Below, piece by piece: positions 1 through 64,000 of a DNA stretch of 64,000 nucleotides. Each line of letters opens with the position of its first letter. Positions within the stretch are counted from its first letter, which is position 1. The notes under the pieces were generated by a model. That model worked only from the letters and a program-made list of their open reading frames with translations, did no database searches and had not been told where the DNA came from. The stretch is from Prochlorococcus sp. AG-409-B05. GTDB lineage: Bacteria > Cyanobacteriota > Cyanobacteriia > PCC-6307 > Cyanobiaceae. Where the stretch lies: contig QCJK01000007.1 of assembly GCA_003216075.1 (NCBI GenBank), positions 1 through 64,000 of the forward strand, given 5' to 3'. The translations under genes and the position numbers were made by a program.

Positions 1-280
1 TCCTGATTTATTGGCTTAAGAGTCTCTATGAATAAGCTTTCAGGGTGAAATGAGGTGAATAGTTGAAATGAGGCATAGCAAAAGTAGAAGAAAGTTCCTT
101 TTACCCTGGAGGTCTTTGATTACTGCTGCTTGTGAGTTAGTCGATCAGTAAGACGCAGTATTCAAAAAACCTCAAGGGCAAACAGAAAAATCTCTTTCTA
201 TTGCTCACCATCACTATTAGCCTCATCAAACCTTGACAATTTAAAGAATTGATTGATCTTTATGAAAGATAAATTTCCTA

Positions 281-637
281 ATGAGAACTACTGCAATTGC
301 TGGTGTAGCTGCTACTGCTATTGGAGTTTTGATTGGTAATCAACTCCCAAGGAGGATTGTTTCTGCTCCAGTTTCTATAACTACTTTCAAAATCAAAGTT
401 CCATTTAAACAATGGGCTGCAGGCTTCGATAGCAAAGAAGCTGATCAGATGCATAAAGCCAATGGCATTAAGCCCCTATTCAGGGGTGTCAATATCGCTG
501 ACCCAACTAATGTTGTTGTAATTCACCAGTCAAAACCAGGCTCAGTTGAAAAAATCCTTTCTGAAAATAAAAAAATGATGGAGGCAAGTGGTCAAATCAT
601 GAGAACCACTAAAACCACAAATTGGTCATTCCAATAG
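281..637 (+). CDS. DUF3764-like protein with N-terminal membrane anchor
   Basis: This 118-residue protein starts with an Ala/Gly-rich hydrophobic segment (about residues 4-20) that looks like a signal or anchor. A ferredoxin-like small domain follows, with the stretches FDSKEAD, GIKPLFRGV and VVVIHQSKPG. That pattern resembles DUF3764, a family found mainly in Prochlorococcus and marine Synechococcus. The molecular function is unknown. Typical members lack the N-terminal extension, so this copy is probably membrane-attached or exported. The family call rests on remembered motif similarity, not a search. Confidence 0.7.
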   Translation: MRTTAIAGVAATAIGVLIGNQLPRRIVSAPVSITTFKIKVPFKQWAAGFDSKEADQMHKANGIKPLFRGVNIADPTNVVVIHQSKPGSVEKILSENKKMMEASGQIMRTTKTTNWSFQ

Positions 638-674
638 GAGGCTTTAATTCTGATGAACAATTAAGTCATGAACA

Positions 675-974
675 CTAGTGATTGACCGAACCATCCATGA
701 TTGTGATGTTGGTATCAATTGAGTTAGCCCAACGAAGCTTGCTTAATTCTTGATAATCCGCTCTTTCATAAGCCTCTAGCGCTATTTCCTTAGAAGGAAA
801 TTCAATGATCACTGATAATTGACCACCCTTGCCTTCAACAGTTTTTGCTTCCAAATCTTTAGCGATAACCTTTCCTTCTACTGAGCCAATCCAAGAAGCA
901 AAACCTTGGACGTATTCCCCAAAACCTTCTGGATTCGTTACTGTTGTAGTGACGATCCAGTATCCCTTACCCAT
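675..974 (-). CDS. DUF1330 family protein
   Basis: The 99-residue protein has the DUF1330 layout: an N-terminal strand (YWIVTTTVTNPEGFGEY), a middle strand with VEGKGGQLSVIIEFPS, and a helix ending in YQELSKLRW. DUF1330 proteins are small dimeric alpha/beta ferredoxin-fold proteins of unknown substrate. It is convergent with the DUF3764-like gene, with about 37 bases between them. Length is normal for the family and the start is ATG. Confidence 0.8.
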   Translation of the reverse strand: MGKGYWIVTTTVTNPEGFGEYVQGFASWIGSVEGKVIAKDLEAKTVEGKGGQLSVIIEFPSKEIALEAYERADYQELSKLRWANSIDTNITIMDGSVNH

Positions 975-1561
975 GTAAACCCTTTAAAAGTCAATAGACC
1001 CTCGCATAATTTCAATCAAATATAAGTTCAGAAGAGTCATGTTTGAGATGCTCCTGACACAAGGATTTCGTTAAACCTAATCAACGTCACCGAAACGTCC
1101 CTTAAACACCTTGTCCTTACGGGACTTTTTGTTGATTTCCATTGGCTTATGAAAAGCTTGTTATGTCGATGGAGTGCCAAGCACTGCGCCAACAATCTTC
1201 TTGTCCTATGCGCCGCTTAGCGTAAGGTTTGGAGGCTTGAGCTGACATTAACTCTTCGCGTTAATAAGAAATTAATGGCAGATATCAAAATCATCGGATT
1301 ATTTTCGCCCTATAAAGTCAAAACACTGCATCATATTCCTCTTTAAATATTACTTTCATATCAACAAAATAACACTTCGGTTAAGTCCTTAGTGTATTAA
1401 TAATTAGCTATCAATATGTAGTTGATCCATGAAGAATGGTATTTATTTACATGTTCTTAACACTAGAGGATCAAATCTTGTTAGACATTTTAATATCAAA
1501 TATTTTAATGAAATAAAGCCAGATCACCTTAAGCTAAAAACAGTTATTCATCATCTGTGAA
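975..1561. other. Intergenic stretch with a possible gene remnant
   Basis: No intact gene was found. On the minus strand, 1077-1205 reads as 42 codons interrupted by one TAA. The readable part ends in a very basic tail (KKSRKDKVFKGRFGDVD), which looks more like a decayed small gene than chance sequence. The rest is AT-rich and gave nothing recognisable. Confidence 0.35.
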
Positions 1562-1861
1562 ATGATTATCCATCAACTAATAAAACCTGACATCTTTGGT
1601 TTTATAGCTGCTGCACTAACGACCATTGCTTTCTTACCTCAGGTCATAAAGACATGGAGAACTAGAAAAGCTGAGGATGTTTCGAGCGTAATGCTCTTGA
1701 TGTTCATAACTGGTCTTTTATTTTGGATCATCTATGCAATACAAACCAATGCTCTACCTGTTCTTATTGCTAACATAATTACCTTCATACTCAATGTGAT
1801 AATCTTTACTCTTAAGATAATCTATGAAAAGCAAGTTAGTAGTTATAAAAAAACTGAGTAA
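1562..1861 (+). CDS. SemiSWEET / PQ-loop sugar transporter-like protein
   Basis: The 99-residue protein has three hydrophobic helices and the SemiSWEET/MtN3 hallmark TTIAFLPQVIKTW near residue 20, followed by a polar loop (RTRKAEDVS) and helices two and three. SemiSWEETs are half-size sugar transporters that dimerise in the inner membrane; the substrate here is not evident. Length matches the family (about 85-100 residues). A decayed second copy lies about 1.4 kb downstream on the opposite strand (3214-3493). Confidence 0.85.
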   Translation: MIIHQLIKPDIFGFIAAALTTIAFLPQVIKTWRTRKAEDVSSVMLLMFITGLLFWIIYAIQTNALPVLIANIITFILNVIIFTLKIIYEKQVSSYKKTE

Positions 1862-1892
1862 TGACACTAAACTCGGAAAGACAACACAAGAT

Positions 1893-2050
1893 TTACCTGG
1901 CTGTAATGAATTGACCTGAGGCATTGCCTTCAATTTGAACCTTTGTTAAATCACCACTGGTATAAAAAAACATCTTTTAAATCAGCTTCGGCATAAATCT
2001 CAATCCCTGTAACTCCCGTAACAGTTGATTCTGGTAAATATCTCAACCTA
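1893..2050 (-). pseudogene. C-terminal fragment of an unknown gene, frameshifted
   Basis: Minus-strand translation gives a convincing protein fragment (LRYLPESTVTGVTGIEI, then YTSGDLTKVQIEGNASG) running to a TAA at 1893-1895. The two halves are in different frames. The break lies at a run of seven T on the minus strand (plus 1964-1970), so a one-base expansion would explain it. Upstream the reading runs into the 8-bp tandem repeat, so no start remains. The family is not recognised. Confidence 0.4.
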
Positions 2051-2052
2051 TT

Positions 2053-2108
2053 AGCATCTAAGCATCTAAGCATCTAAGCATCTAAGCATCTAAGCATCTA
2101 AGCATCTA
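2053..2108. repeat. Seven perfect copies of an 8-bp tandem repeat
   Basis: The unit AGCATCTA is repeated seven times without a mismatch. It lies directly beside the truncated gene fragment at 1893-2050. The unit length is not a multiple of three, so copy-number changes would shift any frame passing through it. It looks like slippage-prone simple sequence. Confidence 0.95.
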
Positions 2109-2462
2109 ACAAAATTATCTTAAAAAAATGCAATGTTATTTCTATTATTAGTTATCATTTGCTTACTTTTTCCAATTAGCGCTAGATCACAAGTTAGGCC
2201 CTTTCCAAATATGGCTTTTAGCAATCTCATTTAAAAAGTCTCTTGGGGATTTAAAAATTATAGCTTCGATAGGCCTTCGAGCCTTTTAAGACCCAAAAAT
2301 CGCTAAGGATAAGAGGAGGCAAAGATTACAATGAATTTCCAGTGCTTTCCTGTTAAAGCCTTATAGCGGTAGGTCAAAAGCTAAGGTCCTAATTTTATAT
2401 AACAATAAGCACCCATTACCGCTAGTATATTCAATAATCTAAGTCTACTTAAATTGGTTGAG

Positions 2463-2798
2463 ATGGACTCTAAAAATCTAACTATCAAAGACAGACTCAA
2501 GTTACTTATTGACTCTCTTGATGGAGATGAAAACACTAACGAGAAATTATCTCAGTGTAAGGACTCTGAATCAATGTTAGAAATTCTACTTAATGTCTCA
2601 TCTAAGTTAAACCTTGGTCTTACAAGGAATGACTTAATTAATAATCCACCAATACGCGATTGGGTTTGGTGGAAAAATAAAGAAGCTTTAGTCAATTTAG
2701 GTGATAATAATCTTCGGTATCAAGGAGATAGTTCAGGGAAGACACGTTGGGATTCCTGGACTATTAGCTTTTTTAAATTTCTAAGGATTTGGCGTTGA
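2463..2798 (+). CDS. Small hypothetical protein, Nif11-like N-terminus possible
   Basis: The encoded protein is about 111 residues from the ATG at 2463; an upstream TTG at 2454 is less likely. The first 60 residues look helical and acidic (IKDRLKLLIDSL, ESMLEILLNVSSKLNLGLT), which faintly resembles a Nif11-type helical domain. The rest is Trp-rich (RDWVWWKNKEAL, TRWDSWTISFFKFLRIW). There is no double-glycine cleavage site and no Cys-rich core, so it is not an obvious lanthipeptide precursor. Function unknown. Confidence 0.5.
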   Translation: MDSKNLTIKDRLKLLIDSLDGDENTNEKLSQCKDSESMLEILLNVSSKLNLGLTRNDLINNPPIRDWVWWKNKEALVNLGDNNLRYQGDSSGKTRWDSWTISFFKFLRIWR

Positions 2799-3213
2799 AT
2801 CAAGAAATTAATTACATGTGCTTTGTGCAAACTGAATTTGTTCGTACTTAAAGTTTGAGAGATTGAGGACATATACAATCGCCTCGATCACAAAAACTTC
2901 CACCAATAGAAACGTCCTTAGTCAAAAATGAATGCCTATACTTTAAAGCATCTATCTATGGAAACCTAGAGCCCTTAGGACAACTTAAGTGCATTACTCT
3001 GAAAAGCAGTATTGTTAAATGAAGCATTAGCCTATTAACCGCTATATAGGATAATAAATTTATTCTTCTTCTCCTTATGAATATCTACTAGAATTGTACA
3101 TCGATGTATCAAACAATCTCTTAAAAATCATCTGACCTAAGTTCCGATATCATCTTTGCTGCTAAGTAAGTCTTGTTTTTTCAATGAAAAGAGAGATTTA
3201 TCATTAGCAGTCA
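2799..3213. other. Intergenic stretch
   Basis: No coding sequence, RNA gene or repeat was recognised on either strand. The stretch is AT-rich with stop codons in all frames at short intervals. Confidence 0.5.
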
Positions 3214-3493
3214 TTACTCTATCCTTTCAGCAATAGTAGATTTCTTCCGGTAGATCCACTTAAGCGTAAAGATTACCACGTAGAGTATGAAGGTATTTAT
3301 ATTGGCTATAAGAACTTGCAGCGCATTAGTCTGTACTGCATATACGACCAAAATAAAGGTTAGTGATGAACATCAATAGCCTCACGCTCGTACATTATCT
3401 GTTTTTTAGTTTTCCATATCTTTATAATTTAAGGCAACAGAACACAAATCGTTATTCCAGAAGCTACAAAGTCCCAAGTGTCATGAATAATTG
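3214..3493 (-). pseudogene. Decayed SemiSWEET copy
   Basis: Minus-strand reading gives NALQVLIANINTFIL and VVIFTLKWIYRK, almost identical to NALPVLIANIITFIL and VIIFTLKIIYEK of the intact SemiSWEET at 1562-1861. Further upstream the pieces IIHDTWDFVASGIT, LLP-stop-IIKIWKTKK and PLFW can be aligned, with at least two stops and two frameshifts. This is a dead paralogue in inverted orientation to the working gene. Confidence 0.8.
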
Positions 3494-3715
3494 TTAATCA
3501 ACAATCATATAAAAATCATTAAAGGATCTTCCAAAATCTCAACATAAGAGCAAAAATGAGCTAGTGTTGGAACAGCCAACAGAAATAAAGTCGAGGTCAC
3601 AAAAGTGAAACCATGCAACCTCATTGCTTATTTCTTATATGGATTTTTGATATTAACAGCACTTCAATGGATTGGAGTTTCTCACTAGAAAATCAGAAAC
3701 AAGGCTAATGATATG

Positions 3716-3865
3716 CCTCCCTTAAACAAAACAAGCTCGGCAAGCTTGAAGCCTCTAGCAAAAGGCTGAAACAAATCTATCAATAAAGCATCAAAATCAT
3801 TAATGAGAGAGAGCATAAATTTCAAGAAGAACTCAAAGCATTAACTACAACTGAAAAAGACTGAA
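3716..3865 (+). pseudogene. Remnant of a duplicated coiled-coil gene
   Basis: The reading KQNKLGKLEASSKRLKQIYQ-stop-SIKIINEREHKFQEELKAL matches the protein pieces at 9219-9495 (RKQRLEELDNLENARKKLEK and IKIIDEREHELQEELTAL). A TAA interrupts this copy and its N-terminus is missing. The shared part is a charged heptad-like helix, so the parent was probably a small coiled-coil protein. Confidence 0.6.
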
Positions 3866-3993
3866 CCCTCTACAGAAGAAACTTAAAAATGCAATGTCAA
3901 GCCTAAATCCCATCGACTAGTTAAGTAATTAGGATAATTAAGGACATACTCTGTGGTCAGTAACTAGTTTTTACATCCTTAAAAACCAAATAA

Positions 3994-4173
3994 TTACTTA
4001 GAGCTCGATCGTTTGTATATAAAAAAGGCTAAAGCCATTGACACCAGAGAATCTACAGCTACGAACACATTAGCCGTTTGGCTCCCCGGTTCAAATCCGC
4101 CAGCCCAAAATGTAAAGCCCGCATGCCCCAAAAGCCATAGAACACATAGCCCAATTCCAATTATTAAAGACAT
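3994..4173 (-). CDS. Small two-helix membrane protein (59 aa)
   Basis: An ATG at 4173 opens a 59-residue ORF ending TAA at 3994. The product starts with a hydrophobic helix (LIIGIGLCVLWLLGHAGFTF), has a short loop (GGFEPGSQT), then a second helix (VFVAVDSLVSMALAFFIY) and a basic tail. It lies 8 bases downstream of the DUF2905 gene on the same strand, so the two are probably co-transcribed. Function unknown. Confidence 0.65.
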   Translation of the reverse strand: MSLIIGIGLCVLWLLGHAGFTFWAGGFEPGSQTANVFVAVDSLVSMALAFFIYKRSSSK

Positions 4174-4181
4174 AGTTACAC

Positions 4182-4382
4182 TTACTTGCTGAGCAAGTTA
4201 AAAATGAACGAAACCACCAAACTCAAAGCAATACAACTCACGATTGGAAAGTAAAAAGTTGAATCATCACTTCTCAAAACAATATCTCCGGGGAGTTGAT
4301 CTAAACCCAAATTCTTAAGATAGGGATAAAGGAATCCTATGGCGACAATAACTAGCCCAAGAGAAATTAGTAATTTTTGCAT
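4182..4382 (-). CDS. DUF2905 family small membrane protein
   Basis: The 66-residue protein matches the DUF2905 pattern: an N-terminal helix (LLISLGLVIVAIGFLYPYL), the signature LPGDIVLR, then FYFPIVSCIALSLVVSFI as the second helix. Proteins of this family are widespread two-helix inner-membrane proteins of unknown role. It precedes the 59-residue membrane protein at 3994-4173. Confidence 0.85.
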   Translation of the reverse strand: MQKLLISLGLVIVAIGFLYPYLKNLGLDQLPGDIVLRSDDSTFYFPIVSCIALSLVVSFIFNLLSK

Positions 4383-4468
4383 CCTTGAATTATACAGTTT
4401 TTCTTTCTTATAGAAGCAGCTATTCCATTATATATATCAACCCTCCAAACCAACACAGCTAAAAAGAG

Positions 4469-4783
4469 TTGCTGAAATCAAAAAGAAAACTCCATAAACC
4501 ATACTACAAACACCAACAAGATGGTCTGCCAAGTTTGGAATTCCTCCCAAATATTTCAGGAAACTTAACCTGTTTTTATGGAACTGCTGATCCATTAATT
4601 CCTGCTTCTAATCAAGAAAAAATACAAGAGGAATTAAAGAGAGAAAATCCTGAAGAAACAAGGTTTAGCTATATTGAAATTGAGGATACTTAGCATAGAT
4701 TCATGTGTGAACAACGTTCGAGCTTTAATCACAAGGCCTCTAAAATTGGTTAGCAATTATTACTTGCAGGCTTAAAGTTGTAG
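4469..4783 (+). pseudogene. Dienelactone hydrolase-type alpha/beta hydrolase, C-terminal remnant
   Basis: The reading contains the C-terminal half of a dienelactone hydrolase-like protein: ISGNLTCFYGTADPLIPASN carries the Asp-containing acid loop. After an in-frame TAG comes HRFMCEQRSSFN, the catalytic His region, followed by a second TAG and a final helix. The nucleophile half is absent. Two in-frame stops and the missing N-terminus mark it as dead. Confidence 0.65.
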
Positions 4784-4809
4784 ATGCTTAGTTATCAATG
4801 AAAACATGT

Positions 4810-6603
4810 CTATTGCAAACTAACTGCCTTGCCTTCTCTTCTTGGATCCGCAGCACCTTGCCACATTCCTTTATTCCAGTAAATAATAGCTAGGCCACTG
4901 CTAAAAGAGTTGTATTTAATTTTATGGCCAAGACTTTTTAATCCTTCATAGATATTGGCATTGGAACTTGACCATTTACCTACTTTTTCAAGCACGGTGT
5001 AATTAGGTTGAACCGACAAAAGTTTTCTACTAACCACTTCTTCAGGAGAAAGCTTTAAATCTAATGTCCTAATCAATGCATTCGTTATGTAATGGGGGAT
5101 AAGCCAGCCACCTGGTGATCCAAGTGCCAAAACTGGATGTTCTTCATGAAATGCTATGACTGGAGACATTGAACTCATAGGACGTTTGTTAGATCCAACG
5201 CGATTAGCAATAGGTTTTCCCGAAACCTGTGATAAAAACGAAAAGTCAGTTAGTTGGTTGTTTAAAATCATTCCTCCAGAAACATGCCTACTCCCGAATA
5301 CAGTCTCAACTGAACCCGTATAGCTGGCGACATTACCTTCTAAATCAACTATTACTAGGTGCGTCGTTCCTCCACCTGCTGTACGGGGTTGGCTTGCAAA
5401 ATCCAATAATTCGCTCCCTTTTGGTTCCCCTGGTAAAGGGTAAAAAGTTGCCTTGTCGATCTTGATATCATTTGCCCTTTTCGCAAGATAGTCGTCTTCT
5501 AATAACCCCTCTAGAGGAACGGGTAAGTCAATGGGATCTCCTATCCAGTGAGAACGATCAGCATCTGCAAACCTTAAAGACTCTGCTAGAAGGTGCCAAA
5601 AGCCGATGGCTTCTTCTGACCAAGTTCTATTAGACAAAAGCTCGTAGATTCCGAGAGCTTGTAATACAGCAACTCCTCCTCCACTTGGAGGAGGAAAAGA
5701 ACAAATTTGCCAAGACCTATATTTACGGCATAGAGGCCTGGGTCTTTGAACTACATAACGTGCTAAATCTGCACTAGTTATTGTTTGGATTGTTTTCTTG
5801 CTGTCCTGATGGAATTGGAGATCGGCTATGAGTTCGTTGGCTATTTCCCCACGATAAAATTCATTAACACCTCCCTTGGCAATACGCTTTAAAGTTGATG
5901 CTAATTTTTTGTTGCGAAATGGTTTATTTGGAGATGGAAAAGAGCCATTAGGTAGATAAATGGATTTAAAAATTGGACTGTGATCAACTCCGATTTTTTT
6001 TGCCAAAGCTATTGATTTAAGGAATCGAGGACTCGGTATGAATCCCTCCTGAGCAAGATGAATACTCTTCTTGAAATTAGCTTTCCAAGGTAAACGTCCA
6101 AATTGTCGGTGCCCTTCCCAAAGTAAAGCGGTTGTACCTGGAACTCCTATCGCAGAGAGGCTTCTAGTTGCAGGCAACCAAGGAACTGCTGTGCCATTAG
6201 ATGTTGTCCAAATATTTTCTTCGACTTGAGCTGAGGCAGTTTCTCGACCATCAAACGCATATAAAGATTTTCCCGCTTGATCCCAGTACAAAAGGAAAGC
6301 TCCTCCTCCTAAACCTGAACTTTGTGGTTCAACAACAGCAAGCACAGTCTGTGCTGTGATTACCGCATCCATCGCGCTACCACCTTCCTCCAAGGTCCTA
6401 AGAGCTGCATCACTTGCCAATGGATTAGCAGTTACAACGACTGCCCGTCCGCTAGCAGTAGAAACTCTGGACCTTTTTACATCAATACTTTCTGGTGTAT
6501 TCCTATTAACTTGCGCAATTAGCGGTAAAGGGAGTGTAAGCAGAAGAACAACTAGCTTGAATAGTTTGAGACCTTTCAAAGTTTGGGTGACTTTTATTAG
6601 CAC
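4810..6603 (-). CDS. ggt: Gamma-glutamyltranspeptidase
   Basis: The 597-residue precursor begins at a GTG with a signal peptide (LFKLVVLLLTLPLPLIAQ), so the enzyme is exported. It contains the large-subunit start (VVTANPLASDAALRTLEEGG, GLGGGAFLLY) and the autocleavage site AGGGTTHLVIVD, whose Thr becomes the nucleophile of the small subunit. The oxyanion and substrate loops follow (RPMSSMSP, LGSPGGW). The family cleaves or transfers gamma-glutamyl groups from glutathione and related peptides, which could recover amino acids in the periplasm. It stands alone, flanked by decayed sequence. Confidence 0.95.
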   Translation of the reverse strand: MLIKVTQTLKGLKLFKLVVLLLTLPLPLIAQVNRNTPESIDVKRSRVSTASGRAVVVTANPLASDAALRTLEEGGSAMDAVITAQTVLAVVEPQSSGLGGGAFLLYWDQAGKSLYAFDGRETASAQVEENIWTTSNGTAVPWLPATRSLSAIGVPGTTALLWEGHRQFGRLPWKANFKKSIHLAQEGFIPSPRFLKSIALAKKIGVDHSPIFKSIYLPNGSFPSPNKPFRNKKLASTLKRIAKGGVNEFYRGEIANELIADLQFHQDSKKTIQTITSADLARYVVQRPRPLCRKYRSWQICSFPPPSGGGVAVLQALGIYELLSNRTWSEEAIGFWHLLAESLRFADADRSHWIGDPIDLPVPLEGLLEDDYLAKRANDIKIDKATFYPLPGEPKGSELLDFASQPRTAGGGTTHLVIVDLEGNVASYTGSVETVFGSRHVSGGMILNNQLTDFSFLSQVSGKPIANRVGSNKRPMSSMSPVIAFHEEHPVLALGSPGGWLIPHYITNALIRTLDLKLSPEEVVSRKLLSVQPNYTVLEKVGKWSSSNANIYEGLKSLGHKIKYNSFSSGLAIIYWNKGMWQGAADPRREGKAVSLQ

Positions 6604-7453
6604 TTTCTAACTACATAGCTTAGGTATGCCATCCATGAGTTAACCAAAGATCTCATTAGTTCCAAAAGATCTAAATAAATTAATCATGGCAATTAAGTAG
6701 GCCGCATTCGATAACTTTCAATTTGTTCATGCCATACAAGAGACTTTTGAATTTTACCTACTGTTTTATCAGGCCATTAAGCCAACAACCGCTCCTTAAC
6801 CCCGATAGTACATACACACCCCCTAATGTGCTGTTCCGGCTTCCTCGCCTCATATCATTTTTTTCATCTAACTGGAGTTCCTTTTTGGCAACCTCCATCA
6901 TGAGAGCCAATGCATACGCATAAAGCTCAAAAAGTACTATCTAAGAAAAGTGTTCAAAGTCAGAAACCTGGGAATGTATCAAGAACCGTTGTTTTAAAAG
7001 ATCACGTTCAGCGTGCGTTTGCATGACTTTTCAGTATATGTTCTTCATACGATAAACGTTGCAAGACAATTCTCACATGCCGCATCACAGAACGACTATT
7101 CCCTCACTGAGAACAAGATGTCCATTGTGAATAGGCCAATAGAGAAAAAAGTTGGTTGGTCTTCAGAGATTATCTTGCGACGGAGAAAGAACCAGCTCTA
7201 TAGATCTCTATGGCGGTACATAAAGATCAAGACAAGTTTGCATGCTTCAACGCATCTGAATGTATCAAAGACTTTTTAGGGCTTGAAATGGACGGCTTAC
7301 ATAAGTATTGCAGTGCAATACGGCATTGATGTTGCGTGCCCTGAAGATACATAGATGTTCGGTATCAGAAGATTTACTTCTCCCTCATACCGGGATTACT
7401 TAACTAATTGCACAGAATGTGGTAGATGTATTAGGTGAGAAATTACCAATGTT
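6604..7453. other. Long non-coding or decayed stretch before the histone-like gene
   Basis: No convincing intact gene was found in 850 bases. A 39-codon plus-strand ORF (7210-7329) with three Cys and a 47-codon minus-strand ORF ending near 6763 look weakly protein-like but have no recognisable relatives. The last 100 bases hold a short Cys-rich reading (NCTECGRC). This may be eroded coding DNA that also includes the promoter of the gene at 7454. Confidence 0.4.
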
Positions 7454-7942
7454 ATGTCTAACCTAACCATCAAAGTAAGCGCTAAGGCTGACGCCATGAT
7501 CGCTGCACTTCAAAAGGAAATCTTCAATCGTCGTCGTAAGAAGATCACAGCCCAAGGTGTTGTTGAGTCTCTTGTTGAAAGTGGTGCAAAGTCTCAGTCA
7601 GACAAGCGTTATGCAGCTTCTTGGAAAAACCTAATCAAAGACATTGAAAAGGCTGCAAAACTCTCTGAAGTACATGGCGCCAAACCCGCCAACATCTCTG
7701 CGGAAGAATGGGCACTTGTGTTATCTCACCGCACTCGTAAAAGCACTACAAAGAAAAGTACTCCAACAAAAGTATCTACTAAAAAAACAGCAGCGAAAAA
7801 GAGTGCAGCCAAGAAAGTAGCCAAGAAGGCAGCAACAACTGCTTCTGCGACCACAGCTTCACCTAAAGCAAAGAAAACAGCAGGAAGACCCGCAAGACGT
7901 GCAAGGAAAGCCACTAGGGCAACTACAGCAGCGACTAAGTAA
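7454..7942 (+). CDS. Histone H1-like DNA-binding protein, copy 1
   Basis: The 162-residue protein has two parts. Residues 1-95 form a globular domain (LTIKVSAKADAMIAALQKEI, FNRRRKKITAQGVVESLV) that could be a ribbon-helix-helix-like fold. Residues 96-162 are a histone H1-like tail of Lys-Lys-Ala and Pro-Ala-Arg-Arg-Ala repeats with almost no acidic residues. Such tails bind DNA non-specifically, so a nucleoid-associated role is likely (inference). A second copy lies at 22712-23251. A strong terminator follows 17 bases after the stop. Confidence 0.75.
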   Translation: MSNLTIKVSAKADAMIAALQKEIFNRRRKKITAQGVVESLVESGAKSQSDKRYAASWKNLIKDIEKAAKLSEVHGAKPANISAEEWALVLSHRTRKSTTKKSTPTKVSTKKTAAKKSAAKKVAKKAATTASATTASPKAKKTAGRPARRARKATRATTAATK

Positions 7943-7958
7943 ACTACAACCGATCGTT

Positions 7959-7993
7959 AAAAAGGGCTGGCCACTAGGTGGCCAGCCCTTTTT
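7959..7993. terminator. Strong bidirectional intrinsic terminator
   Basis: A perfect inverted repeat: AAAAAGGGCTGGCCAC, loop TAG, then GTGGCCAGCCCTTTTT. Eleven GC-rich base pairs are flanked by an A-run and a T-run, so it works in both directions. It lies between the histone-like gene (plus) and the convergent gene ending at 7992 (minus), whose stop codon is inside its T-run. Confidence 0.9.
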
Positions 7994-8363
7994 AATCCAT
8001 AAAAATTCCTTTAACAGATATTTCTCTTCTTATTTCTGTCGATGGATACTGTTCGTAGTACAAAATCATTCCACCTACAAAACCCATAGCAAACAGTATC
8101 AAAAGGATTAAAGACTTACATTTATTAGCTAATTTTGGCTGTACTACACTTCTCTTGGTATGTAGCTCAGGGAAGTAACGAGTAACCTGAATGAGATCCC
8201 AAATTTCATCTGACGCATAAGAGGACAAACCCTTTCCTGATACACCACTACCTTCTTCTAATCCCTGGGTTTTCATCTTTTTTCTAATTAAAATTCTCCT
8301 CTCAGAACTAGACATCGACTTAAATCGTTTCTTTCTGTCTTCTGGTGATTCCTGATTCCTCAT
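7992..8363 (-). CDS. Hypothetical protein with one C-terminal membrane helix
   Basis: The product is 123 residues. The first 85 are strongly charged and probably cytoplasmic (RKKRFKSMSSSERRILIRKK). A single helix follows (SLILLILFAMGFVGGMILYY), then a short tail outside. No family is recognised. It begins 4 bases after the stop of the CNG-signature gene at 8368-8616 on the same strand, so the two probably form an operon. Confidence 0.6.
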   Translation of the reverse strand: MRNQESPEDRKKRFKSMSSSERRILIRKKMKTQGLEEGSGVSGKGLSSYASDEIWDLIQVTRYFPELHTKRSVVQPKLANKCKSLILLILFAMGFVGGMILYYEQYPSTEIRREISVKGIFMD

Positions 8364-8367
8364 GCTC

Positions 8368-8616
8368 TCAAAAACTTTTTTTTGTTTTCAATTTGGATTG
8401 ATATACCGCACCATTACAAACACCTACAGCCAAAGAGTCCTTCGCCTTTTCACTCCATCCATTTAGATCGGGCGTTTCATTAATCCATACACGTGTGCTA
8501 TCTAAACAACGATTCCAATACGCAGCTTGCCTCGAAACAGGTACAAGCTCTATAGCGATGCACGACACGCCCAAAGCAATAACACCAATGAAAGCTTTCT
8601 GAAGTGAATCAACCAT
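8368..8616 (-). CDS. CNG-signature one-helix protein, member 1
   Basis: This 82-residue protein has a membrane helix (FIGVIALGVSCIAIELVPV) followed by an external segment with the shared pattern: PVSRQ, then NRCLDST, and a final CNG near residue 68. The same arrangement (P-x-[AS]-[KR], a Cys plus hydrophobic residue, then CNG) occurs in the proteins at 14304, 32346 and 34749. The two Cys could form a disulfide in the periplasm. Function unknown. Confidence 0.65.
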   Translation of the reverse strand: MVDSLQKAFIGVIALGVSCIAIELVPVSRQAAYWNRCLDSTRVWINETPDLNGWSEKAKDSLAVGVCNGAVYQSKLKTKKSF

Positions 8617-9058
8617 AATCAGAGAAAAGAGAAGAGGGTTTTCTAAATTGACCGAGGTAGCTAAACATAGTCACCAGATTCGCATTCAATTAGATGAAAG
8701 ATGAAATTCTCTCAGGCAAGACCTATTCCGATTAGTAGCAATCCAATAATAAATATCTATTTCTACAATTCACTGAATGAAAAAGTTGACAAATATATTT
8801 ATAGGCAACTAAAGGTAGGCAAATAAAGAAGCAATACACACACCATAAATAGTGGTACTTCTAAATTTTAATATGCACAACACTATCAGCAGTATGTATC
8901 TAGCGATGGCAAAAAGCTTTTCAACTCACTAGTCTCATCTTGAATAGGAAATAAGGACTGCTCGGTCTCATGCTCAAACAAAGCCTTCATTCTATATAGA
9001 GGGGGGTATTGAAAAGAGATAATCAACTTTTCAGTTATCACCAGTAGAAGACGAAGCG
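8617..9058. other. Intergenic stretch
   Basis: No gene, RNA or repeat was recognised. The stretch is AT-rich with frequent stops in all frames. Confidence 0.5.
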
Positions 9059-9196
9059 ATGCAACTTGAAAGCTATAAAAACATAACTATGAGTTTTCCC
9101 GACTGTTTAGGTGTAAGAACCGAAGTGAGTGACATTTACCGTATAAACTCATTCGGTTTACATCAACAATCTTTACTGATATTGAAGGCAAACTAA
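9059..9196 (+). CDS. Possible 45-residue small protein
   Basis: An ATG at 9059 opens a 45-codon ORF with mixed polar composition (LGVRTEVSDIYRINSFG) just upstream of the coiled-coil gene remnant at 9219. Another frame also looks partly protein-like here, so this may be the decayed upstream part of that gene. Not recognised. Confidence 0.3.
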   Translation: MQLESYKNITMSFPDCLGVRTEVSDIYRINSFGLHQQSLLILKAN

Positions 9197-9218
9197 TGGG
9201 GTTCACGCACAGCGCACC

Positions 9219-9495
9219 ATGCACACATCTCTATTCGACACTTACTTCGCTAACTCTTTATTCTCTCCAATAGATAAAATTTATGTTATCGCTGATAGCC
9301 AGCCAAAGGAGTTCAAACGTAAACAACGACTAGAAGAACTTGACAACCTTGAAAATGCACGTAAGAAGCTGGAGAAGACTTATGACACGTATCAAAATCA
9401 TCGATGAACGTGAGCATGAACTACAAGAAGAACTTACAGCACTTCTCTCGACAACAAAGAAGACTGAATTACTAGCTGAAGAAAATAGAAAATAA
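9219..9495 (+). pseudogene. Coiled-coil gene split by a frameshift
   Basis: The first frame (9219-9407) encodes MHTSLFDTYFANSLF and a charged helix ending KKLEKTYDT. A different frame (9382-9495, ATG TRIKIIDEREHELQ) continues the same helix to EENRK. The remnant at 3716-3865 aligns with both parts in one frame apart from its stop, which shows that the two parts belong together. Either the gene is broken or the second frame is now translated separately. Confidence 0.55.
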
Positions 9496-9740
9496 ATTAA
9501 GCTGTCTCAAAGCTATAAGCTAAAAAGCTTTACCACACTTTAGAGGTTCAAACAAACCCCTTAGATGTGGAGCTTTTAGATAACACTTAAATTCCCTTAA
9601 CTATCAACTATCCCTTGAACAGAGATAGGAAAATAATTTAGTAGGGAAAAATTTTAGTCTTCATTTTCTACTTCTTTTGTTACTTAGTATTCCCAAGCAT
9701 CAAGCTCTGAATAAGCTTGGGATTAATAAAAGCTAAAGTA

Positions 9741-10415
9741 ATGACTTTTAATACATCCTCCGTGACGTTAATTCCTGGTAGCGATTGCAAAGATGCTTTC
9801 AAAACTGCCTTTGAAAATCGATATACCTGGGAGCCTGATTTTTATGGCTACCAAGGAAAATGTATTTTTGAAGAAAATGATCGTATTCATCAAGGCATAT
9901 TCAAAGTAAATGCTGACTTAAAAGCTCATGTGGAGGGGATAGTAGACGAATCTATTCAAAAGGCCATCTCATCTCAACTATGGGAAGTCTCAATCCATCG
10001 TGTACGAAGAAGCTTTGAGGAAGTCCATGGTCAGAACACATTTACTGCTGGGAAAAGTAATGCAATTGGTACGGAGGTGATTGTCGGAGGTAAAAATGCT
10101 GGAGATAAATATCGCATCAAAAATGGTGTAGTGAGTATGGTTCACCGTCACATCCACGGAACCTTGATAATTATCATCACTAAAAATACAATAGATACAG
10201 GGAATGGCTACCTTGCAAAGACATATAACAGTCAATACTTCGATCCTTCAACAGAAACACCTAGCAGTGGCGTTAGCTCTTTCACTGATACGTTTATACC
10301 TTTAAAAGATAGCGGCACCTGGGTCTTAACTGAAAGAATGGTCAAAACAGATAGCCATGACGAAGCGCCTTCCACCAAAAAGGTTTTTAAATTTATTGAC
10401 ATGACAATTAGTTGA
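9741..10415 (+). CDS. DUF3386 family protein
   Basis: This protein of about 224 residues starts at the ATG at 9741; a TTG at 9717 is less likely. It carries the DUF3386 pattern: DAFKTAFENRYTWEPDFYGY, QKAISSQLWEVSIHRVRRSF, VSMVHRHIHGTLIIIITK and SGVSSFTDTF. The family is typical of cyanobacteria and resembles a lipocalin-like or LolA-like half-barrel, but the function is unknown. A stem-loop lies about 40 bases downstream. Confidence 0.85.
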   Translation: MTFNTSSVTLIPGSDCKDAFKTAFENRYTWEPDFYGYQGKCIFEENDRIHQGIFKVNADLKAHVEGIVDESIQKAISSQLWEVSIHRVRRSFEEVHGQNTFTAGKSNAIGTEVIVGGKNAGDKYRIKNGVVSMVHRHIHGTLIIIITKNTIDTGNGYLAKTYNSQYFDPSTETPSSGVSSFTDTFIPLKDSGTWVLTERMVKTDSHDEAPSTKKVFKFIDMTIS

Positions 10416-11047
10416 TTATGGCGTTTCAAGTTCAATCCTCAACATCTAAAAGAACAGCAGGCATTCTCTGACAATGCCTGCTGAAATACAGAACAATTCC
10501 ATTCGCTAAGACTTTTTGGCTAATACATCAGCATTTTTCGAAATGATTAATACAACCAATTCAAATTTTTTGTAAAGGATTGAATAGCAATATCGATCAA
10601 ACATAACCGGGCGGCTTTATGTTTTCCTTGAATTCCATACAAAGAAATAGTCGAAATAATACTAATAATCATTCCACTAACCCATCTAAAGCCAGTAACA
10701 ACCTAGGCTTTACATAGACTTCAATTATATTTCTGAGAACATTATAACAATATTTGGCATTCTCTAATTTTTCCCCTCCTAATTTACTGGCGATATCAGA
10801 ATAAGAAAACCAAACATCAATTACTTCACCAGATCTACAGTTTAAAACCTTGAGACTTCAAGATTTTCCCTCAATTGTTCTTATGATTCAAGAACTAGAG
10901 CAACTTGCCAAATATTCTGAAAGCGAATTATCAAGCTTAATATCTAAGATTGAATCTAATCCCTAAATATTTTTCAGTTTACTAATTTAAAGCAAACATA
11001 AAATTAAGCTTTTAGATTAATCAAGCTTCTCTTGTTTGTTGAGATTT
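10416..11047. other. Intergenic stretch with a stem-loop and a nonsense-interrupted reading frame
   Basis: A stem-loop of 10 bp (10457-10483) follows the DUF3386 gene. On the plus strand, about 10755-10966 reads as one open frame except for a single TAA. It ends in a convincing helix (IQELEQLAKYSESELSSLIS). It has no clear start and is probably a decayed small gene. Confidence 0.35.
10457..10483. terminator. Stem-loop after the DUF3386 gene
   Basis: The arms AGCAGGCATT and AATGCCTGCT pair perfectly around a 7-base loop. There is no T-run on the plus side, while the minus side has a short T-rich tail. It is probably an end-of-transcript or 3'-protecting structure. Confidence 0.5.
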
Positions 11048-11800
11048 TCATTCGACATCTACGAATTCATAATCTGCATTTAAACCCATTTTACTCCCTG
11101 CAACATATTTTTGCTCAGATACTCCATCTTTATTGAAAATCTTGAAAGTCGCATTAAAAGCAATTGACCTTCTCTCATCTGGCCCAATAAAAGGATTTAC
11201 ACTATGCATGAGATAAGACGGAAATATAAGCATCATGCCTTCTTTCGGTTCTATAGAAACCATTCCCGACTCAAAGATGTCTCCATCTCTTTGCGCTGTT
11301 GAACTATAAAAGAAATTAATATCACCATCATTCTCATACAAGCCTTTTTTAGACTCGATTCTTCGTCTACCTTTAACCATAGGAGTTTTCAAATAAATCA
11401 CAGAACTAACTTCACATGTCCTATGATTGTGAATAGGATTGTATTCATTTTCATACTGTGAGACCACCCAGGCATCATTAATAAATGAATCAATAATTGA
11501 TTGATTATCATATAAGCCTTTAATCCTAGCGCAATGGATTATATAAGATCTAACACATGAATCAAGAAAACTATAAACATCAAAATCAATAAAGTCAGAT
11601 TTAAATATCTTTTTTTCAAGATTTATCACTCCTGCTAGTGTCTCACCATGAGACTTCCTATTCCCTAAACTCAGTATTTTGTCAGATAGGGTCAACAAAG
11701 AAATAAAAATTTTTTCAGGTAAAATAACTTCAGCAATGAGAGGTCCAAAATAGTTTTTCACCTGGAATGACTTCGGCTCACTATTAAACTGCACTGTCAT
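11048..11800 (-). CDS. 2OG-Fe(II) oxygenase superfamily protein
   Basis: The 250-residue protein matches the TIGR02466-type 2OG-Fe(II) oxygenase layout. NPIHNHRTCEVSSVIYL holds the first metal ligands, FPSYLMHSVNPF holds the distal His, and RRSIAFNATF supplies the Arg that binds 2-oxoglutarate. Family members hydroxylate proteins or small molecules and are common in marine cyanobacteria and their phages. The substrate is unknown. It has no operon partner, and its codon use is AT-rich, so transfer through phage is possible but not shown. Confidence 0.75.
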   Translation of the reverse strand: MTVQFNSEPKSFQVKNYFGPLIAEVILPEKIFISLLTLSDKILSLGNRKSHGETLAGVINLEKKIFKSDFIDFDVYSFLDSCVRSYIIHCARIKGLYDNQSIIDSFINDAWVVSQYENEYNPIHNHRTCEVSSVIYLKTPMVKGRRRIESKKGLYENDGDINFFYSSTAQRDGDIFESGMVSIEPKEGMMLIFPSYLMHSVNPFIGPDERRSIAFNATFKIFNKDGVSEQKYVAGSKMGLNADYEFVDVE

Positions 11801-11860
11801 AGACTCATTCCAAAAGTTTGAGATTATTTACTATTATAGAAGAGAATTAAATGTTCACAG

Positions 11861-11968
11861 ATGATTAATTTTTCTCCTTACATACTTTTACTTGTTTTAA
11901 TCATTATCAGTCCGTCAAATAATATAAACTCAAGCAACCTAGAATCACTTTACAATATAGCTTCTTGA
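11861..11968 (+). CDS. Possible 35-residue secreted or membrane peptide
   Basis: An ATG at 11861 opens a 35-codon ORF with a hydrophobic core (YILLLVLIIISPS) followed by a short Ser/Asn-rich tail. A perfect 12-bp stem-loop starts 19 bases after the stop. The compact gene-plus-hairpin unit supports a real transcript, but there is no homology evidence. Confidence 0.35.
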   Translation: MINFSPYILLLVLIIISPSNNINSSNLESLYNIAS

Positions 11969-12301
11969 GCAAAGGTGATCCAACTTTTCAATTGCGTAAT
12001 CAGTCTACGCAATTGAATAATTATTTACAATCTTCCTAAAAGAAATTATAAATTAATTGTGGATTTCAATCATTTTTATTCTCAAACAATTACTCCTAAC
12101 TCTCTAAAACTTTAGGTTTTTGGTCTCAATTAGAATTTCAGATTAATTTCTTAATCCCATAAAAGTATTAGATCTCGAGTAGATTCTTAAAAAATATTTT
12201 GACACAAATTTTAGAAAATATCCACCCTGTCAGCACTAAATTTAATATACATAATTCTAATATGGCTACCTTCCTTTTAGAAAACCAACAGCAGTAAGCC
12301 C
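11969..12301. other. Intergenic stretch with one stem-loop
   Basis: Apart from the stem-loop at 11987-12017 no gene or repeat is recognised. The stretch is very AT-rich. Confidence 0.5.
11987..12017. terminator. Perfect 12-bp stem-loop
   Basis: The arms TTCAATTGCGTA and TACGCAATTGAA flank a 7-base loop. There is no T-run on the plus strand. It sits 19 bases after a 35-codon ORF and may end that transcript. Confidence 0.5.
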
Positions 12302-12940
12302 TCAAAACAAACTCATTTGATATAGAGATGGTTTATTGATTGGTTCGACCTTCCATTCCTCGGGGCTCCATCCAATCAAGATAGGTTCCAATGCTTTCAA
12401 AGAAAGTCTATCTTTGACTGGTGCTATCCACTCTTCTTCTAATCCATTTGGAATGATCACTGGCATTCGATTATGAAATGGCCTTACTAAATCATTTGGA
12501 GGAGAAGTTAACACACAACAAGTTTGCAGTTCACTACCTTCAGGACTGGTCCAAATATTCCAAATTCCTGCCAGCCAAAATGGATTGGAATCTTTCCTAC
12601 TTATACGATGACTCTTTTCATGAAATCCATTGGCAGGTAAGACACATCTTCTATGTCTCCAACTTCCTCTGAATAATTTCTTTTCTCCAACTGTTTCAGC
12701 CCTTGCATTAAAAGGCCTTGGCATTGATGGATCAAAGGGATCTTTAGCCCATTCAGAAATAAATCCCCAAAGCATTAGAGTAGTGGATATTTTTCCCTCA
12801 TTCTTAAGGACAAGAACAGGATCAGTTGGTTTAATCAATTCCTGTGTAGTATATTTCTCCTTAAAACCTGCGGGAAGATCCTTCTTTAAAACTAATGGTA
12901 GGTTCTCAAATTTAGTTGTAAGCTCAAAACTTCCACACAT
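12302..12940 (-). CDS. SRAP/HMCES family abasic-site DNA-protein crosslink protein
   Basis: The start is set at 12940 because the family needs Met-Cys at the N-terminus: after Met removal, Cys2 forms the covalent bond with abasic sites in single-stranded DNA. The sequence then shows MCGSFEL, RPFNARAET (active-site Asn), VLPANGFHEKSH (Glu) and FHNRMPVII (His), all expected for SRAP. The 212-residue length is normal. The role is shielding abasic sites during replication, useful under UV or oxidative damage. An upstream in-frame start would add seven residues and bury Cys2. Confidence 0.92.
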   Translation of the reverse strand: MCGSFELTTKFENLPLVLKKDLPAGFKEKYTTQELIKPTDPVLVLKNEGKISTTLMLWGFISEWAKDPFDPSMPRPFNARAETVGEKKLFRGSWRHRRCVLPANGFHEKSHRISRKDSNPFWLAGIWNIWTSPEGSELQTCCVLTSPPNDLVRPFHNRMPVIIPNGLEEEWIAPVKDRLSLKALEPILIGWSPEEWKVEPINKPSLYQMSLF

Positions 12941-12961
12941 AAGCAAATTGGAAAGCAACAA

Positions 12962-13146
12962 TTAGGAGTGAGTAAATAGTTTGACTTCTATAATTACAGA
13001 ATAAGGAGGATCATAATTATCTGCACCTGAACAAAAAAATTTCTGAATATATTATGCAAGAAATCATATGCATCATCATGATTCTCTAAGAGATATTTCG
13101 TCATTTCACCCTCATCCCTATCGTGACTAATGATTGTGTATTGCAT
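12962..13146 (-). pseudogene. Small gene with a frameshift at a seven-T run
   Basis: An ATG at 13146 opens MQYTIISHDRDEGEMTKYLL and ENHDDAYDFLHNIFRNFF, then runs out at 12994. In the -1 frame the reading continues naturally (CSGADNYDPPYSVIIEV) to a TAA at 12962. The switch lies at a run of seven T (13039-13033) that is in register as T TTT TTT, the classic bacterial -1 slippery form. It is either a homopolymer indel or a programmed frameshift. The family is unknown. Confidence 0.55.
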
Positions 13147-13158
13147 TGGTTTTATAAA

Positions 13159-13386
13159 TTAGTAATGTGGAGGGTGTGATTCCTCAATAGGAAAGTAAGC
13201 GCGATCTTCATTGTCTGGGTCTCTACTCCTAATGCTTTCTTCTACCTCATCATAGGAGTCGTCATCATAGTTCTTCTCGCGCTGAGTCATTGCCTGTTGC
13301 TCTATCTTCCTATTGGAAAATAGCACCAAAACTTCTAAGTACATCTGTCTGTCATCAATCAATAAAGAGTTATTATTGAATCTCAT
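13159..13386 (-). CDS. Small acidic hypothetical protein
   Basis: The 75-residue product has a hydrophobic N-terminal half (MYLEVLVLFSNRKI) and a very acidic C-terminal half (YDDDSYDEVEESIRSRDPDN). It lies 12 bases upstream of the frameshifted gene on the same strand. No family is recognised. Confidence 0.5.
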   Translation of the reverse strand: MRFNNNSLLIDDRQMYLEVLVLFSNRKIEQQAMTQREKNYDDDSYDEVEESIRSRDPDNEDRAYFPIEESHPPHY

Positions 13387-13597
13387 ATTTCAACCCTAAT
13401 GGGGAATCCTTAATAGCGACGCCCTTTCTCCTTATTGCTACTAAGCAAATTTACTTCAAAGCAGTCTGTTCATAACATAAGCACCTATTATTAATTAAAA
13501 TCAATGTGTTAAGACGAATTAAGAGATGTGTTAACAACTTAAATTTCAATGAAATAGAAATTATGCTTTATGAATTAATCAATTTTTAACACAACTA

Positions 13598-13780
13598 ATG
13601 GAATTAGATCCAGTAACAAAATGGTTGATCAGAGCAGCCTCCCTTATGATAATTTTCATCGGTTTAATAATTACTTTGGCTTTCCCTATTATTGCCTTAA
13701 CAATCAATTCAAAACTTTCGATAGCCCAAAATTCGTTTAAAGAAACGATAGAACTTATAGTTCAACAACTTTTGAGCTAA
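13598..13780 (+). CDS. Small one- or two-helix membrane protein
   Basis: The product is 60 residues: a short amphipathic start, a long hydrophobic segment (AASLMIIFIGLIITLAF, then PIIALTI) and a polar tail. ATG start. Function unknown; typical of the small membrane proteins in this region. Confidence 0.5.
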   Translation: MELDPVTKWLIRAASLMIIFIGLIITLAFPIIALTINSKLSIAQNSFKETIELIVQQLLS

Positions 13781-13855
13781 TTTAATGATTTTGATTAATC
13801 ATATTTACAGAATAAATAGACATAAAATAATTTACTACATTTAATCAACTATCAG

Positions 13856-14071
13856 ATGATGTGTTCTGATTTGGCTGGTAATTCATCAAAGTGGATAAAA
13901 TTTGCTGATCTTTGTAATAGGATTTCAGATGTTAATAGCCTTTTCTCCGAACTTACTAGGACCGAATCAGAGGACTATTGCTTAGCAGCTTTTTGGAAGT
14001 TTTGTGATGCCTATAAATTTAGTATAGACCAAGAATCATATCTTAATCAAATGATCTCTTTACTCTCGTAA
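13856..14071 (+). CDS. Hypothetical helical protein (71 aa)
   Basis: The product is soluble and mostly helical (WIKFADLCNRISDVNSLFSE, DYCLAAFWKFCDAYKFSI) with four Cys. It is not recognised. It begins at a double ATG 76 bases after the small membrane protein on the same strand. Confidence 0.5.
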   Translation: MMCSDLAGNSSKWIKFADLCNRISDVNSLFSELTRTESEDYCLAAFWKFCDAYKFSIDQESYLNQMISLLS

Positions 14072-14303
14072 AGAGATATCTACCTACATATAAAGACATC
14101 CCAAAACTTATCAGCCCAGGCTAACTAATTTTTTATACTAATGACTCGCCACCCTGATAATTTTAAAAGTAATTCTTGTTTTATTTTTTTGATATCAAAA
14201 TCAATACATTCATGAAATGTTCAACAATAAAATTCAATATTCAAATAGGTGAACTTATAAAAGTTTAGTGCTTTTCTGTTCTTCTTTAATACTGTCTTAT
14301 TCT

Positions 14304-14531
14304 TCATTTCACTTGATATACCTTTGAACGTCCATTGCACTTTCTCACAGCCCATGATATTGGAGCTTTCACGCTTTCTTGTTCAACACAAATGCTTTGA
14401 TAGTTGGCCCATTTGGCTACTGGACGCAAACTAACGACTATCAAAGCTAGGCAAATAGCACATAAGAATAAAGCAAATCCAGTTAAAATTTTAATATAAT
14501 CAAATTTTTCATCGTCTCTGGTATCGATCAT
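14304..14531 (-). CDS. CNG-signature one-helix protein, member 2
   Basis: The protein of about 75 residues has a charged N-terminus, a membrane helix (ILTGFALFLCAICLALIVVS) and an external tail with RPVAKWANYQSICVEQ and WAVRKCNGRSK. It shares the PVAKW ... C ... CNG pattern with the proteins at 8368, 32346 and 34749. The start is the ATG at 14531 rather than the TTG before it. The two Cys are well placed for a periplasmic disulfide. Function unknown. Confidence 0.65.
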   Translation of the reverse strand: MIDTRDDEKFDYIKILTGFALFLCAICLALIVVSLRPVAKWANYQSICVEQESVKAPISWAVRKCNGRSKVYQVK

Positions 14532-14720
14532 CAAAATTTGATGGCATGAGCCTAGTTACTACTAAGAATATTTTCACCTAGCCATTTTTGCAACTTTCAT
14601 GAATCCACCTTCTTAGTCTGACTAGCCTTTAAAAAAAGTTGTCTCGACTTTGGACAGTCGAAAGACTTGTTAACCAATTGTTGACGAGAGAAACTCAGAG
14701 ATATAGCCAACTCAAATTAA

Positions 14721-15230
14721 ATGCCTTCTTTGCTGACTTTGCTGGTGTACATCCTTGGAGGTGCAGCCTTAGGGTCTCTCATGATTCTAACTGGCATCCC
14801 TGCTGCTCCACTCTTGGGTGCAATTTTTGGAGCTGGATTATTGAGCATTAGTGGTCAACTTGAGGTTGCGGCTTGGCCCTTAGGAACAAAAACCATACTT
14901 GGAATAGGAATAGGAACTGTCATTGGTACAGGAATTAATAGAGAAACATTAGGGGAATTACAATTACTTTGGAAACCAGCATTGATCATAACTTTTACTC
15001 TTTTAATAACAGGAATTCTGGTCGGACTACTAGTTAGCAAATATCTCGGAGTAGAAACAGTAGTTGCCTTATTAGGAGCAGCTCCTGGAGGTACTATAGG
15101 AATGAGTCTAGTAGGCTCAGAATTCGGGGTTGGAGCAGCTGTTGCGGCTCTACACGCTGTCAGATTAATAACAGTTCTATTTTTAATACCTTCAATAGTC
15201 AATTTTCTAGCTCCTAAAACCCTTCCCTAA
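14721..15230 (+). CDS. AbrB-family membrane protein, half size
   Basis: The 169-residue polytopic membrane protein carries one AbrB repeat (IPAAPLLGAIFGAGLLSISG, later GAAPGGTIGMSLVGSEFGVG), with about five helices. Full-length AbrB-type transporters contain two such repeats, so this half-size form would have to dimerise. The family is thought to be membrane transport or regulatory, with uncertain substrate. Stand-alone gene. Confidence 0.8.
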   Translation: MPSLLTLLVYILGGAALGSLMILTGIPAAPLLGAIFGAGLLSISGQLEVAAWPLGTKTILGIGIGTVIGTGINRETLGELQLLWKPALIITFTLLITGILVGLLVSKYLGVETVVALLGAAPGGTIGMSLVGSEFGVGAAVAALHAVRLITVLFLIPSIVNFLAPKTLP

Positions 15231-15593
15231 AGCCAACAAAATCAAATGACTTAATGAAAATCTCTCTAACAGAAATAGTCGGATATAATCTCTACGAGTA
15301 GTCTTAATAGTTTTTAAAAAGAGTTCTAAAAGAACCAATCTTAAAAATTAACTATAGAGATATTAGATAATCTATTATATTTTTTATAATTGAGCACCTC
15401 TTTAAACAATCAAAATTAACTTATCGAACATTCTATAGTATTCAAAAGTCAATTTGGCTCAGCTTTATTTTAGTTTTAGCAGGACTGAACGTATTATATT
15501 AAATCATTAATCTGGTTTAATAAATATCAAACCTATAAACATCTATTAATTAAGTCTAACCAATACTTTAAATACCTAACTCAAAATAAACGC
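15231..15593. other. Intergenic stretch
   Basis: No gene, stem-loop or repeat of note was recognised in 363 AT-rich bases between two converging genes. Confidence 0.5.
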
Positions 15594-15947
15594 TTATTCC
15601 TTCTCAAATAATTCAACTAGCCTTTTGATATCATCTTTATAGATTAATAACGTTTTCAAATCATTAAATCCACTTTTCTTGAGAAAACCTAAAAACCCTC
15701 GTTGAAACTGAAGACCCTTTTCCATTCTTGATTCATCTTCTTCATATAAGGGTTTTAAATTCTTTAGCATTGCTTCATATGCACTACGAGCTTCTTCTGA
15801 GCTGAACTTAGTTCCATCACTCGCCTCAATTCCCTGAACAGTTCCCTGCCTAAGAATCAAAGTCAAGGTTCCAATAGTAAGGGCTATACCTAATAATCCA
15901 ATCCCAATAGATTGAATCGGGCCAAGCGTTAGAAATGTGTTTCCCAT
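15594..15947 (-). CDS. Hypothetical protein with an N-terminal membrane helix
   Basis: The start is placed at the ATG at 15947 (MGNTFLTL), giving 117 residues. A membrane helix (IGIGLLGIALTIGTLTLIL) is followed by a soluble helical domain (EEARSAYEAMLKNLKPLYEE). No family is recognised. It follows the small secreted protein at 15965-16120 on the same strand with a 17-base gap, so the two are probably one operon. Confidence 0.6.
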   Translation of the reverse strand: MGNTFLTLGPIQSIGIGLLGIALTIGTLTLILRQGTVQGIEASDGTKFSSEEARSAYEAMLKNLKPLYEEDESRMEKGLQFQRGFLGFLKKSGFNDLKTLLIYKDDIKRLVELFEKE

Positions 15948-15964
15948 AAATGATGTATCGATAT

Positions 15965-16120
15965 TCAATTTGTTTTAGAGGTTTCAGCTTTTTCAGTTTT
16001 TTCAGTAGAAACCTCTTGATTGCCTCCTTTTTTGGAATAAGGGCAATCTCCCCCACCCCAGGCAAGCACAGGGGCTGCACTAATTGTCAGGGCAAATACG
16101 AACGGAACAACTTTTTTCAT
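15965..16120 (-). CDS. Small secreted protein (51 aa)
   Basis: An ATG at 16120 opens a 51-residue ORF with a clean signal peptide (MKKVVPFVFALTISAAPVLA) whose predicted cleavage leaves a mature start WGGGDCPYSKKGG. A Lys/Glu/Thr tail follows. The mature peptide is about 31 residues with one Cys. It overlaps nothing real and precedes the membrane protein at 15594. Function unknown. Confidence 0.7.
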   Translation of the reverse strand: MKKVVPFVFALTISAAPVLAWGGGDCPYSKKGGNQEVSTEKTEKAETSKTN

Positions 16121-16472
16121 TTGGAAACTCAAATATTATCCATCTTAAGCATCCTGAAGACAATCTTAACAAAGAATCAGGGAGCTCGTCACCATCTTGA
16201 TATTTATCACGCTTTAAACACCAACTGGTCCACGCGATAAGCACTAAAACCCTACAAAGCAAACTCGGTAAAGCTTGCTTGTCGTATGAGTCCATAAGGA
16301 TATGACCTCTAAATACATGAAATCATCAATTAATCTTAATAAATATTTGAAACCTTTTATAATAATTTAAACAGGTCGACTAAATTGAAAAGAGTTTAAG
16401 AACCAAACTAAGAAACCTATACTTTTGCAATTTAATTCCAATGATTGTCGGAATAAATAGTTTGATTAACTT
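16121..16472. other. Intergenic stretch
   Basis: No convincing gene. A 71-codon minus-strand ORF reaches into the secreted-protein gene and is considered spurious. Confidence 0.45.
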
Positions 16473-16676
16473 TTAAACCTTACAAAAAGTTGTATGTATG
16501 TTGACGTCCATTGCAAAATTTTCGATACTAAATTTATTAATATCTCCAAAAGCCATTATTACGCTTTCTCCAATCTCTCCTATAGATTGATTTTCAATGA
16601 CTGACTCCATCATAGAAACCAAAAACAAAGCAACAAAAGAATTATTAATGCTCAAATGCTCCAAGCAAGTAATCAA
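16473..16676 (-). CDS. Possible hypothetical protein (67 aa)
   Basis: The ORF starts at a TTG; an internal double ATG would give about 46 residues (MMESVIENQSIGEIGESVI). The composition looks like a real soluble protein but no family is known. It is kept at low confidence. Confidence 0.4.
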   Translation of the reverse strand: MITCLEHLSINNSFVALFLVSMMESVIENQSIGEIGESVIMAFGDINKFSIENFAMDVNIHTTFCKV

Positions 16677-16737
16677 CTTTGAAAAGGTTACTTAATTCCT
16701 TATTGTGTCAATAACAAAGCTTCCAAATCCATAATTT

Positions 16738-17145
16738 ATGAGCCCCATGAAACAAGACTCTGATCTCTTAAAAAGGTTCACAGGTTCACAAATAGAAGAC
16801 CTAGTCAAGTCTAATGATGCCTTAGATGAAGAGGAGGCGATTTGGCTAAGAGAAGAGAAAGAAGAAGCAAAGAGAACAGCACGCGAAAAAAGATTGGCGA
16901 AGAATCCCTTCAGGCGATTGAAAAAAGCGCCTCTAGAAATCATTTGTCGATCCTTATTTTGGTTCTTCTTAGGTAGTTTCTTTTTTTCATTCGTTTTGAT
17001 CTACTCCAAAAGTCATTGGTGGTTTCTTTGGTACATCATTAGTGGTTGTGCATGTGTATTTTATAACCCAAATAGAAAAGCCTTAAAAGAACTATTAGAC
17101 GCCTGGCCAAACATCTTAGAGCTCATAAATAATAGAAAAAAGTAA
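16738..17145 (+). CDS. Hypothetical membrane protein with a charged cytoplasmic domain
   Basis: The 135-residue product has a highly charged helical N-terminal 60 residues (LREEKEEAKRTAREKRLAK), then two membrane helices (LFWFFLGSFFFSFVLIY and WWFLWYIISGCACVFY), then an amphipathic tail. This resembles a small membrane-anchored coiled-coil protein. No family is recognised. Confidence 0.55.
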   Translation: MSPMKQDSDLLKRFTGSQIEDLVKSNDALDEEEAIWLREEKEEAKRTAREKRLAKNPFRRLKKAPLEIICRSLFWFFLGSFFFSFVLIYSKSHWWFLWYIISGCACVFYNPNRKALKELLDAWPNILELINNRKK

Positions 17146-17303
17146 ATATATTATTAATTAATCTCAAGAAAAATCTTAGTGATTAACAACTTATTTAGCT
17201 TAATACCATTCTCCTATAGTTGATAAAGTATTTAATTTGAATGTATAAGCAAAAATCAATAATTCCTGATTATACAAACTTACAAAATTAATTATTCTTT
17301 CCT

Positions 17304-17543
17304 TCAATTAAAAGTATTGAATTTACCTGTTCCACTATCTCGATGGTTGTCAGGTAAGAAAGGAAAGATATCTTTAGGCCCTAGGAGATCTTCGATACTT
17401 ATTTCTTCCTTTAACTTCTTATCTATTTGTTGATTATTATTATTATTATTATCTTTAACGGAGGGTAAGACTGCATTCGCAGATTTATAAAAGGGAAATA
17501 AAACAAGAATTAAGCTCAAGAAAAAAGCAAATAAAAATTGCAT
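17304..17543 (-). CDS. Small secreted FPF-motif protein A
   Basis: The 79-residue protein has a signal peptide (LFAFFLSLILVLFPFYKSANA), an Asn-rich linker (six Asn) and a C-terminal block EDLLGPKDIFPFLPDNHRDS. The protein at 18350-18658 ends in a matching block (DLGSDQVFPFIAGLDSF), so the two are related secreted proteins. Its ATG overlaps the stop of the upstream gene in a TAATG arrangement, which suggests translational coupling. Confidence 0.6.
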   Translation of the reverse strand: MQFLFAFFLSLILVLFPFYKSANAVLPSVKDNNNNNNQQIDKKLKEEISIEDLLGPKDIFPFLPDNHRDSGTGKFNTFN

Positions 17544-17758
17544 TAGTCTCTACCATGAGCCGTTCTTAAATTACTCACAAAACAGAACTGAACTCCATCA
17601 TTATATGAGCCCAAGTTCTGAACAAGCTTGCTGGATGCGAATCTAGCTTGAGTAGAGGCATACAGAGCTTGAGTCTTAGGTGCGACTGTTCTTCTTGTTG
17701 AGGATGTTGATGCTTTCCTAGATGAAGGTACAGGCTTAGCTGCTGCAGTAGTAGTCAC
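17543..17758 (-). CDS. Small basic Ser/Thr/Ala-rich protein
   Basis: The 71-residue protein starts at a GTG. The first half is rich in Ala, Ser, Thr, Lys and Arg with no acidic residues, rather like a histone tail. The second half (YASTQARFASSKLVQNLGSY) looks folded. Its stop overlaps the ATG of the secreted protein at 17304 (TAATG). Function unknown. Confidence 0.5.
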   Translation of the reverse strand: MTTTAAAKPVPSSRKASTSSTRRTVAPKTQALYASTQARFASSKLVQNLGSYNDGVQFCFVSNLRTAHGRD

Positions 17759-18088
17759 TTGGAATATTTATGGCTATTAGCAGCCTACTTCCGTTGCAGG
17801 TAGCTCTTTGCTTATATGTACCTATTTATAAAAATATTAATCCATTCTTTTATTCTTAACTTTATGGAATTTAATAATGATGCGATTTCAATTTAATTAA
17901 TGAATCATAGATATATAAGGATTGCATTACAAACCTGTTAGTTATAAGAAGCTTTACTCGTTAGGAATTTTAATACAATGACATTACCTTCGAAGCAAGC
18001 CTAATGAAGGCTATCTACTCTTTTGACAAAATAATTCATAAAATAAAATACAAAATCCCTTAACCAGCTTCAAGTTTCTTCTAACCTC
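17759..18088. other. Intergenic stretch
   Basis: AT-rich with no recognisable gene, stem-loop or repeat. It probably contains the promoter of the gene pair at 17304-17758. Confidence 0.45.
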
Positions 18089-18247
18089 TTAAGATCTTAA
18101 ATGAAATAGTAACGGGTTTTCTTCTCCATCTTTAATTAAAGCCAAAAGTTGTTTACTCATTAAATTGTAAGTCAACTTCAAATACTCATATGCTTCAGAC
18201 TGATTTCTATTATTCCTGACTTCTTCAACATGATCATTCAGAGACAA
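18089..18247 (-). CDS. Possible 52-residue helical protein, TTG start
   Basis: The reading is strongly protein-like: LNDHVEEVRNNRNQSEAYEY followed by LKLTYNLMSKQLLALIKDGE. There is no ATG, and a TTG at 18247 is the only plausible start. The frame is closed by a TAA further upstream. A helical hypothetical protein is likely; the exact start is uncertain. Confidence 0.45.
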   Translation of the reverse strand: MSLNDHVEEVRNNRNQSEAYEYLKLTYNLMSKQLLALIKDGEENPLLFHLRS

Positions 18248-18349
18248 TAGAAAAAGAATTAAATAAAAAATCTTATTTTAATTAAAAACAACCACTTCAA
18301 GGAAGTAAAACTGTTTTAAAACAATTTCATCTAGTTATTTTTTTCATAT

Positions 18350-18658
18350 TTATTGAAAAGAATCCAAGCCTGCAATAAAAGGAAAAACTTGATCACTTCC
18401 CAAATCAGGATGTTCCTTAATATTAGTTCCAGCAATGGATTTTCCATTGCTTTGATTGTCCAAGGATGGGTCAATTAGTGAACTAAAAGATTGTTCTCCA
18501 TTCAACTCTAAAGATGATGAATCTTCTTCTATTGGAGTCCAACCCTTTACTAAAGCTTTCGTGCTAGCTGGTCCTATAAAAAGGATGCAACTTAAAGCCA
18601 TAGGAAAAACTACAATCCATGTAGCTCTAAATATCTTTCTTATCACTTGAAAAATCAT
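18350..18658 (-). CDS. Small secreted or anchored FPF-motif protein B
   Basis: The 102-residue protein has a hydrophobic N-terminal segment (TWIVVFPMALSCILFIGPAS) that may be a signal or anchor. A Ser/Glu/Asn-rich linker follows, and it ends in DLGSDQVFPFIAGLDSFQ. That terminal block matches the one in the protein at 17304-17543. Function unknown; both copies are on the minus strand within 1.4 kb. Confidence 0.6.
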   Translation of the reverse strand: MIFQVIRKIFRATWIVVFPMALSCILFIGPASTKALVKGWTPIEEDSSSLELNGEQSFSSLIDPSLDNQSNGKSIAGTNIKEHPDLGSDQVFPFIAGLDSFQ

Positions 18659-19128
18659 GAGTTTGGAGAAATAGCTAATGCAGGTTTTAGGATACCAACA
18701 TTTATTGTGACCTCAATATTTTACGCACTTCCTTCTCTTACTCCACATATCCACGGGCTTACTTTACCAATATATGGATTCAAGCTAAAAAATAACATTT
18801 GGATAAGCCACTACTCAATCCGCATTAAAAGAAAACCTTCATATCTACCCAAACGAGAACTATTAATCTAGTCAAAGAAAGATTTGATTGAAGAATTAGC
18901 AGAACAATAGTAATGAGTGGAGGAAACTCATATCAACAAACTGACTAAGTGTTTATCTCCTACTGCTCATTATTTAGATTAATTATATCCAAACCTAGGG
19001 AGACTAATTGAAGCTTATTAGAAAATAATTTAATAAATAATTATGCTTTTAAAAAATATTACTAAAGATGTTCAATGAGATCCTTGAATGAGGAAAGAAA
19101 CCTTTGCTCCTGATCACTTTGAAAAAGA
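18659..19128. other. Intergenic stretch
   Basis: No reliable gene. A 74-codon plus-strand ORF from a TTG at 18647 overlaps the start of the FPF protein and is judged spurious. Confidence 0.45.
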
Positions 19129-20124
19129 TTATTCACCAATGCGCTTAAGAGCAGTTCTGGAGGCATTAAGAATGGCCCCTTTAAGAGGAACAAATCCCAA
19201 TGAAGAAGCTTTATCTTGGTACTCATCGCTAAGAACAGTATTCAAAACCTCTTTAATAACTTTTGTTTTAGAGCCATTGCCTGTCTCATAAGTCAAAATC
19301 CAGGTCAGAGTTGCTACAGGGTAAGCGTCCTTTACTCTTGGATTAGGGTCGTTTCCCGCAAGATTTTGATCTAACTGAATGCCATTTAGAGCTACTGAAC
19401 CTGTTTTAGTGGTTGGCTTTAAAAATTGACCAAAATAGTTTTGAAGATATGCCGACTTTATTTCGCCTTTGATATATGACTGGTTTAGATAGCCAATCGC
19501 ACCAGGTGTATTGCGGATGATTCCAGCAACACCAGCATTTCCTTTCCCTCCCACGCCTGCTGGCCATTGAACAGACTTACCCTTACCTAATGTCCATTCG
19601 CTTGAAAAAGCTTCCATTGAATTAGTAAACGCTTTTGTCGTCCCCGAACCATCAGAACGATGCACCCATGTGATTTTGCCTACAGGACATCCCAACTCAC
19701 TCCAATCTTTGATTATTCCCATCGCCACGCGAACTGCTTGTTTTTGAGTAAGTCTTAGCTCACATTCTGAATTGTTATAACCAAAGGCAATCGTTCCACC
19801 AACAATAGGGATTTGAACTAATCCACGAGTTACTTTGGCAATATCTTTAGCTTCCATTGGGTCGTCAGAAGCAGCAAAATCCACTGTTTGATCAATGAAA
19901 GCCTTTCGTCCAGAGCCCGACCCAATTGCTTGATAATTGACCTTGGGACCTCCAGATTTGGCCAAATCAGAAAACCAACGGGTATAAACCTTGGCAGGGA
20001 AAGTGGCACCAGCAGCACTGATACTGATTCGACTAACTGTTGAATCAAAAGGACCACAAGCAATTAATGCCGCACCAATAGCAAAAACAGACGAAAAACG
20101 AAAAGCCTTCTTAGGAAAAGTCAT
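19129..20124 (-). CDS. pstS: Phosphate ABC transporter substrate-binding protein PstS
   Basis: The 331-residue protein has an N-terminal secretion signal (FRFSSVFAIGAALIACGPF). The PstS core is clear: ISAAGATFPAKVYTRW, AIGSGSGRKAFIDQTVDFAA, HRSDGSGTTKAFTN and GAIGYLNQSY. These loops bind phosphate in the periplasm for PstCAB, which is not in this window. The ATG at 20124 is chosen over the GTG just before it. A TATAAT-like -10 box is visible near 20200 on the minus strand. PstS genes are normally induced by phosphate starvation, but no clear Pho box was identified. Confidence 0.95.
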   Translation of the reverse strand: MTFPKKAFRFSSVFAIGAALIACGPFDSTVSRISISAAGATFPAKVYTRWFSDLAKSGGPKVNYQAIGSGSGRKAFIDQTVDFAASDDPMEAKDIAKVTRGLVQIPIVGGTIAFGYNNSECELRLTQKQAVRVAMGIIKDWSELGCPVGKITWVHRSDGSGTTKAFTNSMEAFSSEWTLGKGKSVQWPAGVGGKGNAGVAGIIRNTPGAIGYLNQSYIKGEIKSAYLQNYFGQFLKPTTKTGSVALNGIQLDQNLAGNDPNPRVKDAYPVATLTWILTYETGNGSKTKVIKEVLNTVLSDEYQDKASSLGFVPLKGAILNASRTALKRIGE

Positions 20125-20267
20125 CACAAGTCTATTTGGAGTCGACGCAATAATGAGAGACTATTCTCAATCACTCTCTATCAGGTTATGACTTTATAAA
20201 TTATAGCCCTGGATAGCAGAAACTTATTGATCAAACTGTTTAAATTAATTGGAGTGTCTTAATTTCA

Positions 20268-20516
20268 ATGATCCTTGTAAAAATCACCAATGCGACTGAG
20301 ATAGTGGCTTCTAAAACCCACAAGCTCTTTGCAAAGATAACTCCAGAAAAAATTGATGAAAATCTAGTAGAGGCAGAAGTAATCAAGCAAATGGGATCTG
20401 ACTTGGCTTCCTTTGGCTTAAAAGGTGAGATTTCAATTGTTAAGGGTATTGAAATAAAAGAAGACACCCTTTTAACTAAAAAAGGTTTTCTTGTAAAAAA
20501 AAGTCAGCAGTTTTAA
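20268..20516 (+). CDS. Hypothetical protein divergent from pstS
   Basis: The 82-residue soluble protein has a strand-helix-strand look (MILVKITNATEIVASKTHKL, DLASFGLKGEISIVKGIEI). It starts at an ATG 143 bases from pstS in the divergent direction. No family is recognised. The shared intergenic region could allow joint regulation with pstS. Confidence 0.55.
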   Translation: MILVKITNATEIVASKTHKLFAKITPEKIDENLVEAEVIKQMGSDLASFGLKGEISIVKGIEIKEDTLLTKKGFLVKKSQQF

Positions 20517-20699
20517 TTTGGTTCCTCTGAACCCTTATGGCATTCATCACTTTGGCTCTATCACGTATCACAACTAAAGCAAATAAAAACCCCTCTAATT
20601 TTGACGCGAGCAATTTGCCTTGTTTTTAAAGACCGAATGACCCCCATCACCCGGCCAAAGCAAGGCTAATGGCTGTCAAGGGCTTTGTCACTCCTAGAT

Positions 20700-20836
20700 A
20701 CACACTACTTATAGTGTTACTTATCCCTCATATAACTAATGCCACTACTTATAGGGGGTTGCATTAATACCTTGAGTCTCCTAGAAATAAGGCTCCCCAT
20801 CACCCAGGCCCGAAGCAATTGCAAGGGTCTTTTTTA
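20700..20836 (+). ncRNA. Candidate small RNA ending in an intrinsic terminator
   Basis: The stretch ends in GGCCCGAAGCAATTGCAAGG followed by GTC and six T, a typical terminator with no protein gene in front of it. TATAGT-like boxes occur in the repeat CACTACTTATAG near 20712 and 20760, about 100 and 60 bases upstream. The block CCCCATCACCC-GGCC-AAGCAA occurs twice (20642 and 20794). It does not match an RNA family I can name. Confidence 0.35.
20808..20836 (+). terminator. Intrinsic terminator without a preceding gene
   Basis: GCCC pairs with GGGT around the palindrome GCAATTGC, followed by six T. It has the form of a rho-independent terminator on the plus strand; the nearest plus-strand stop is 290 bases upstream. 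Confidence 0.6.
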
Positions 20837-21159
20837 TTGCCAAGGCAATTAGTGGTAAAAGTTAGGGAGGAAGCCCAGGCCACTACGTTGCCAAAATCAC
20901 CTTGATTGATACTTTTTTACACCACCTCAGCTAAAGTTTTCTAGACTTTAACAAGTCGTTGAAATACAACGAAGATCAAATTATCCACTAACGATTCATA
21001 AAATCGAATAAATAAAATCCTAACAAAGGAGTGAATAGAAATTAGTGAATTGAATGGCATATTTAGTTTCAGATATCAAAATCAATCCTTAACTGATTTC
21101 ATTACTATTACAACTATGACTAGCTTTTGGGCACTTTTGAGAATGAATCATTTAAGCAC

Positions 21160-21351
21160 CTATTCATTCCACTCACGATACCACTGACGATCATCCAACC
21201 ACCGAATCACAGGCCAATTAACAACTATAGAAATAATCAAAAAACCATAAACCGAAAGTCTTTCTGAACCAATGTAAAAGAGAAAAGTTGGTACTGCAGT
21301 CATTATTACTGCAGTCAGTAATGCTCTTCTAGGGGACATTTTAGTTCTCAT
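21160..21351 (-). CDS. Small two-helix membrane protein
   Basis: The 63-residue product has a basic N-terminus (RTKMSPRRALL), two hydrophobic segments (TAVIMTAVPTFLFYI and VYGFLIISIVVNWPVI) and a charged tail with RWLDDRQWYREW. The positive-inside pattern is good. Function unknown. Confidence 0.6.
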   Translation of the reverse strand: MRTKMSPRRALLTAVIMTAVPTFLFYIGSERLSVYGFLIISIVVNWPVIRWLDDRQWYREWNE

Positions 21352-22190
21352 AATTCAAAATAAGATGAAAAAGTTTTTTGACTGTTCAAATGAAGAGGAC
21401 TAATTCGACCTAAAACCCTAGGCCTCAAAGTTAAAGACTGGTTAGTCATCTATTTCTTAAAGTGCTTAAGAGGGGAATGGCATCTATATATTTATATACA
21501 GATCTAAGCCTATCTGCAATGTCAACTTACGTAATCAATACTATCGTTAATAACATGATATTCATTGGAAATAAAAAATCACCTCAAAAAGTGTTTAACA
21601 AAATCAATTGGACCTGTAATAGAATCGGATTAATGCTTAATTCATAGACAACTCCTCCATACACTCCTCACATAGTGGAGATGGGCAATCATCATTGGTC
21701 TAGCAGCTGCTATTGCATCTCACTTTCCAAAACCTTACAACGTAGTAGTTATTTCCTCCAATTTTGCTGCTTGTCGAGTCCTAAGGCCTTCAATATTGAA
21801 CTTTTCAAGAGCTAAAAATAGACTAAAAATCGGAGCTTAGTTTATAACGTACAACATTCATAAATGCTAATGAGGACATTCTTTTGGGTTATTAATCATA
21901 AATGAAGTCACGTTTTCTCAGCGTCGAGTATATAGCTAACCATCTCTTAATAAACAAGGCCTGATTGGAGCAGCATTATATTAAAGATAGCGATTAGAAG
22001 AGTTGATTATTTTAGTCTTATCTTCTAATGAGAGAGGAACCCATTTAAAGCAATATTTATTGCAAGATTCAAATGATATTAACAATTCTAAAAATTAGAA
22101 CTAAGAGTTTCAAGCCTAAATCTCTTGCCAAATTCAACTGTTGACACCTCTAACAATGTTTTAACGTGTCTACAGCTATATATTGATGAT
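21352..22190. other. Stretch without a reliable gene, one likely remnant
   Basis: On the plus strand, 21676-21840 reads as a protein-like fragment (WAIIIGLAAAIASHFPKPYN ... FAACRVLRPSILNFSR) with no start codon after the preceding TAG. It is probably the remnant of a small membrane protein. A 61-codon ORF at 21462-21647 has poor composition and is not accepted. Confidence 0.4.
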
Positions 22191-22388
22191 ATGGAGGAAT
22201 CCAATTTGGAAGAAGAATCCACTCCTAATGCACCATTAGATCCAGAAAAAAATGAGAGGAAAACCGTAGTCCAACTCTTTGGCATAGAGATGACAGCGCC
22301 TAAAGGAATGAAAAATCCAATAAGGCTAGTGATCACAATGATTACGCTTAACCTACTCCTTCTATTCTTACTAAGCAAAGCCTTCTGA
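22191..22388 (+). CDS. Small C-tail-anchored membrane protein
   Basis: From the ATG at 22191 the product is 65 residues: an acidic start (MEESNLEEESTPNAPLDPEK), a middle block (VVQLFGIEMTAPKGMKNPIR) and a terminal helix (LVITMITLNLLLLFLLSKAF). A TTG at 22125 in frame would add 22 residues. The C-terminal anchor is clear. No family is recognised. Confidence 0.5.
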   Translation: MEESNLEEESTPNAPLDPEKNERKTVVQLFGIEMTAPKGMKNPIRLVITMITLNLLLLFLLSKAF

Positions 22389-22711
22389 TATTCACGACTT
22401 ATAGCTAGTCCACAATGAAAAGATCCTATATCGACATGAGTTTTTCTTTATCCAAAAAATTCATAATTAATGTTTAACCTCTGAAGTTACTCTCAACAAG
22501 GTCGACTCAATAAAACTTATAACTCAACTTGATAGTACGTATTCACACTTTTGATCTACTTCTCTAGATCAAAAGAGTCATTCCTTATGAAATAAAATCA
22601 TAGAAAGAATCACGACTACAATAATCATGACTTAAACAATTACTTGATTTGACCAAAAGCCAATGGGACGCAATGCACCTCTCATGCCGCTTACACGTTT
22701 GACTCAGTCAA
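22389..22711. other. Intergenic stretch
   Basis: No gene, repeat or clear terminator seen. It separates two convergent genes. Confidence 0.45.
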
Positions 22712-23251
22712 TTACACGTCAACTATTGTTGCCTTAGGAGCTCTCCTCCTGGCACGTCTGGCAGGTCTGGCAGGGCTAGAAGTACCATCAGGTTCAACTT
22801 TTTTAGCTATACGACTAGAAGCTGAACTCTGAACAGAAGTTGCTTGTTTTGTGAGAGATTTTTGTGATCTAGAATTTTTTGCTGTTGCTTTTTTAACTGC
22901 AGGAGCTTTTTCTGTTGTTTTAGCTCGACGTTTATTAGTAGAAGCATTCTTAACAGCTGTACTCTTACGTGTGCGATGAGAAAGTACAAGTGCCCACTCT
23001 TCTGCGCTGATGCTTGCTGGCTTGCTGCCATGAACCTCAGAAACCTTCGCAGCCTTTTCAATATCCTTAATTAAATTCTTCCAAGATGTTGCATATCGCT
23101 TATCAGATTGAGATTTGGCACCACTCTCCACGAGGGTCTCAACAACACCTTGAGCAGTTACTTTTTTACGACGACGATTGAAGATTTCCTTTTGTAGCTG
23201 AGCAATCATGGCATCAGCCTTTGCGCTCAAGTTGATGGTTATCTGAGCCAT
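22712..23251 (-). CDS. Histone H1-like DNA-binding protein, copy 2
   Basis: The 179-residue paralogue of the protein at 7454 shares a nearly identical first 95 residues (SAKADAMIAQLQKEIFNRRR, KVTAQGVVETLVESGAKSQS, EEWALVLSHRTRKS). Its tail is longer and less regular but still basic, ending PARPARRARRRAPKATIV. The conserved globular domain with a diverging tail is what linker-histone-like paralogues show. It probably binds DNA. It has no strong terminator like copy 1. Confidence 0.75.
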   Translation of the reverse strand: MAQITINLSAKADAMIAQLQKEIFNRRRKKVTAQGVVETLVESGAKSQSDKRYATSWKNLIKDIEKAAKVSEVHGSKPASISAEEWALVLSHRTRKSTAVKNASTNKRRAKTTEKAPAVKKATAKNSRSQKSLTKQATSVQSSASSRIAKKVEPDGTSSPARPARRARRRAPKATIVDV

Positions 23252-23498
23252 TTAATTTTGATTATCTACCCTTTAACATCTAGCACATCGTGGCATACCA
23301 GTGAATCACGTCTTTAAATCAACAATGGCAATACGTTAAACGCTAGCAAACTTTAAAGTGCAATCGACAAAGACAGAAATTCGTCTCGCAGTAGAATTTA
23401 TTCAACTTCGCTTAGTGCAACTTATATGGTTTATCTCTTGTAATTCGTAAAAGAGGAGTGATCAGCATGTCTGAACGGAAGGTCTGAAGAGAACATGT

Positions 23499-23639
23499 GT
23501 GATTCACAACCCTTACACCTACGCACCAGTGTGGTTATTTCCGGAAGATTTTTTTAATTTCCAGCTAGAAACCAACATTCACTTGCTTAACAAAAAGCTT
23601 ATCTCCTCTGCTTATGCTGTTAGCCATCTAAATAGCTAA
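23499..23639 (+). CDS. Possible 46-residue protein, GTG start
   Basis: A GTG at 23499, preceded by an AAGAGAA ribosome-binding-like stretch, opens a protein-like ORF (IHNPYTYAPVWLFPEDFFNF, QLETNIHLLNKKLISSAY). It is divergent from histone-like copy 2, 247 bases away. Aromatic and Pro-rich; no family is known. Confidence 0.4.
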   Translation: MIHNPYTYAPVWLFPEDFFNFQLETNIHLLNKKLISSAYAVSHLNS

Positions 23640-23812
23640 ACAAGAACACTCTTAAATGCATTTTCGATTTCATGGCATTGAATAGACGATAAATCCAAGT
23701 GAAGGACTATAGAATAAGATCTATTCAGCAAACCCCTCTAGCCAATAAAAACGGAAGTCAGTCCATTAAATCGTTGATTATTTCTCTACGATAATCGCTA
23801 AAATCAATTGCA

Positions 23813-24088
23813 ATGACTAGATACCACTGCCCTTATTGTCCAAATAAACTACAGCTACATAAAAAACGTTCTGATGGGGTAATGATCTGTGTTCAATGTG
23901 GTGACCCTTTGGCCAAGGTCCCCTTAATTAAACCAACCCAGATATTTGCTGTAATAGCTGTTGCTTCATTCTTAGCACCATTACTATTTGGGGTTCTTAC
24001 ATCCATAAAAGAGATAAATAGACCTCAACTAAATAAGTCTATATCTCCTATGGCACATCAAGAAAAACAAAAAAAGGCTATAAGCTAG
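23813..24088 (+). CDS. Zinc-ribbon membrane protein
   Basis: The 91-residue protein starts with a zinc ribbon made of two CxxC pairs (YHCPYCPNK at residues 4-12 and MICVQCGD near 25-32). One membrane helix follows (IFAVIAVASFLAPLLFGVL), then a basic tail. The ribbon is cytoplasmic by the positive-inside rule. Partner unknown. It ends back-to-back with the gene at 24089 on the other strand, with no spacer. Confidence 0.7.
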   Translation: MTRYHCPYCPNKLQLHKKRSDGVMICVQCGDPLAKVPLIKPTQIFAVIAVASFLAPLLFGVLTSIKEINRPQLNKSISPMAHQEKQKKAIS

Positions 24089-24220
24089 TCACTCTTTTCC
24101 TAGATCTTGCACGTTTTTATTCTTGCCTCGCGTACCAAAACCAGCAACGGCAACCGCTAACCAAAGAAAACTAGCTGCAAAAAGTACAAGCAATGTGATT
24201 CCAACTCGTGTTGAAGACAC
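24089..24220 (-). CDS. Small one-helix membrane protein (43 aa, GTG start)
   Basis: A GTG at 24220 opens MSSTRVG followed by a long hydrophobic helix (ITLLVLFAASFLWLAVAVAG) and a charged tail (RGKNKNVQDLGKE). The membrane profile is far better than that of the plus-strand ORF overlapping it. It stops exactly at the base after the zinc-ribbon gene's end. Confidence 0.6.
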   Translation of the reverse strand: MSSTRVGITLLVLFAASFLWLAVAVAGFGTRGKNKNVQDLGKE

Positions 24221-24380
24221 CTCAGTAAAGACAAAAGATAACACCGCTCAAAATCCCTATATAATAATCAATAAAAAGTCAATCATTATCAAAAAGAAAT
24301 TCGCTTGAATTCACTCTAAAAAAAATACATACATCTACTAAATGTGCAATTCCAAGGGATTTAACATATTATTTAATCTT

Positions 24381-24630
24381 ATGGATCCTATATCAGAGAA
24401 TGAAAAACATTGCCGCGATGATGCCTTACACAAATACGAGGATAAGCAAAAGGGTTTTGGTCTTCAATGATGATAATGGCGTATTGCAAATTCAAATCTC
24501 TACTGACAGAAAAAGGAGTAAAAGAGTTGCTAAAAACGACAGAGAAAAAGATAAAGATAAAGATAAAGATAAAGATAAAATATTCAACATGAAATTAAGC
24601 GAGGAGATTTCGAATAGTACTCAAGATTAA
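24381..24630 (+). pseudogene. Hydrophilic small gene in two frames
   Basis: An ATG at 24381 gives MDPISENEKHCRDDALHKYE and DKQKGFGLQ, then a double stop at 24468. A second frame (open from 24400) carries on with NDDNGVLQIQISTDRKRSKR, a run of Lys-Asp repeats, and a tail to 24630. The N-terminal piece is more natural in the first frame, the rest in the second, which points to a frameshift around 24460. The Lys-Asp run is encoded by a GATAAA tandem repeat. Confidence 0.45.
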
Positions 24631-24758
24631 TGGAGAAAAGCACTTCAAAGTCTAATTTGAAAAATTCAAAAGCTTATGACCTCAAAGTTGGTAGAGATAT
24701 AAAAGTTGATTGAAGTAGAGATCCTACAGAAGATTCAGATCTTGGTTTCTTTGTATAG
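24630..24758 (+). pseudogene. Small gene interrupted by one in-frame TGA
   Basis: The ATG at 24630 overlaps the stop of the preceding frame (TAATG). It encodes MEKSTSKSNLKNSKAYDLKV, GRDIKVD, a TGA at 24711-24713, then SRDPTEDSDLGFFV and TAG at 24756. Both sides of the TGA are protein-like, and a Trp codon there would be a single-base change. Probably a nonsense mutation. Confidence 0.4.
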
Positions 24759-24919
24759 TTTTTATAGTAATAAAAAAACCTTGTAAAGGATTTATATCGT
24801 AGGAACTATTCACTCAAACATTTCCTTGTAGATATTTTAAAATACATAATTTTAATTAATAAAAAACAAATTTCATCCGTCAAGTTAATCCTCCATTATC
24901 ACATTATCAAAACTATCTT

Positions 24920-25300
24920 TTAGTGCTTAAAAGATAGTTTCCTAGGAACACCCTTGAATACAAGGAGAATTCGCCTTGCAACAAGCAAAAAAGGGAAGAA
25001 GAAATCAGTTCGTTTTTTCGAAGAAAAAATGCTTGAAAGTGCTTTTAATAATGGTCCAGAAGGTTGTCTTATATGAGAACAAATCCAGTTGATAGCATTT
25101 GAGCCCTGCAACATTTCATCATCCTTAATCAAAATAGCTCCGTAAACATCCATGTCATACCAGGAGGGTATTTCAGCAGGGTTGTCTCGTGCATTCTTGA
25201 TCTGGATATTGGGTAAATTACTCTTTAATTCGAGTAATTCCGCGAATTGATTACAGAATGGGCACTGCCCATCGTAAATAAAAACAAGCTTGTTATACAT
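24920..25300 (-). CDS. DCC-family thiol-disulfide oxidoreductase (DUF393)
   Basis: The 126-residue protein begins with the family signature YNKLVFIYDGQCPFCNQFAE, where CPFC is the redox-active CxxC. It continues with NIQIKNARDN and GSNAINWICSH, as expected for DUF393/DCC proteins with a thioredoxin-like fold. The partner and substrate are unknown. Confidence 0.85.
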   Translation of the reverse strand: MYNKLVFIYDGQCPFCNQFAELLELKSNLPNIQIKNARDNPAEIPSWYDMDVYGAILIKDDEMLQGSNAINWICSHIRQPSGPLLKALSSIFSSKKRTDFFFPFLLVARRILLVFKGVPRKLSFKH

Positions 25301-25347
25301 CTCAAGAAGATTTGAATGATTCGATTTTACTAACTTCTTTTTCGAGA

Positions 25348-25488
25348 TTATTCGAAGGTTTCAAGATAGTAATCAATAGAACCACTCTGAGCATTTTCCC
25401 ATAAATCTGGAAAATATCGAATTACAAATTCAATTGCCCTTACGAAACCTGGCCAAAAGAGACTCAAAAAAAACAAAACCTGAAACAA
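25348..25488 (-). CDS. Possible 46-residue protein, TTG start
   Basis: A TTG at 25488 with AAGG six bases upstream opens a reading with a hydrophobic start (FQVLFFLSLFWPGFV) and a natural C-terminus (YFPDLWENAQSGSIDYYLET). It lies 47 bases upstream of the DCC gene on the same strand. It overlaps the first bases of the decayed plus-strand gene at 25486. Confidence 0.4.
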   Translation of the reverse strand: MFQVLFFLSLFWPGFVRAIEFVIRYFPDLWENAQSGSIDYYLETFE

Positions 25489-25848
25489 ATACACCCTTTC
25501 AAACGAGAGTGGCTAGTACTTGAAAAGCGGCTTTTGATCAATGAGAACTTCACCACTACGCAAGAACTGGTCAAGAGCTTTCTACAAGGCTTTGACTAAT
25601 TGCGGAATGCTACTGAACTATCGTTTGCCAGGTCAGCATTAAGGCAATTGACAAGTAATGGGTCAATTAAAAAGATTCATGGTGACTAATACAGTGAAGA
25701 TCCACGTGGCAGCCTTCTTCTGCTTCTCGCCAACTTGCAGCAAAGGCTTAAAGGGATTCAAGTCCATGGGTTAGGCATAATTGCTCATATCACTTTATAT
25801 GCCGATGGGTGCCAAATCCATAGATTTCCTCCATTTTTCAATAAGTAG
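25486..25848 (+). pseudogene. Unknown conserved-looking gene with two in-frame stops
   Basis: One frame reads through 121 codons with only two TAA stops (25597 and 25687). The pieces are EWLVLEKRLLINENFTTTQE, ELSFARSALRQLTSNGSIKK, and GSLLLLLANLQQRLKGIQVH followed by GLGIIAHITLYADG. The first part looks like a helical winged-helix-type segment. No family is assigned; clearly a dead gene. Confidence 0.5.
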
Positions 25849-25918
25849 AATTTATCCAGGGGTTCAGGCAATCTTTTCAATGGCTTGTTGACTCAATGCT
25901 TTAAGACCTAGACAGGGA

Positions 25919-25987
25919 ATGAGCATTCAATATTTAAAAGAAAAAAGGCTTGCAGCCTTAAAGGCTGGTCACGCGAATAATCCCTAA
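25919..25987 (+). CDS. Possible 22-residue basic peptide
   Basis: ATG at 25919, preceded by CAGGGA, encodes MSIQYLKEKRLAALKAGHAN plus NP. It lies 9 bases before the next small ORF and may be the first gene of a small cassette. Weak support. Confidence 0.3.
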   Translation: MSIQYLKEKRLAALKAGHANNP

Positions 25988-25996
25988 ATACATCTA

Positions 25997-26134
25997 ATGA
26001 ATCAGGCAAAAGGAACTTATTCCCATCCCAATTGTCGCCACAGGCACAAAGACTCAAGCCCTGATGACTCTGACAACAAACCCAAAAAACAATTCAAAGA
26101 CCACGCTATTGACACCAGGAAGATTCCTGGCTAG
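25997..26134 (+). CDS. Small hydrophilic protein (45 aa)
   Basis: ATG at 25997 encodes a very polar product rich in His, Lys, Asp and Pro (NCRHRHKDSSPDDSDNKPKK). It looks natively unstructured. It lies 26 bases upstream of the DUF1651 gene and is probably in the same transcript. Function unknown. Confidence 0.45.
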   Translation: MNQAKGTYSHPNCRHRHKDSSPDDSDNKPKKQFKDHAIDTRKIPG

Positions 26135-26160
26135 TACATGTGTACTCCATCAGGAAACCA

Positions 26161-26454
26161 ATGCAGCGTCGGTCAACCCAAAAAGTCAACGCTTGGCTCA
26201 TCAGTCCAGGTGGGGACTGGTGCATTCGATTTCACCGTGATCCAAAATCCTGGCAACGATATCCATTTGTCTTTGTAGACAAATGGAGTGCGCAGCCCGA
26301 TGGATCTCCCTCACAAATGCAAACAAGGAGCAAGTTAACTTTGGACGATGCACTTGAATTGTGCGGCCAAATGTTATTGGATGGCTGGCAAAAACTTTCC
26401 AATCAATTCGGCGAGCCCCCTGAAATTGATCATCCTGAAGAGGTCGCTGCATGA
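26161..26454 (+). CDS. DUF1651 family protein
   Basis: From the ATG at 26161 the product is 97 residues and matches DUF1651, a family of marine picocyanobacteria: AWLISPGGDWCIRFHRDPKS, FVFVDKWSAQPDG, LTLDDALELCGQMLLDGWQK. Function unknown. A GTG at 26140 could extend it. It overlaps the next ORF by four bases (ATGA), a sign of translational coupling. Confidence 0.8.
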   Translation: MQRRSTQKVNAWLISPGGDWCIRFHRDPKSWQRYPFVFVDKWSAQPDGSPSQMQTRSKLTLDDALELCGQMLLDGWQKLSNQFGEPPEIDHPEEVAA

Positions 26455-26621
26455 CTCATGCCGAACTAGCAACGACGTTAGCCAAGAAACTACTACTGAA
26501 AGAAGACCGCGGAGAGCACCAAAGCATTAGATCCCTAAAACACTTGAAACACTACTTCTACGAAATGAGCATGGAAGAACTTCTTGGAATAGCGACACAA
26601 CAGGGAATTAGTACTTTCTGA
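26451..26621 (+). CDS. Small helical protein coupled to DUF1651
   Basis: The ATG overlaps the DUF1651 stop (ATGA at 26451-26454). The 56-residue product is helical and basic (HAELATTLAKKLLLKEDRGE, MEELLGIATQQGISTF). A strong stem-loop starts two bases after its stop, so this is the last gene of the cassette. Confidence 0.6.
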   Translation: MTHAELATTLAKKLLLKEDRGEHQSIRSLKHLKHYFYEMSMEELLGIATQQGISTF

Positions 26622-26917
26622 TGCACTTGACTCGACTTTAACCAATGTCGAGTCAAGTGCTCTTAACTAATTATTGTTGAGCCAACTATCATTTGACAGG
26701 ACGACAAGACCGATAGACAGGTTCAGATATCTATAGGCCTAACTGTTATTGCTACATTTGAATAAACAGCAAATCTCACAAATCTAGTTCAGCCTCGCAA
26801 ATTAATAGCTTTTAACTGCTTTAGGGAATAGCATTTGAATAGAACACCTGTATTGGTTCTGTCGATTGCATTGATTTAAAAACTTGAGTTCCTAATAACC
26901 TAAATTGGTAGAAATGG
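26622..26917. other. Intergenic stretch after the small cassette
   Basis: It holds the stem-loop at 26623-26660; otherwise no gene or repeat is seen. Confidence 0.5.
26623..26660. terminator. 14-bp stem-loop ending the DUF1651 cassette
   Basis: GCACTTGACTCGAC pairs perfectly with GTCGAGTCAAGTGC around a 10-base loop, followed by TCTT. It begins immediately after the stop at 26621. Confidence 0.65.
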
Positions 26918-27244
26918 CTATGAACTGGGTTTCCTTGATCTAGATTTACCCTTACCATGCTTCTCTTCGAGCATTTCGTCCATAGGGAGATCAGGACGCT
27001 TCCCATCCAAAACATCGGCCAATGTCCTAAAGCTTTCGGCATAATTCCAAAAATTTTCCTTTCTTTGGAAACCAGCTAAAAAATGCCTACTGAAATTTTT
27101 CTGCAGGCCCCAGCGCTTCTCATTTCGTTCATATTCACCATGATTCATATCTACCAAAAAAAGACAAGCACTTTCGTGTCGAAGACAATCTTCTTCAGAG
27201 TCAAACAGCTCGCCGTCCTTAGCTTGCCAAACCTGTTTGCCCAT
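26918..27244 (-). CDS. Hypothetical protein (108 aa)
   Basis: The product begins MGKQVWQAKDGELFDSEEDC, with a pattern of acidic and aromatic residues typical of a small soluble protein. It continues with a helical part (GFQRKENFWNYAESFRTLAD) and a basic tail (KHGKGKSRSRKPSS). I recall similar picocyanobacterial proteins but no named family. ATG start. Confidence 0.6.
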   Translation of the reverse strand: MGKQVWQAKDGELFDSEEDCLRHESACLFLVDMNHGEYERNEKRWGLQKNFSRHFLAGFQRKENFWNYAESFRTLADVLDGKRPDLPMDEMLEEKHGKGKSRSRKPSS

Positions 27245-27550
27245 TAATTTTGCTGATTACCTATTTCCCAGCCAACTTAGCCGAAATTTTTTCGAATTAA
27301 TAGCAGAATCAATACTTCCCTGACCTGTAGTCCAAAAATGAAATCCAATAACACGTAGCGCCTAGCTCTCTAATTGCTTGCAAATCTAGGGTTGATAGCG
27401 TACAAATGTAACTACTAGTCAATATCTGTTGAGTAATTGATTTGGAGGAAAAGAGAATACCAAAATCAACCTTAAAATTGGCTTTACTGTTTAAGAATTA
27501 TTTGTAAAGCTCTAAGAAGCCCCTGACTTGTAAGATTATATAGGAAAACA
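27245..27550. other. Intergenic stretch
   Basis: No gene or structure recognised; divergent promoters for the flanking genes are expected here. Confidence 0.45.
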
Positions 27551-27757
27551 ATGGATAATTCCTTCTCACAAGGGTTGAAATTAAATAGCTTAACTTCCAC
27601 CACTTCATTGGTGATATGGTCAATGATTATTTTTTTAATTGCGCTGATAATAGGAATCAGTATAATCTTTAGAAAACAATTTAAAAACATTGAAAAAGTA
27701 AAAAATAATAAACTATCAGACCGATCTAATTCAAAAGGTTTTCAAGTAAAAAATTAA
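27551..27757 (+). CDS. Small one-helix membrane protein
   Basis: The 68-residue product has a polar start, one strong helix (LVIWSMIIFLIALIIGISII) and a basic tail (RKQFKNIEKVKNNK), fitting an N-out/C-in single-pass protein. The minus-strand ORF overlapping it has poorer composition. Function unknown. Confidence 0.55.
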   Translation: MDNSFSQGLKLNSLTSTTSLVIWSMIIFLIALIIGISIIFRKQFKNIEKVKNNKLSDRSNSKGFQVKN

Positions 27758-27895
27758 AGCCAAACAAATCATTGATCAATGCTAAACCTTACTCTCACTG
27801 CAGACCCCTGAAATTAGACGATAGTTATTCAGGAATGAAATACACCCGATCCCTCAAATACCAAACACATAAGGTGACCTTCATAGCGATGCATC

Positions 27896-28063
27896 CTAGT
27901 TCGATGCATTAAGGACGCAGACCCTGCCAAAGACAAGCCTGAGGCGCTCTATGTAGCGTATATGTAAAAAGGGGCTTCCACTGCTAGTGTCCCAAGGTGC
28001 TTCTGTCAAAGCATGATCTAACTGCTTAGTACAGCCTTCACAAAACAGAGTCCAATCAATCAT
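27896..28063 (-). CDS. Possible 55-residue protein with an N-terminal CxxC
   Basis: From the ATG at 28063 the reading is MIDWTLFCEGCTKQLDHALT and continues with HIRYIERLRLVFGRVCVL. CEGC could bind a metal or be redox active. Its start codon overlaps the start of the divergent gene at 28062, an unusual arrangement that lowers confidence. Confidence 0.35.
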   Translation of the reverse strand: MIDWTLFCEGCTKQLDHALTEAPWDTSSGSPFLHIRYIERLRLVFGRVCVLNASN

Positions 28064-28259
28064 GAAAAACAAACAGAATTTAAATAACCATATAGAACGC
28101 AATCCTCAAAGAACAATACAATTTGATAGCTCATTTTCTACTAGGCTAGCAGAGTTAACTAAGAATCAAAATCTACCTGCAGACGATGTTCTAATACAAA
28201 AATATGGGACATTAGAATTAGCATACAAGGCAATAGGGATTTCTCCTTCTATAAATTAA
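28062..28259 (+). CDS. Hypothetical soluble protein (65 aa)
   Basis: The product is polar and helical (FDSSFSTRLAELTKNQNLPA, VLIQKYGTLELAYKAIGI). The composition and ATG start look genuine. Function unknown. Confidence 0.55.
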   Translation: MKNKQNLNNHIERNPQRTIQFDSSFSTRLAELTKNQNLPADDVLIQKYGTLELAYKAIGISPSIN

Positions 28260-28321
28260 AGAACAAAATCAGAAGATGGCTCGATTTTTCTCTAAGATTT
28301 TTATAACCATCAAATACTAAG

Positions 28322-28507
28322 ATGAATTTTCTTGCTACAGGCAGTAGTTTTTTAGGACTATCTCCATCATCGGATCAATTAATGATTATTAATTTATCTG
28401 CAATCCTTGTAGGTATAACATTCAATGCCCCACAGAAAGTGATTAAATGGGGTGGGCTTATTATTGCAGTAGTTACTACAACTTGCGGCTTGTGGTGCAA
28501 TCATTAA
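28322..28507 (+). CDS. Small two-helix membrane protein
   Basis: The 61-residue product has two hydrophobic segments (LMIINLSAILVGITF and GGLIIAVVTTTCGLWC). It is followed four bases later by a very long hairpin. It may be co-transcribed with the gene at 28062. Function unknown. Confidence 0.55.
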   Translation: MNFLATGSSFLGLSPSSDQLMIINLSAILVGITFNAPQKVIKWGGLIIAVVTTTCGLWCNH

Positions 28508-28510
28508 ATG

Positions 28511-28559
28511 TTTGTTATCCCCTGAGAGTTCTCTAGAGAGACTCTCAGGGGATAACAAA
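28511..28559. terminator. Long near-perfect palindrome after a small gene
   Basis: The arms TTTGTTATCCCCTGAGAGT and ACTCTCAGGGGATAACAAA pair over 19 bp, and the spacer CTCTAGAG is itself self-complementary. There is no long T-run on either strand. It lies between convergent genes ending at 28507 and 28587, so it may end both transcripts. Confidence 0.65.
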
Positions 28560-28586
28560 GAAATCAAATCCACAAAGAAACCCTAC

Positions 28587-28802
28587 TTACAGAAATCTCT
28601 GATCATCGTGGGGAGACTTTTTAAGAATTCTCCTTTCTACTGAAAAAATTAATAACCAAGCAAATCCCAAAGTTAAACTCAAAAGGTATTCTTGTTTTAA
28701 TAAGTCAATAACTGCAAAAGTACTAGCAAGTATCGCCATAGTACGTAGCCCCCAAGATTGAATAGTAATTTTTGACCTTATATTTTTTTTGAAATCACTC
28801 AT
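28587..28802 (-). CDS. Small two-helix membrane protein
   Basis: The 71-residue product has a basic start (SDFKKNIRSK), two hydrophobic segments (RTMAILASTFAVIDLL and LLSLTLGFAWLLIFSV) and a charged tail. Function unknown. Confidence 0.55.
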   Translation of the reverse strand: MSDFKKNIRSKITIQSWGLRTMAILASTFAVIDLLKQEYLLSLTLGFAWLLIFSVERRILKKSPHDDQRFL

Positions 28803-28962
28803 ATTCTGCTCTTAGGTTATTGGGAGCCACCAGAAATAATTGTAAAAGCATTACCAGCCTCAATCAAGAAGATACAAATAAGATTAACATAGAGATTCGA
28901 TTATTTTATAATCAAAGTATTCATCTTTAAAAAACACCTCAATTCCTATCTCATTATAAATC

Positions 28963-30000
28963 ATGGGGAATAAATCAACGCAACCTAATAACTATAGCCT
29001 CATTGACTCAGGTCTTTTACTGCAATATAAAAATGATCTTAAATTCCCAAAACAGGATTTTGAACAGCTTCTATTTGATCTTGGATGGCCTAATAGCTTG
29101 GCTTGGCTTGAACATTGGTCCCAGAATGATGTGCAAAATCTTTGTATGTACTCCCGCCCAAGATTTACAAGACCTGACTGGATCTTAGGTATTGGATTAA
29201 CGTTGCTTTCCGACATAGAAAGATTTCTGAATTCTGAAGCAAATCAAATAATCTTCGGGATTTCAGGCCTTCCAGGATGCGGCAAAACAACTCTAGGAAA
29301 GTGGATTGAACATTGTTCATCTGAGCTTAAGTGGCCAGTTTGTGTCGTTTCGTTAGATGACTTCTACTTGCCTGCGACAGAAATGGAAAAGGCAATGTCA
29401 AATAACCCTTGGAATGTCCCAAGGGGTCTGCCAGGCAGTCATTCGATAGATCTAATGCTCAGTGCTATAGACAAATGGGAGCAAACAGGTGTATTGATCA
29501 CCCCTCGTTTCGAAAAATCCCTACGAGGTGGTCTTGGCGACCGTTACGGATGGCGTAAATCTAAACCCAAATTAATCATCATAGAAGGATGGTTTGTCGG
29601 CTGTGATCAAGCAAGCAACCCAGAGAGTATCGATCAAGAGAAAGACCTCTTTCCACCGCTATCAACTGAAGAAAAGTACTATCGGGAGGTTGTTCAACAT
29701 GCCCTAGAGAGATATCAGCCTATATGGAAAAAGTTAGAACGTATATGGCAGATAAAACCTATTGATTTTATCTCTACTTGCACATGGAAGAAAGAACAAG
29801 AGATAAATATGGAAATAAAAAAAGGTTCTTCACTAAAAGGCGAAAAACTTGAATCTTTCATTCGAATGATTCAAGCAGCCATTCCACAGAAAAGTCTTCT
29901 ATCAATCAAAGCTGATGTTATAGCTATAATAAATACGAAAAGACAAGTGAAGTGGCTCGGAAGAAATTCACAAGAAAATGCCCAATCAACAATTTTATAA
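28963..30000 (+). CDS. D-glycerate 3-kinase (plant/cyanobacterial type)
   Basis: The 345-residue protein is a P-loop kinase: Walker A GISGLPGCGKTTLGKW, then VCVVSLDDFYLP, NPWNVPRGLPGSHSIDL and a Walker B-like LIIIEGWFVGC. The DDFYLP and RGLPGSHD-type motifs are typical of plant-type glycerate kinases. It phosphorylates D-glycerate to 3-phosphoglycerate and completes the photorespiratory return to the Calvin cycle. It stands alone in accessory-looking DNA. Confidence 0.9.
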   Translation: MGNKSTQPNNYSLIDSGLLLQYKNDLKFPKQDFEQLLFDLGWPNSLAWLEHWSQNDVQNLCMYSRPRFTRPDWILGIGLTLLSDIERFLNSEANQIIFGISGLPGCGKTTLGKWIEHCSSELKWPVCVVSLDDFYLPATEMEKAMSNNPWNVPRGLPGSHSIDLMLSAIDKWEQTGVLITPRFEKSLRGGLGDRYGWRKSKPKLIIIEGWFVGCDQASNPESIDQEKDLFPPLSTEEKYYREVVQHALERYQPIWKKLERIWQIKPIDFISTCTWKKEQEINMEIKKGSSLKGEKLESFIRMIQAAIPQKSLLSIKADVIAIINTKRQVKWLGRNSQENAQSTIL

Positions 30001-30169
30001 CAAAAGTATTCAGATTAGCGCTCAGAGGTTTGGCCATAATATTAGTTCTTGATTTAGAATAAGTTTCAATAACAAGGGACTGAAGGTTTGAATAAATAGT
30101 ATTTAAAGGCTATAATTATTAGCTATATATAAATTATTTGTCAATGAATCTAACCTTGCATGGCCCAAA

Positions 30170-30361
30170 ATGACTGCTCAACTAACAGCGCCAGGCTTAA
30201 TAGCCAGAAGCCTACCAATCGCGTTGGGGATAGGAATATCTTGGCTAGGAATAACTCTTATTCGAAATGAGTCAAGACTTGTCAATAGAAAGTCAGAGCT
30301 CGAAGAGATGCTTAAAGCAAGGTCAAGAAAAAAGCGTCGTAAACTACTAACAAATAACTGA
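30170..30361 (+). CDS. Small one-helix membrane protein with a basic tail
   Basis: The 63-residue product has one helix (LIARSLPIALGIGISWLGIT) and a very basic C-terminus (KARSRKKRRKLL), probably cytoplasmic. ATG start. Function unknown. Confidence 0.55.
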   Translation: MTAQLTAPGLIARSLPIALGIGISWLGITLIRNESRLVNRKSELEEMLKARSRKKRRKLLTNN

Positions 30362-30455
30362 TTTGAAATTTCATTTAACCATTGAAGCTAATTGAGCGAG
30401 TCTTATATAAACAAGAACTCTAAAAATTGAATCTGAAGATAAAATCAAGCTTCAG

Positions 30456-30683
30456 CTATTCAATAAGGTTAAGCTCATCTGTAAAGAACCAACTTCTTGA
30501 CCCATTTTTAAATTCTAATATTAATGCGAATTGATTCCCATCAACCATTTTGTAACCTCCCATCCACTTCCCAATAGGTTCTGCAATGATTTGCTGTAGT
30601 AGATTTTTAGAAATCCTATCCCTAACACGTCTAAAATCAATCCTAAGCATTTGGCCCTTGACAAGATTTTCAATTTGAATCAT
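30456..30683 (-). CDS. DUF2862 family protein, copy 1
   Basis: The 75-residue protein has the DUF2862 pattern: LVKGQMLRIDFRRVRDRISK, GGYKMVDGNQFALILEF and SRSWFFTDEL. The family is cyanobacterial with an SH3-like small barrel of unknown function. A second, longer copy lies at 33936-34376. Confidence 0.85.
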   Translation of the reverse strand: MIQIENLVKGQMLRIDFRRVRDRISKNLLQQIIAEPIGKWMGGYKMVDGNQFALILEFKNGSRSWFFTDELNLIE

Positions 30684-30828
30684 TTGTCTATATCCTTAAG
30701 AAGGATTAAATTAGAGTATTGACCCTAGGAAGAATTCAAGAAGAATTTAAATAAATCAAAATAATGTCTTTCGTAATGAAATACAATTACATTACGATTG
30801 AACCAAGTCAAATAAAATATGAAGAGAG

Positions 30829-31059
30829 CTAGCAATGAGACCACTGAAAAAATAAAAGCTGAAACAATAACGTAATCAATACACCCTTGAAAAAACAGAG
30901 CCAAAGAAGTCCGTAATTAGTAATTCCTAGTTTTTTTTGATACCAAAAAATAAACTTCTTATGGTTCGTAACAAATTCAACCCTGGGGTTGAATTTGTTT
31001 TTTCTAGAGGGAGGGGTTGGAATACGAACCCAATTGCCTTTCTGATCAAAGGGGCTCAT
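30829..31059 (-). CDS. Hypothetical membrane protein
   Basis: From the ATG at 31059 the 76-residue product has a polar N-terminal part (GNWVRIPTPPSRKNKFNPRV) and a C-terminal helix (LLWLCFFKGVLITLLFQLLF). An in-frame start at 31104 would add 15 residues. A terminator-like hairpin is embedded in its coding sequence (30970-30999). Confidence 0.55.
   Translation of the reverse strand: MSPFDQKGNWVRIPTPPSRKNKFNPRVEFVTNHKKFIFWYQKKLGITNYGLLWLCFFKGVLITLLFQLLFFQWSHC
30970..31002 (+). terminator. Terminator-like hairpin inside a minus-strand gene
   Basis: On the plus strand AACAAATTCAACCC pairs with GGGTTGAATTTGTT around two bases and is followed by a T-run. It would end plus-strand transcription, although no plus-strand gene lies just upstream. 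It falls within the codons of the gene at 30829-31059. Confidence 0.5.
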
Positions 31060-31158
31060 TAGTTTATAGCAACTAACCAACTTAAACGTATATCCTAATG
31101 GCAATCAATAAGTTTCTGAGCAACAAAAGCAAGCCCAAAAAATCAGTCAATTAACGGC

Positions 31159-31519
31159 CTAGGACAACCAGGCTCCACCTTGTTTTAAGGCATCTAAGAA
31201 TTTCTTATTAGAATTAGAAAAACCGACTAAAGGATTTTTAATTCCTTGCTCACTAGGCTCATTGTTTTTAGAAGTCCAAAAACCAGAGAACAAAAGGGTT
31301 CTTCTGGGCCACCTAAGCACAACCATCGATTCAAGACTCGATCATATCCTTGTGATAGCTAATAATTAGCATGCACCCCAATTTTTATAACTTTACCTTC
31401 GGGATTACTCCATCTGATTCACTAACACCAAAAACAGTCCAACCTATGAACGAGTTTTCCAATTTAAAAGCTCTAAAAGCAATAAGAGAGCAATGAAATT
31501 CATAGAAGAGAAAACCCAT
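31159..31519 (-). pseudogene. Unknown gene broken by frameshifts
   Basis: An ATG at 31519 starts MGFLFYEFHCSLIAFRAFKL, then ENSFIGWTVFGVSESDGVIP, ending TAA at 31385. Other frames continue with GVHANY and QGYDRVLNRWLCLG, and a third with RTLLFSGFWTSKNNEPSEQG and KKFLDALKQGGAWLS to TAG at 31159. Together they read like one protein of about 120 residues cut by two frameshifts. The last part alone has an ATG at 31326 and could still be made. Confidence 0.5.
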
Positions 31520-31587
31520 CTTCTATTACAGCTGTGAAAGTGAATCCTAAGCTTGAGAGGCATCCCTTCTTAACCTATAATTAAAAT

Positions 31588-31716
31588 ATGAATCAAGAAA
31601 AACAACACTCCAAACTTCTCAAACTCCAAACCAAGGCAGAAAGCTGCCTATCAAGAGAAGAAGCGCAGAAACTAATTAAAAAGGCTGATAAAGCCCATAG
31701 AAAATTATCTGGGTGA
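31588..31716 (+). CDS. Small basic helical protein (42 aa)
   Basis: ATG at 31588 encodes MNQEKQHSKLLKLQTKAESC, LSREEAQKLIKKADKAHRKL and SG. The product is a single amphipathic, Lys-rich helix hairpin. No family is known. The composition is clearly protein-like. Confidence 0.5.
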   Translation: MNQEKQHSKLLKLQTKAESCLSREEAQKLIKKADKAHRKLSG

Positions 31717-31853
31717 TAAATAAAGACCCTTTAGCTACTAGAAAGTATCTTCTACTAAAATAAAACTAAACACAATCAATGAATTTATATTTTAATCAAA
31801 ATGTGTTAATGATTTAAAGAGTAAAAATAGCCTTATCTCAGTTATTATAAGCG

Positions 31854-32003
31854 TTAATGCCATCTAATCTTTTCTGGATTCTTTTTCTCAATTTCCTTAA
31901 GCACAAATATAAGTGCTGCAATTGAAAGCGGCCCAGCCACAGAAGCAACTACTAGGAAAATCTTAATTTCTGGGCCAAGAGTTGCAAGAAAATAATGATG
32001 CAT
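31854..32003 (-). CDS. Small one-helix membrane protein (49 aa)
   Basis: From the ATG at 32003 the product is MHHYFLATLGPEIKIFLVVA followed by the rest of the helix (SVAGPLSIAALIFVLKEIEK) and a charged tail. A GTG at 32066 in frame would extend it to 70 residues. It follows the gene at 32069-32248 on the same strand. Confidence 0.55.
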   Translation of the reverse strand: MHHYFLATLGPEIKIFLVVASVAGPLSIAALIFVLKEIEKKNPEKIRWH

Positions 32004-32068
32004 GTTTGATTTTGGTTCCCCTGATAAGAAAACTTTAGTATTCAGCCTTTTTTTGATATAAGACACGA

Positions 32069-32248
32069 TTAGTCATTTGTATTACTATCTTCCTTCTTGC
32101 CCTTAACATAATTAGAAAAAAGCGCATATGCAGCGCCAAAAAGCCAAGAGCCAACTAAAATGGATATCACTACTAAGGCAATCTGAATAGCGCCTGCGTA
32201 GCCACCATCATTAGGGCCATACTGCATTAAGGGATCAAGAGTATCCAT
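32069..32248 (-). CDS. Small one-helix membrane protein (59 aa)
   Basis: ATG at 32248 encodes MDTLDPLMQYGPNDGGYAGA, a helix (IQIALVVISILVGSWLFGAA) and a charged tail (KGKKEDSNTND). The pattern fits a single-pass protein with the N-terminus outside. It heads a likely two-gene operon with the gene at 31854. Confidence 0.65.
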   Translation of the reverse strand: MDTLDPLMQYGPNDGGYAGAIQIALVVISILVGSWLFGAAYALFSNYVKGKKEDSNTND

Positions 32249-32345
32249 GAAATAAAGATCATTGTTTTAGCCATTCATATTCTTTCTTGTTTTAAAAGAA
32301 TACAACCAACTTCTTAGCAAAACTCTCTATTGCTGTTCCAAATAG

Positions 32346-32651
32346 TTATTTTGATTGGTCAGATGTGTTCTCATTTCTTTGAGGGGTTGAACCATTACAT
32401 AAAGAAACCGACATCGCCTCAAGTCCTGCTGCTCCTGCTGATCTAAATCCTGGAACCTCAGAAAGGAAGCTAACCGTGGTGGCCACACAACCATTAAAAC
32501 TACTCGCATAACGAGCCATCGGTCCAACTCTTAGAGCTATACCAAAAAGACTCAAAGAGCCCAAAGCAACTCCAATCATCAAAACAGCACCAGTCAATTG
32601 GGAATGAATACTTAAATCCAACCTTTTAGAGAACTTCTTTGTTTCAGTCAT
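32346..32651 (-). CDS. CNG-signature one-helix protein, member 3
   Basis: From the ATG at 32651 the product is 101 residues: a polar start, one helix (AVLMIGVALGSLSLFGIALR), then GPMARYASSFNGCVATTVS, a Gly/Ala-rich stretch and SVSLCNGSTPQ. It shares P-x-A-[KR] ... Cys ... CNG with members at 8368, 14304 and 34749, but has a longer spacer between the Cys residues. Function unknown. Confidence 0.65.
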   Translation of the reverse strand: MTETKKFSKRLDLSIHSQLTGAVLMIGVALGSLSLFGIALRVGPMARYASSFNGCVATTVSFLSEVPGFRSAGAAGLEAMSVSLCNGSTPQRNENTSDQSK

Positions 32652-32787
32652 TACAGACTCTGCTACATCCACACATAGTCTAGAAATTCTTTAAAGAAGC
32701 CTTTCACTTTCTAAGGCATCTCTACAATCTTTGCCAACTGTGCCATAAACCTCAACAATAAAGTTGATCCTCAATTTGAAATTCTTT

Positions 32788-33081
32788 TCAATAATCTCCC
32801 ACAAAAGGGTTTTTGGGATGGATCAATAGAGCAGCATCATTTTCATATGCCTCAACCTCAAACCAGGTAAAAACCAGCTGATCATCAGAGTCACGATCAA
32901 AAGTACGTTGCAGCATTTCAAGTTCAAACTCCTGGACTAGGGAATCGATGGTAGAAACCAGCGCTAATAAATCTTTTAATTTTTCCTGCTTATCTTGAAT
33001 CCGAGAATGTGAATAAAAGGAAATCTGCAGCAAAAAGTTATCATAAAAAAATTCTATGGATAATAATAAATAGTTGATCAT
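32788..33081 (-). CDS. Hypothetical helical protein (97 aa)
   Basis: The product has an aromatic N-terminus (INYLLLSIEFFYDNFLLQIS), a charged helix (RIQDKQEKLKDLLALVSTID) and an acidic C-terminal part (FTWFEVEAYENDAALLIHPK). ATG at 33081 is preferred over the TTG at 33087. No family is known. Confidence 0.55.
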   Translation of the reverse strand: MINYLLLSIEFFYDNFLLQISFYSHSRIQDKQEKLKDLLALVSTIDSLVQEFELEMLQRTFDRDSDDQLVFTWFEVEAYENDAALLIHPKNPFVGDY

Positions 33082-33486
33082 AGACAATAATTTAATCTAA
33101 TTAGTTGTTAAACAAAATCTTTTTGATATCGACAATATGTACCAAGGGCTCATGTAAATATTTACCCATATCCTACAATGATCAAGTGTTTACGTCATGC
33201 TAGATTGACTTTTTATGCGAACACCAAAAAGTCCTAAATCGCAGCTAGAACCATGCAAACTGCTCTTAATGCTATATAATCTATATGCTTAATTAATATC
33301 TTTTTTTACTTACTAAGAAATAAAAAGGAAAAAATCATTTAAGAAATCTAGTTCGCAAAGAAAGAGAATTAATTCTTTTTAGTGAGATCACTAATAAGTA
33401 TCATGAATGAAATATAAACTTGAAAGACAAAGTAAACCTTGTTTCTCTAATTGAAGAAAAAACAGGTTGAACCTATACTCAAAAAG
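33082..33486. other. Intergenic stretch
   Basis: No gene or structure recognised in about 400 AT-rich bases. Confidence 0.45.
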
Positions 33487-33609
33487 CTAGTCTTGACCTT
33501 TAATTCTATTGTTATCTTCTGAAGTTATTACCTTAACCTCAAAATCAACCAAAAAGCCAATCAAAACCAACAAAATCCCAACAATTCGCCAATCAGGAGA
33601 TAAGGCCAA
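33487..33609 (-). CDS. Small one-helix membrane protein (40 aa, TTG start)
   Basis: A TTG at 33609, with TGGAG seven bases upstream, opens MALSPDWRIVGILLVLIGFL, VDFEVKVITSEDNNRIKGQD. The helix and charged tail look genuine. The frame is open a few codons further up but has no better start. Confidence 0.5.
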   Translation of the reverse strand: MALSPDWRIVGILLVLIGFLVDFEVKVITSEDNNRIKGQD

Positions 33610-33717
33610 GACTTGACTCCAGTTTCTTTCAGCATTTTAAACCTTCACGTCCACTTTTTTGCAGCAAGAGTAAAAGATCTTTTCGTTCCAATGAGCAACC
33701 CCTAACCTAAGAACCTA

Positions 33718-33843
33718 TTAAAAATTCGCAAGCCGCATTGGATTTACTGATATTCTTGAATCAAGATAAGTATCAAAACCATTGACTTTAATAAATTCAA
33801 TTACTTTGTTAACCACAAAAAAAGAAAGAATCTTATGCATCAT
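33718..33843 (-). CDS. Small protein (41 aa)
   Basis: A double ATG at 33843 opens MMHKILSFFVVNKVIEFIKV followed by NGFDTYLDSRISVNPMRLAN and F. It looks like an amphipathic helix plus a polar tail. No family is known. Confidence 0.45.
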   Translation of the reverse strand: MMHKILSFFVVNKVIEFIKVNGFDTYLDSRISVNPMRLANF

Positions 33844-33935
33844 TAGAATAAATCAAGATAGAAAAATAGAACAAAGACCTATTTTAAATACTGGCTTAAT
33901 AATAAAGCCTAATCATTAAAGAAGGTTTGCAATAG

Positions 33936-34376
33936 TTAAAAAACATCCTTTAATGAGTAAATAAGCCATTTTGAGAAGATGAAAGGATTAAATAAATGAT
34001 ATATAGAATCAATTTGAGGTGGTATTTCACCTTTGCTTACGTAATAAGACTGATTATTAGGCGACAGGAAATTTCGTGAAGGTACTACTGCAGAAGGGTC
34101 TAATTCATCTATATCAGGAGATTTTAATCGTAAATCCTCATTATTAATTACCACGACTTCGTTAATAAAAAACCAACTTATAGATGAATCACTCAATTCA
34201 AGGACCACCCCTACGCCTGTCCCATCGGTCATTTTATAGTCCAAAACGATACCAGAAGGATCATTGGCAAGCACATTTGAAAGCCCTAGTGGAATTCGAT
34301 CTCTAACTCGATCAAGGTCCACCATTACCTTTGACCCTATTGAAATGAGAGTAGAAGTTTGTGAATTAGCCTGCAA
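33936..34376 (-). CDS. DUF2862 family protein, copy 2, extended
   Basis: The 146-residue protein starts at a TTG and has the DUF2862 core in its first 75 residues (KVMVDLDRVRDRIPLG, LDYKMTDGTGVGVVLEL, ISWFFINEV). A C-terminal extension of about 70 residues ends in FNPFIFSKWLIYSLKDVF. Copy 1 at 30456 lacks the extension. The role is unknown. Confidence 0.8.
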   Translation of the reverse strand: MQANSQTSTLISIGSKVMVDLDRVRDRIPLGLSNVLANDPSGIVLDYKMTDGTGVGVVLELSDSSISWFFINEVVVINNEDLRLKSPDIDELDPSAVVPSRNFLSPNNQSYYVSKGEIPPQIDSIYHLFNPFIFSKWLIYSLKDVF

Positions 34377-34748
34377 GGCCTAATAGGTGGTGCAATCCAC
34401 CGCAGAACAACAGTGTGAACTGTAAACGGCAGTGCTCCCTAGTTCCAATAAAAGTTATGACACAAATTTATTCAACCAAAGTTTCTGAAGCTAATTCAAA
34501 TAGAACTTAATTCTCTAGATATAAAATTAATTGGATAATAAATAAACTTTATCCTCCAGGTAAGTTGGCTTAAATTTTTCTAAATACTCTACAAGAATAT
34601 CAATTTATATCCTAATTAGATAGACAATATATGTACAAGGTATAACTCTTTAATCTTTATTATCTGCTTTCTTGTCTAAATTAAATGATAAGAAAGTACT
34701 AGGCTTACAATAAATCAGATTTAGAAAAATAATTCCATATTTTTATGT
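34377..34748. other. Intergenic stretch
   Basis: No gene, repeat or terminator recognised. Confidence 0.45.
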
Positions 34749-34961
34749 TTATTCTCCTCCTCCATTACAACTCCATACCTTTGCGGGTATCCCTGCATTA
34801 TTAGTCCCATCAATTCTAAAAGTTTTTTCAATGCACTCATTCTGATTTCTAGTCCATTTAGCAATAGGTGCAAGCGATACAGAAATCAATACAAGACTTA
34901 CAGTGCTTACAACAGCTAATACAGGATAAGCATGAGTCCTAATCATTTCCCTAGGTGTCAT
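34749..34961 (-). CDS. CNG-signature one-helix protein, member 4
   Basis: The 70-residue protein has a short polar start, a helix (AYPVLAVVSTVSLVLISVSL), then APIAKWTRNQNECIEKTFRI and ends VWSCNGGGE. It is the shortest and cleanest member of the set at 8368, 14304 and 32346. ATG start. Two Cys are placed outside the membrane. Function unknown. Confidence 0.7.
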   Translation of the reverse strand: MTPREMIRTHAYPVLAVVSTVSLVLISVSLAPIAKWTRNQNECIEKTFRIDGTNNAGIPAKVWSCNGGGE

Positions 34962-35362
34962 TTTTTTAAGAAAAGTAGTTGAAATTGATTTACCAATAAT
35001 GATAATACAAATAAAAGAGATATTACAAAATTTTTTTAATTTTTATAGAGTTGTCAAAGATCAGTTTCTAGGATCTAGAAAAACAGCATAGAACAGTACT
35101 TCCATTGATTTACGATTGGTTACAATCTATTGTATTTTGATACCAAGATGTGTGAGATGGATCACATGCTAGATTTTCCGTTCAGATAGATAGGCTAATA
35201 ACAAATGAACTTCAGGAAAATAGTAAATTAGCTCCTCAAGTATCTTTTGGCACTAAATCCTCAATGGACTAGAAGCTTAAGAAATACTCAAGTATCATAA
35301 TAAAATTACTAACTACTTTTATTCTTTAGTTTGACTTTGATTTATATAAGCATCAGTCGATT
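34962..35362. other. Intergenic stretch
   Basis: About 400 AT-rich bases between divergent genes with no recognisable gene or repeat. Confidence 0.45.
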
Positions 35363-35659
35363 ATGAATCTCAATCACAAACTAAAATCGAATGTCAATAC
35401 ATCAATTGAATTGATCATATTCCTAGGAGTAATTGCTTGGGAATTTCTTGTTCACATCATGAATCATATCGGATTAGCTTGGTGGGCAAAAATTGAAACA
35501 CATGAACCTCAATCTATTTATTGGTTTGGCCCTTTCTTATCAAGAAATAAACTTGAATCAAATTTAAAGGTTTTCCTTTCTGATCTATCTAATGAATCGC
35601 CGAAACTCATCAAACAAAGTACTATTAAATGTTCCAAGAATGAACCTTATACATTATAA
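35363..35659 (+). CDS. DUF1816 family protein
   Basis: The 98-residue protein has an N-terminal hydrophobic part (SIELIIFLGVIAWEFLVHIM) followed by the DUF1816 core (LAWWAKIETHEPQSIYWFGP, FLSRNKLESNLKVFLSDLSN). DUF1816 is a small cyanobacterial domain related in sequence feel to phycobilisome linker ends, but its function is unknown. The N-terminal helix is an addition to the usual core. Confidence 0.8.
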   Translation: MNLNHKLKSNVNTSIELIIFLGVIAWEFLVHIMNHIGLAWWAKIETHEPQSIYWFGPFLSRNKLESNLKVFLSDLSNESPKLIKQSTIKCSKNEPYTL

Positions 35660-35952
35660 TTCCAATGTTATCTAAGATTATGATCTAGAAATATTTAAAT
35701 TGTTACTAATCTTTTGCATTGATAATATTGAATTCAATCTTCCTTCCCTTTTTATTTTATTCAGGAGAGAATTCACTATTCAAGTGATCATTGACCAAAA
35801 CAACTAATTCAATTAATCCTTATTTTTAAGCAACGTCTAGCTCGAGCAGGCAATCTATTGGGTATACTTACAGACAAAGCCGTTCATAAGAGTGGGTGAA
35901 AGTGCATATAAACGGTTATAAAAATATCCTTTCCAACTAAAGGCTTCTTCCA
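35660..35952. other. Intergenic stretch
   Basis: Just under 300 bases, AT-rich, with no gene recognised. It presumably holds the arsM-like promoter; no ArsR-type operator was identified. Confidence 0.4.
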
Positions 35953-36747
35953 GTGACTGAAACTTGTTGCAATCATTCTTCATCTGGCTCAGGGGATGAG
36001 TCATTAGACCAATCAAGGGCTGTTGACGCACGTTATGGATTTGCAGCCAACGAAAAAGAAGCCTGTCTATGTAGTCCAGTCTCCTTTGACCCGCAACTTC
36101 TGAAAGCTATTCCCAAAGACGTAGTAGAAAAGGACTATGGCTGCGGTGACCCAACCAGATGGGTTAAGCGGGGAGATAAAGTTCTAGATCTAGGAAGCGG
36201 CAGCGGCAAAAATGCATTCATTTGCGCTCAAGTGGTGGGCCCATCTGGGAAAGTGTTAGGTGTTGACCAAAACGTAAATATGCTAGAAGTAGCAATGAAA
36301 GCTGCACCAATTGTGGCCGAAAGAATTGGTTTTTTAAATACATTCTTTTTAAAAGGAGCTATTGAACATCTTGATAAACCTAAAGAGAATGGAGACCCCC
36401 TTATTCAAGACTCAAGTATCGACATTGTCCTAAGTAATTGCGTACTAAACTTAGTAAACCCTTCACAACGCGAGAGTTTGTTAAAAAATATTCGAAGAGT
36501 TTTAAAGCCTTCTGGAAGAGTCGCCATTAGTGACATAGTTTCTGATCGCGAAGTTCCTCTAGCTTTAAAGGAAGACCCAGAATTATGGAGTGGATGTATA
36601 AGTGGTGCTTGGGAAGAAGAAAAATTCCTTGAAGACTTTCGAGCATTAGGTTTTCAAGAAGTAATCTACGCAGATAGATCCAAAACCCCCTGGAAAGTTA
36701 TTGAAGGCATTAATTTTAGAGCAGTTACACTTATAGGACACTTATAA
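35953..36747 (+). CDS. arsM: ArsM-like arsenite S-adenosylmethionine methyltransferase
   Basis: The 264-residue class I methyltransferase starts at GTG. It has an N-terminal Cys pair (TETCCNHSSSG), the SAM-binding loop VLDLGSGSGKNAFICA and the acidic GVDQNVNML. The Cys positions expected of ArsM are present in YGCGDP, LSNCVLNLV and SGCISGAWE. The reaction is methylation of As(III) to mono- and dimethyl species, which marine cyanobacteria need because arsenate enters with phosphate. No arsR or ars operon neighbours are present. A different methyl acceptor cannot be excluded. Confidence 0.8.
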   Translation: MTETCCNHSSSGSGDESLDQSRAVDARYGFAANEKEACLCSPVSFDPQLLKAIPKDVVEKDYGCGDPTRWVKRGDKVLDLGSGSGKNAFICAQVVGPSGKVLGVDQNVNMLEVAMKAAPIVAERIGFLNTFFLKGAIEHLDKPKENGDPLIQDSSIDIVLSNCVLNLVNPSQRESLLKNIRRVLKPSGRVAISDIVSDREVPLALKEDPELWSGCISGAWEEEKFLEDFRALGFQEVIYADRSKTPWKVIEGINFRAVTLIGHL

Positions 36748-36808
36748 ACCATTTCCAATGTCATTTAGACAACCTAGGTAATCTCACAACGAGACCGCAG
36801 CACTTGGT

Positions 36809-36913
36809 TTATTTGGTATTCAGTTCTTGATTCATCTTCAATTCCCAAAAAAACATCAGAGTGTAAGGACAAACAAGAACTCCCACCAAAGGGATCAATA
36901 CGTAATTCCACAT
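36809..36913 (-). CDS. Small one-helix membrane protein (34 aa)
   Basis: ATG at 36913 encodes MWNYVLIPLVGVLVCPYTLM followed by FFWELKMNQELNTK. The helix and charged tail look like a genuine small membrane protein. A second minus-strand frame over the same bases (about 36774-36935) is also open and protein-like, so the choice of frame is uncertain. Confidence 0.4.
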   Translation of the reverse strand: MWNYVLIPLVGVLVCPYTLMFFWELKMNQELNTK

Positions 36914-37067
36914 ACCTTATGGCTATTACTACCAAAAACATAGCTAGAAATTTTCCTACTGGGAACTAGCTCCTGCTAATAACTGAAATAATTTCAACAA
37001 GTCCTGCAGAGTCTTTTGTATATTTAATTGCAAATACCCCTAGGACCTCCTTCTCTCCTAGAAAATA

Positions 37068-37208
37068 ATGGACACATCCTCACCTGCTTTCTCTTTAATA
37101 ATCTCAATTTTAGTCGGGGTATTTTGCCTGACAGGCATTGGTATTTATTTTTCTTTTGGCCCTGGCTCTAAAAAGCTTGAAGATCCTTGGGTTGCTGATG
37201 ACGATTAA
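37068..37208 (+). CDS. psbN: PsbN-like protein (46 aa)
   Basis: ATG at 37068 encodes one membrane helix (LIISILVGVFCLTGIGIYFS) and the tail FGPGSKKLEDPWVADDD. The tail matches the PsbN hallmark (FGP-x-x-K-x-L-x-DP followed by acidic residues). PsbN is needed for photosystem II assembly and repair. In other cyanobacteria it usually sits next to psbH, which is not present here, so this may be the only copy moved or an extra paralogue. Confidence 0.7.
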   Translation: MDTSSPAFSLIISILVGVFCLTGIGIYFSFGPGSKKLEDPWVADDD

Positions 37209-37350
37209 ATAATGCTTTTAAAACTCCTCATCATTTTAAAGCTACCTAAATAAAATAAATAATTGTATTCCAATAATAAATACCTACATACCTCGAATTT
37301 AATGATAATTAATCACTAATACCTAACAAGGCCCTCAAAGAGAAGATGTT

Positions 37351-37527
37351 TTAGCACTTCTCTTCGCATCTAATCAGATCAATGCAATTAGGATGCTCCT
37401 TGATGTACTTGTTGATCTCCATGGCCAGCAGCCTTGCCTCGAAAGCATCACTGGCATAAAAACAATTTTCAATCTTGCCATTGTCACATGCCCTATATCG
37501 GACTGTGTACGGCTTCAATGATGACAT
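37351..37527 (-). CDS. Small Cys-rich protein (58 aa)
   Basis: ATG at 37527 encodes MSSLKPYTVRYRACDNGKIE, NCFYASDAFEARLLAMEINK and YIKEHPNCIDLIRCEEKC. Five Cys in 58 residues suggest disulfides or metal binding. The composition is much better than that of the plus-strand ORF over the same bases. No family is known. Confidence 0.6.
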   Translation of the reverse strand: MSSLKPYTVRYRACDNGKIENCFYASDAFEARLLAMEINKYIKEHPNCIDLIRCEEKC

Positions 37528-37973
37528 TAGAGATGGTCAGTATGTCAATACAACTCTCCCTTTAATCCAGTACAAATATCCACAAATATCTTCTAACCCA
37601 AATAAGACTGAATGTTTGATGAATGCTTCAAAATCGAAAAATCCCTCACAGCCACTATGAAAACAGAAAACTTGGTGCCAAAAACAAACCAAATAAATCC
37701 ATGGCTAAGGATGTATTCTTGAATTCTCAGAGGCTAAAAAAGTATTCCTTTAGTAACAAATACAAATAATGAATTTTGACTAAATAATCTTAAGACTTAA
37801 AATCGTTACATCCTTTGAGTTAAGAAAAAAAGACAGATGCTTTTCTACTATCATGATTACGAAGAGATTCTTGCCGGAATATCTGTAAGTCAACACATGC
37901 AAAAGGCGAGATATTAAAATCAAGTAATAGAATTCTTAAGCACTTTTGATTTACTAAAACTTGGGATAATCAC
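37528..37973. other. Intergenic stretch with one 26-codon ORF
   Basis: The only protein-like reading is 37837-37917 on the plus strand (MLFYYHDYEEILAGISVSQH ...), too short to support. Nothing else is recognised. Confidence 0.4.
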
Positions 37974-38108
37974 TTATCTCTTTACGTCATGAGCACATCC
38001 ATCACCTTTGTAATTCTCACTATCATAATATCCATTTCTAGTTCCGAAGTAGGCCGTAATCAATACAAATGGGATTGAAACCCATTTTAAAATGGTAAAT
38101 AAGTCCAT
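37974..38108 (-). CDS. Small one-helix protein (44 aa)
   Basis: ATG at 38108 encodes a membrane helix (FTILKWVSIPFVLITAYFGT) and a polar, slightly acidic tail (RNGYYDSENYKGDGCAHDVK). The layout suggests a conserved small picocyanobacterial membrane protein. Function unknown. Confidence 0.6.
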   Translation of the reverse strand: MDLFTILKWVSIPFVLITAYFGTRNGYYDSENYKGDGCAHDVKR

Positions 38109-38425
38109 TTGAGAAGCTACAAGCAAAGATTTTCTATGAACAACTTAAGCTAAATCGAACCCAAAAGGGTGTTTGTATAAATATTTAATTTAGGCTTGTA
38201 ACAAATGCAATGCTCCTTACTTATTTACTTAAGTATTATATGGCTCTCTAATTCATTTGCAAACACCCAGTATATATCTGGGTGTTTGCCCTTACTAAGT
38301 AATTCCTAAGATTGGAGACTGCTCAAAAAGTATTTAATTAATATAGTCCTCAAATCTATTCTTAGCATTGATAGCAAAATCTCTAATATTATATTGCTTG
38401 CAGGATCTAAATCTCTTTATTCTTC
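38109..38425. other. Spacer at the border of the housekeeping block
   Basis: It contains a perfect 12-bp stem-loop (38259-38289). A 34-codon plus-strand ORF (38205-38309) with a signal-like start (CSLLIYLSIIWLSNSFA) runs through the stem-loop. No other gene. Confidence 0.45.
38259..38289. terminator. Perfect 12-bp stem-loop
   Basis: GCAAACACCCAG pairs with CTGGGTGTTTGC around a 7-base AT loop. No T-run on either side. It lies in the spacer downstream of the exonuclease gene and may end its transcript. Confidence 0.55.
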
Positions 38426-39289
38426 TCAAGAAGCATCAAAGTTTTCTCTTGAGTCAACAAATACAACTGGAAAATCAAGAAGTGCAGCCTCTCTTTTACT
38501 CAAACGACGTGCCCATGCACCTTTTACCGGGTCATTCCAACGAAAACCAGCTTCTCTCGCTAAATTTCTTTGATCATAAGAAACTTTTGCACGCATTAAA
38601 AAACGAGGTTCAAGGCCTTGTGCTAAAAGCCTTTCTAAATCGTCACAACGACTAAACACCTCTGCTATATAAGAGCAATCTGTCAAGGCGCGATGCGCAT
38701 TCCAAACAGGGACCCCATAGGCCAAAGCAAGATCAATAACAGAAGGTCTCGGTCGTAAACGTCGTACTTCGGGCCACGTGATATCTTCCATTGTGCACAA
38801 CCATGGTTTTAAAACTATTGGAAGGGGTTCTTTCCCAAACCACTGCTTATCAAAAGCGGCATTATGAGCCACCAAAAGATCAGCTTGATCAATTAAATGC
38901 TCCAAATACTGCAATCCCTGACGCCAAGGTTGACCAACCCTAGTAATTTCTGGCGAAATATTATTGATAGCCTCGGCATCATTACTTTTGACTGGCAGCA
39001 AAAATGAAAGTTGAGTAAGAATCGATCGACTAGCAACATGAAATAGTATTACCCCAACTTCAAGGCACTTGTCTTTACGGAAATCGAGTCCAGTAGTTTC
39101 TGTATCCACTATCAAAAGAGTTGCTGGATTCGAAGCCAAATCAAGAGGTTCACTATTAGGAATAACTGAGGCCCTAAGGTGCTTTTCGGCTGAGATTGGA
39201 ATTTCTGACGAATCATGTATTGGCTTTACCGGATCAACAAGCAGATCCAATTGCCACAAATCAGATTCATAGCCTTTATCTTCTATCAT
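38426..39289 (-). CDS. DnaQ-like 3'-5' exonuclease family protein
   Basis: The 287-residue protein carries the DEDDh exonuclease motifs: LLIVDTETTGLDFRK (Exo I), LLVAHNAAFDKQWF (Exo II) and NAHRALTDCSYIAEVF (Exo III with the HxAxxD form). These residues bind two metal ions and remove 3' nucleotides. An N-terminal 55-residue extension and a C-terminal domain (YDQRNLAREAGFRWNDPVKG, AWARRLSK) are added to the core. It is too short to be a polymerase subunit and may act in repair or RNA trimming. Confidence 0.85.
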   Translation of the reverse strand: MIEDKGYESDLWQLDLLVDPVKPIHDSSEIPISAEKHLRASVIPNSEPLDLASNPATLLIVDTETTGLDFRKDKCLEVGVILFHVASRSILTQLSFLLPVKSNDAEAINNISPEITRVGQPWRQGLQYLEHLIDQADLLVAHNAAFDKQWFGKEPLPIVLKPWLCTMEDITWPEVRRLRPRPSVIDLALAYGVPVWNAHRALTDCSYIAEVFSRCDDLERLLAQGLEPRFLMRAKVSYDQRNLAREAGFRWNDPVKGAWARRLSKREAALLDFPVVFVDSRENFDAS

Positions 39290-39376
39290 TTAGACTCCTC
39301 GAACTGATCTTGATCTATTCTCTCGCATATATCAAGTTGTTCTTTAAAGTAAACCCAACGATATAAAAATTGTTCA

Positions 39377-39838
39377 ATGTCCTTGAAAGCAGGTGACAAA
39401 GCTCCAGATATAGCTCTTCTGGACCAGACAGGCACTATGCGTAATATGAAAGATCTTAGAAATAAAACTCTTATTTTGTTTTTTTATCCTAAAGATGACA
39501 CACCTGGTTGTACCGCAGAAGCATGTGGGTTTCGCGATAATTATGATTTATTCAAAATTTTTGGAGCTGAAGTTTGGGGTGTAAGTGGAGATTCTGAGAT
39601 TAGTCATATTAACTTTTCAGAAAAAAATAAACTCCCTTTTCCTTTACTAAGTGATACTAACAATAAGCTTAGAAAAGCATTTGGGGTCCCAAATACTTTA
39701 GGGATAATTCCTGGCAGAGTTACATATGTCATTGATTCAAAGAGAATAATTAGAAGTGTCTTTAATAATCTGCTAAATGGACCTGCACATGTCAATGAAG
39801 CTCTTCGCATTCTAGAAGAAATCAGAGCAAGAAAATGA
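39377..39838 (+). CDS. bcp: Thioredoxin-dependent peroxiredoxin PrxQ/Bcp
   Basis: The 153-residue protein has the PrxQ active site FFYPKDDTPGCTAEACGFRD, with the peroxidatic Cys in PGCT and the resolving Cys five residues later. LPFPLLSDTNNKLRKAFGVP and RVTYVID follow. It reduces hydroperoxides with electrons from thioredoxin, protecting photosynthetic cells. Its stop overlaps the start of the DUF1350 gene (ATGA), so the two are coupled. Confidence 0.95.
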   Translation: MSLKAGDKAPDIALLDQTGTMRNMKDLRNKTLILFFYPKDDTPGCTAEACGFRDNYDLFKIFGAEVWGVSGDSEISHINFSEKNKLPFPLLSDTNNKLRKAFGVPNTLGIIPGRVTYVIDSKRIIRSVFNNLLNGPAHVNEALRILEEIRARK

Positions 39839-40563
39839 ATCGTTGGAGAAGAATAAATCATACCTGGTGTAACTGGCCGTCAAAACCTTTAGGTCTGATT
39901 GAATTGATTGGAGGCAGCTATCTTTCAATAAGTCCCCATATTAGTTATCGAAGATTACTTGAGGAACTATCCAAAAAAAATCTTGCCATTCATACCTGGA
40001 GTTATATTCCTGGGCTGGATCATCAATCACAAGCAAATGAAGCATGGAAAGATTTACGTAGTTGTCGAAATCAACTTCAAAAACGTATAGGATTCATCCT
40101 CCCTCCCTTAAGAATAGGCCATAGTCTTGGATGTAAACTGCACTTACTTGCACCAGATGGAGGGCGTAATAGTAAAGCTCTAGTTACATTGGGATTCAAT
40201 AATTTTACTGCTAATCGATCAATCCCAATGATGAGTAAACTCGGCCCCCAATTGGGTTTACAAATAGAATTTAGTCCCAGTCCGAAAGAAACATATAGAT
40301 TTATTTCCGAACATTATCTTCAACCTAAAAACCTTCTAATAAATTTCAGCGAAGATAAACTTGATCAAAGTACTGATTTACTCAAACATCTTAACCATCG
40401 TAAAGGAGATGAATCAATAAGATTAGAAGTACCAGGTGACCACCTAACACCAGCTAGTGCTGGTGTTAGGAAAAGAATCTTAGGAGAATGGGGAGATAAT
40501 CCTTCTAAAATGAAAAGTATTCAGGTCCTTATAAATAAAATATATGAGTGGGCTTCTCCCTAA
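39835..40563 (+). CDS. DUF1350 alpha/beta-hydrolase-like protein
   Basis: The 242-residue protein matches the DUF1350 family of plants and cyanobacteria: GLIELIGGSYLSISPHISYR at the N-terminus, RIGHSLGCKLHLL where a GHSxG nucleophile elbow would be (here the Ser is followed by Leu-Gly), and a late PGDHLTP with a His. It has an alpha/beta-hydrolase fold but no known substrate. Four bases overlap bcp. Confidence 0.85.
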   Translation: MNRWRRINHTWCNWPSKPLGLIELIGGSYLSISPHISYRRLLEELSKKNLAIHTWSYIPGLDHQSQANEAWKDLRSCRNQLQKRIGFILPPLRIGHSLGCKLHLLAPDGGRNSKALVTLGFNNFTANRSIPMMSKLGPQLGLQIEFSPSPKETYRFISEHYLQPKNLLINFSEDKLDQSTDLLKHLNHRKGDESIRLEVPGDHLTPASAGVRKRILGEWGDNPSKMKSIQVLINKIYEWASP

Positions 40564-40570
40564 TAAACAT

Positions 40571-42547
40571 TTACTCTCTTAGTTTATCCAGAACCGAACG
40601 ATCTTCTAGAGTACTTGTATCTCCACTAACTTCTTCACCAGCAGCAAGGGCTCTCAGGATTCTACGCATAATTTTGCCACTTCGTGTTTTCGGAAGAGCA
40701 TCACTACATTTGATCTCATCAGGTTTAGCAATTGGTCCAATTTCCAGGCCTACATGAGATCTTAAATCCTTAATTAATTGTTCATTTACAACCCTTCCAG
40801 TTTCTAAAGTCACAAAAGCAACAATTGCTTCGCCTTTCAGATCATCTGGACGACCTACTACGGCAGCCTCCGAAACGGCAGGATGACTTACCAAAGCCGA
40901 TTCTATTTCCATTGATCCAAGACGGTGACCAGAAACATTTATAACGTCATCAACTCTGCCCATTATCCAGAAATAGCCATCAGAATCTCGACGGGCACCA
41001 TCTCCTGCAAAATAAATATAACTTCCATCTAAAGGGCGTAAATACTCCCAATAACTATCACGAAATCTCTGAGGATTACCATGAACTGTTCTCATCATCC
41101 CAGGCCAAGGATTCTTTACAACTAAATAACCTCCTTCATCTGTTTGTACTGACTCGCCATTCATATCAACCACATCAGCCTCTATGCCTGGAAGAGGGAA
41201 TGTCGCTGAGCCAGGTTTAGTGGGTGTTGCTCCAGGTAGAGGGCTAATCATCACCCCACCAGTCTCTGTTTGCCACCAGGTATCCACAACTGGACAACGA
41301 CTTCCGCCTATGACATCTCGATACCAAATCCAAGCCTCAGGATTTATGGGCTCTCCAACGGTTCCTAGTAATCTCAAACTATTCATATCATATTGATCTG
41401 GAATTGAACGCCCGCTTTTCATAAAAGCCCTTATTGCAGTTGGGGCTGTATAGAAAATAGTGATTCTGTGTTTCTGTATCAATTCCCAAAAGGCACCTGG
41501 ATTAGAAGGGCGAGGGGCGCCTTCATACATGACCGTTGTGGCCCCATTTGAAAGGGGTCCATAAACGATATAACTATGTCCCGTTATCCAACCAACATCA
41601 GCTGTACACCAATAGACATCATCTTCTTTAATGTCGAAAATCCATTTAAAAGTGAGATGAGCCCATAAGTTGTAACCCGCTGTAGTATGTACAACTCCCT
41701 TAGGTTTACCAGTAGACCCAGAGGTATATAGAACAAAAAGACGATCTTCGCTATCCATAGATTCTGCAGGACAATCAGCCTCTTGAATGCTCACCAATTC
41801 ATGCCACCAATTATCGCGACCCTCTTCGAACTCAACGGTTTGATTCGTTCTTTTAACCACCAAAACAGATTTCACAGTTGAACAAGCACCATCAGCCAAA
41901 GCAGCATCAACTGCTGGTTTCAAAGGGACAACCTTGTCTTTACGAAACCCTCCATCCGCAGTGATAACAACTTTGGCCTCACCATCAATCAATCTGTCCC
42001 GTAATGCTTCTGCCGAAAAACCTCCAAAAACAACAGAATGCGGAGCCCCTATTCGAGCACATGCCAACATTGCTATTGCAGCCTCAGGAATCATCGGCAT
42101 ATAAAGCGCAACTAGATCCCCTTTCTCAACTCCAAGTGTTTTCAGCGCATTCGCCGCTCGACATACTTCCTGATGCAGTTCCCTATAGGTAAAGGTCCTT
42201 ACATCACCTGGTTCTCCCTCCCAAATCAAAGCGTTTTTATCAGCTTTTGAACTTCCTAAATGGCGGTCCAGGCAATTAAAAGAAATATTTGTTTTCCCTC
42301 CGTCAAACCACCGAGCGAAAGGTGGATTAGACCAATCGAGAACCTTTTGAAAAGGTTGAAACCAATGCAACTCTTTACGAGCTGCATTACCCCAAAACCC
42401 TTCCGGATCAGTCTTTGCAGCATCAACCATTTGCTGATATTCATCAAAACTCCCAATCCTCGAACTATCCGCAATTTCCTTAGAGGGAGTAAAAATTCTT
42501 TGTTCTTGAAGAACTGACTCGATTTTGATTGAAGAATCAGAAGACAT
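40571..42547 (-). CDS. acs: Acetyl-coenzyme A synthetase
   Basis: The protein is about 658 residues from the ATG at 42547. It has the acyl-adenylate signatures [20 protein letters not shown] and [13 protein letters not shown], the hinge [20 protein letters not shown] and the C-terminal catalytic Lys in [13 protein letters not shown]. It activates acetate to acetyl-CoA with ATP through acetyl-AMP. The Lys in SGKIMRR is the usual acetylation site that controls this enzyme. Single gene, convergent with DUF1350. Confidence 0.97.
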
Positions 42548-42645
42548 AGACAAAAGCAGCCATTAATTATTTGTATTCAAGCCAGTAGATGGCCAAGGTT
42601 ACAGAGAGGTGACACGCTTATTAAAGAGAGAGTGGAAAAACTTTG

Positions 42646-43332
42646 ATGGAACAACCAAAAGCCTGCTTGTTTGACCTAGATGGTCTTTTACTAGACACAG
42701 AACCCTTACATGGAAAAGCTTGGTCTGAAACAGCCAGGAAATTTGGGATGAATCTTCAAAAAGAACAATTAATGATCCTTCAAGGTCGTCGAAGAGAAGA
42801 CTGCGCCAAACAAATATTGAGTTGGATAGGTAACTCAATGGAGATACAAGACTTTTTGTCTATTCATGACCCTATATCTAGGAGATTACTCAGCCATGCA
42901 AGACCAATGCAAGGAGCTAAATCCCTTGTGGAATGGTGCTATAAAAATAAGCTTCCCATGGCACTAGTCAGTAGTAGCACTTTTTCTTCGGTTTCCACAA
43001 AAAGTGCACCACACGAATGGTTGAAACTTATTCATACAAGAGTTCTTGGAGATGATCCAGACTTAAATGAAGGAAAGCCTGCACCAGATTGCTTTTTATT
43101 GGCCGCTAAAAAATTAGGCATTTCACCTCAATCATGCTGGGCACTAGAAGATTCTCACTCAGGGGCACTAGCTGCTTTAAGTGCAGGTTGTAAAGTTTGG
43201 ATACTTCAAAATAACAACAGCAACAACAATAAACGGAACAACAAAAAAACTGAATCAATATCTAACCCTAGGTATATAAAAAGCTTAGATGTTGTACTGG
43301 AAAATCTAAAAGTAAAATTTCAAACAACTTAA
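42646..43332 (+). CDS. HAD-family phosphatase, CbbY/phosphoglycolate phosphatase-like
   Basis: The 228-residue protein starts with the HAD nucleophile motif ACLFDLDGLLLDTEPLHGKA, has motif II in MALVSSSTFSS, the Lys in DLNEGKPAPDCFLLAAKKLG and motif IV in WALEDSHSGALAALSAGC. It belongs to the beta-phosphoglucomutase/CbbY-like group. The substrate is not predictable. The C-terminus carries an odd Asn-rich stretch (NNNSNNNKRNNKK). ATG at 42646 preferred over an upstream TTG. Confidence 0.9.
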   Translation: MEQPKACLFDLDGLLLDTEPLHGKAWSETARKFGMNLQKEQLMILQGRRREDCAKQILSWIGNSMEIQDFLSIHDPISRRLLSHARPMQGAKSLVEWCYKNKLPMALVSSSTFSSVSTKSAPHEWLKLIHTRVLGDDPDLNEGKPAPDCFLLAAKKLGISPQSCWALEDSHSGALAALSAGCKVWILQNNNSNNNKRNNKKTESISNPRYIKSLDVVLENLKVKFQTT

Positions 43333-43333
43333 T

Positions 43334-44305
43334 TTAATAAAGCCGACTTAAGACAAATTCAGGAAGTTCAATTAAAGCCCTTTTGTAAGGTGACTCTGGA
43401 AGCCATTGAATTGCTCTAATAGATTCATTTGCAAAGTTTTCTGCTAATTCACTGGATCTATTAATAGCTTGAGAATTACGAACGATCTCCAATGCTTGTT
43501 CAAGATCACCTTCATTAGTGAACTCTCTCTCAATTAACCCTTCTAATGCAGGAGTTTCCTCTAAAGCATATAAAGCTGGTGCAGTTAAATAACCACTTGC
43601 AAGATCATTAGCTGCAGGCTTACCCAATTGCTTTTCATTACCAGTGAAATCAAGAATGTCATCCACAACTTGGAAAGCAAGACCAAGTTGTCTTCCAAAG
43701 TGATACAACTTACCCAATTGATCATCATTCTGGCCGCTCAATACACCAGCAGCTTTTGCACTATTTGCAATCAATGATGCTGTTTTGCAATAACTTTTCT
43801 CTAAATAAGTTTCAAAAGATTGACCTGCGTCATAACGAAATAACCCCTGCTTTATCTCACCATCAGCAAGGTCCATTATTACCCTGCTCAACAATTTCAC
43901 AACTTCTAAGTTGTCAAGATTAGCCAAATGCCAACTGGCTTGTGCAAATAGAAAGTCTCCTGCAAGTACAGCAACACGGTGAGTAAAACGGCTATGTACT
44001 GTTTCAACACCCCTTCGGGTTTTCGCTTCATCAACAACATCATCATGAACTAGAGATGCTGTATGAATCATCTCGGTTATTTCTGCAAGTCTGCGATGCT
44101 TGGCAGACAAATCACAGTTCACTGACAAAGCCCTGGAGATCAAAAGAACAATCCCTGGTCTAAGTCTCTTACCTCCAGCACTAAAAAGATGCTCTGCTGC
44201 AGCCTGAAGTATTGGATGACCTGCACCAATAAGGCTACGAAGATCCGCGAGAAGGATCTCCAGATCCAACTCAACAGGCTGCAGCAGTTCGGTGACTGTG
44301 GCCAT
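43334..44305 (-). CDS. sds: Long-chain all-trans polyprenyl diphosphate synthase (solanesyl type)
   Basis: The start is moved to the ATG at 44305 (MATVTELLQPVE), giving 323 residues as usual. The first Asp-rich motif is in LVHDDVVDEAKTRRG (DDxxD) and the second in FQVVDDILDFTG (DDxxD). GGKRLRPGIVLL is the IPP-binding loop. In cyanobacteria this enzyme makes the C45 side chain of plastoquinone. It follows murI on the same strand with a 22-base spacer. Confidence 0.93.
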   Translation of the reverse strand: MATVTELLQPVELDLEILLADLRSLIGAGHPILQAAAEHLFSAGGKRLRPGIVLLISRALSVNCDLSAKHRRLAEITEMIHTASLVHDDVVDEAKTRRGVETVHSRFTHRVAVLAGDFLFAQASWHLANLDNLEVVKLLSRVIMDLADGEIKQGLFRYDAGQSFETYLEKSYCKTASLIANSAKAAGVLSGQNDDQLGKLYHFGRQLGLAFQVVDDILDFTGNEKQLGKPAANDLASGYLTAPALYALEETPALEGLIEREFTNEGDLEQALEIVRNSQAINRSSELAENFANESIRAIQWLPESPYKRALIELPEFVLSRLY

Positions 44306-44327
44306 GAAAACTCTCGTTAAAGTAATC

Positions 44328-45131
44328 CTAGAAGAAACACGCTTGTGATGTAAGAGATACCACCTCAATATCAGGGCATTCTCCCATTAAAGCTTTTGCA
44401 CGAGAAGCGAAGCCACTTGGATCTGATGTGACACAAATACGCGTATTAGAGAGCAAATCCCTAGTCATGACAGAGCATTTAGGAATTCCCAAAATCCCAT
44501 CCAATTGACTTGCCATTCCAATAGCTGGATCAACTAGACGCACATCTTCAGGAAGGATCTCACGCAATATTGTCTCCAAAAGTGGGTAATGGCTACACCC
44601 GTAAATTATTGATTCAACCTCTGCTTCCAATAAAGGTTTCAGATATTTAAGTGCACATATACGTAATTCATCACGGCATAGTTTTCCTCCCTCAATTAAA
44701 GGAACAAACTCAGGACAAGGCTGCTCAAAGACTTGCGTACCAGGTCTAAAGGATAAAATCATTTTCCGATAAGCATTTGAAGCTGTCGTAGCTGGAGTAG
44801 CTAAAACTCCAACACGATTCTCTTTAACCATTCTCCCCGCTGCTTCTATTAATCCAAACACTGGCACTCTTGAAACATTCTCAACAACATCTAAAGCTAA
44901 AGAGTTGGTGGTATTGCAAGCAATTAAAACTGCTGAAATATTTTGATCAGACAACCACTGAACTACTTCCTTTGCAATTTTTCGTATCTCCGAAGACTTC
45001 TTTTCTCCATAGGGAACTCTTGCGGTATCTGCCAAATAGACACAAGAAACAGGCCCATACCTAGCTAAAACTTGGCTAAGGACAGTGAATCCACCTAATC
45101 CACTATCGAATATGCCCAAGCAAGGCTTCAA
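44328..45131 (-). CDS. murI: Glutamate racemase
   Basis: The 267-residue enzyme has the paired catalytic Cys in LIACNTTNSLALDVV and IIYGCSHYPLLE, and the N-terminal GIFDSGLGGFTVLSQV loop. It makes D-glutamate for peptidoglycan. It overlaps the amidase gene upstream by four bases, so wall synthesis and wall cleavage genes are coupled here. Confidence 0.97.
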   Translation of the reverse strand: MKPCLGIFDSGLGGFTVLSQVLARYGPVSCVYLADTARVPYGEKKSSEIRKIAKEVVQWLSDQNISAVLIACNTTNSLALDVVENVSRVPVFGLIEAAGRMVKENRVGVLATPATTASNAYRKMILSFRPGTQVFEQPCPEFVPLIEGGKLCRDELRICALKYLKPLLEAEVESIIYGCSHYPLLETILREILPEDVRLVDPAIGMASQLDGILGIPKCSVMTRDLLSNTRICVTSDPSGFASRAKALMGECPDIEVVSLTSQACFF

Positions 45132-46225
45132 CGTACCTCCTTCAAATAATTGAGAATTCCTTTGGCAATTGCAATCGCAAGTTGTCTGCGATGGGCATTT
45201 GAAGCTAATCTCGGTGCATCCAAACTTCCTGTAACAAATCCTGTCTCAATCAAAGCAGCTGGCATGGTTGTTCGACGAATAACAAAAAAACGTCCTTGCC
45301 TAACTTTTCTATCAGGACTGCCTGGGGAAACCTTCAAAACCTGCTCTTGAATGTTTGTAGCGAGTCTCAACCCCCTATATCCAGTGAAATAAAAAGTCTC
45401 AATTCCATTAACATCTCTTTTAGTTGTAGTTCGAGAAGCATTTGCGTGAATGCTTATAAATGCATTCGCACCTAATCTATTTGCAATTGCGACCCTAGGA
45501 GGAAGATCCAGGTCCACTTCAGAAGTCCTGGTCAAATTCACTTTTACCCCCTTAGCTTCTAACAATTGAGCTACTTGAAGCGAAATATCTAATACTAAGT
45601 CTGTCTCGCGGATACCTCCAAGCCCTACAGCTCCTGAATCGGGACCTCCATGACCAGGGTCAATCACGACCCTAAATCTTCCTCTTGGAACTGAAGGCAG
45701 TCCAGAAATTTTCAATTTCCTTTTAACTGGCTGAATGCTTCTAGGAGAAGTCCTTCTTAGTGATGACGATAAGGTCAAATCTCCTTCAGCAATTCTCCGA
45801 AGTCCGCTGGTTGGTAAGCCAACGAAATTCAACCTCCACCGATCAGGAGAAGTCCCTACTAGTTTGAGGGCTGAAGGGTCCAAAGTAATGCTTGCATCAA
45901 ATTCAAAAACAAGTCTGGTAACACCATCTTTTGGTTTTCCTAAACGAACTTCTTTTACAGGGCCATTACCAAGCAGTGTGCGGGGGCGAATTAATTCTCC
46001 AGGAAAATCAATCCACACTCGAGGTCCCTTCCCTGGCAAAGGGCCTTGAAAAAAAGCTTTTAACTTTGCTCCTGTCGAAGTCCTCAACTGCAAAATACCG
46101 TTACTCTCAAGTGACCAAGCAGCTAAAGCACTTGCTGACTTAATGGGAAGCAAAAACAAAAAATATGTTGCCGGCAGAATGGCTGCCGTAAAAATGGCAA
46201 GGCGGCGTGATTGTGCCAAGCCCAT
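45128..46225 (-). CDS. N-acetylmuramoyl-L-alanine amidase with AMIN domain
   Basis: The 365-residue protein has a signal peptide (RLAIFTAAILPATYFLFLLP), an AMIN domain for wall targeting (about residues 35-150) and an Amidase_3 domain. The zinc ligands are in RVVIDPGHGGPDSGAV, GIRETDLVLD and AFISIHANAS, and the catalytic Glu in AALIETGFVTG. It cleaves the peptide from glycan in septal peptidoglycan, as AmiC does. It ends with an ATGA overlap into murI. Confidence 0.95.
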   Translation of the reverse strand: MGLAQSRRLAIFTAAILPATYFLFLLPIKSASALAAWSLESNGILQLRTSTGAKLKAFFQGPLPGKGPRVWIDFPGELIRPRTLLGNGPVKEVRLGKPKDGVTRLVFEFDASITLDPSALKLVGTSPDRWRLNFVGLPTSGLRRIAEGDLTLSSSLRRTSPRSIQPVKRKLKISGLPSVPRGRFRVVIDPGHGGPDSGAVGLGGIRETDLVLDISLQVAQLLEAKGVKVNLTRTSEVDLDLPPRVAIANRLGANAFISIHANASRTTTKRDVNGIETFYFTGYRGLRLATNIQEQVLKVSPGSPDRKVRQGRFFVIRRTTMPAALIETGFVTGSLDAPRLASNAHRRQLAIAIAKGILNYLKEVR

Positions 46226-46229
46226 CTAA

Positions 46230-47051
46230 TCAAAAAAGTGTTGATTTTCGATGCTTGAGACTTGGCATCTGCTCTCGAATTCTTCCAACGTGAGATGTAT
46301 CTACAGGGGCAATTGCAGCACCCTGAAGGACTCCAGCGTCAGAAAGAACTGTACCCCAAGGATCTATAACCATGGCATGTCCATGACTATGACGACGTCC
46401 ATAATGTAAACCTGTTTGAGCAGGAGCAACTACATAAGCAGTATTTTCAATGGCCCTTGCTTGAAGTAAAACTTGCCAATGATCCTTGCCTGTATAAGCA
46501 GTAAAGGCAGCTGGAATCATCAACAATTCAGCACCAGCATCAACCAAATGACGATAAAGCTCTGGGAAGCGTACGTCATAACAAATTGACAATCCAACTC
46601 GACAAAGGCCAGGAACCTGGACTACTGGAGGCAATTCACTACCAGGAGTAATCGTTGCAGACTCCCTATATGTATTCCCCTCAGGAAGATCAACATCAAA
46701 CAAATGAATCTTGTCGTACCTGGCAAGAAGTTGTCCATCTCGACCAACTAATTCGGATCGATTGAGCGTTCGTTGACCATCTCCTACAGGAACGGGGAAA
46801 CCTCCTCCTAAAAGAACAACCTGGTAACGCCTTGCCATCGTGACAAGAAAATTGCTGCACTCCTGAGCCAGTGAAGATGAAATCTCAAGTCTTTGCTCAT
46901 CATCCCCCATAAAAGCAAAATTTTCTGGCAACCCAATAAGTTCTGCGCCTCTTCTAGAGGCAAGCTCTATCTGTTCTTCGGCAGCAGAAAAATTCATCTC
47001 TGGCTTAGAGGTGCTTGTTAATTGCACAGCTGCAGCCAAGAAGTCGGTCAC
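46230..47051 (-). CDS. Carbon-nitrogen hydrolase (nitrilase superfamily, NIT2-like)
   Basis: The 273-residue protein starts at GTG and shows the Glu-Lys-Cys triad: GLPENFAFMGDD, LARYDKIHLFDVDLPEG and GLSICYDVRFPELYRH. The last two motifs point to the NIT1/NIT2 branch, which removes deaminated glutathione or omega-amides. It ends 4 bases upstream of the amidase start on the same strand. Confidence 0.92.
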   Translation of the reverse strand: MTDFLAAAVQLTSTSKPEMNFSAAEEQIELASRRGAELIGLPENFAFMGDDEQRLEISSSLAQECSNFLVTMARRYQVVLLGGGFPVPVGDGQRTLNRSELVGRDGQLLARYDKIHLFDVDLPEGNTYRESATITPGSELPPVVQVPGLCRVGLSICYDVRFPELYRHLVDAGAELLMIPAAFTAYTGKDHWQVLLQARAIENTAYVVAPAQTGLHYGRRHSHGHAMVIDPWGTVLSDAGVLQGAAIAPVDTSHVGRIREQMPSLKHRKSTLF

Positions 47052-47087
47052 AAATTTAAGTAGTACGCAGAAAAAGACTTTAAGAAA

Positions 47088-47819
47088 TCATCTTGCACAA
47101 AGCACCCCCGGCTCAACCTGAGTTGGCACGATATCCAAATGGTCAAGTTGTGAACAACAGCTGAAATCAAAATCATGATTGCCCAGACCAATTAATCTCT
47201 TCCCATGACTAGCAATTCGCAAACATCCCTCAAGATCATTTTTCCACTGATTCCATAAGGCAAGAGCGGCATTCAACTCGTCATTAACCACTTGAATCAT
47301 TGTGGGCGTTTTATCCAGTAAAAATGCTGCCAGTCCACCCGCCGCGAGAGAATCCTCTAAAGAATATGAGCCCTCCCAACCACTTCCAACAATCCAAAGT
47401 TCATTTGGCTGATCAACTAGCAACTTCTCCGCCACTGCTTTGCGATTAGGCAATGACGCAGTGTATAGAACCTTTGCCATTCGAACACAATCAAGCGAAC
47501 GAGTGCCATTTGTAGTGCTCATGAAAAGCCTTTTACCAGTGACAATTTGAGGAGAAACTGAAACTGGCGAGTTCCCTAAATCAAATCCATCCAAACGTTT
47601 CCCCCCACGCTCTCCCAGAAGAAGTCTTAATTGTTTAGGCCATGCCATCGCTTTTTTTTTCAATTGATCTAAATCAGAGAAGGTCTCAACTGCTTCCGCA
47701 CCGTTATTCAATGCGCAAGCAATGGTTGTAGTAGCTCTAAGTACATCAATCACAACAGCCGCTTCTGGTGTGATGTCCGTCGGCACATCATTCGCTACGT
47801 GAAAATAGGCAAGTTTCAT
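47088..47819 (-). CDS. comB: 2-phosphosulfolactate phosphatase
   Basis: The start is set at the ATG at 47819 ([11 protein letters not shown]), giving 243 residues. The ComB pattern is clear: [40 protein letters not shown] and [12 protein letters not shown]. The family removes phosphate from 2-phosphosulfolactate in the sulfolactate/coenzyme M branch; its role in cyanobacteria is not settled. Divergent from ubiD with a 63-base gap. Confidence 0.92.
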
Positions 47820-47882
47820 AGCTTCTATTTCTAGCAAAGTGCGTCACAGTAAGCATGTCGATTAGTAAGTCTTTTCAGCCTG

Positions 47883-49448
47883 ATGCCTCTAATTCGCAGT
47901 AGGCCCGCTTCACGTGACATAAGAGATTTTCTTGCTCTCCTTGAAAAACGAGGCCAGCTACGAAGGATAAGTGCACCAGTAAACCCAGACCTAGAACTCG
48001 CAGCTATAAGTGATCGAGTTCTAGCCTTAGGAGGACCAGCACTTTTATTCGAAAATGTTATCGGATCATCTATGCCGGTTGCAATAAACCTTTTAGGAAC
48101 ATTAGAAAGAGTTGTATGGAGCATGGGATTAGACAGAGTCGAAGAACTTGAAGATTTAGGCCATAAACTTTCATTACTTCAACAACCAAAACCACCTAAA
48201 AATCTTTCAGAAACTAAAGAATTTGCTGGTGTTCTTTGGGATCTTCTAAAAGCCAAACCTGACATAGATTTAACACCGCCTTGTCATCAAGTTATTTTAA
48301 ATGAAGAAGCTCTAAATATAGATGAGCTTCCTTTAATTCGTCCATGGCCAGGTGATGCTGCTGGCGTAATAACCTTAGGTTTAGTAATAACAAAAGATCC
48401 TGAAACTGGGATCCCAAATATTGGTGTTTACCGGTTACAACGCCAATCACCAAAAACAATGACTGTTCATTGGCTGAGTGTTCGTGGAGGTGCACTTCAT
48501 TTACGCAAAGCCGCAGCAATGGGAAAAAAACTGGAGATCGCAATTGCCATAGGAGTTCATCCTATTCTTGTAATGGCAGCCGCCACACCTATACCTGTTC
48601 AACTCAGTGAATGGCTCTTTGCAGGGTTATACGCAGGCGAAGGAGTACGCCTAACTCGCTGCAAAACAATTGATTTACAAGTACCCAGCCACAGCGAAAT
48701 TGTTTTAGAAGGAACTATTACACCAGGAGAAGAACTACCCGATGGACCTTTCGGGGACCATATGGGCTTCTATGGGGGGGTAGAAAAATCTCCTTTAATA
48801 CGGTTCAAATGTATAACCAAACGTCGAAAACCTATCTTCCTCGCAACATTTAGCGGACGTCCACCAAAGGAAGAAGCAATGTTAGCAATAGCACTAAATA
48901 GAATTTACACGCCTATTTTGAGGCAACAAATCCCAGAAATTGTTGATTTTTTCCTTCCAATGGAAGCTCTTAGTTACAAGCTTGCTGTTATATCAATCAA
49001 AAAAGTTTATCCAGGTCAAGCCAAAAGAGCAGCAATGGCTTTCTGGAGTGCATTGCCTCAATTCACATATACCAAATTCATTGTTGTTGTCGATTCAGCA
49101 ATCAACATCAGAGACCCCCGTCAACTTGTGTGGGTAATAGCAAGTCAAGTAGATCCCCAAAGAGACTTTTTTGTTTTACAAAATACTCCTTTTGACAGTC
49201 TTGATTTTGCCAGTGAGAACATTGGTTTGGGAGGCAGAGTCGCAATTGATGCAACAACCAAGGTTGGACCTGAAAAAAACCATGATTGGGGTGAACCACT
49301 GCAAAGGCCTAGTGCATTGCAGAAAAATATTGATCTCCGATGGGATGAACTTGGATTATCAGACCTAAAAAACCATGATCCAGATCCAAAACTTTTTGGA
49401 TACGTCATGGAGGAACTATTGCGTCAAACAAAAATCAAACAAAACTAA
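47883..49448 (+). CDS. ubiD: UbiD-family decarboxylase (polyprenyl-hydroxybenzoate type)
   Basis: The 521-residue protein fits Ubi[21 protein letters not shown], the prenyl-FMN/metal binding region [33 protein letters not shown] with the acidic catalytic residues, and a C-terminal [15 protein letters not shown]. It uses prenylated FMN, made by UbiX elsewhere, to decarboxylate hydroxybenzoate in plastoquinone synthesis. Length is normal. Confidence 0.93.
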
Positions 49449-49504
49449 AAAAGCAGGAGTTCACCCTACGCAATAAAATCTCTACATCTTTAAGGTCTCC
49501 CTCC

Positions 49505-50836
49505 TTGAGCGTTACCAGTAGTAACCCATCGGTGCGTGAGCTACATCCCAAAGATGGACTCCGTGGAACATTGAAAGTCCCTGGAGACAAATCAATTTCT
49601 CACAGAGCATTGCTATTTGGTGCAATCGCTGAAGGAAAGACCCAAATAGATGGGTTATTGCCTGCTGAAGATCCTGTCAGTACAGCTAACTGTCTAAGAG
49701 CGATGGGCGTAAGCATTAGTCCAATACTCAAAGGTCAAACTGTTGAAGTACAGGGAGTGGGCCTTGATGGACTTCAAGAGCCTAATGAAATCCTTAACTG
49801 TGGCAATTCAGGTACCACAATGAGATTGCTACTCGGCCTACTTGTTGGGAAAGAAGGAAGACACTTCGTACTTAGTGGGGACAAATCACTTTGTGGACGT
49901 CCTATGCAACGAGTAGGACAACCCCTGAAGGTCATGGGTGCACAAGTTCAAGGTAGATGTGATGGAAACCTGGCCCCACTTGCTGTTTACGGTCAAAAGC
50001 TTCATGGGGCAGTTATCGGGACGCCAGTAGCCAGTGCACAAATCAAATCAGCCATATTGCTTGCGGCCCTTACAGCAGAAGGTCCTACAACAGTTATTGA
50101 ACCAGCTCATTCACGTGACCATAGTGAAAGGATGCTTAAAGCATTTGGGGCAAATCTTGAAGTGGGAGGAGAAATGGGCCGACATATAACGATACGTCCA
50201 GGCTCAACATTAAAAGGTCAATCTGTTGTTGTTCCAGGGGACATTAGTTCTGCAGCCTTTTGGTTAATAGCTGGAGTCTTAATCCCTAATTCAGAAATCA
50301 CTATAGAAAATGTTGGGCTTAATCCAACTCGAACTGGAATTCTCGAGGTTATGGAACAAATGCAAGCAAATGTTCAAATCATCAATAAAAGAGACATCGC
50401 TGGAGAACCAGTTGGTGATCTTCGAGTAACTACTCATACAGGTCCATTAAAACCTTTCACTATCACTCATGAAATAATGCCTCGTCTAATAGATGAAGTT
50501 CCAATCCTCACAGTCGCTGCATGCTTCTGTCATGGAGAAAGTTATATATCAGGAGCTAGTGAACTCAGAGTCAAAGAGACAGATCGATTAGCAGTTATGA
50601 CAAGACAACTATCGTTGATGGGAGCAAAAATTGACGAAAAGCCTGATGGGTTGATTGTTCATGGAGTGACCAAACTCCATGGATCCAAACTTGATAGTGA
50701 AACCGATCACCGTGTAGCCATGAGTTTAGCGATAGCCTCACTTATGGCAAAAGGAAGCTCTACTCTTATCCAAAGTGAAGCTGCCGCTGTTTCTTATCCT
50801 GATTTTTGGAAGGATCTTGAAGACCTCCAACATTAA
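49505..50836 (+). CDS. aroA: 5-enolpyruvylshikimate-3-phosphate synthase
   Basis: The 443-residue enzyme starts at TTG with AAGG nine bases ahead. Signatures are [37 protein letters not shown] and [14 protein letters not shown]. It joins phosphoenolpyruvate to shikimate-3-phosphate in aromatic amino-acid and quinone synthesis. It overlaps the start region of the methyltransferase gene that follows. Confidence 0.97.
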
Positions 50837-51755
50837 ACATAATTCCAAATCACATCCTCTTGGAGAATTGTCGATTTATTCGACTGATGATGGTAGCAAA
50901 AGTCTTCATAGCAATCACTTCAATGAGAATTTTCATGACTCTAATGGAGCCCTAAAAGAGGCCTATGAAAAATACGTAATACCAGCAGATCTTTATCGTT
51001 TTAAAAAAGGAGTAAAACTAAATGTTCTTGATGTCTGCATAGGCCTTGGATATAATACAGCTTGTTTAATTGAGGCCATAAAAAATAATTCTATAGAACT
51101 AAATTGGTGGGGATTAGAACTTGACAAAAGGCCTTTAAGTATAGCCTTGAACAACCAAACCTTTAAAGAAAATTGGTCCCCCTCAGTATTAACCATTCTT
51201 AAATCAATACGTGATTTTGAAGGTTGGGTACATCCCAGAAGCGCAGGACAAATACTTTGGGGCGATGCAAGACAACAACTGAATTTAATTCCAAACTCAA
51301 CAAAATTCGATCTCATTCTTCATGACGCATTTTCTCCTAAAAATTGTCCAGAACTTTGGAGTGAAGAATTCCTGAAGACTCTTACGTCTAAACTAACCTG
51401 TGGTGGACGCCTCATCACTTATTGCAGTGCTGCTGCGGTAAGAGCGACATTGAAAAGAGCTGGACTACAATTAAGATCCCTACTCCCCAATCAAGATTCA
51501 GGGAACAGTTGGAGTACAGGAACTCTCGCGATACTGTCCCCCAGTAAAGAAACTATCAATCCAAAAGGTCCTAATTGGCAACTTTTAACTCCTATGGAAG
51601 AAGAACATCTACTAACTCGTGCAGCAACCCCTTATAGAGACCTAAGTGGATTAGATGATGCCCAAGAGATCCTTGCCCGACGCAAACAAGAACAGCATGC
51701 AAGCAGCTTAGAAAAGACAAAAAACTGGCAAAGAAGGTGGCTAACAGCTGCTTAA
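50817..51755 (+). CDS. MnmC-like (DUF752) tRNA methyltransferase domain protein
   Basis: The product is about 312 residues from the TTG at 50817. The SAM loop [20 protein letters not shown] and the MnmC motif [20 protein letters not shown] are present. MnmC's methyltransferase part finishes mnm5 modification at tRNA position 34; this protein lacks the FAD-oxidase half. There is no ATG in the N-terminal region; a GTG at 50775 would overlap aroA by 62 bases. The start is therefore uncertain. Confidence 0.82.
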
Positions 51756-51794
51756 GCAAAAGCCAGCATATTTCTCATTCACCCCTCATCCTCA

Positions 51795-53156
51795 ATGCTT
51801 GCAATCGCTATATTGGCTGCTGGAAAGGGGACTCGCATGAAAAGCGACTTCCCAAAGGTTCTTCACCCTCTTTCAGGCAAAAGCTTAATCAAAAGAGTCA
51901 TAACTAACTGCAATAATTTAAATCCAGACCGATATCTAATCATCATTGGTCATCAGTCAGAACTGATAAAACAGCACCTAAAAGACCAAAAAGAATTGGA
52001 ATTTATACTACAACAACCTCAAAAAGGAACAGGGCATGCAGTCCAGCAATTACTTGAAGCACTGAAAGGTTTTAAAGGAGAATTAATAGTCCTGAATGGT
52101 GATGTTCCACTACTAAGAACTGAAACAATAGATCAACTCTTAAACAAGCATCGTTCTAGGCATGCTGATGTAACTTTTTTAACTACAAAATCTCCTACTC
52201 CAAAAGGTTATGGAAGAGTTTTTACGGACAAGAAAGACAAGGTCAAGGGGATCATAGAAGATTGTGACTGTAATGAAAAACAAAAACTCAATCAACTTGT
52301 AAATGCTGGCATCTACTGTTTTGACTGGCCAAAACTAGCTGAAATCCTCCCCAAGTTACAAAGCAAAAATATTCAAAAGGAAATATATATAACTGATACG
52401 GTAGCCATGTTGCCTAATGCACTTCACTTAAAAGTAGATAATCCTGATGAGGTTAGAGGTGTCAACGATCAGATTCAATTGGCAGAGTGCGAATCAATTA
52501 TACAAACACGCCTACGAAATTATTGGATGAATAAGGGGGTGACATTTGTTGATCCACCAAGCTGTACTCTCACAGAAGAATGCCACTTCGGAACAGAGGT
52601 AATAGTTGAACCACAAACCCATTTTCGAGGACAATGTCAGATTGGTAATAACTGTTTAATTGGCCCAGGAGTTCTTATCAGCAATTCAATCATTGGAAGT
52701 AACGTAAAAATAGTGCACTCAGTTATGACTGATGTAAAAGTAGGAAATAATGTTGATATAGGGCCCTTTGCACACTTACGTCCTCAAACTGATATTGCTG
52801 ATCAATGCAAAATCGGCAATTTTGTAGAAATCAAAAAAAGCAGGATCGATCAAGGGACTAAAATCAATCACTTAAGCTACATTGGAGATGCAAAGCTTGG
52901 GAGCAAGGTAAATATCGGAGCAGGAACAATCACTGCCAATTTTGACGGAAAAAATAAACATCAAACATTAATTGGTAATTCAACTAAAACTGGTGCGAAC
53001 TCAGTGCTAGTAGCTCCTATCAGCATAGGCTCTGAAGTAACAATAGGAGCTGGATCAACCATCACAAAAGATGTTCCAAGTGGCGCTTTGGGGTTATCTA
53101 GAGCAAAGCAAATAACCAAAGAAGGATGGTCACAAATTAAAAAATACAGTAGCTAA
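51795..53156 (+). CDS. glmU: Bifunctional GlmU: glucosamine-1-P acetyltransferase / GlcNAc-1-P uridyltransferase
   Basis: The 453-residue protein has the uridyltransferase start [20 protein letters not shown] and the [10 protein letters not shown] loop, then a left-handed beta-helix of hexapeptide repeats ([20 protein letters not shown] and others) with the acetyltransferase site in [20 protein letters not shown]. It makes UDP-GlcNAc for peptidoglycan and envelope glycans. It converges on murF with a four-base overlap. Confidence 0.97.
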
Positions 53157-54550
53157 ATATCCCTTGGGAGAAGAGGTAATAGACGTTCAAGTTCAATTCC
53201 TCTACTTGCCTTGAGAAGTAATGAATCACCCGGTTCCAACCAGGATTTTAACGGTTCTATCGCTTGCTCAGGAGTAGTCACAATGGCTAAGCGTGACAAT
53301 GATTTAGCTGCCTTTTCCATCACAATGGCCTCTGGACCATCTGCAACTACAACCAATCCATCCAAGCCTAAATTCACAATATCTTCAGCAATTTTGCGAT
53401 GCAAATCTATACTGAAGTCACCTAATTCCAACATTTTACCAATTACTGCAAAATGACGACCAGGCCTTCTAACCAAAGACTCTAAAGCAGCTTGAACCGC
53501 CTCAGGTGATGAATTATAAGTCTCATCGTAAACAGTAAGTCGACCATACTTCAAGCATCTATGATGACCACTAGGGAGTTGAACACTCACCTTCTTTAGC
53601 AGATCAAATGGCACTCGTAGCTCTTTAGCTACTGCAAATGCCAACATTAAATTCAATGCATTATGCCTTCCATCTAGTGGAAGCTCAAATGTTTCACCTT
53701 CAAACGTTAGAAGATTTTTAGTTAAGTTAAGATGTCCGAGTAAATCAGCATTTGGGAGTTTATGCATATTTGAGTTCTCAAATAAATTATTAGACAATTC
53801 ATCTTGAAGTTTTACTCTGATAACCCGACCTTTCCAATTAACCTTAAGAGCTTCTTCTAAAAGTTGATCTCCTGCAGGAATCACAACAAATCCTGAAGGC
53901 TTTAAACATGCAGTAATCTCACATTTTGCTTTTGCGATTAATGCTCGACTACCTAAACGACCTAAGTGAGCACTCCCAATGTTAGTAATTACTGCTATAT
54001 CAGGTTTAGTACAACAAGAAAGGCACTTAATCTCTCCAAGCCCTCGCATTCCCATCTCAACAACAATTACAGAATGAGTTGAATTAGCCTTAAGCAAGGT
54101 CAAAGGAACACCAATTTCATTATTATTATTATCACTACTAGCTAAAACTGAACCCAAAGGTGTAAGAACTGAGCGAATTAATTCTCTAGTAGTAGTTTTA
54201 CCTGCCGATCCAGTTATGGCTACAACCGGAAGTTTTAAATGAAGGCGGTGCAATAAAGCAAGCTGTTGATAAGCTTTTAATGTATCTTCTACAATCCAAT
54301 GAAGAAGACCTTGAGGAACTTTAAATTTATTTTCACTTGAAACAATAGCAGCATGCGCCCCACGTTTAAACGCTTCATAAAGAAAATCATGTCCATCAAA
54401 ATTTGCTCCAACCAATGGAACAAAAAAGTTTCCCTTTTCAATATTTCGACTATCTGTACAAACAGGTCCAATTGGGAAATTTAATTCATATGATTCAAAG
54501 TCAATAGGCTCACCCCAGAGTTTCTTCAATTCAAAAAGTTTAAGTTCCAT
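53153..54550 (-). CDS. murF: UDP-MurNAc-tripeptide--D-alanyl-D-alanine ligase
   Basis: The 465-residue Mur ligase has the ATP loop [20 protein letters not shown], the metal site [15 protein letters not shown] and the C-terminal [20 protein letters not shown]. It adds D-Ala-D-Ala to the muramyl tripeptide in the cytoplasm. The gene shares its 3' end with glmU and follows the membrane protein gene at 54553 by two bases. Confidence 0.96.
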
Positions 54551-54552
54551 AT

Positions 54553-55278
54553 CTAACTCTGAGGTTCGAAAATTATAATTTCTTTTCCGATCCTTGAAGT
54601 TTTAGCCAAAAGATGGCCGGAATCATCAACTATCTGTAATTGAAGATAGCCTTTATCCTGAAGGAATAAGTATAAATAATTCGCCAAATCACTTTTCTTA
54701 GTCATGCTCAAATCCAACCATTCTGTACCTACAGTAATCAATAAACTATTTTCAGATTGAGTTCGAACAGCAGATTTTAAAAACTCATTTGACAAGAAAG
54801 AAAGGTCTCTTGACTCTTCAAGCATCGATCTAAGTGAATCAAGAATTTTAGAATTAGGCGGATTGTCTTGAGATATTTCAAATTGGGATTGTACTTTATA
54901 TTTGAGCTCATCACTAATTTCCTTTTCTGAAAACTTAGTAGTATTAATGTTAGTCTTTAATAAAGAATGTAAAGAAGTTACTTTATTGGCAGGCACAGAT
55001 TTATCAAGTGACTTCAAGGAAAAAAAACAATTAAACATAAAAATAATCAAGAGTATAGAGCCCATCAAAACTATTGGCCAAAAAGCATATGCGAATTTTG
55101 AAGGCCAAAAGAAAGGCCTTGAGAATTCACCTTCTCTATTTCTACGCAAAACCACTCTAAAGCGAAAAAATATGTCCGCTAAAATCAATTTAAAGTCTCT
55201 TCTTAAAAACAACCAAGGGCTAATATATTGAGCAGGCAGCAACTTCTCCCTTAAGTTAGGCTCTTTTATTTTCTTCAT
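54553..55278 (-). CDS. Hypothetical bitopic membrane protein
   Basis: The 241-residue protein has a basic N-terminal part (FRFRVVLRRNREGEFSRPFF), one membrane helix (FWPIVLMGSILLIIFMFNCF) and an outer domain of about 150 residues (SLLITVGTEWLDLSMTKKSD, YLYLFLQDKGYLQLQIVDDS). It sits between glgA and murF on the same strand, two bases from murF. An envelope role is possible but not shown. Confidence 0.65.
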   Translation of the reverse strand: MKKIKEPNLREKLLPAQYISPWLFLRRDFKLILADIFFRFRVVLRRNREGEFSRPFFWPSKFAYAFWPIVLMGSILLIIFMFNCFFSLKSLDKSVPANKVTSLHSLLKTNINTTKFSEKEISDELKYKVQSQFEISQDNPPNSKILDSLRSMLEESRDLSFLSNEFLKSAVRTQSENSLLITVGTEWLDLSMTKKSDLANYLYLFLQDKGYLQLQIVDDSGHLLAKTSRIGKEIIIFEPQS

Positions 55279-55388
55279 ATTTATATCACGTTAGGTCATT
55301 ACTGTAAGTGATCATAAGAAATTTTATAGTAATTACTAGACACCAATAAGTAAAGATTAAGGGCATGCATTTAGTATCTACTAAACAA

Positions 55389-56846
55389 CTAAAGGATGTC
55401 GACATTTAAAGAAGGATCTGCATCCTGACCAACAGAAAACTTCTTAACTTCTGCCGCATCAGGTGATGGTTCCTTCAATCCACAAACATCCTTATACATC
55501 ATTTCATATTCGACAGCTGATCTATCCCAGCCATAAGACTGCTTCATAGCTCTAATTTGCAAATCAGACCAACTATCTCTATGGCGAAATGCTTCCCAAC
55601 TCCTAACCAAGGCTGTATAGAAATCCAGTGGTTCAAACCGGTCAAAACAGAAACCTGTACCAGCATTTCTAGTCGGATCATGAGGAACTACTGTATCGAC
55701 AAGTCCACCAACCTTTCTTACCACTGGAATAGAACCATATCTCATTGCAAGTAACTGACTAATCCCACACGGCTCAAAGCGACTAGGCATCAAGAAAGCA
55801 TCACTTCCTGCATAAATCAAACGAGATAGTTCGTCATTATAAGTGAGGAAAACTGAAAATCTTCCTGGATGCTCAGTAGCCAATTTCCATAGGCCAGACT
55901 CCAACTCTCTATCTCCGGTACCAAGAACAACTATCTGTGAGTCGGTATACGCCAGCAAACGACTTGCAACTTGCAATAGTAAATCAACGCCTTTCTGATC
56001 AACCAACCTACTAACCATGCCAAGCAAAAATTTCTCTGGATTAACTTCTATGCCCATCCTCTCCTGCAGAACCTCCTTGTTAACTGCACGAGCAGCAAGA
56101 TCATCGCAACTGAAATTAGCTGGCAAAGTCTTGTCAGTTGATGGATCCCACGTATCTAAATCAATACCATTTAATATCCCACGAAGTTTGCCAGAGATGT
56201 AATTAAGTAAGCCCTCTAAATTCTCTCCATATTCAGAAGTACATATTTCTTTTGCATAAGTAGGAGATACAGCATTAACTCTATCTGCATACAACATCGC
56301 TGAAGCCATTGTGTGATCTCCATGCATATACCAAGGGCACCAAGTCATGCGATCAAGCTTCCAACGCCATGGTCCTTGATACTTAAGATTATGAATGGTA
56401 AAAACTGTGCTGATCTCTGGGTCCTGGTGCATCCAAACTGGAATCATTCCTGTATGCCAATCATGACAATGAAGGACTTGGGGCTTCCATCCATTCCACG
56501 CAAATTCAGAAGTTGCACTTGCAAAAAAAGTAAATTTCCAGTCTTCATCATCTCCGCCATAGATTCTTTCAGGATCAAATACCGGATGTCCTACGAGATA
56601 TAACGGCAAACCATTCGTAGGATGCTTGGCTTGGTAAATCGCAAAATCAGATCCCATAGTATTTCCGTGAAAAATCGGATCTTGAGATATCTCCAATTGA
56701 CTCCAGAGCTTGCTATATCCAGGAATTATCAGACGAACATCATGTCCTAATTCCTTCAAAGCAGGAGGAAGCGACCCCACAACATCCCCCATCCCACCTA
56801 CTTTTATCATTGGTGCGCATTCCGCTGCAGCAAAAAGTACGCGCAT
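55389..56846 (-). CDS. glgA: Glycogen synthase (ADP-glucose type)
   Basis: The 485-residue GT5 enzyme begins [20 protein letters not shown], carrying the Lys-Val-Gly-Gly ADP-glucose loop. It has [33 protein letters not shown] and [20 protein letters not shown], the C-terminal EX7E region. It extends alpha-1,4 glucan for night-time carbon storage. Confidence 0.97.
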
Positions 56847-56899
56847 TTCAGTAATTCGTTAGACCTACAACTCTAAGAGGAGACAAGCTCTTAATGAAT

Positions 56900-57793
56900 T
56901 TAAGGCAGCCAATTTGAATCTTTAAAATCAGGAGATCTCTTCTCTAAGAATGCATTACGCCCCTCTTGAGATTCTTCCGTCATGTAAAAAAGATGAGTTG
57001 CTTGCCCAGCAAGTTCTTGAATTCCTGCCAAGCCATCTGTTTCAGCATTAAATGCCGCTTTTAAACATCTAATAGCAGTAGGACTGTGTTGCATAACCTC
57101 CATAGCCCACCTCACCCCTTCATTCTCCAAATCACCAAGAGGTACGACTGCATTGACAAGACCCATACTCAAAGCCTCTTCCGCTCCATATTGCCTACAT
57201 AGAAACCAAATTTCTCGAGCCTTACGCTGACCAACAACCCTTGCTAGATATCCAGAACCAAATCCCGCATCAAAGCTCCCAACTTTAGGACCAGTTTGCC
57301 CAAAGACAGCATTATCTGCCGCCAAGCTCAAATCACATAACAAATGCAAAATCTGTCCACCTCCGATTGCATAGCCAGCAACAAGTGCAATTACAACTTT
57401 TGGGAGACTACGAATAATTCTTTGTAAGTCAAGAACATTTAAACGAGGCAACCCTTCTTCATCTAAATATCCACCTTCACCTCTGACGCTTTGATCACCA
57501 CCTGCACAAAAAGCAAAACCACCATCTTCTGCTGGTCCTACACCAGTTAGTAGAACTACACCAATAGTTTTATCATCTCTTATTTTGGTAAAAGCATCAC
57601 ATAGCTCCATAACTGTTAAAGGTCTAAAAGCATTTCGTTTTTCCGGACGATTAATTGCAACCCTGGCTATGCCTTCTCTGCACTTATGCAGAAATATGTC
57701 CTGATAATTACCCCAATCTTGCCAACAGACTTGATCTTTCCCAGGTAAAACTCGATTCTGAGAAGAATCATTGCGATCAAACCTCTTAGTCAT
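56900..57793 (-). CDS. menB: 1,4-dihydroxy-2-naphthoyl-CoA synthase
   Basis: The 297-residue crotonase-fold enzyme shows [60 protein letters not shown] and [20 protein letters not shown]. It closes the second ring of the phylloquinone precursor used by photosystem I. It follows menD by 27 bases on the same strand, a phylloquinone operon. Confidence 0.96.
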
Positions 57794-57820
57794 CGATCTA
57801 ATTCATCGAGCAAAACATTT

Positions 57821-59560
57821 TTACGCTATATCAACATGATCACCTAAACACATGCGAATTTGATTACGAAGCTCATTGCGAAGCTCAACATCATTCAAGG
57901 GACAAGTAGAAACACGAAGCAATGCTGGTCCTGTCTGAGATAATCCCCACTCAAGAGCCCCCTCTAAGTCGTCTAAACAAGCAATTTGTCTACTAGGGAT
58001 GCCATGAGCTTTAACAAGTGAAATCTGATCAACCTTCTGAGGCATTGCAAACAGCTCATTAAACTTATCTTTAGAGGAAGTCTCTATATCAAGTTGCTGA
58101 AAAATCCCCCCACCACCATTATCGATTAAGAGCACCAATAGAGGTGGCTCTTTTTGATCAGTAAATAACCAACCGTTGCTGTCATGAAGCAACGCCAAAT
58201 CACCAGTCACAAGTATCGTTTGGCCAAGAGAAAGTGACAATCCCATTCCAAGAGATAGTGTCCCATCTATGCCAGAAGCACCTCTAAATCCAAAACATCT
58301 TCTTGACAAAGGTTCACTTCCAGCAAAAGAGATCCAATCTCTTATTGGAGTACTTGCTGAAATCATTATTGGTAATTTTTCGGGCAATAAGCGAGGAAGC
58401 CAGTACGCCAACGCGGGTTCATTTAAAGCTCCTTCCAGTAACAATTTCTGATCCAAAAAATCATCAACTACTTGATCATTAATAATCCATTCTTTTGCAA
58501 AATCAAAGCCTTCAATAGTATTCTTATTTTTTAACTTTGGCAGATTTATTAACTGACTTTTTAGCCACATATTAAGACCATCACTCCATTGAACCGATAA
58601 TCCAAGAGGATCAAGCTTTCGAGAATCCCCTTCAGAAATAAGCAACTGTTTTTTTGCACATGTTTGCAACCAAGTCTCGAGATTCCTGCTTGAAGACATA
58701 GGCCCTAATCTCATGACTTGAAGCCCTTGAGTAGGAACCGGAAGTCCTTCAGGCAGAAGTAACTCCCAATTACTAATTAAACCTGCTTGCTTTTGATTAA
58801 CTGCTGAAAGCGGATCTGCCAAAACAGGCCACCCAGATAAGGATTGCCACTCTGTAAGAGCTTTTTGAAACGGAATTAATTGTGTAGCAGTCCCTCGCCA
58901 AGGACCAGCCACAATAACCCCTGGCAAAAAAGGGTCTAGAAAAAACAAATCCTTTGCAAGTTCACTCTTCGGAATCGCAGTTTCGTCCTTCTTTGGCACT
59001 TGACTAATGACAAGTGAACTCAAATCAGAAGCTATAAGCACCTCTTTTTGTTCTGTAAGGGACGCATGAAGTGGTTCTTCTAAAGGGAGATTTAAATGAA
59101 CAGGCCCAGACGGATGATGATGAGCTAAACGCCAGGCCTTATTAATTAAATTCTTTAAACTCTGGTCAGAAATAATGTGCAGTCCTTCCCTAGGACCTTC
59201 TCCAAACCACCTACAAACAGAAAGTAAAAATTCTTCCTGATTTACCGTTTGATTAGACCCACAATCTTTAAGTCTTTGAGGTCGATCAGCAGTCAGCAAA
59301 AGTAATGGTTGGCAAGACCTGTCAGCCTCCACAGCCGCAGGTAATAAATTAGCAACAGCACTACCAGAAGTTGTTACCACAGCAGCTGCTCTCCCTAAAG
59401 CAGTGCTAATTCCTAATGCCAAAAAAGCTGCTGACCGTTCGTCAATAGCAGTAGTAAGCTTTAACAAGCCTGCAGCAGACATCTTTCCAGCAGCAAGTGC
59501 AAGAGGAGCAGAGCGACTTCCTGGACAAAGCACAATGTGCTCCAGGCCATTTAGCTGCAA
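57821..59560 (-). CDS. menD: SEPHCHC synthase MenD; true N-terminus probably longer
   Basis: The 579-residue thiamine-diphosphate enzyme has HIVLCPGSRSAPLALAAGKM, TTAIDERSAAFLALG and the cofactor site VLLIDNGGGGIFQQLDIETS. It makes SEPHCHC in phylloquinone synthesis. The first usual start codon is the TTG at 59560. However, the same frame stays open to 59614 and encodes SLARTNFDRCIKLLEALQ, the expected MenD N-terminus, without an ATG, GTG or TTG. An ATC or CTG start is possible. Confidence 0.93.
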   Translation of the reverse strand: MQLNGLEHIVLCPGSRSAPLALAAGKMSAAGLLKLTTAIDERSAAFLALGISTALGRAAAVVTTSGSAVANLLPAAVEADRSCQPLLLLTADRPQRLKDCGSNQTVNQEEFLLSVCRWFGEGPREGLHIISDQSLKNLINKAWRLAHHHPSGPVHLNLPLEEPLHASLTEQKEVLIASDLSSLVISQVPKKDETAIPKSELAKDLFFLDPFLPGVIVAGPWRGTATQLIPFQKALTEWQSLSGWPVLADPLSAVNQKQAGLISNWELLLPEGLPVPTQGLQVMRLGPMSSSRNLETWLQTCAKKQLLISEGDSRKLDPLGLSVQWSDGLNMWLKSQLINLPKLKNKNTIEGFDFAKEWIINDQVVDDFLDQKLLLEGALNEPALAYWLPRLLPEKLPIMISASTPIRDWISFAGSEPLSRRCFGFRGASGIDGTLSLGMGLSLSLGQTILVTGDLALLHDSNGWLFTDQKEPPLLVLLIDNGGGGIFQQLDIETSSKDKFNELFAMPQKVDQISLVKAHGIPSRQIACLDDLEGALEWGLSQTGPALLRVSTCPLNDVELRNELRNQIRMCLGDHVDIA

Positions 59561-59682
59561 AGCTTCTAACAGCTTTATACAGCGGTCAAAATTAGTGCGT
59601 GCTAATGACAGGATCTAAGAGTTAACCAATTGAATATTTGGACAAAATCACCTTAATTCAAAGTTCAAACTAATGGCTTTCA

Positions 59683-60258
59683 ATGTCGCCCTCTCCTTCT
59701 AAAAACCAAGTCAAGAGAATCTCAGCCTGGTTGAACTTGCTTCTATGGGCTGCTCTTGCTTTGTTGTTGAGATGGCAAGTAATAGAACCTAGGTGGATTC
59801 CATCAGGCTCAATGCTCCCGACGCTGAAACTTCAAGACAAAATCCTAATTGAAAAAATTCGGCCCAAACTAACAAGATTTCAAGGAAATCATTTAAAACT
59901 TGAAAATATGGTTGTTTTTTCTCCTCCTCAACCATTAATAGATGCAGGCTATGAACCAAATTCAGCCTTAATAAAAAGGATAGTTGGTTTGCCAGGAGAT
60001 CAAATAGCCGTTCATAAAGGTCAGCTTCAACGAAATGGGAATTATGTTGTTGAGCCTTGGTTAAGAGAACCTATCCAATACGAGATGGATGCCGTAGAAG
60101 TGCCTAAAAATCAACTTTGGGTCCTTGGAGATAATCGCAACAACAGTCTCGACTCACATTTTTGGGGTCCCCTACCAGAAGAAAACGTCATAGGAACAGC
60201 AATCTGGAGATATTGGCCCATGAAAAGATTTGGTCCTATTCGGTTCCCCTCCCAATAA
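59683..60258 (+). CDS. lepB: Signal peptidase I
   Basis: The 191-residue enzyme has one N-terminal helix (AWLNLLLWAALALLLRW), the catalytic Ser in WIPSGSMLPTL and the catalytic Lys in SALIKRIVGLPGDQIAV, then VPKNQLWVLGDNRNNSLDSH. It cleaves signal peptides from exported proteins at the outer face of the inner membrane. Divergent from menD. Confidence 0.96.
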   Translation: MSPSPSKNQVKRISAWLNLLLWAALALLLRWQVIEPRWIPSGSMLPTLKLQDKILIEKIRPKLTRFQGNHLKLENMVVFSPPQPLIDAGYEPNSALIKRIVGLPGDQIAVHKGQLQRNGNYVVEPWLREPIQYEMDAVEVPKNQLWVLGDNRNNSLDSHFWGPLPEENVIGTAIWRYWPMKRFGPIRFPSQ

Positions 60259-60319
60259 TAATTAGGACATTAAGAGCTTTATGCGATAAGGTTTATATCG
60301 TGATAGAGAGCACACTGGG

Positions 60320-60670
60320 ATGTTCAACCCGGAGTTCCTGGCTACCGACAATAATGACGGACAGGAAGGCAATGCCCTAATTCAATATCTTCAGGATCAA
60401 TCACCTGATGTAATGCAAAGAGTCGCGAAGTCCGCAAGCAATGATATTCAAGACATCATTAGGCACAATGTTCAAGGTCTACTTGGGATGCTGCCTGGGG
60501 AGCAATTTGAAGTAAAAGTCACTGCAAGCAAAGATCAATTTGCCAGTCTTTTAGCCTCGGCAATGATGACTGGTTATTTCCTTCGTCAGATGGAACAAAG
60601 AAAAGAGCTTGAAGAATCTTTGTTTTCTGATGAATCAATGGAAGTAGATCCTGAAGATCTCAATCTCTAA
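60320..60670 (+). CDS. DUF760 family protein
   Basis: The 116-residue protein fits DUF760, found in cyanobacteria and plastids: NALIQYLQDQSPDVMQRVAK, IIRHNVQGLLGMLPGEQFEV, FASLLASAMMTGYFLRQMEQ and a final acidic tail. Function unknown; plant members relate to stress regulation. Its 3' end overlaps the convergent DUF4336 gene by 11 bases. Confidence 0.9.
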   Translation: MFNPEFLATDNNDGQEGNALIQYLQDQSPDVMQRVAKSASNDIQDIIRHNVQGLLGMLPGEQFEVKVTASKDQFASLLASAMMTGYFLRQMEQRKELEESLFSDESMEVDPEDLNL

Positions 60671-61868
60671 AAATCTCTAAAGGGTCCTTTGGGACAACCC
60701 CTCTACTAACAAGAGTTTTATCGATATTATCAAGAAACCTAAAATTCCCTTCAGCAGAAGCCCAGTTTTTTCGAATAATTTTCCTCTTCAAATCTCTAAT
60801 TTGATTAGGCCTAAATTCAACTGGGGCACTGAAATGCGCAGATATCAACCACCGCGTACCCCTAATAGCTATTAATTCATCCAACCATTTTATTAAAGAG
60901 TCTTTAGCTCTTGGGAAAATCAATCTTTCCAGTACAGGAGCAACTTGTAAAAGTGGCTTTTTATCCCCAATCAACTCCTTGGCAGAGCTTTCCCAGCCTT
61001 CTTCCCAATCAAAAGGGTACAAACCAAAATGAGCTTTGGCATTCCTTAAGCCAGGCTTAAAAGCATATCTAAGAATTTTAAGAATTGGCGGAATAGATAA
61101 ATAGGCAGGTCTTAAGAATGATGCAAAAAGAACTAATCGAGCCCAACCTTTTCTACGTGCCCTAAGTGAATCATCTAACAACTGATCGCCTCTGTCACGA
61201 GAATGAAATAATAACGGAGTTGGATCAACTTCAAATAGTTCTGGTGGATCAGATTGAATGCCAACCAATGCATCTGTAACCAGTATTGAACCAGAAGGTT
61301 TATGAAAACAAGCAATTTCCTGAAAACGACCAAGGCCAATATCTAATGGACCTAACGAAAGCCACAAACAACAATCTTCATGAGGCAAACCTTCTTCAAG
61401 CAAAATCTTAGTACGATGTTGAGGGATCCCCAACCAGTTCAATGGAAGCTGAAAAGGAAAACTCCACTGTCCTGGGCAAATCCACAAGCCAGCTTTTGGG
61501 AAAGCTCGCGCCAAAGCAGGCATAGAAATCTTGTGCTCAAGTCCTGAGGCTGTTGGCAGAACTATCGTTAAAACCGGACCATATTGCCTTACAAGTTCAT
61601 TCAAAGAGCTTAATAATTCATTGGTTGGTGGAAGCGGGTTGACAAGCATCAAACCTCCCGTAACTTTTACGATTGTCATTCGAACAGGAACAGCTACGTA
61701 ATAAAGGCCTTGAAGCTGCTCAAAACACCAAATCTGCTTTGGGAGCAATTCTCTGAACAAAGACCTACGCCGCCCATAAGGATACAAAGGCAAAAGTGGC
61801 CACCAAGGCCATTCCTGATGCTCCGAGAGATCTTTATTCTTATCAGACAAGGAAGAGCTATTCACCAC
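60660..61868 (-). CDS. DUF4336 family protein (metallo-hydrolase-like)
   Basis: The 402-residue protein matches cyanobacterial DUF4336: YYVAVPVRMTIVKVTGGLML, VLTIVLPTASGLEHKISMPA, F-x-KAGLWICPGQWSFPFQLP and SILVTDALVGIQSDPP. The fold resembles metallo-beta-lactamases, but the usual HxHxDH cluster is replaced (SGLEHK), so activity is uncertain. Its start overlaps the permease stop by one base, so it is part of the manganese transporter transcript. Confidence 0.85.
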   Translation of the reverse strand: MVNSSSLSDKNKDLSEHQEWPWWPLLPLYPYGRRRSLFRELLPKQIWCFEQLQGLYYVAVPVRMTIVKVTGGLMLVNPLPPTNELLSSLNELVRQYGPVLTIVLPTASGLEHKISMPALARAFPKAGLWICPGQWSFPFQLPLNWLGIPQHRTKILLEEGLPHEDCCLWLSLGPLDIGLGRFQEIACFHKPSGSILVTDALVGIQSDPPELFEVDPTPLLFHSRDRGDQLLDDSLRARRKGWARLVLFASFLRPAYLSIPPILKILRYAFKPGLRNAKAHFGLYPFDWEEGWESSAKELIGDKKPLLQVAPVLERLIFPRAKDSLIKWLDELIAIRGTRWLISAHFSAPVEFRPNQIRDLKRKIIRKNWASAEGNFRFLDNIDKTLVSRGVVPKDPLEIFRD

Positions 61869-62737
61869 TAAGGAGAAATTGATCTTTGCGATTTTAAGAG
61901 CCCGTATCTAGGAGCGAACAAGAACGCAAACAAGAAAATTGCTGTTTGGACAAGGACAATCGATCCCCCAGTCTCAATATCAGACCAGTAACTAATATAA
62001 ACACCTAGAATACTTGAAATAGAGCTACTAATAATTGCCAGAAAAGTCATCCTATCAAAACGATCTGTCAACAAATACGCTGTCGCACCAGGAGTGATCA
62101 ACATCGCAACAACCAAGATAATTCCAACTGTTTGCAGTCCTGCGACAGCAGCCAAAGACAACACAGATAAGAGTAAGTAATGTAGCAAACCTGTATTAAT
62201 TCCTATCGATCTGGCATGGGTTGGGTCAAAGCAGTAAAGCATAAGATCTCTACGAAATATCAATAGTATTGATACAACTATTCCTGAAATGATAATTGTT
62301 TGGCGCACATCTGAGAGAGAAATACCTAAAGGACTACCAAAAAGAATATGCATTAAGTCAATATTACTCTTTATCTTTGAGACCAAAACAAGACCAAGAG
62401 CAAAAAAGCCAGTAAAGACAAGGCCAATAATAGTATCTTCTTTAACACGAGACTTTTGTTTTACAAAGCCTATCAAAGCTACAGAGCCAACTCCAAAAAC
62501 AAATGCACCAATAGAAAATGGCAATCCAAGAGCATAAGCGACTACAACACCGGGCATTACTGCATGTGACACAGCATCACCCATTAATGCCCACCCTTTT
62601 AAGGTCATGTAACAAGATAAAAAGCCACAAACACCACCAACTAAACCACTAACCATCAAAGCTCTTCTCATAAAATCATGACTTAAAGGGTCAACAAGCC
62701 ATGAAATTGGTGAGAATGAGGCCAAGAACTCATTCAT
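61868..62737 (-). CDS. mntB: Manganese ABC transporter permease
   Basis: The 289-residue polytopic protein has eight or nine helices and the ABC-3 family stretches CFLSCYMTLKGWALMGDAVS-type (GWALMGDAVSHAVMPGVVVA) and GLQTVGIILVVAMLITPGAT. It forms the channel of a metal importer with the ATPase and binding protein next to it. It overlaps the ATPase gene by four bases (ATGA). Confidence 0.93.
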   Translation of the reverse strand: MNEFLASFSPISWLVDPLSHDFMRRALMVSGLVGGVCGFLSCYMTLKGWALMGDAVSHAVMPGVVVAYALGLPFSIGAFVFGVGSVALIGFVKQKSRVKEDTIIGLVFTGFFALGLVLVSKIKSNIDLMHILFGSPLGISLSDVRQTIIISGIVVSILLIFRRDLMLYCFDPTHARSIGINTGLLHYLLLSVLSLAAVAGLQTVGIILVVAMLITPGATAYLLTDRFDRMTFLAIISSSISSILGVYISYWSDIETGGSIVLVQTAIFLFAFLFAPRYGLLKSQRSISP

Positions 62738-63528
62738 GTATTCAGATCAATCGCAGGAGTAGAACCTGAAAGGAAATCAGGAGACATCCCTCCAAAAGTC
62801 ATTGTCAAATTCTCGGGAGTGAATACTTCGGAAGTTTCACCATATGCAAGAACAGTCTTATTAATTAGCACTACAAGATCGCAAAAGTCCCTTACATGAC
62901 TCAAATCATGTGTAGATATAAGGATAGTTCTTCCTTCATTCTTAAATTGAAGGAATAGATCAGCCATAAGTTTTTCTGTTCGAACATCCACTCCCGAAAA
63001 CGGCTCATCTAAAAGCAAAACTGAAGCCCGTTGGGCTATCGCTCTCGCCAAGAATGCTCTTTTTCTCTGACCACCTGAAAGTGCTCCAATAGGTCTTTTA
63101 CGCAAGTCAATCAATTCAACTCGCTCTAATGCATGCCATACAGCCTTCCTATCGGATTCTCTAGGAACACGTAACAGATTCATGGATCCATAACGACCCA
63201 TCATCACTACTTCCCAAACACTTACAGGGAAAGAGCAATCTATCCCTTCATTTTGAGGGACATACGCAACAGCTTGCTCCCTCTGCGCAGTAGGAACATC
63301 TAAACCATTAATCCTGATTTTCCCTCTAGAAGGTCTTACAAAGCCCATCAAAGCCTTAAAGAAGGTAGATTTACCAGCCCCATTCATTCCTACAAGGCCA
63401 CAAATACAACCAGATTTCAATTGAAGGCTGGCGTCATATAGCGCAACTGTTCCGTTGTAATCAACGCATATTTCTTCAGCATATATCCGGCAAAAATCAT
63501 CTATCGAATGATCATTAATAAGGTCCAT
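62734..63528 (-). CDS. mntA: Manganese ABC transporter ATP-binding protein
   Basis: The 264-residue ATPase has Walker A LVGMNGAGKSTFFKALMGFV, the signature IGALSGGQRKRAFLARAIAQ, Walker B VLLLDEPFSGVD and the switch His in TILISTHDLSHVRDF. It powers metal uptake with the permease downstream. It overlaps the binding-protein gene by 14 bases. Confidence 0.95.
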   Translation of the reverse strand: MDLINDHSIDDFCRIYAEEICVDYNGTVALYDASLQLKSGCICGLVGMNGAGKSTFFKALMGFVRPSRGKIRINGLDVPTAQREQAVAYVPQNEGIDCSFPVSVWEVVMMGRYGSMNLLRVPRESDRKAVWHALERVELIDLRKRPIGALSGGQRKRAFLARAIAQRASVLLLDEPFSGVDVRTEKLMADLFLQFKNEGRTILISTHDLSHVRDFCDLVVLINKTVLAYGETSEVFTPENLTMTFGGMSPDFLSGSTPAIDLNT

Positions 63529-64000
63529 TATTTTTCTCCATATCTAAAGTAAGTCCCTTTCGAATTAATCGAACGTTGTGACGTTGCAAATCAAGCAAAG
63601 TTGCAGCAGGGCCATCAGTATCAGAGAGTGAATCAACATAAAACGTACCACCAAAATGGGCGCCACTAGCTTTAGCAACTTCACGCTGAGCTTTTGAGCT
63701 CACAGTACTTTCACAAAATACAGCAGGCACTCCACGTTTTTGAACTGTTTGAATGAGCCTCAGCATACGTCTGGGAGTGACCTGACTTTCTGCATTTACA
63801 GGCCATAAATAGGCTTCATCCATGCCGTAATCCTTAGCGAGATAAGAGAAAGCACCTTCACAAGTAACTAAAACTCTTTTTCTAGGAGGAATCGTCGCCA
63901 AAGATTTTCGAAGATCAAGATCTAATTTTTCAAGCTTATTTTTATAATTTTCTCCATTTCGAATGAAAATTTCTTTTCCCTCAGGGTCAAGTTTGGTAAA
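63515..64000 (-). CDS. mntC: Manganese ABC transporter substrate-binding protein, 5' end outside the window
   Basis: The last 161 codons are present; the frame is still open at base 64000. VLVTCEGAFSYLAKDYGMDE, AYLWPVNAESQVTPRR, AVFCESTVSSKAQREVAKAS and GGTFYVDSLSDTDGPA are typical of cyanobacterial MntC-type cluster 9 binding proteins, which hold Mn(II) in the periplasm. The residues match MntC better than ZnuA, because there is no His-rich loop in the visible part. Confidence 0.9.
   Translation of the reverse strand, partial: FTKLDPEGKEIFIRNGENYKNKLEKLDLDLRKSLATIPPRKRVLVTCEGAFSYLAKDYGMDEAYLWPVNAESQVTPRRMLRLIQTVQKRGVPAVFCESTVSSKAQREVAKASGAHFGGTFYVDSLSDTDGPAATLLDLQRHNVRLIRKGLTLDMEKNNGPY

Follow-up and report, generated by a model that had tools for sequence, protein, structure and literature searches.

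Few phototrophs have a genome as streamlined as that of Prochlorococcus. The thylakoid complexes include small single-pass accessory subunits such as PetG/L/M/N and the small Psb and Psa subunits. The proteins described here resemble these subunits in their small size, in having one membrane helix and, probably, in a short extension on one side of the membrane. They differ in having no sequence or fold match to PetG/L/M/N, Psb or Psa, in the absence of an operon with core subunits, and in a putative two-cysteine external hairpin, which would be atypical of such subunits. A second point of comparison is PetP (PF11061), a peripheral subunit attached to the cytoplasmic face of cytochrome b6f (PMC9342900); it is not homologous to the two-cysteine family, and accessory PetP paralogues adjoin several family members in low-light genomes. 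The Prochlorococcus/Synechococcus signature proteins (PMC2823733) include many lineage-restricted hypothetical proteins of similar size; in the accessible part of that report, none mapped to the family and no paralogous two-cysteine family is described. NsiR6 and CP12-type proteins are likewise small and cyanobacterial with conserved cysteines, but they have two cysteine pairs, and their description (PMC5126843) does not contain a one-helix C...CNG plan.

A family confined to picocyanobacteria

We analyzed a 64,000-nucleotide stretch of Prochlorococcus DNA (the window), in which a preliminary description had noticed four small minus-strand reading frames of a common plan. The four frames and their translations were recovered as described (Table 1), and each protein has one helix, P-(V/I/M)-(A/S)-(K/R), a cysteine about 10 residues on and Cys-Asn-Gly near the C-terminus. 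The Cys-Asn-Gly had been called final; it is present in all four proteins, but 3 to 14 further residues come after it. Following the helix, the subfamily D protein has PVSR, C37 and CNG at 67-69, with the tail CNGAVYQSKLKT, and the subfamily A protein has PVAK, C48 and CNG at 65-67, with the near-invariant tail ISW(A/G)VRKCNGRSKVYQVK. The corresponding elements are PMAR, a cysteine and then SLCNGSTPQ in the subfamily C protein, and PIAK, C43 and KVWSCNGGGE in the subfamily B protein. Pairwise identity among the four is only about 20-37%.

Table 1. Positions of family members and neighboring features in the window
Feature	Positions	Strand	Length	Sequence or domain	Score or context
Subfamily D member	8368-8616	-	82 aa	ELVPVSRQAAYWNRC...GVCNG	held-out profile E 1.8e-9
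Subfamily A member	14304-14531	-	75 aa	RPVAKWANYQSIC...RKCNG	held-out profile E 1.7e-19
Likely sigma70-type promoter of subfamily A gene	14565-14593	-		TTGCAA-N17-TATTCT	
AbrB-family membrane protein	14721-15230	+		PF05145	divergent neighbor of subfamily A gene
Second accessory PetP-like gene	30456-30683	-	75 aa	PF11061	E 7.5e-18; about 1.9 kb from subfamily C gene
Subfamily C member	32346-32651	-	101 aa	GPMARYASSFNGC...SLCNG	held-out profile E 1.7e-11
Accessory PetP-like gene	33936-34376	-	146 aa	PF11061	E 3e-20; between subfamily B and C genes
Subfamily B member	34749-34961	-	70 aa	APIAKWTRNQNEC...WSCNG	held-out profile E 5.4e-31

To avoid circularity, the test profile was trained without any sequence from the window's own genome. 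This held-out profile matched exactly these four reading frames in the window and no other (E 5.4e-31 to 1.8e-9), and on these matches the homology of the four proteins, despite their low identity, is not in doubt. The profile search that had been proposed as a check also returned further members with both cysteines conserved, strongly favoring the idea of a family. We defined the family by one hydrophobic helix, usually P-(V/I/M/L)-x-x, a cysteine about 8-11 residues on and a near-C-terminal C-x-G, usually C-N-G, features that all four window proteins display. An ending of the form C-x(9-45)-CNG occurred in only 3 of 1,099 unrelated reading frames with a hydrophobic segment, and one frame with such an ending looks like a further distant relative. 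A 104-residue open frame missed by the profile (L083 5125-5436, plus strand; the same frame is found in L106) has a hydrophobic segment and a ...VAVQRCNGATE tail. It is probably related to the family at a still greater distance, and the family may therefore exceed the count given here.

Of the eight confident copies in the genome to which the window belongs (52 contigs totaling 1.80 Mb, completeness about 91%), four are in the window and two on contig C8; C2 has one, and C15 has one in a 177-aa form whose N-terminal stretch is long and charged. A ninth copy, on C22, is doubtful. Within the same taxonomic family, 171 of 251 genomes gave a match at E <= 1e-4, with 1-8 copies each, as did 111 of the 167 good-quality genomes. 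All 34 positives of a phylum-wide draw (292 genomes), and all 20 of a class-wide draw with a broader profile (194 genomes), fell inside this taxonomic family; among the sampled genomes no member was found outside it. The named relatives of subfamily B were all from Prochlorococcus single-cell or environmental genomes. By putative ecotype labels, read from genome size, low-light-like genomes have about 3-8 copies, small high-light-like genomes 1-3 and marine Synechococcus-like genomes 1-5, while several large-genome relatives have none.

Searches of Pfam, NCBIfam and PHROGs gave no convincing score for the family, by the curated cut-off where one exists, and the best PHROG match (E 0.0025) covered the helix only. 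Solved structures in the PDB gave no match either, the best E being 4.4 with the sequence profile and 8 with Foldseek and an AlphaFold2 model. We found no match in phage, plasmid or viral-contig sequences and rejected such an origin; no Rfam element was found in the region. A literature search, with subscription papers mostly outside its reach, found no description of the family. The earlier suggestion of an undescribed family is thus borne out, with no curated-library name and one held-out profile joining all four proteins: the family is real, unnamed and restricted to Prochlorococcus and its closest relatives.

Upstream of the subfamily A gene, the promoter-like pattern TTGC(A/T)A-N17-TANNNT recurs at 46-62 nt in 14 of 26 orthologues, compared to 0.3% of random 160-mers. 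An upstream block of about 25 nt is also conserved in one group of B genes. This upstream conservation supports transcription, without proving it.

Subfamilies, cysteines and the predicted tail

A tree of 95 rows, in which the sequences are short and many forks are open, recovered groups A to H nearly without conflict (10 label changes compared to 66 in shuffles); the groups had been named from tail motifs, so this agreement is a consistency check. Each window copy has closer kin in other genomes than within its own genome, indicating that the four are old paralogues. A recent local expansion was rejected by the tree, which assigns the copies to four different old subfamilies. The expansion in one accessory region that had been proposed therefore did not hold up, as these subfamilies are common to other genomes and four more copies lie elsewhere in the same genome. 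Median dN/dS was 0.15 for A, 0.17 for B, 0.15 for D and 0.24 for E, with too few pairs for C, and by these estimates the orthologues are under purifying selection. Low-light lineages retain up to 8 copies of a family that is absent from curated libraries, and paralogy retained under purifying selection implies a real, specific role.

One set of B sequences, mostly from AG-402 single cells, carries a coiled-coil-like insert between the helix and the tail while the tail is unchanged, suggesting that the tail is the functional end of the protein. Subfamily E has a long charged coiled-coil-like stretch ahead of the helix, and subfamily F, the most widespread, extends to marine Synechococcus-like genomes. 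Subfamily G has an extra and strongly conserved N-terminal module ahead of the helix, LPWWVELLFVQIGLPDxWL, as in L011 1498-1827 on the minus strand (G000:C2:107354). We considered this module (LPWWVELLFVQIGLPD) as a functional clue and set it aside: convincing matches came only from picocyanobacterial genomes, and every tail read was that of a G member.

The C...C-x-G pattern was held by all 128 distinct members at E < 1e-4 in the first set. A profile trained with all cysteines masked gave 128 matches at E < 1e-3, of which 127 still kept the pattern. A few very divergent members, found later, are without one cysteine or the glycine or are seemingly truncated; where the asparagine is replaced (CYG, CSG), the second cysteine and the glycine are mostly kept. 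The preliminary description had placed two conserved cysteines outside the membrane. The pair is indeed invariant, the non-cytoplasmic side is its most likely location, and there it probably forms a disulfide. The spacing between the two cysteines ranges from 16 to 42 residues across members, a variation more in keeping with a structural staple than with an active site. Also encoded in the window's own genome is a protein in which a VKOR domain is joined to a thioredoxin-like part containing WCPHC; in cyanobacteria and plants, LTO1-type VKOR-thioredoxin proteins oxidise proteins that are lumenal or exposed to the lumen (PMC6805722).

We modeled the subfamily B protein with AlphaFold2 from 40 aligned rows (mean pLDDT 86.5, pTM 0.56), and helices were predicted at residues 3-29, 31-46 and 58-65. 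The predicted fold consists of a membrane helix, a proline kink, a second helix bearing the first cysteine and a short helix ending in Cys-Asn-Gly. The flanking charges have a clear N-in bias in subfamilies E, F and G and are close to neutral in A, B, C and D; where there is a bias, it suggests that the N-terminus is cytoplasmic and the C-terminal tail external. Given the charge bias and the presence of a VKOR-thioredoxin enzyme of the lumen-oxidising type, a disulfide-stapled external hairpin would be the simplest reading of the tail.

Gene neighborhoods

Most members look monocistronic, and none shares an operon with core genes of a photosystem or of b6f. In the window, the two PetP-like genes flank the subfamily C gene, one on each side, and another contig of the genome, C20, carries its best-scoring PF11061 copy. 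Two or three PF11061 copies are common in low-light-like genomes, compared to one in most other sampled picocyanobacteria. We know of no description of the longer PetP-like type, about 126-147 aa in length. Of 39 accessory PF11061 copies, 9 had a family member within 2.5 kb, compared to 0.53 expected under a uniform null, and these members came from more than one subfamily. For seven complete genomes the proportion was 3 of 12 compared to 0.19 expected (P about 0.001 by rotation), for a proximity first noticed while browsing neighbors and not a preset hypothesis. The PetP-like paralogues were the only neighbor association to survive rotation, and their proximity could reflect a shared placement in flexible regions.

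The PF05145 gene stays beside subfamily A in the five genomes examined, and in complete genomes the family copies are closer to each other than expected by chance. Genomes with the highest copy number mostly also have 6-9 Pcb antenna matches, and several B and E members have Pcb genes nearby. This Pcb association, striking in the first loci, was discarded, as it was not significant within 8 kb in complete genomes, nor under a rotation that respects gene clustering. A Pcb gene cluster at G000:C15:4863-8768 (in L078) lies about 2.5 kb from the subfamily E member, and one of its Pcb reading frames is split into overlapping pieces (6457-7083 and 7004-7507).

Possible roles of the family

We tentatively propose, with a probability of roughly 0.3, that the family consists of disulfide-stapled accessory subunits of thylakoid electron-transport complexes. 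The four genes are paralogues of a picocyanobacteria-specific single-pass membrane family in which the N-terminus would be kept in the cytoplasm. After the proline kink, the chain would form a short extracytoplasmic helical hairpin of two helices joined by the Cys-Cys disulfide, with the Asn-Gly behind the second cysteine terminating the last helix, and this hairpin would serve as a docking surface and not as an enzyme. Each subfamily probably binds one conserved partner, since its tail is near-unchanged while its membrane helix drifts. The likeliest partners would be thylakoid electron-transport or light-harvesting complexes, foremost a cytochrome b6f variant with an accessory PetP-like subunit; because PetP lies on the cytoplasmic side of b6f, our guess is that some members act as partner subunits that extend to the opposite face of the membrane. 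The proteins would then be small subunits with an accessory or tuning function, with the highest numbers in low-light Prochlorococcus.

Several findings speak against the accessory-subunit proposal: the missing operon link to photosystem or b6f core genes, the mostly monocistronic look of the members, the weak proximity to Pcb genes, a PetP-like proximity that was noticed in browsing and may stem from shared flexible regions, and the neutral charge bias of A, B, C and D. In addition, the marine Synechococcus-like genomes with subfamily F mostly have a single PetP-like copy, so an accessory-PetP link cannot cover the whole family. Docking of the proteins on thylakoid complexes, if real, would account for some of the difference between low-light and high-light lineages and would provide a defined, testable set of new subunits. 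A more elaborate version, which we consider rather improbable, is that low-light Prochlorococcus has several variant electron-transport or antenna assemblies, each with its own disulfide-stapled one-helix subunit and some with an accessory PetP paralogue, forming a lineage-specific combinatorial set that tunes thylakoid complexes to dim light.

Nearly as likely as the thylakoid proposal is a location in the plasma membrane, with the disulfide hairpin in the periplasm and the proteins serving envelope proteins or transporters as adaptors or regulators, the partner differing by paralogue. In sequence terms, an envelope location and a thylakoid one look alike. The single-pass N-in/C-out plan and the two cysteines fit such adaptors equally well, members cluster in flexible regions, and subfamily A is kept beside the AbrB-family membrane protein, with a phosphate-binding-protein-like gene within about 5 kb in the window and one other genome. 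However, the sole neighbor association that withstood rotation is with PetP-like genes, and no envelope gene was seen recurring beside several subfamilies.

A redox role, suggested in the preliminary description, is possible but not favored. The cysteine pair might be redox-active, with the tail sensing or relaying the redox state of the lumen or periplasm; it could, for instance, be a switch that the VKOR-thioredoxin protein reads. Both cysteines are invariant, an LTO1-like oxidase is encoded, and the window contains a DCC1-like thiol-disulfide oxidoreductase gene (PF04134; 24920-25300, minus strand). The tail, however, has no CxxC or other catalytic or thioredoxin-like motif, the cysteine spacing is variable, and a structural disulfide would account for both residues; with a mostly helical model and no thioredoxin fold, a thioredoxin-like or DsbA-like protein was rejected. 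The DCC1-like protein gives no sign of acting on the family; it lacks an obvious export signal, and the closest member is about 7 kb away.

We consider it very unlikely that the proteins are toxin-like or defence small membrane proteins of islands, such as type I toxin-like peptides or anti-phage membrane proteins. Their small size, one helix, clustered placement and variable copy number would agree with such a function, but long-term orthology with dN/dS of about 0.15, one subfamily widespread in the taxonomic group, the lack of any antitoxin or defence gene observed repeatedly alongside and the lack of phage homologues argue against it. Chance resemblance of unrelated small membrane reading frames, or of non-genes, which low pairwise identity and unmatched curated libraries might have suggested, is already refuted by the held-out E-values, the genome counts, the selection and the conserved promoter.

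The window also encodes two paralogues, at 7454-7942 on the plus strand (no Pfam match) and 22712-23251 on the minus strand. Both proteins have KADAMIAxLQKEIFNRRRKK conserved in the N-terminal part and a long histone-like tail rich in Lys, Ala and Thr.
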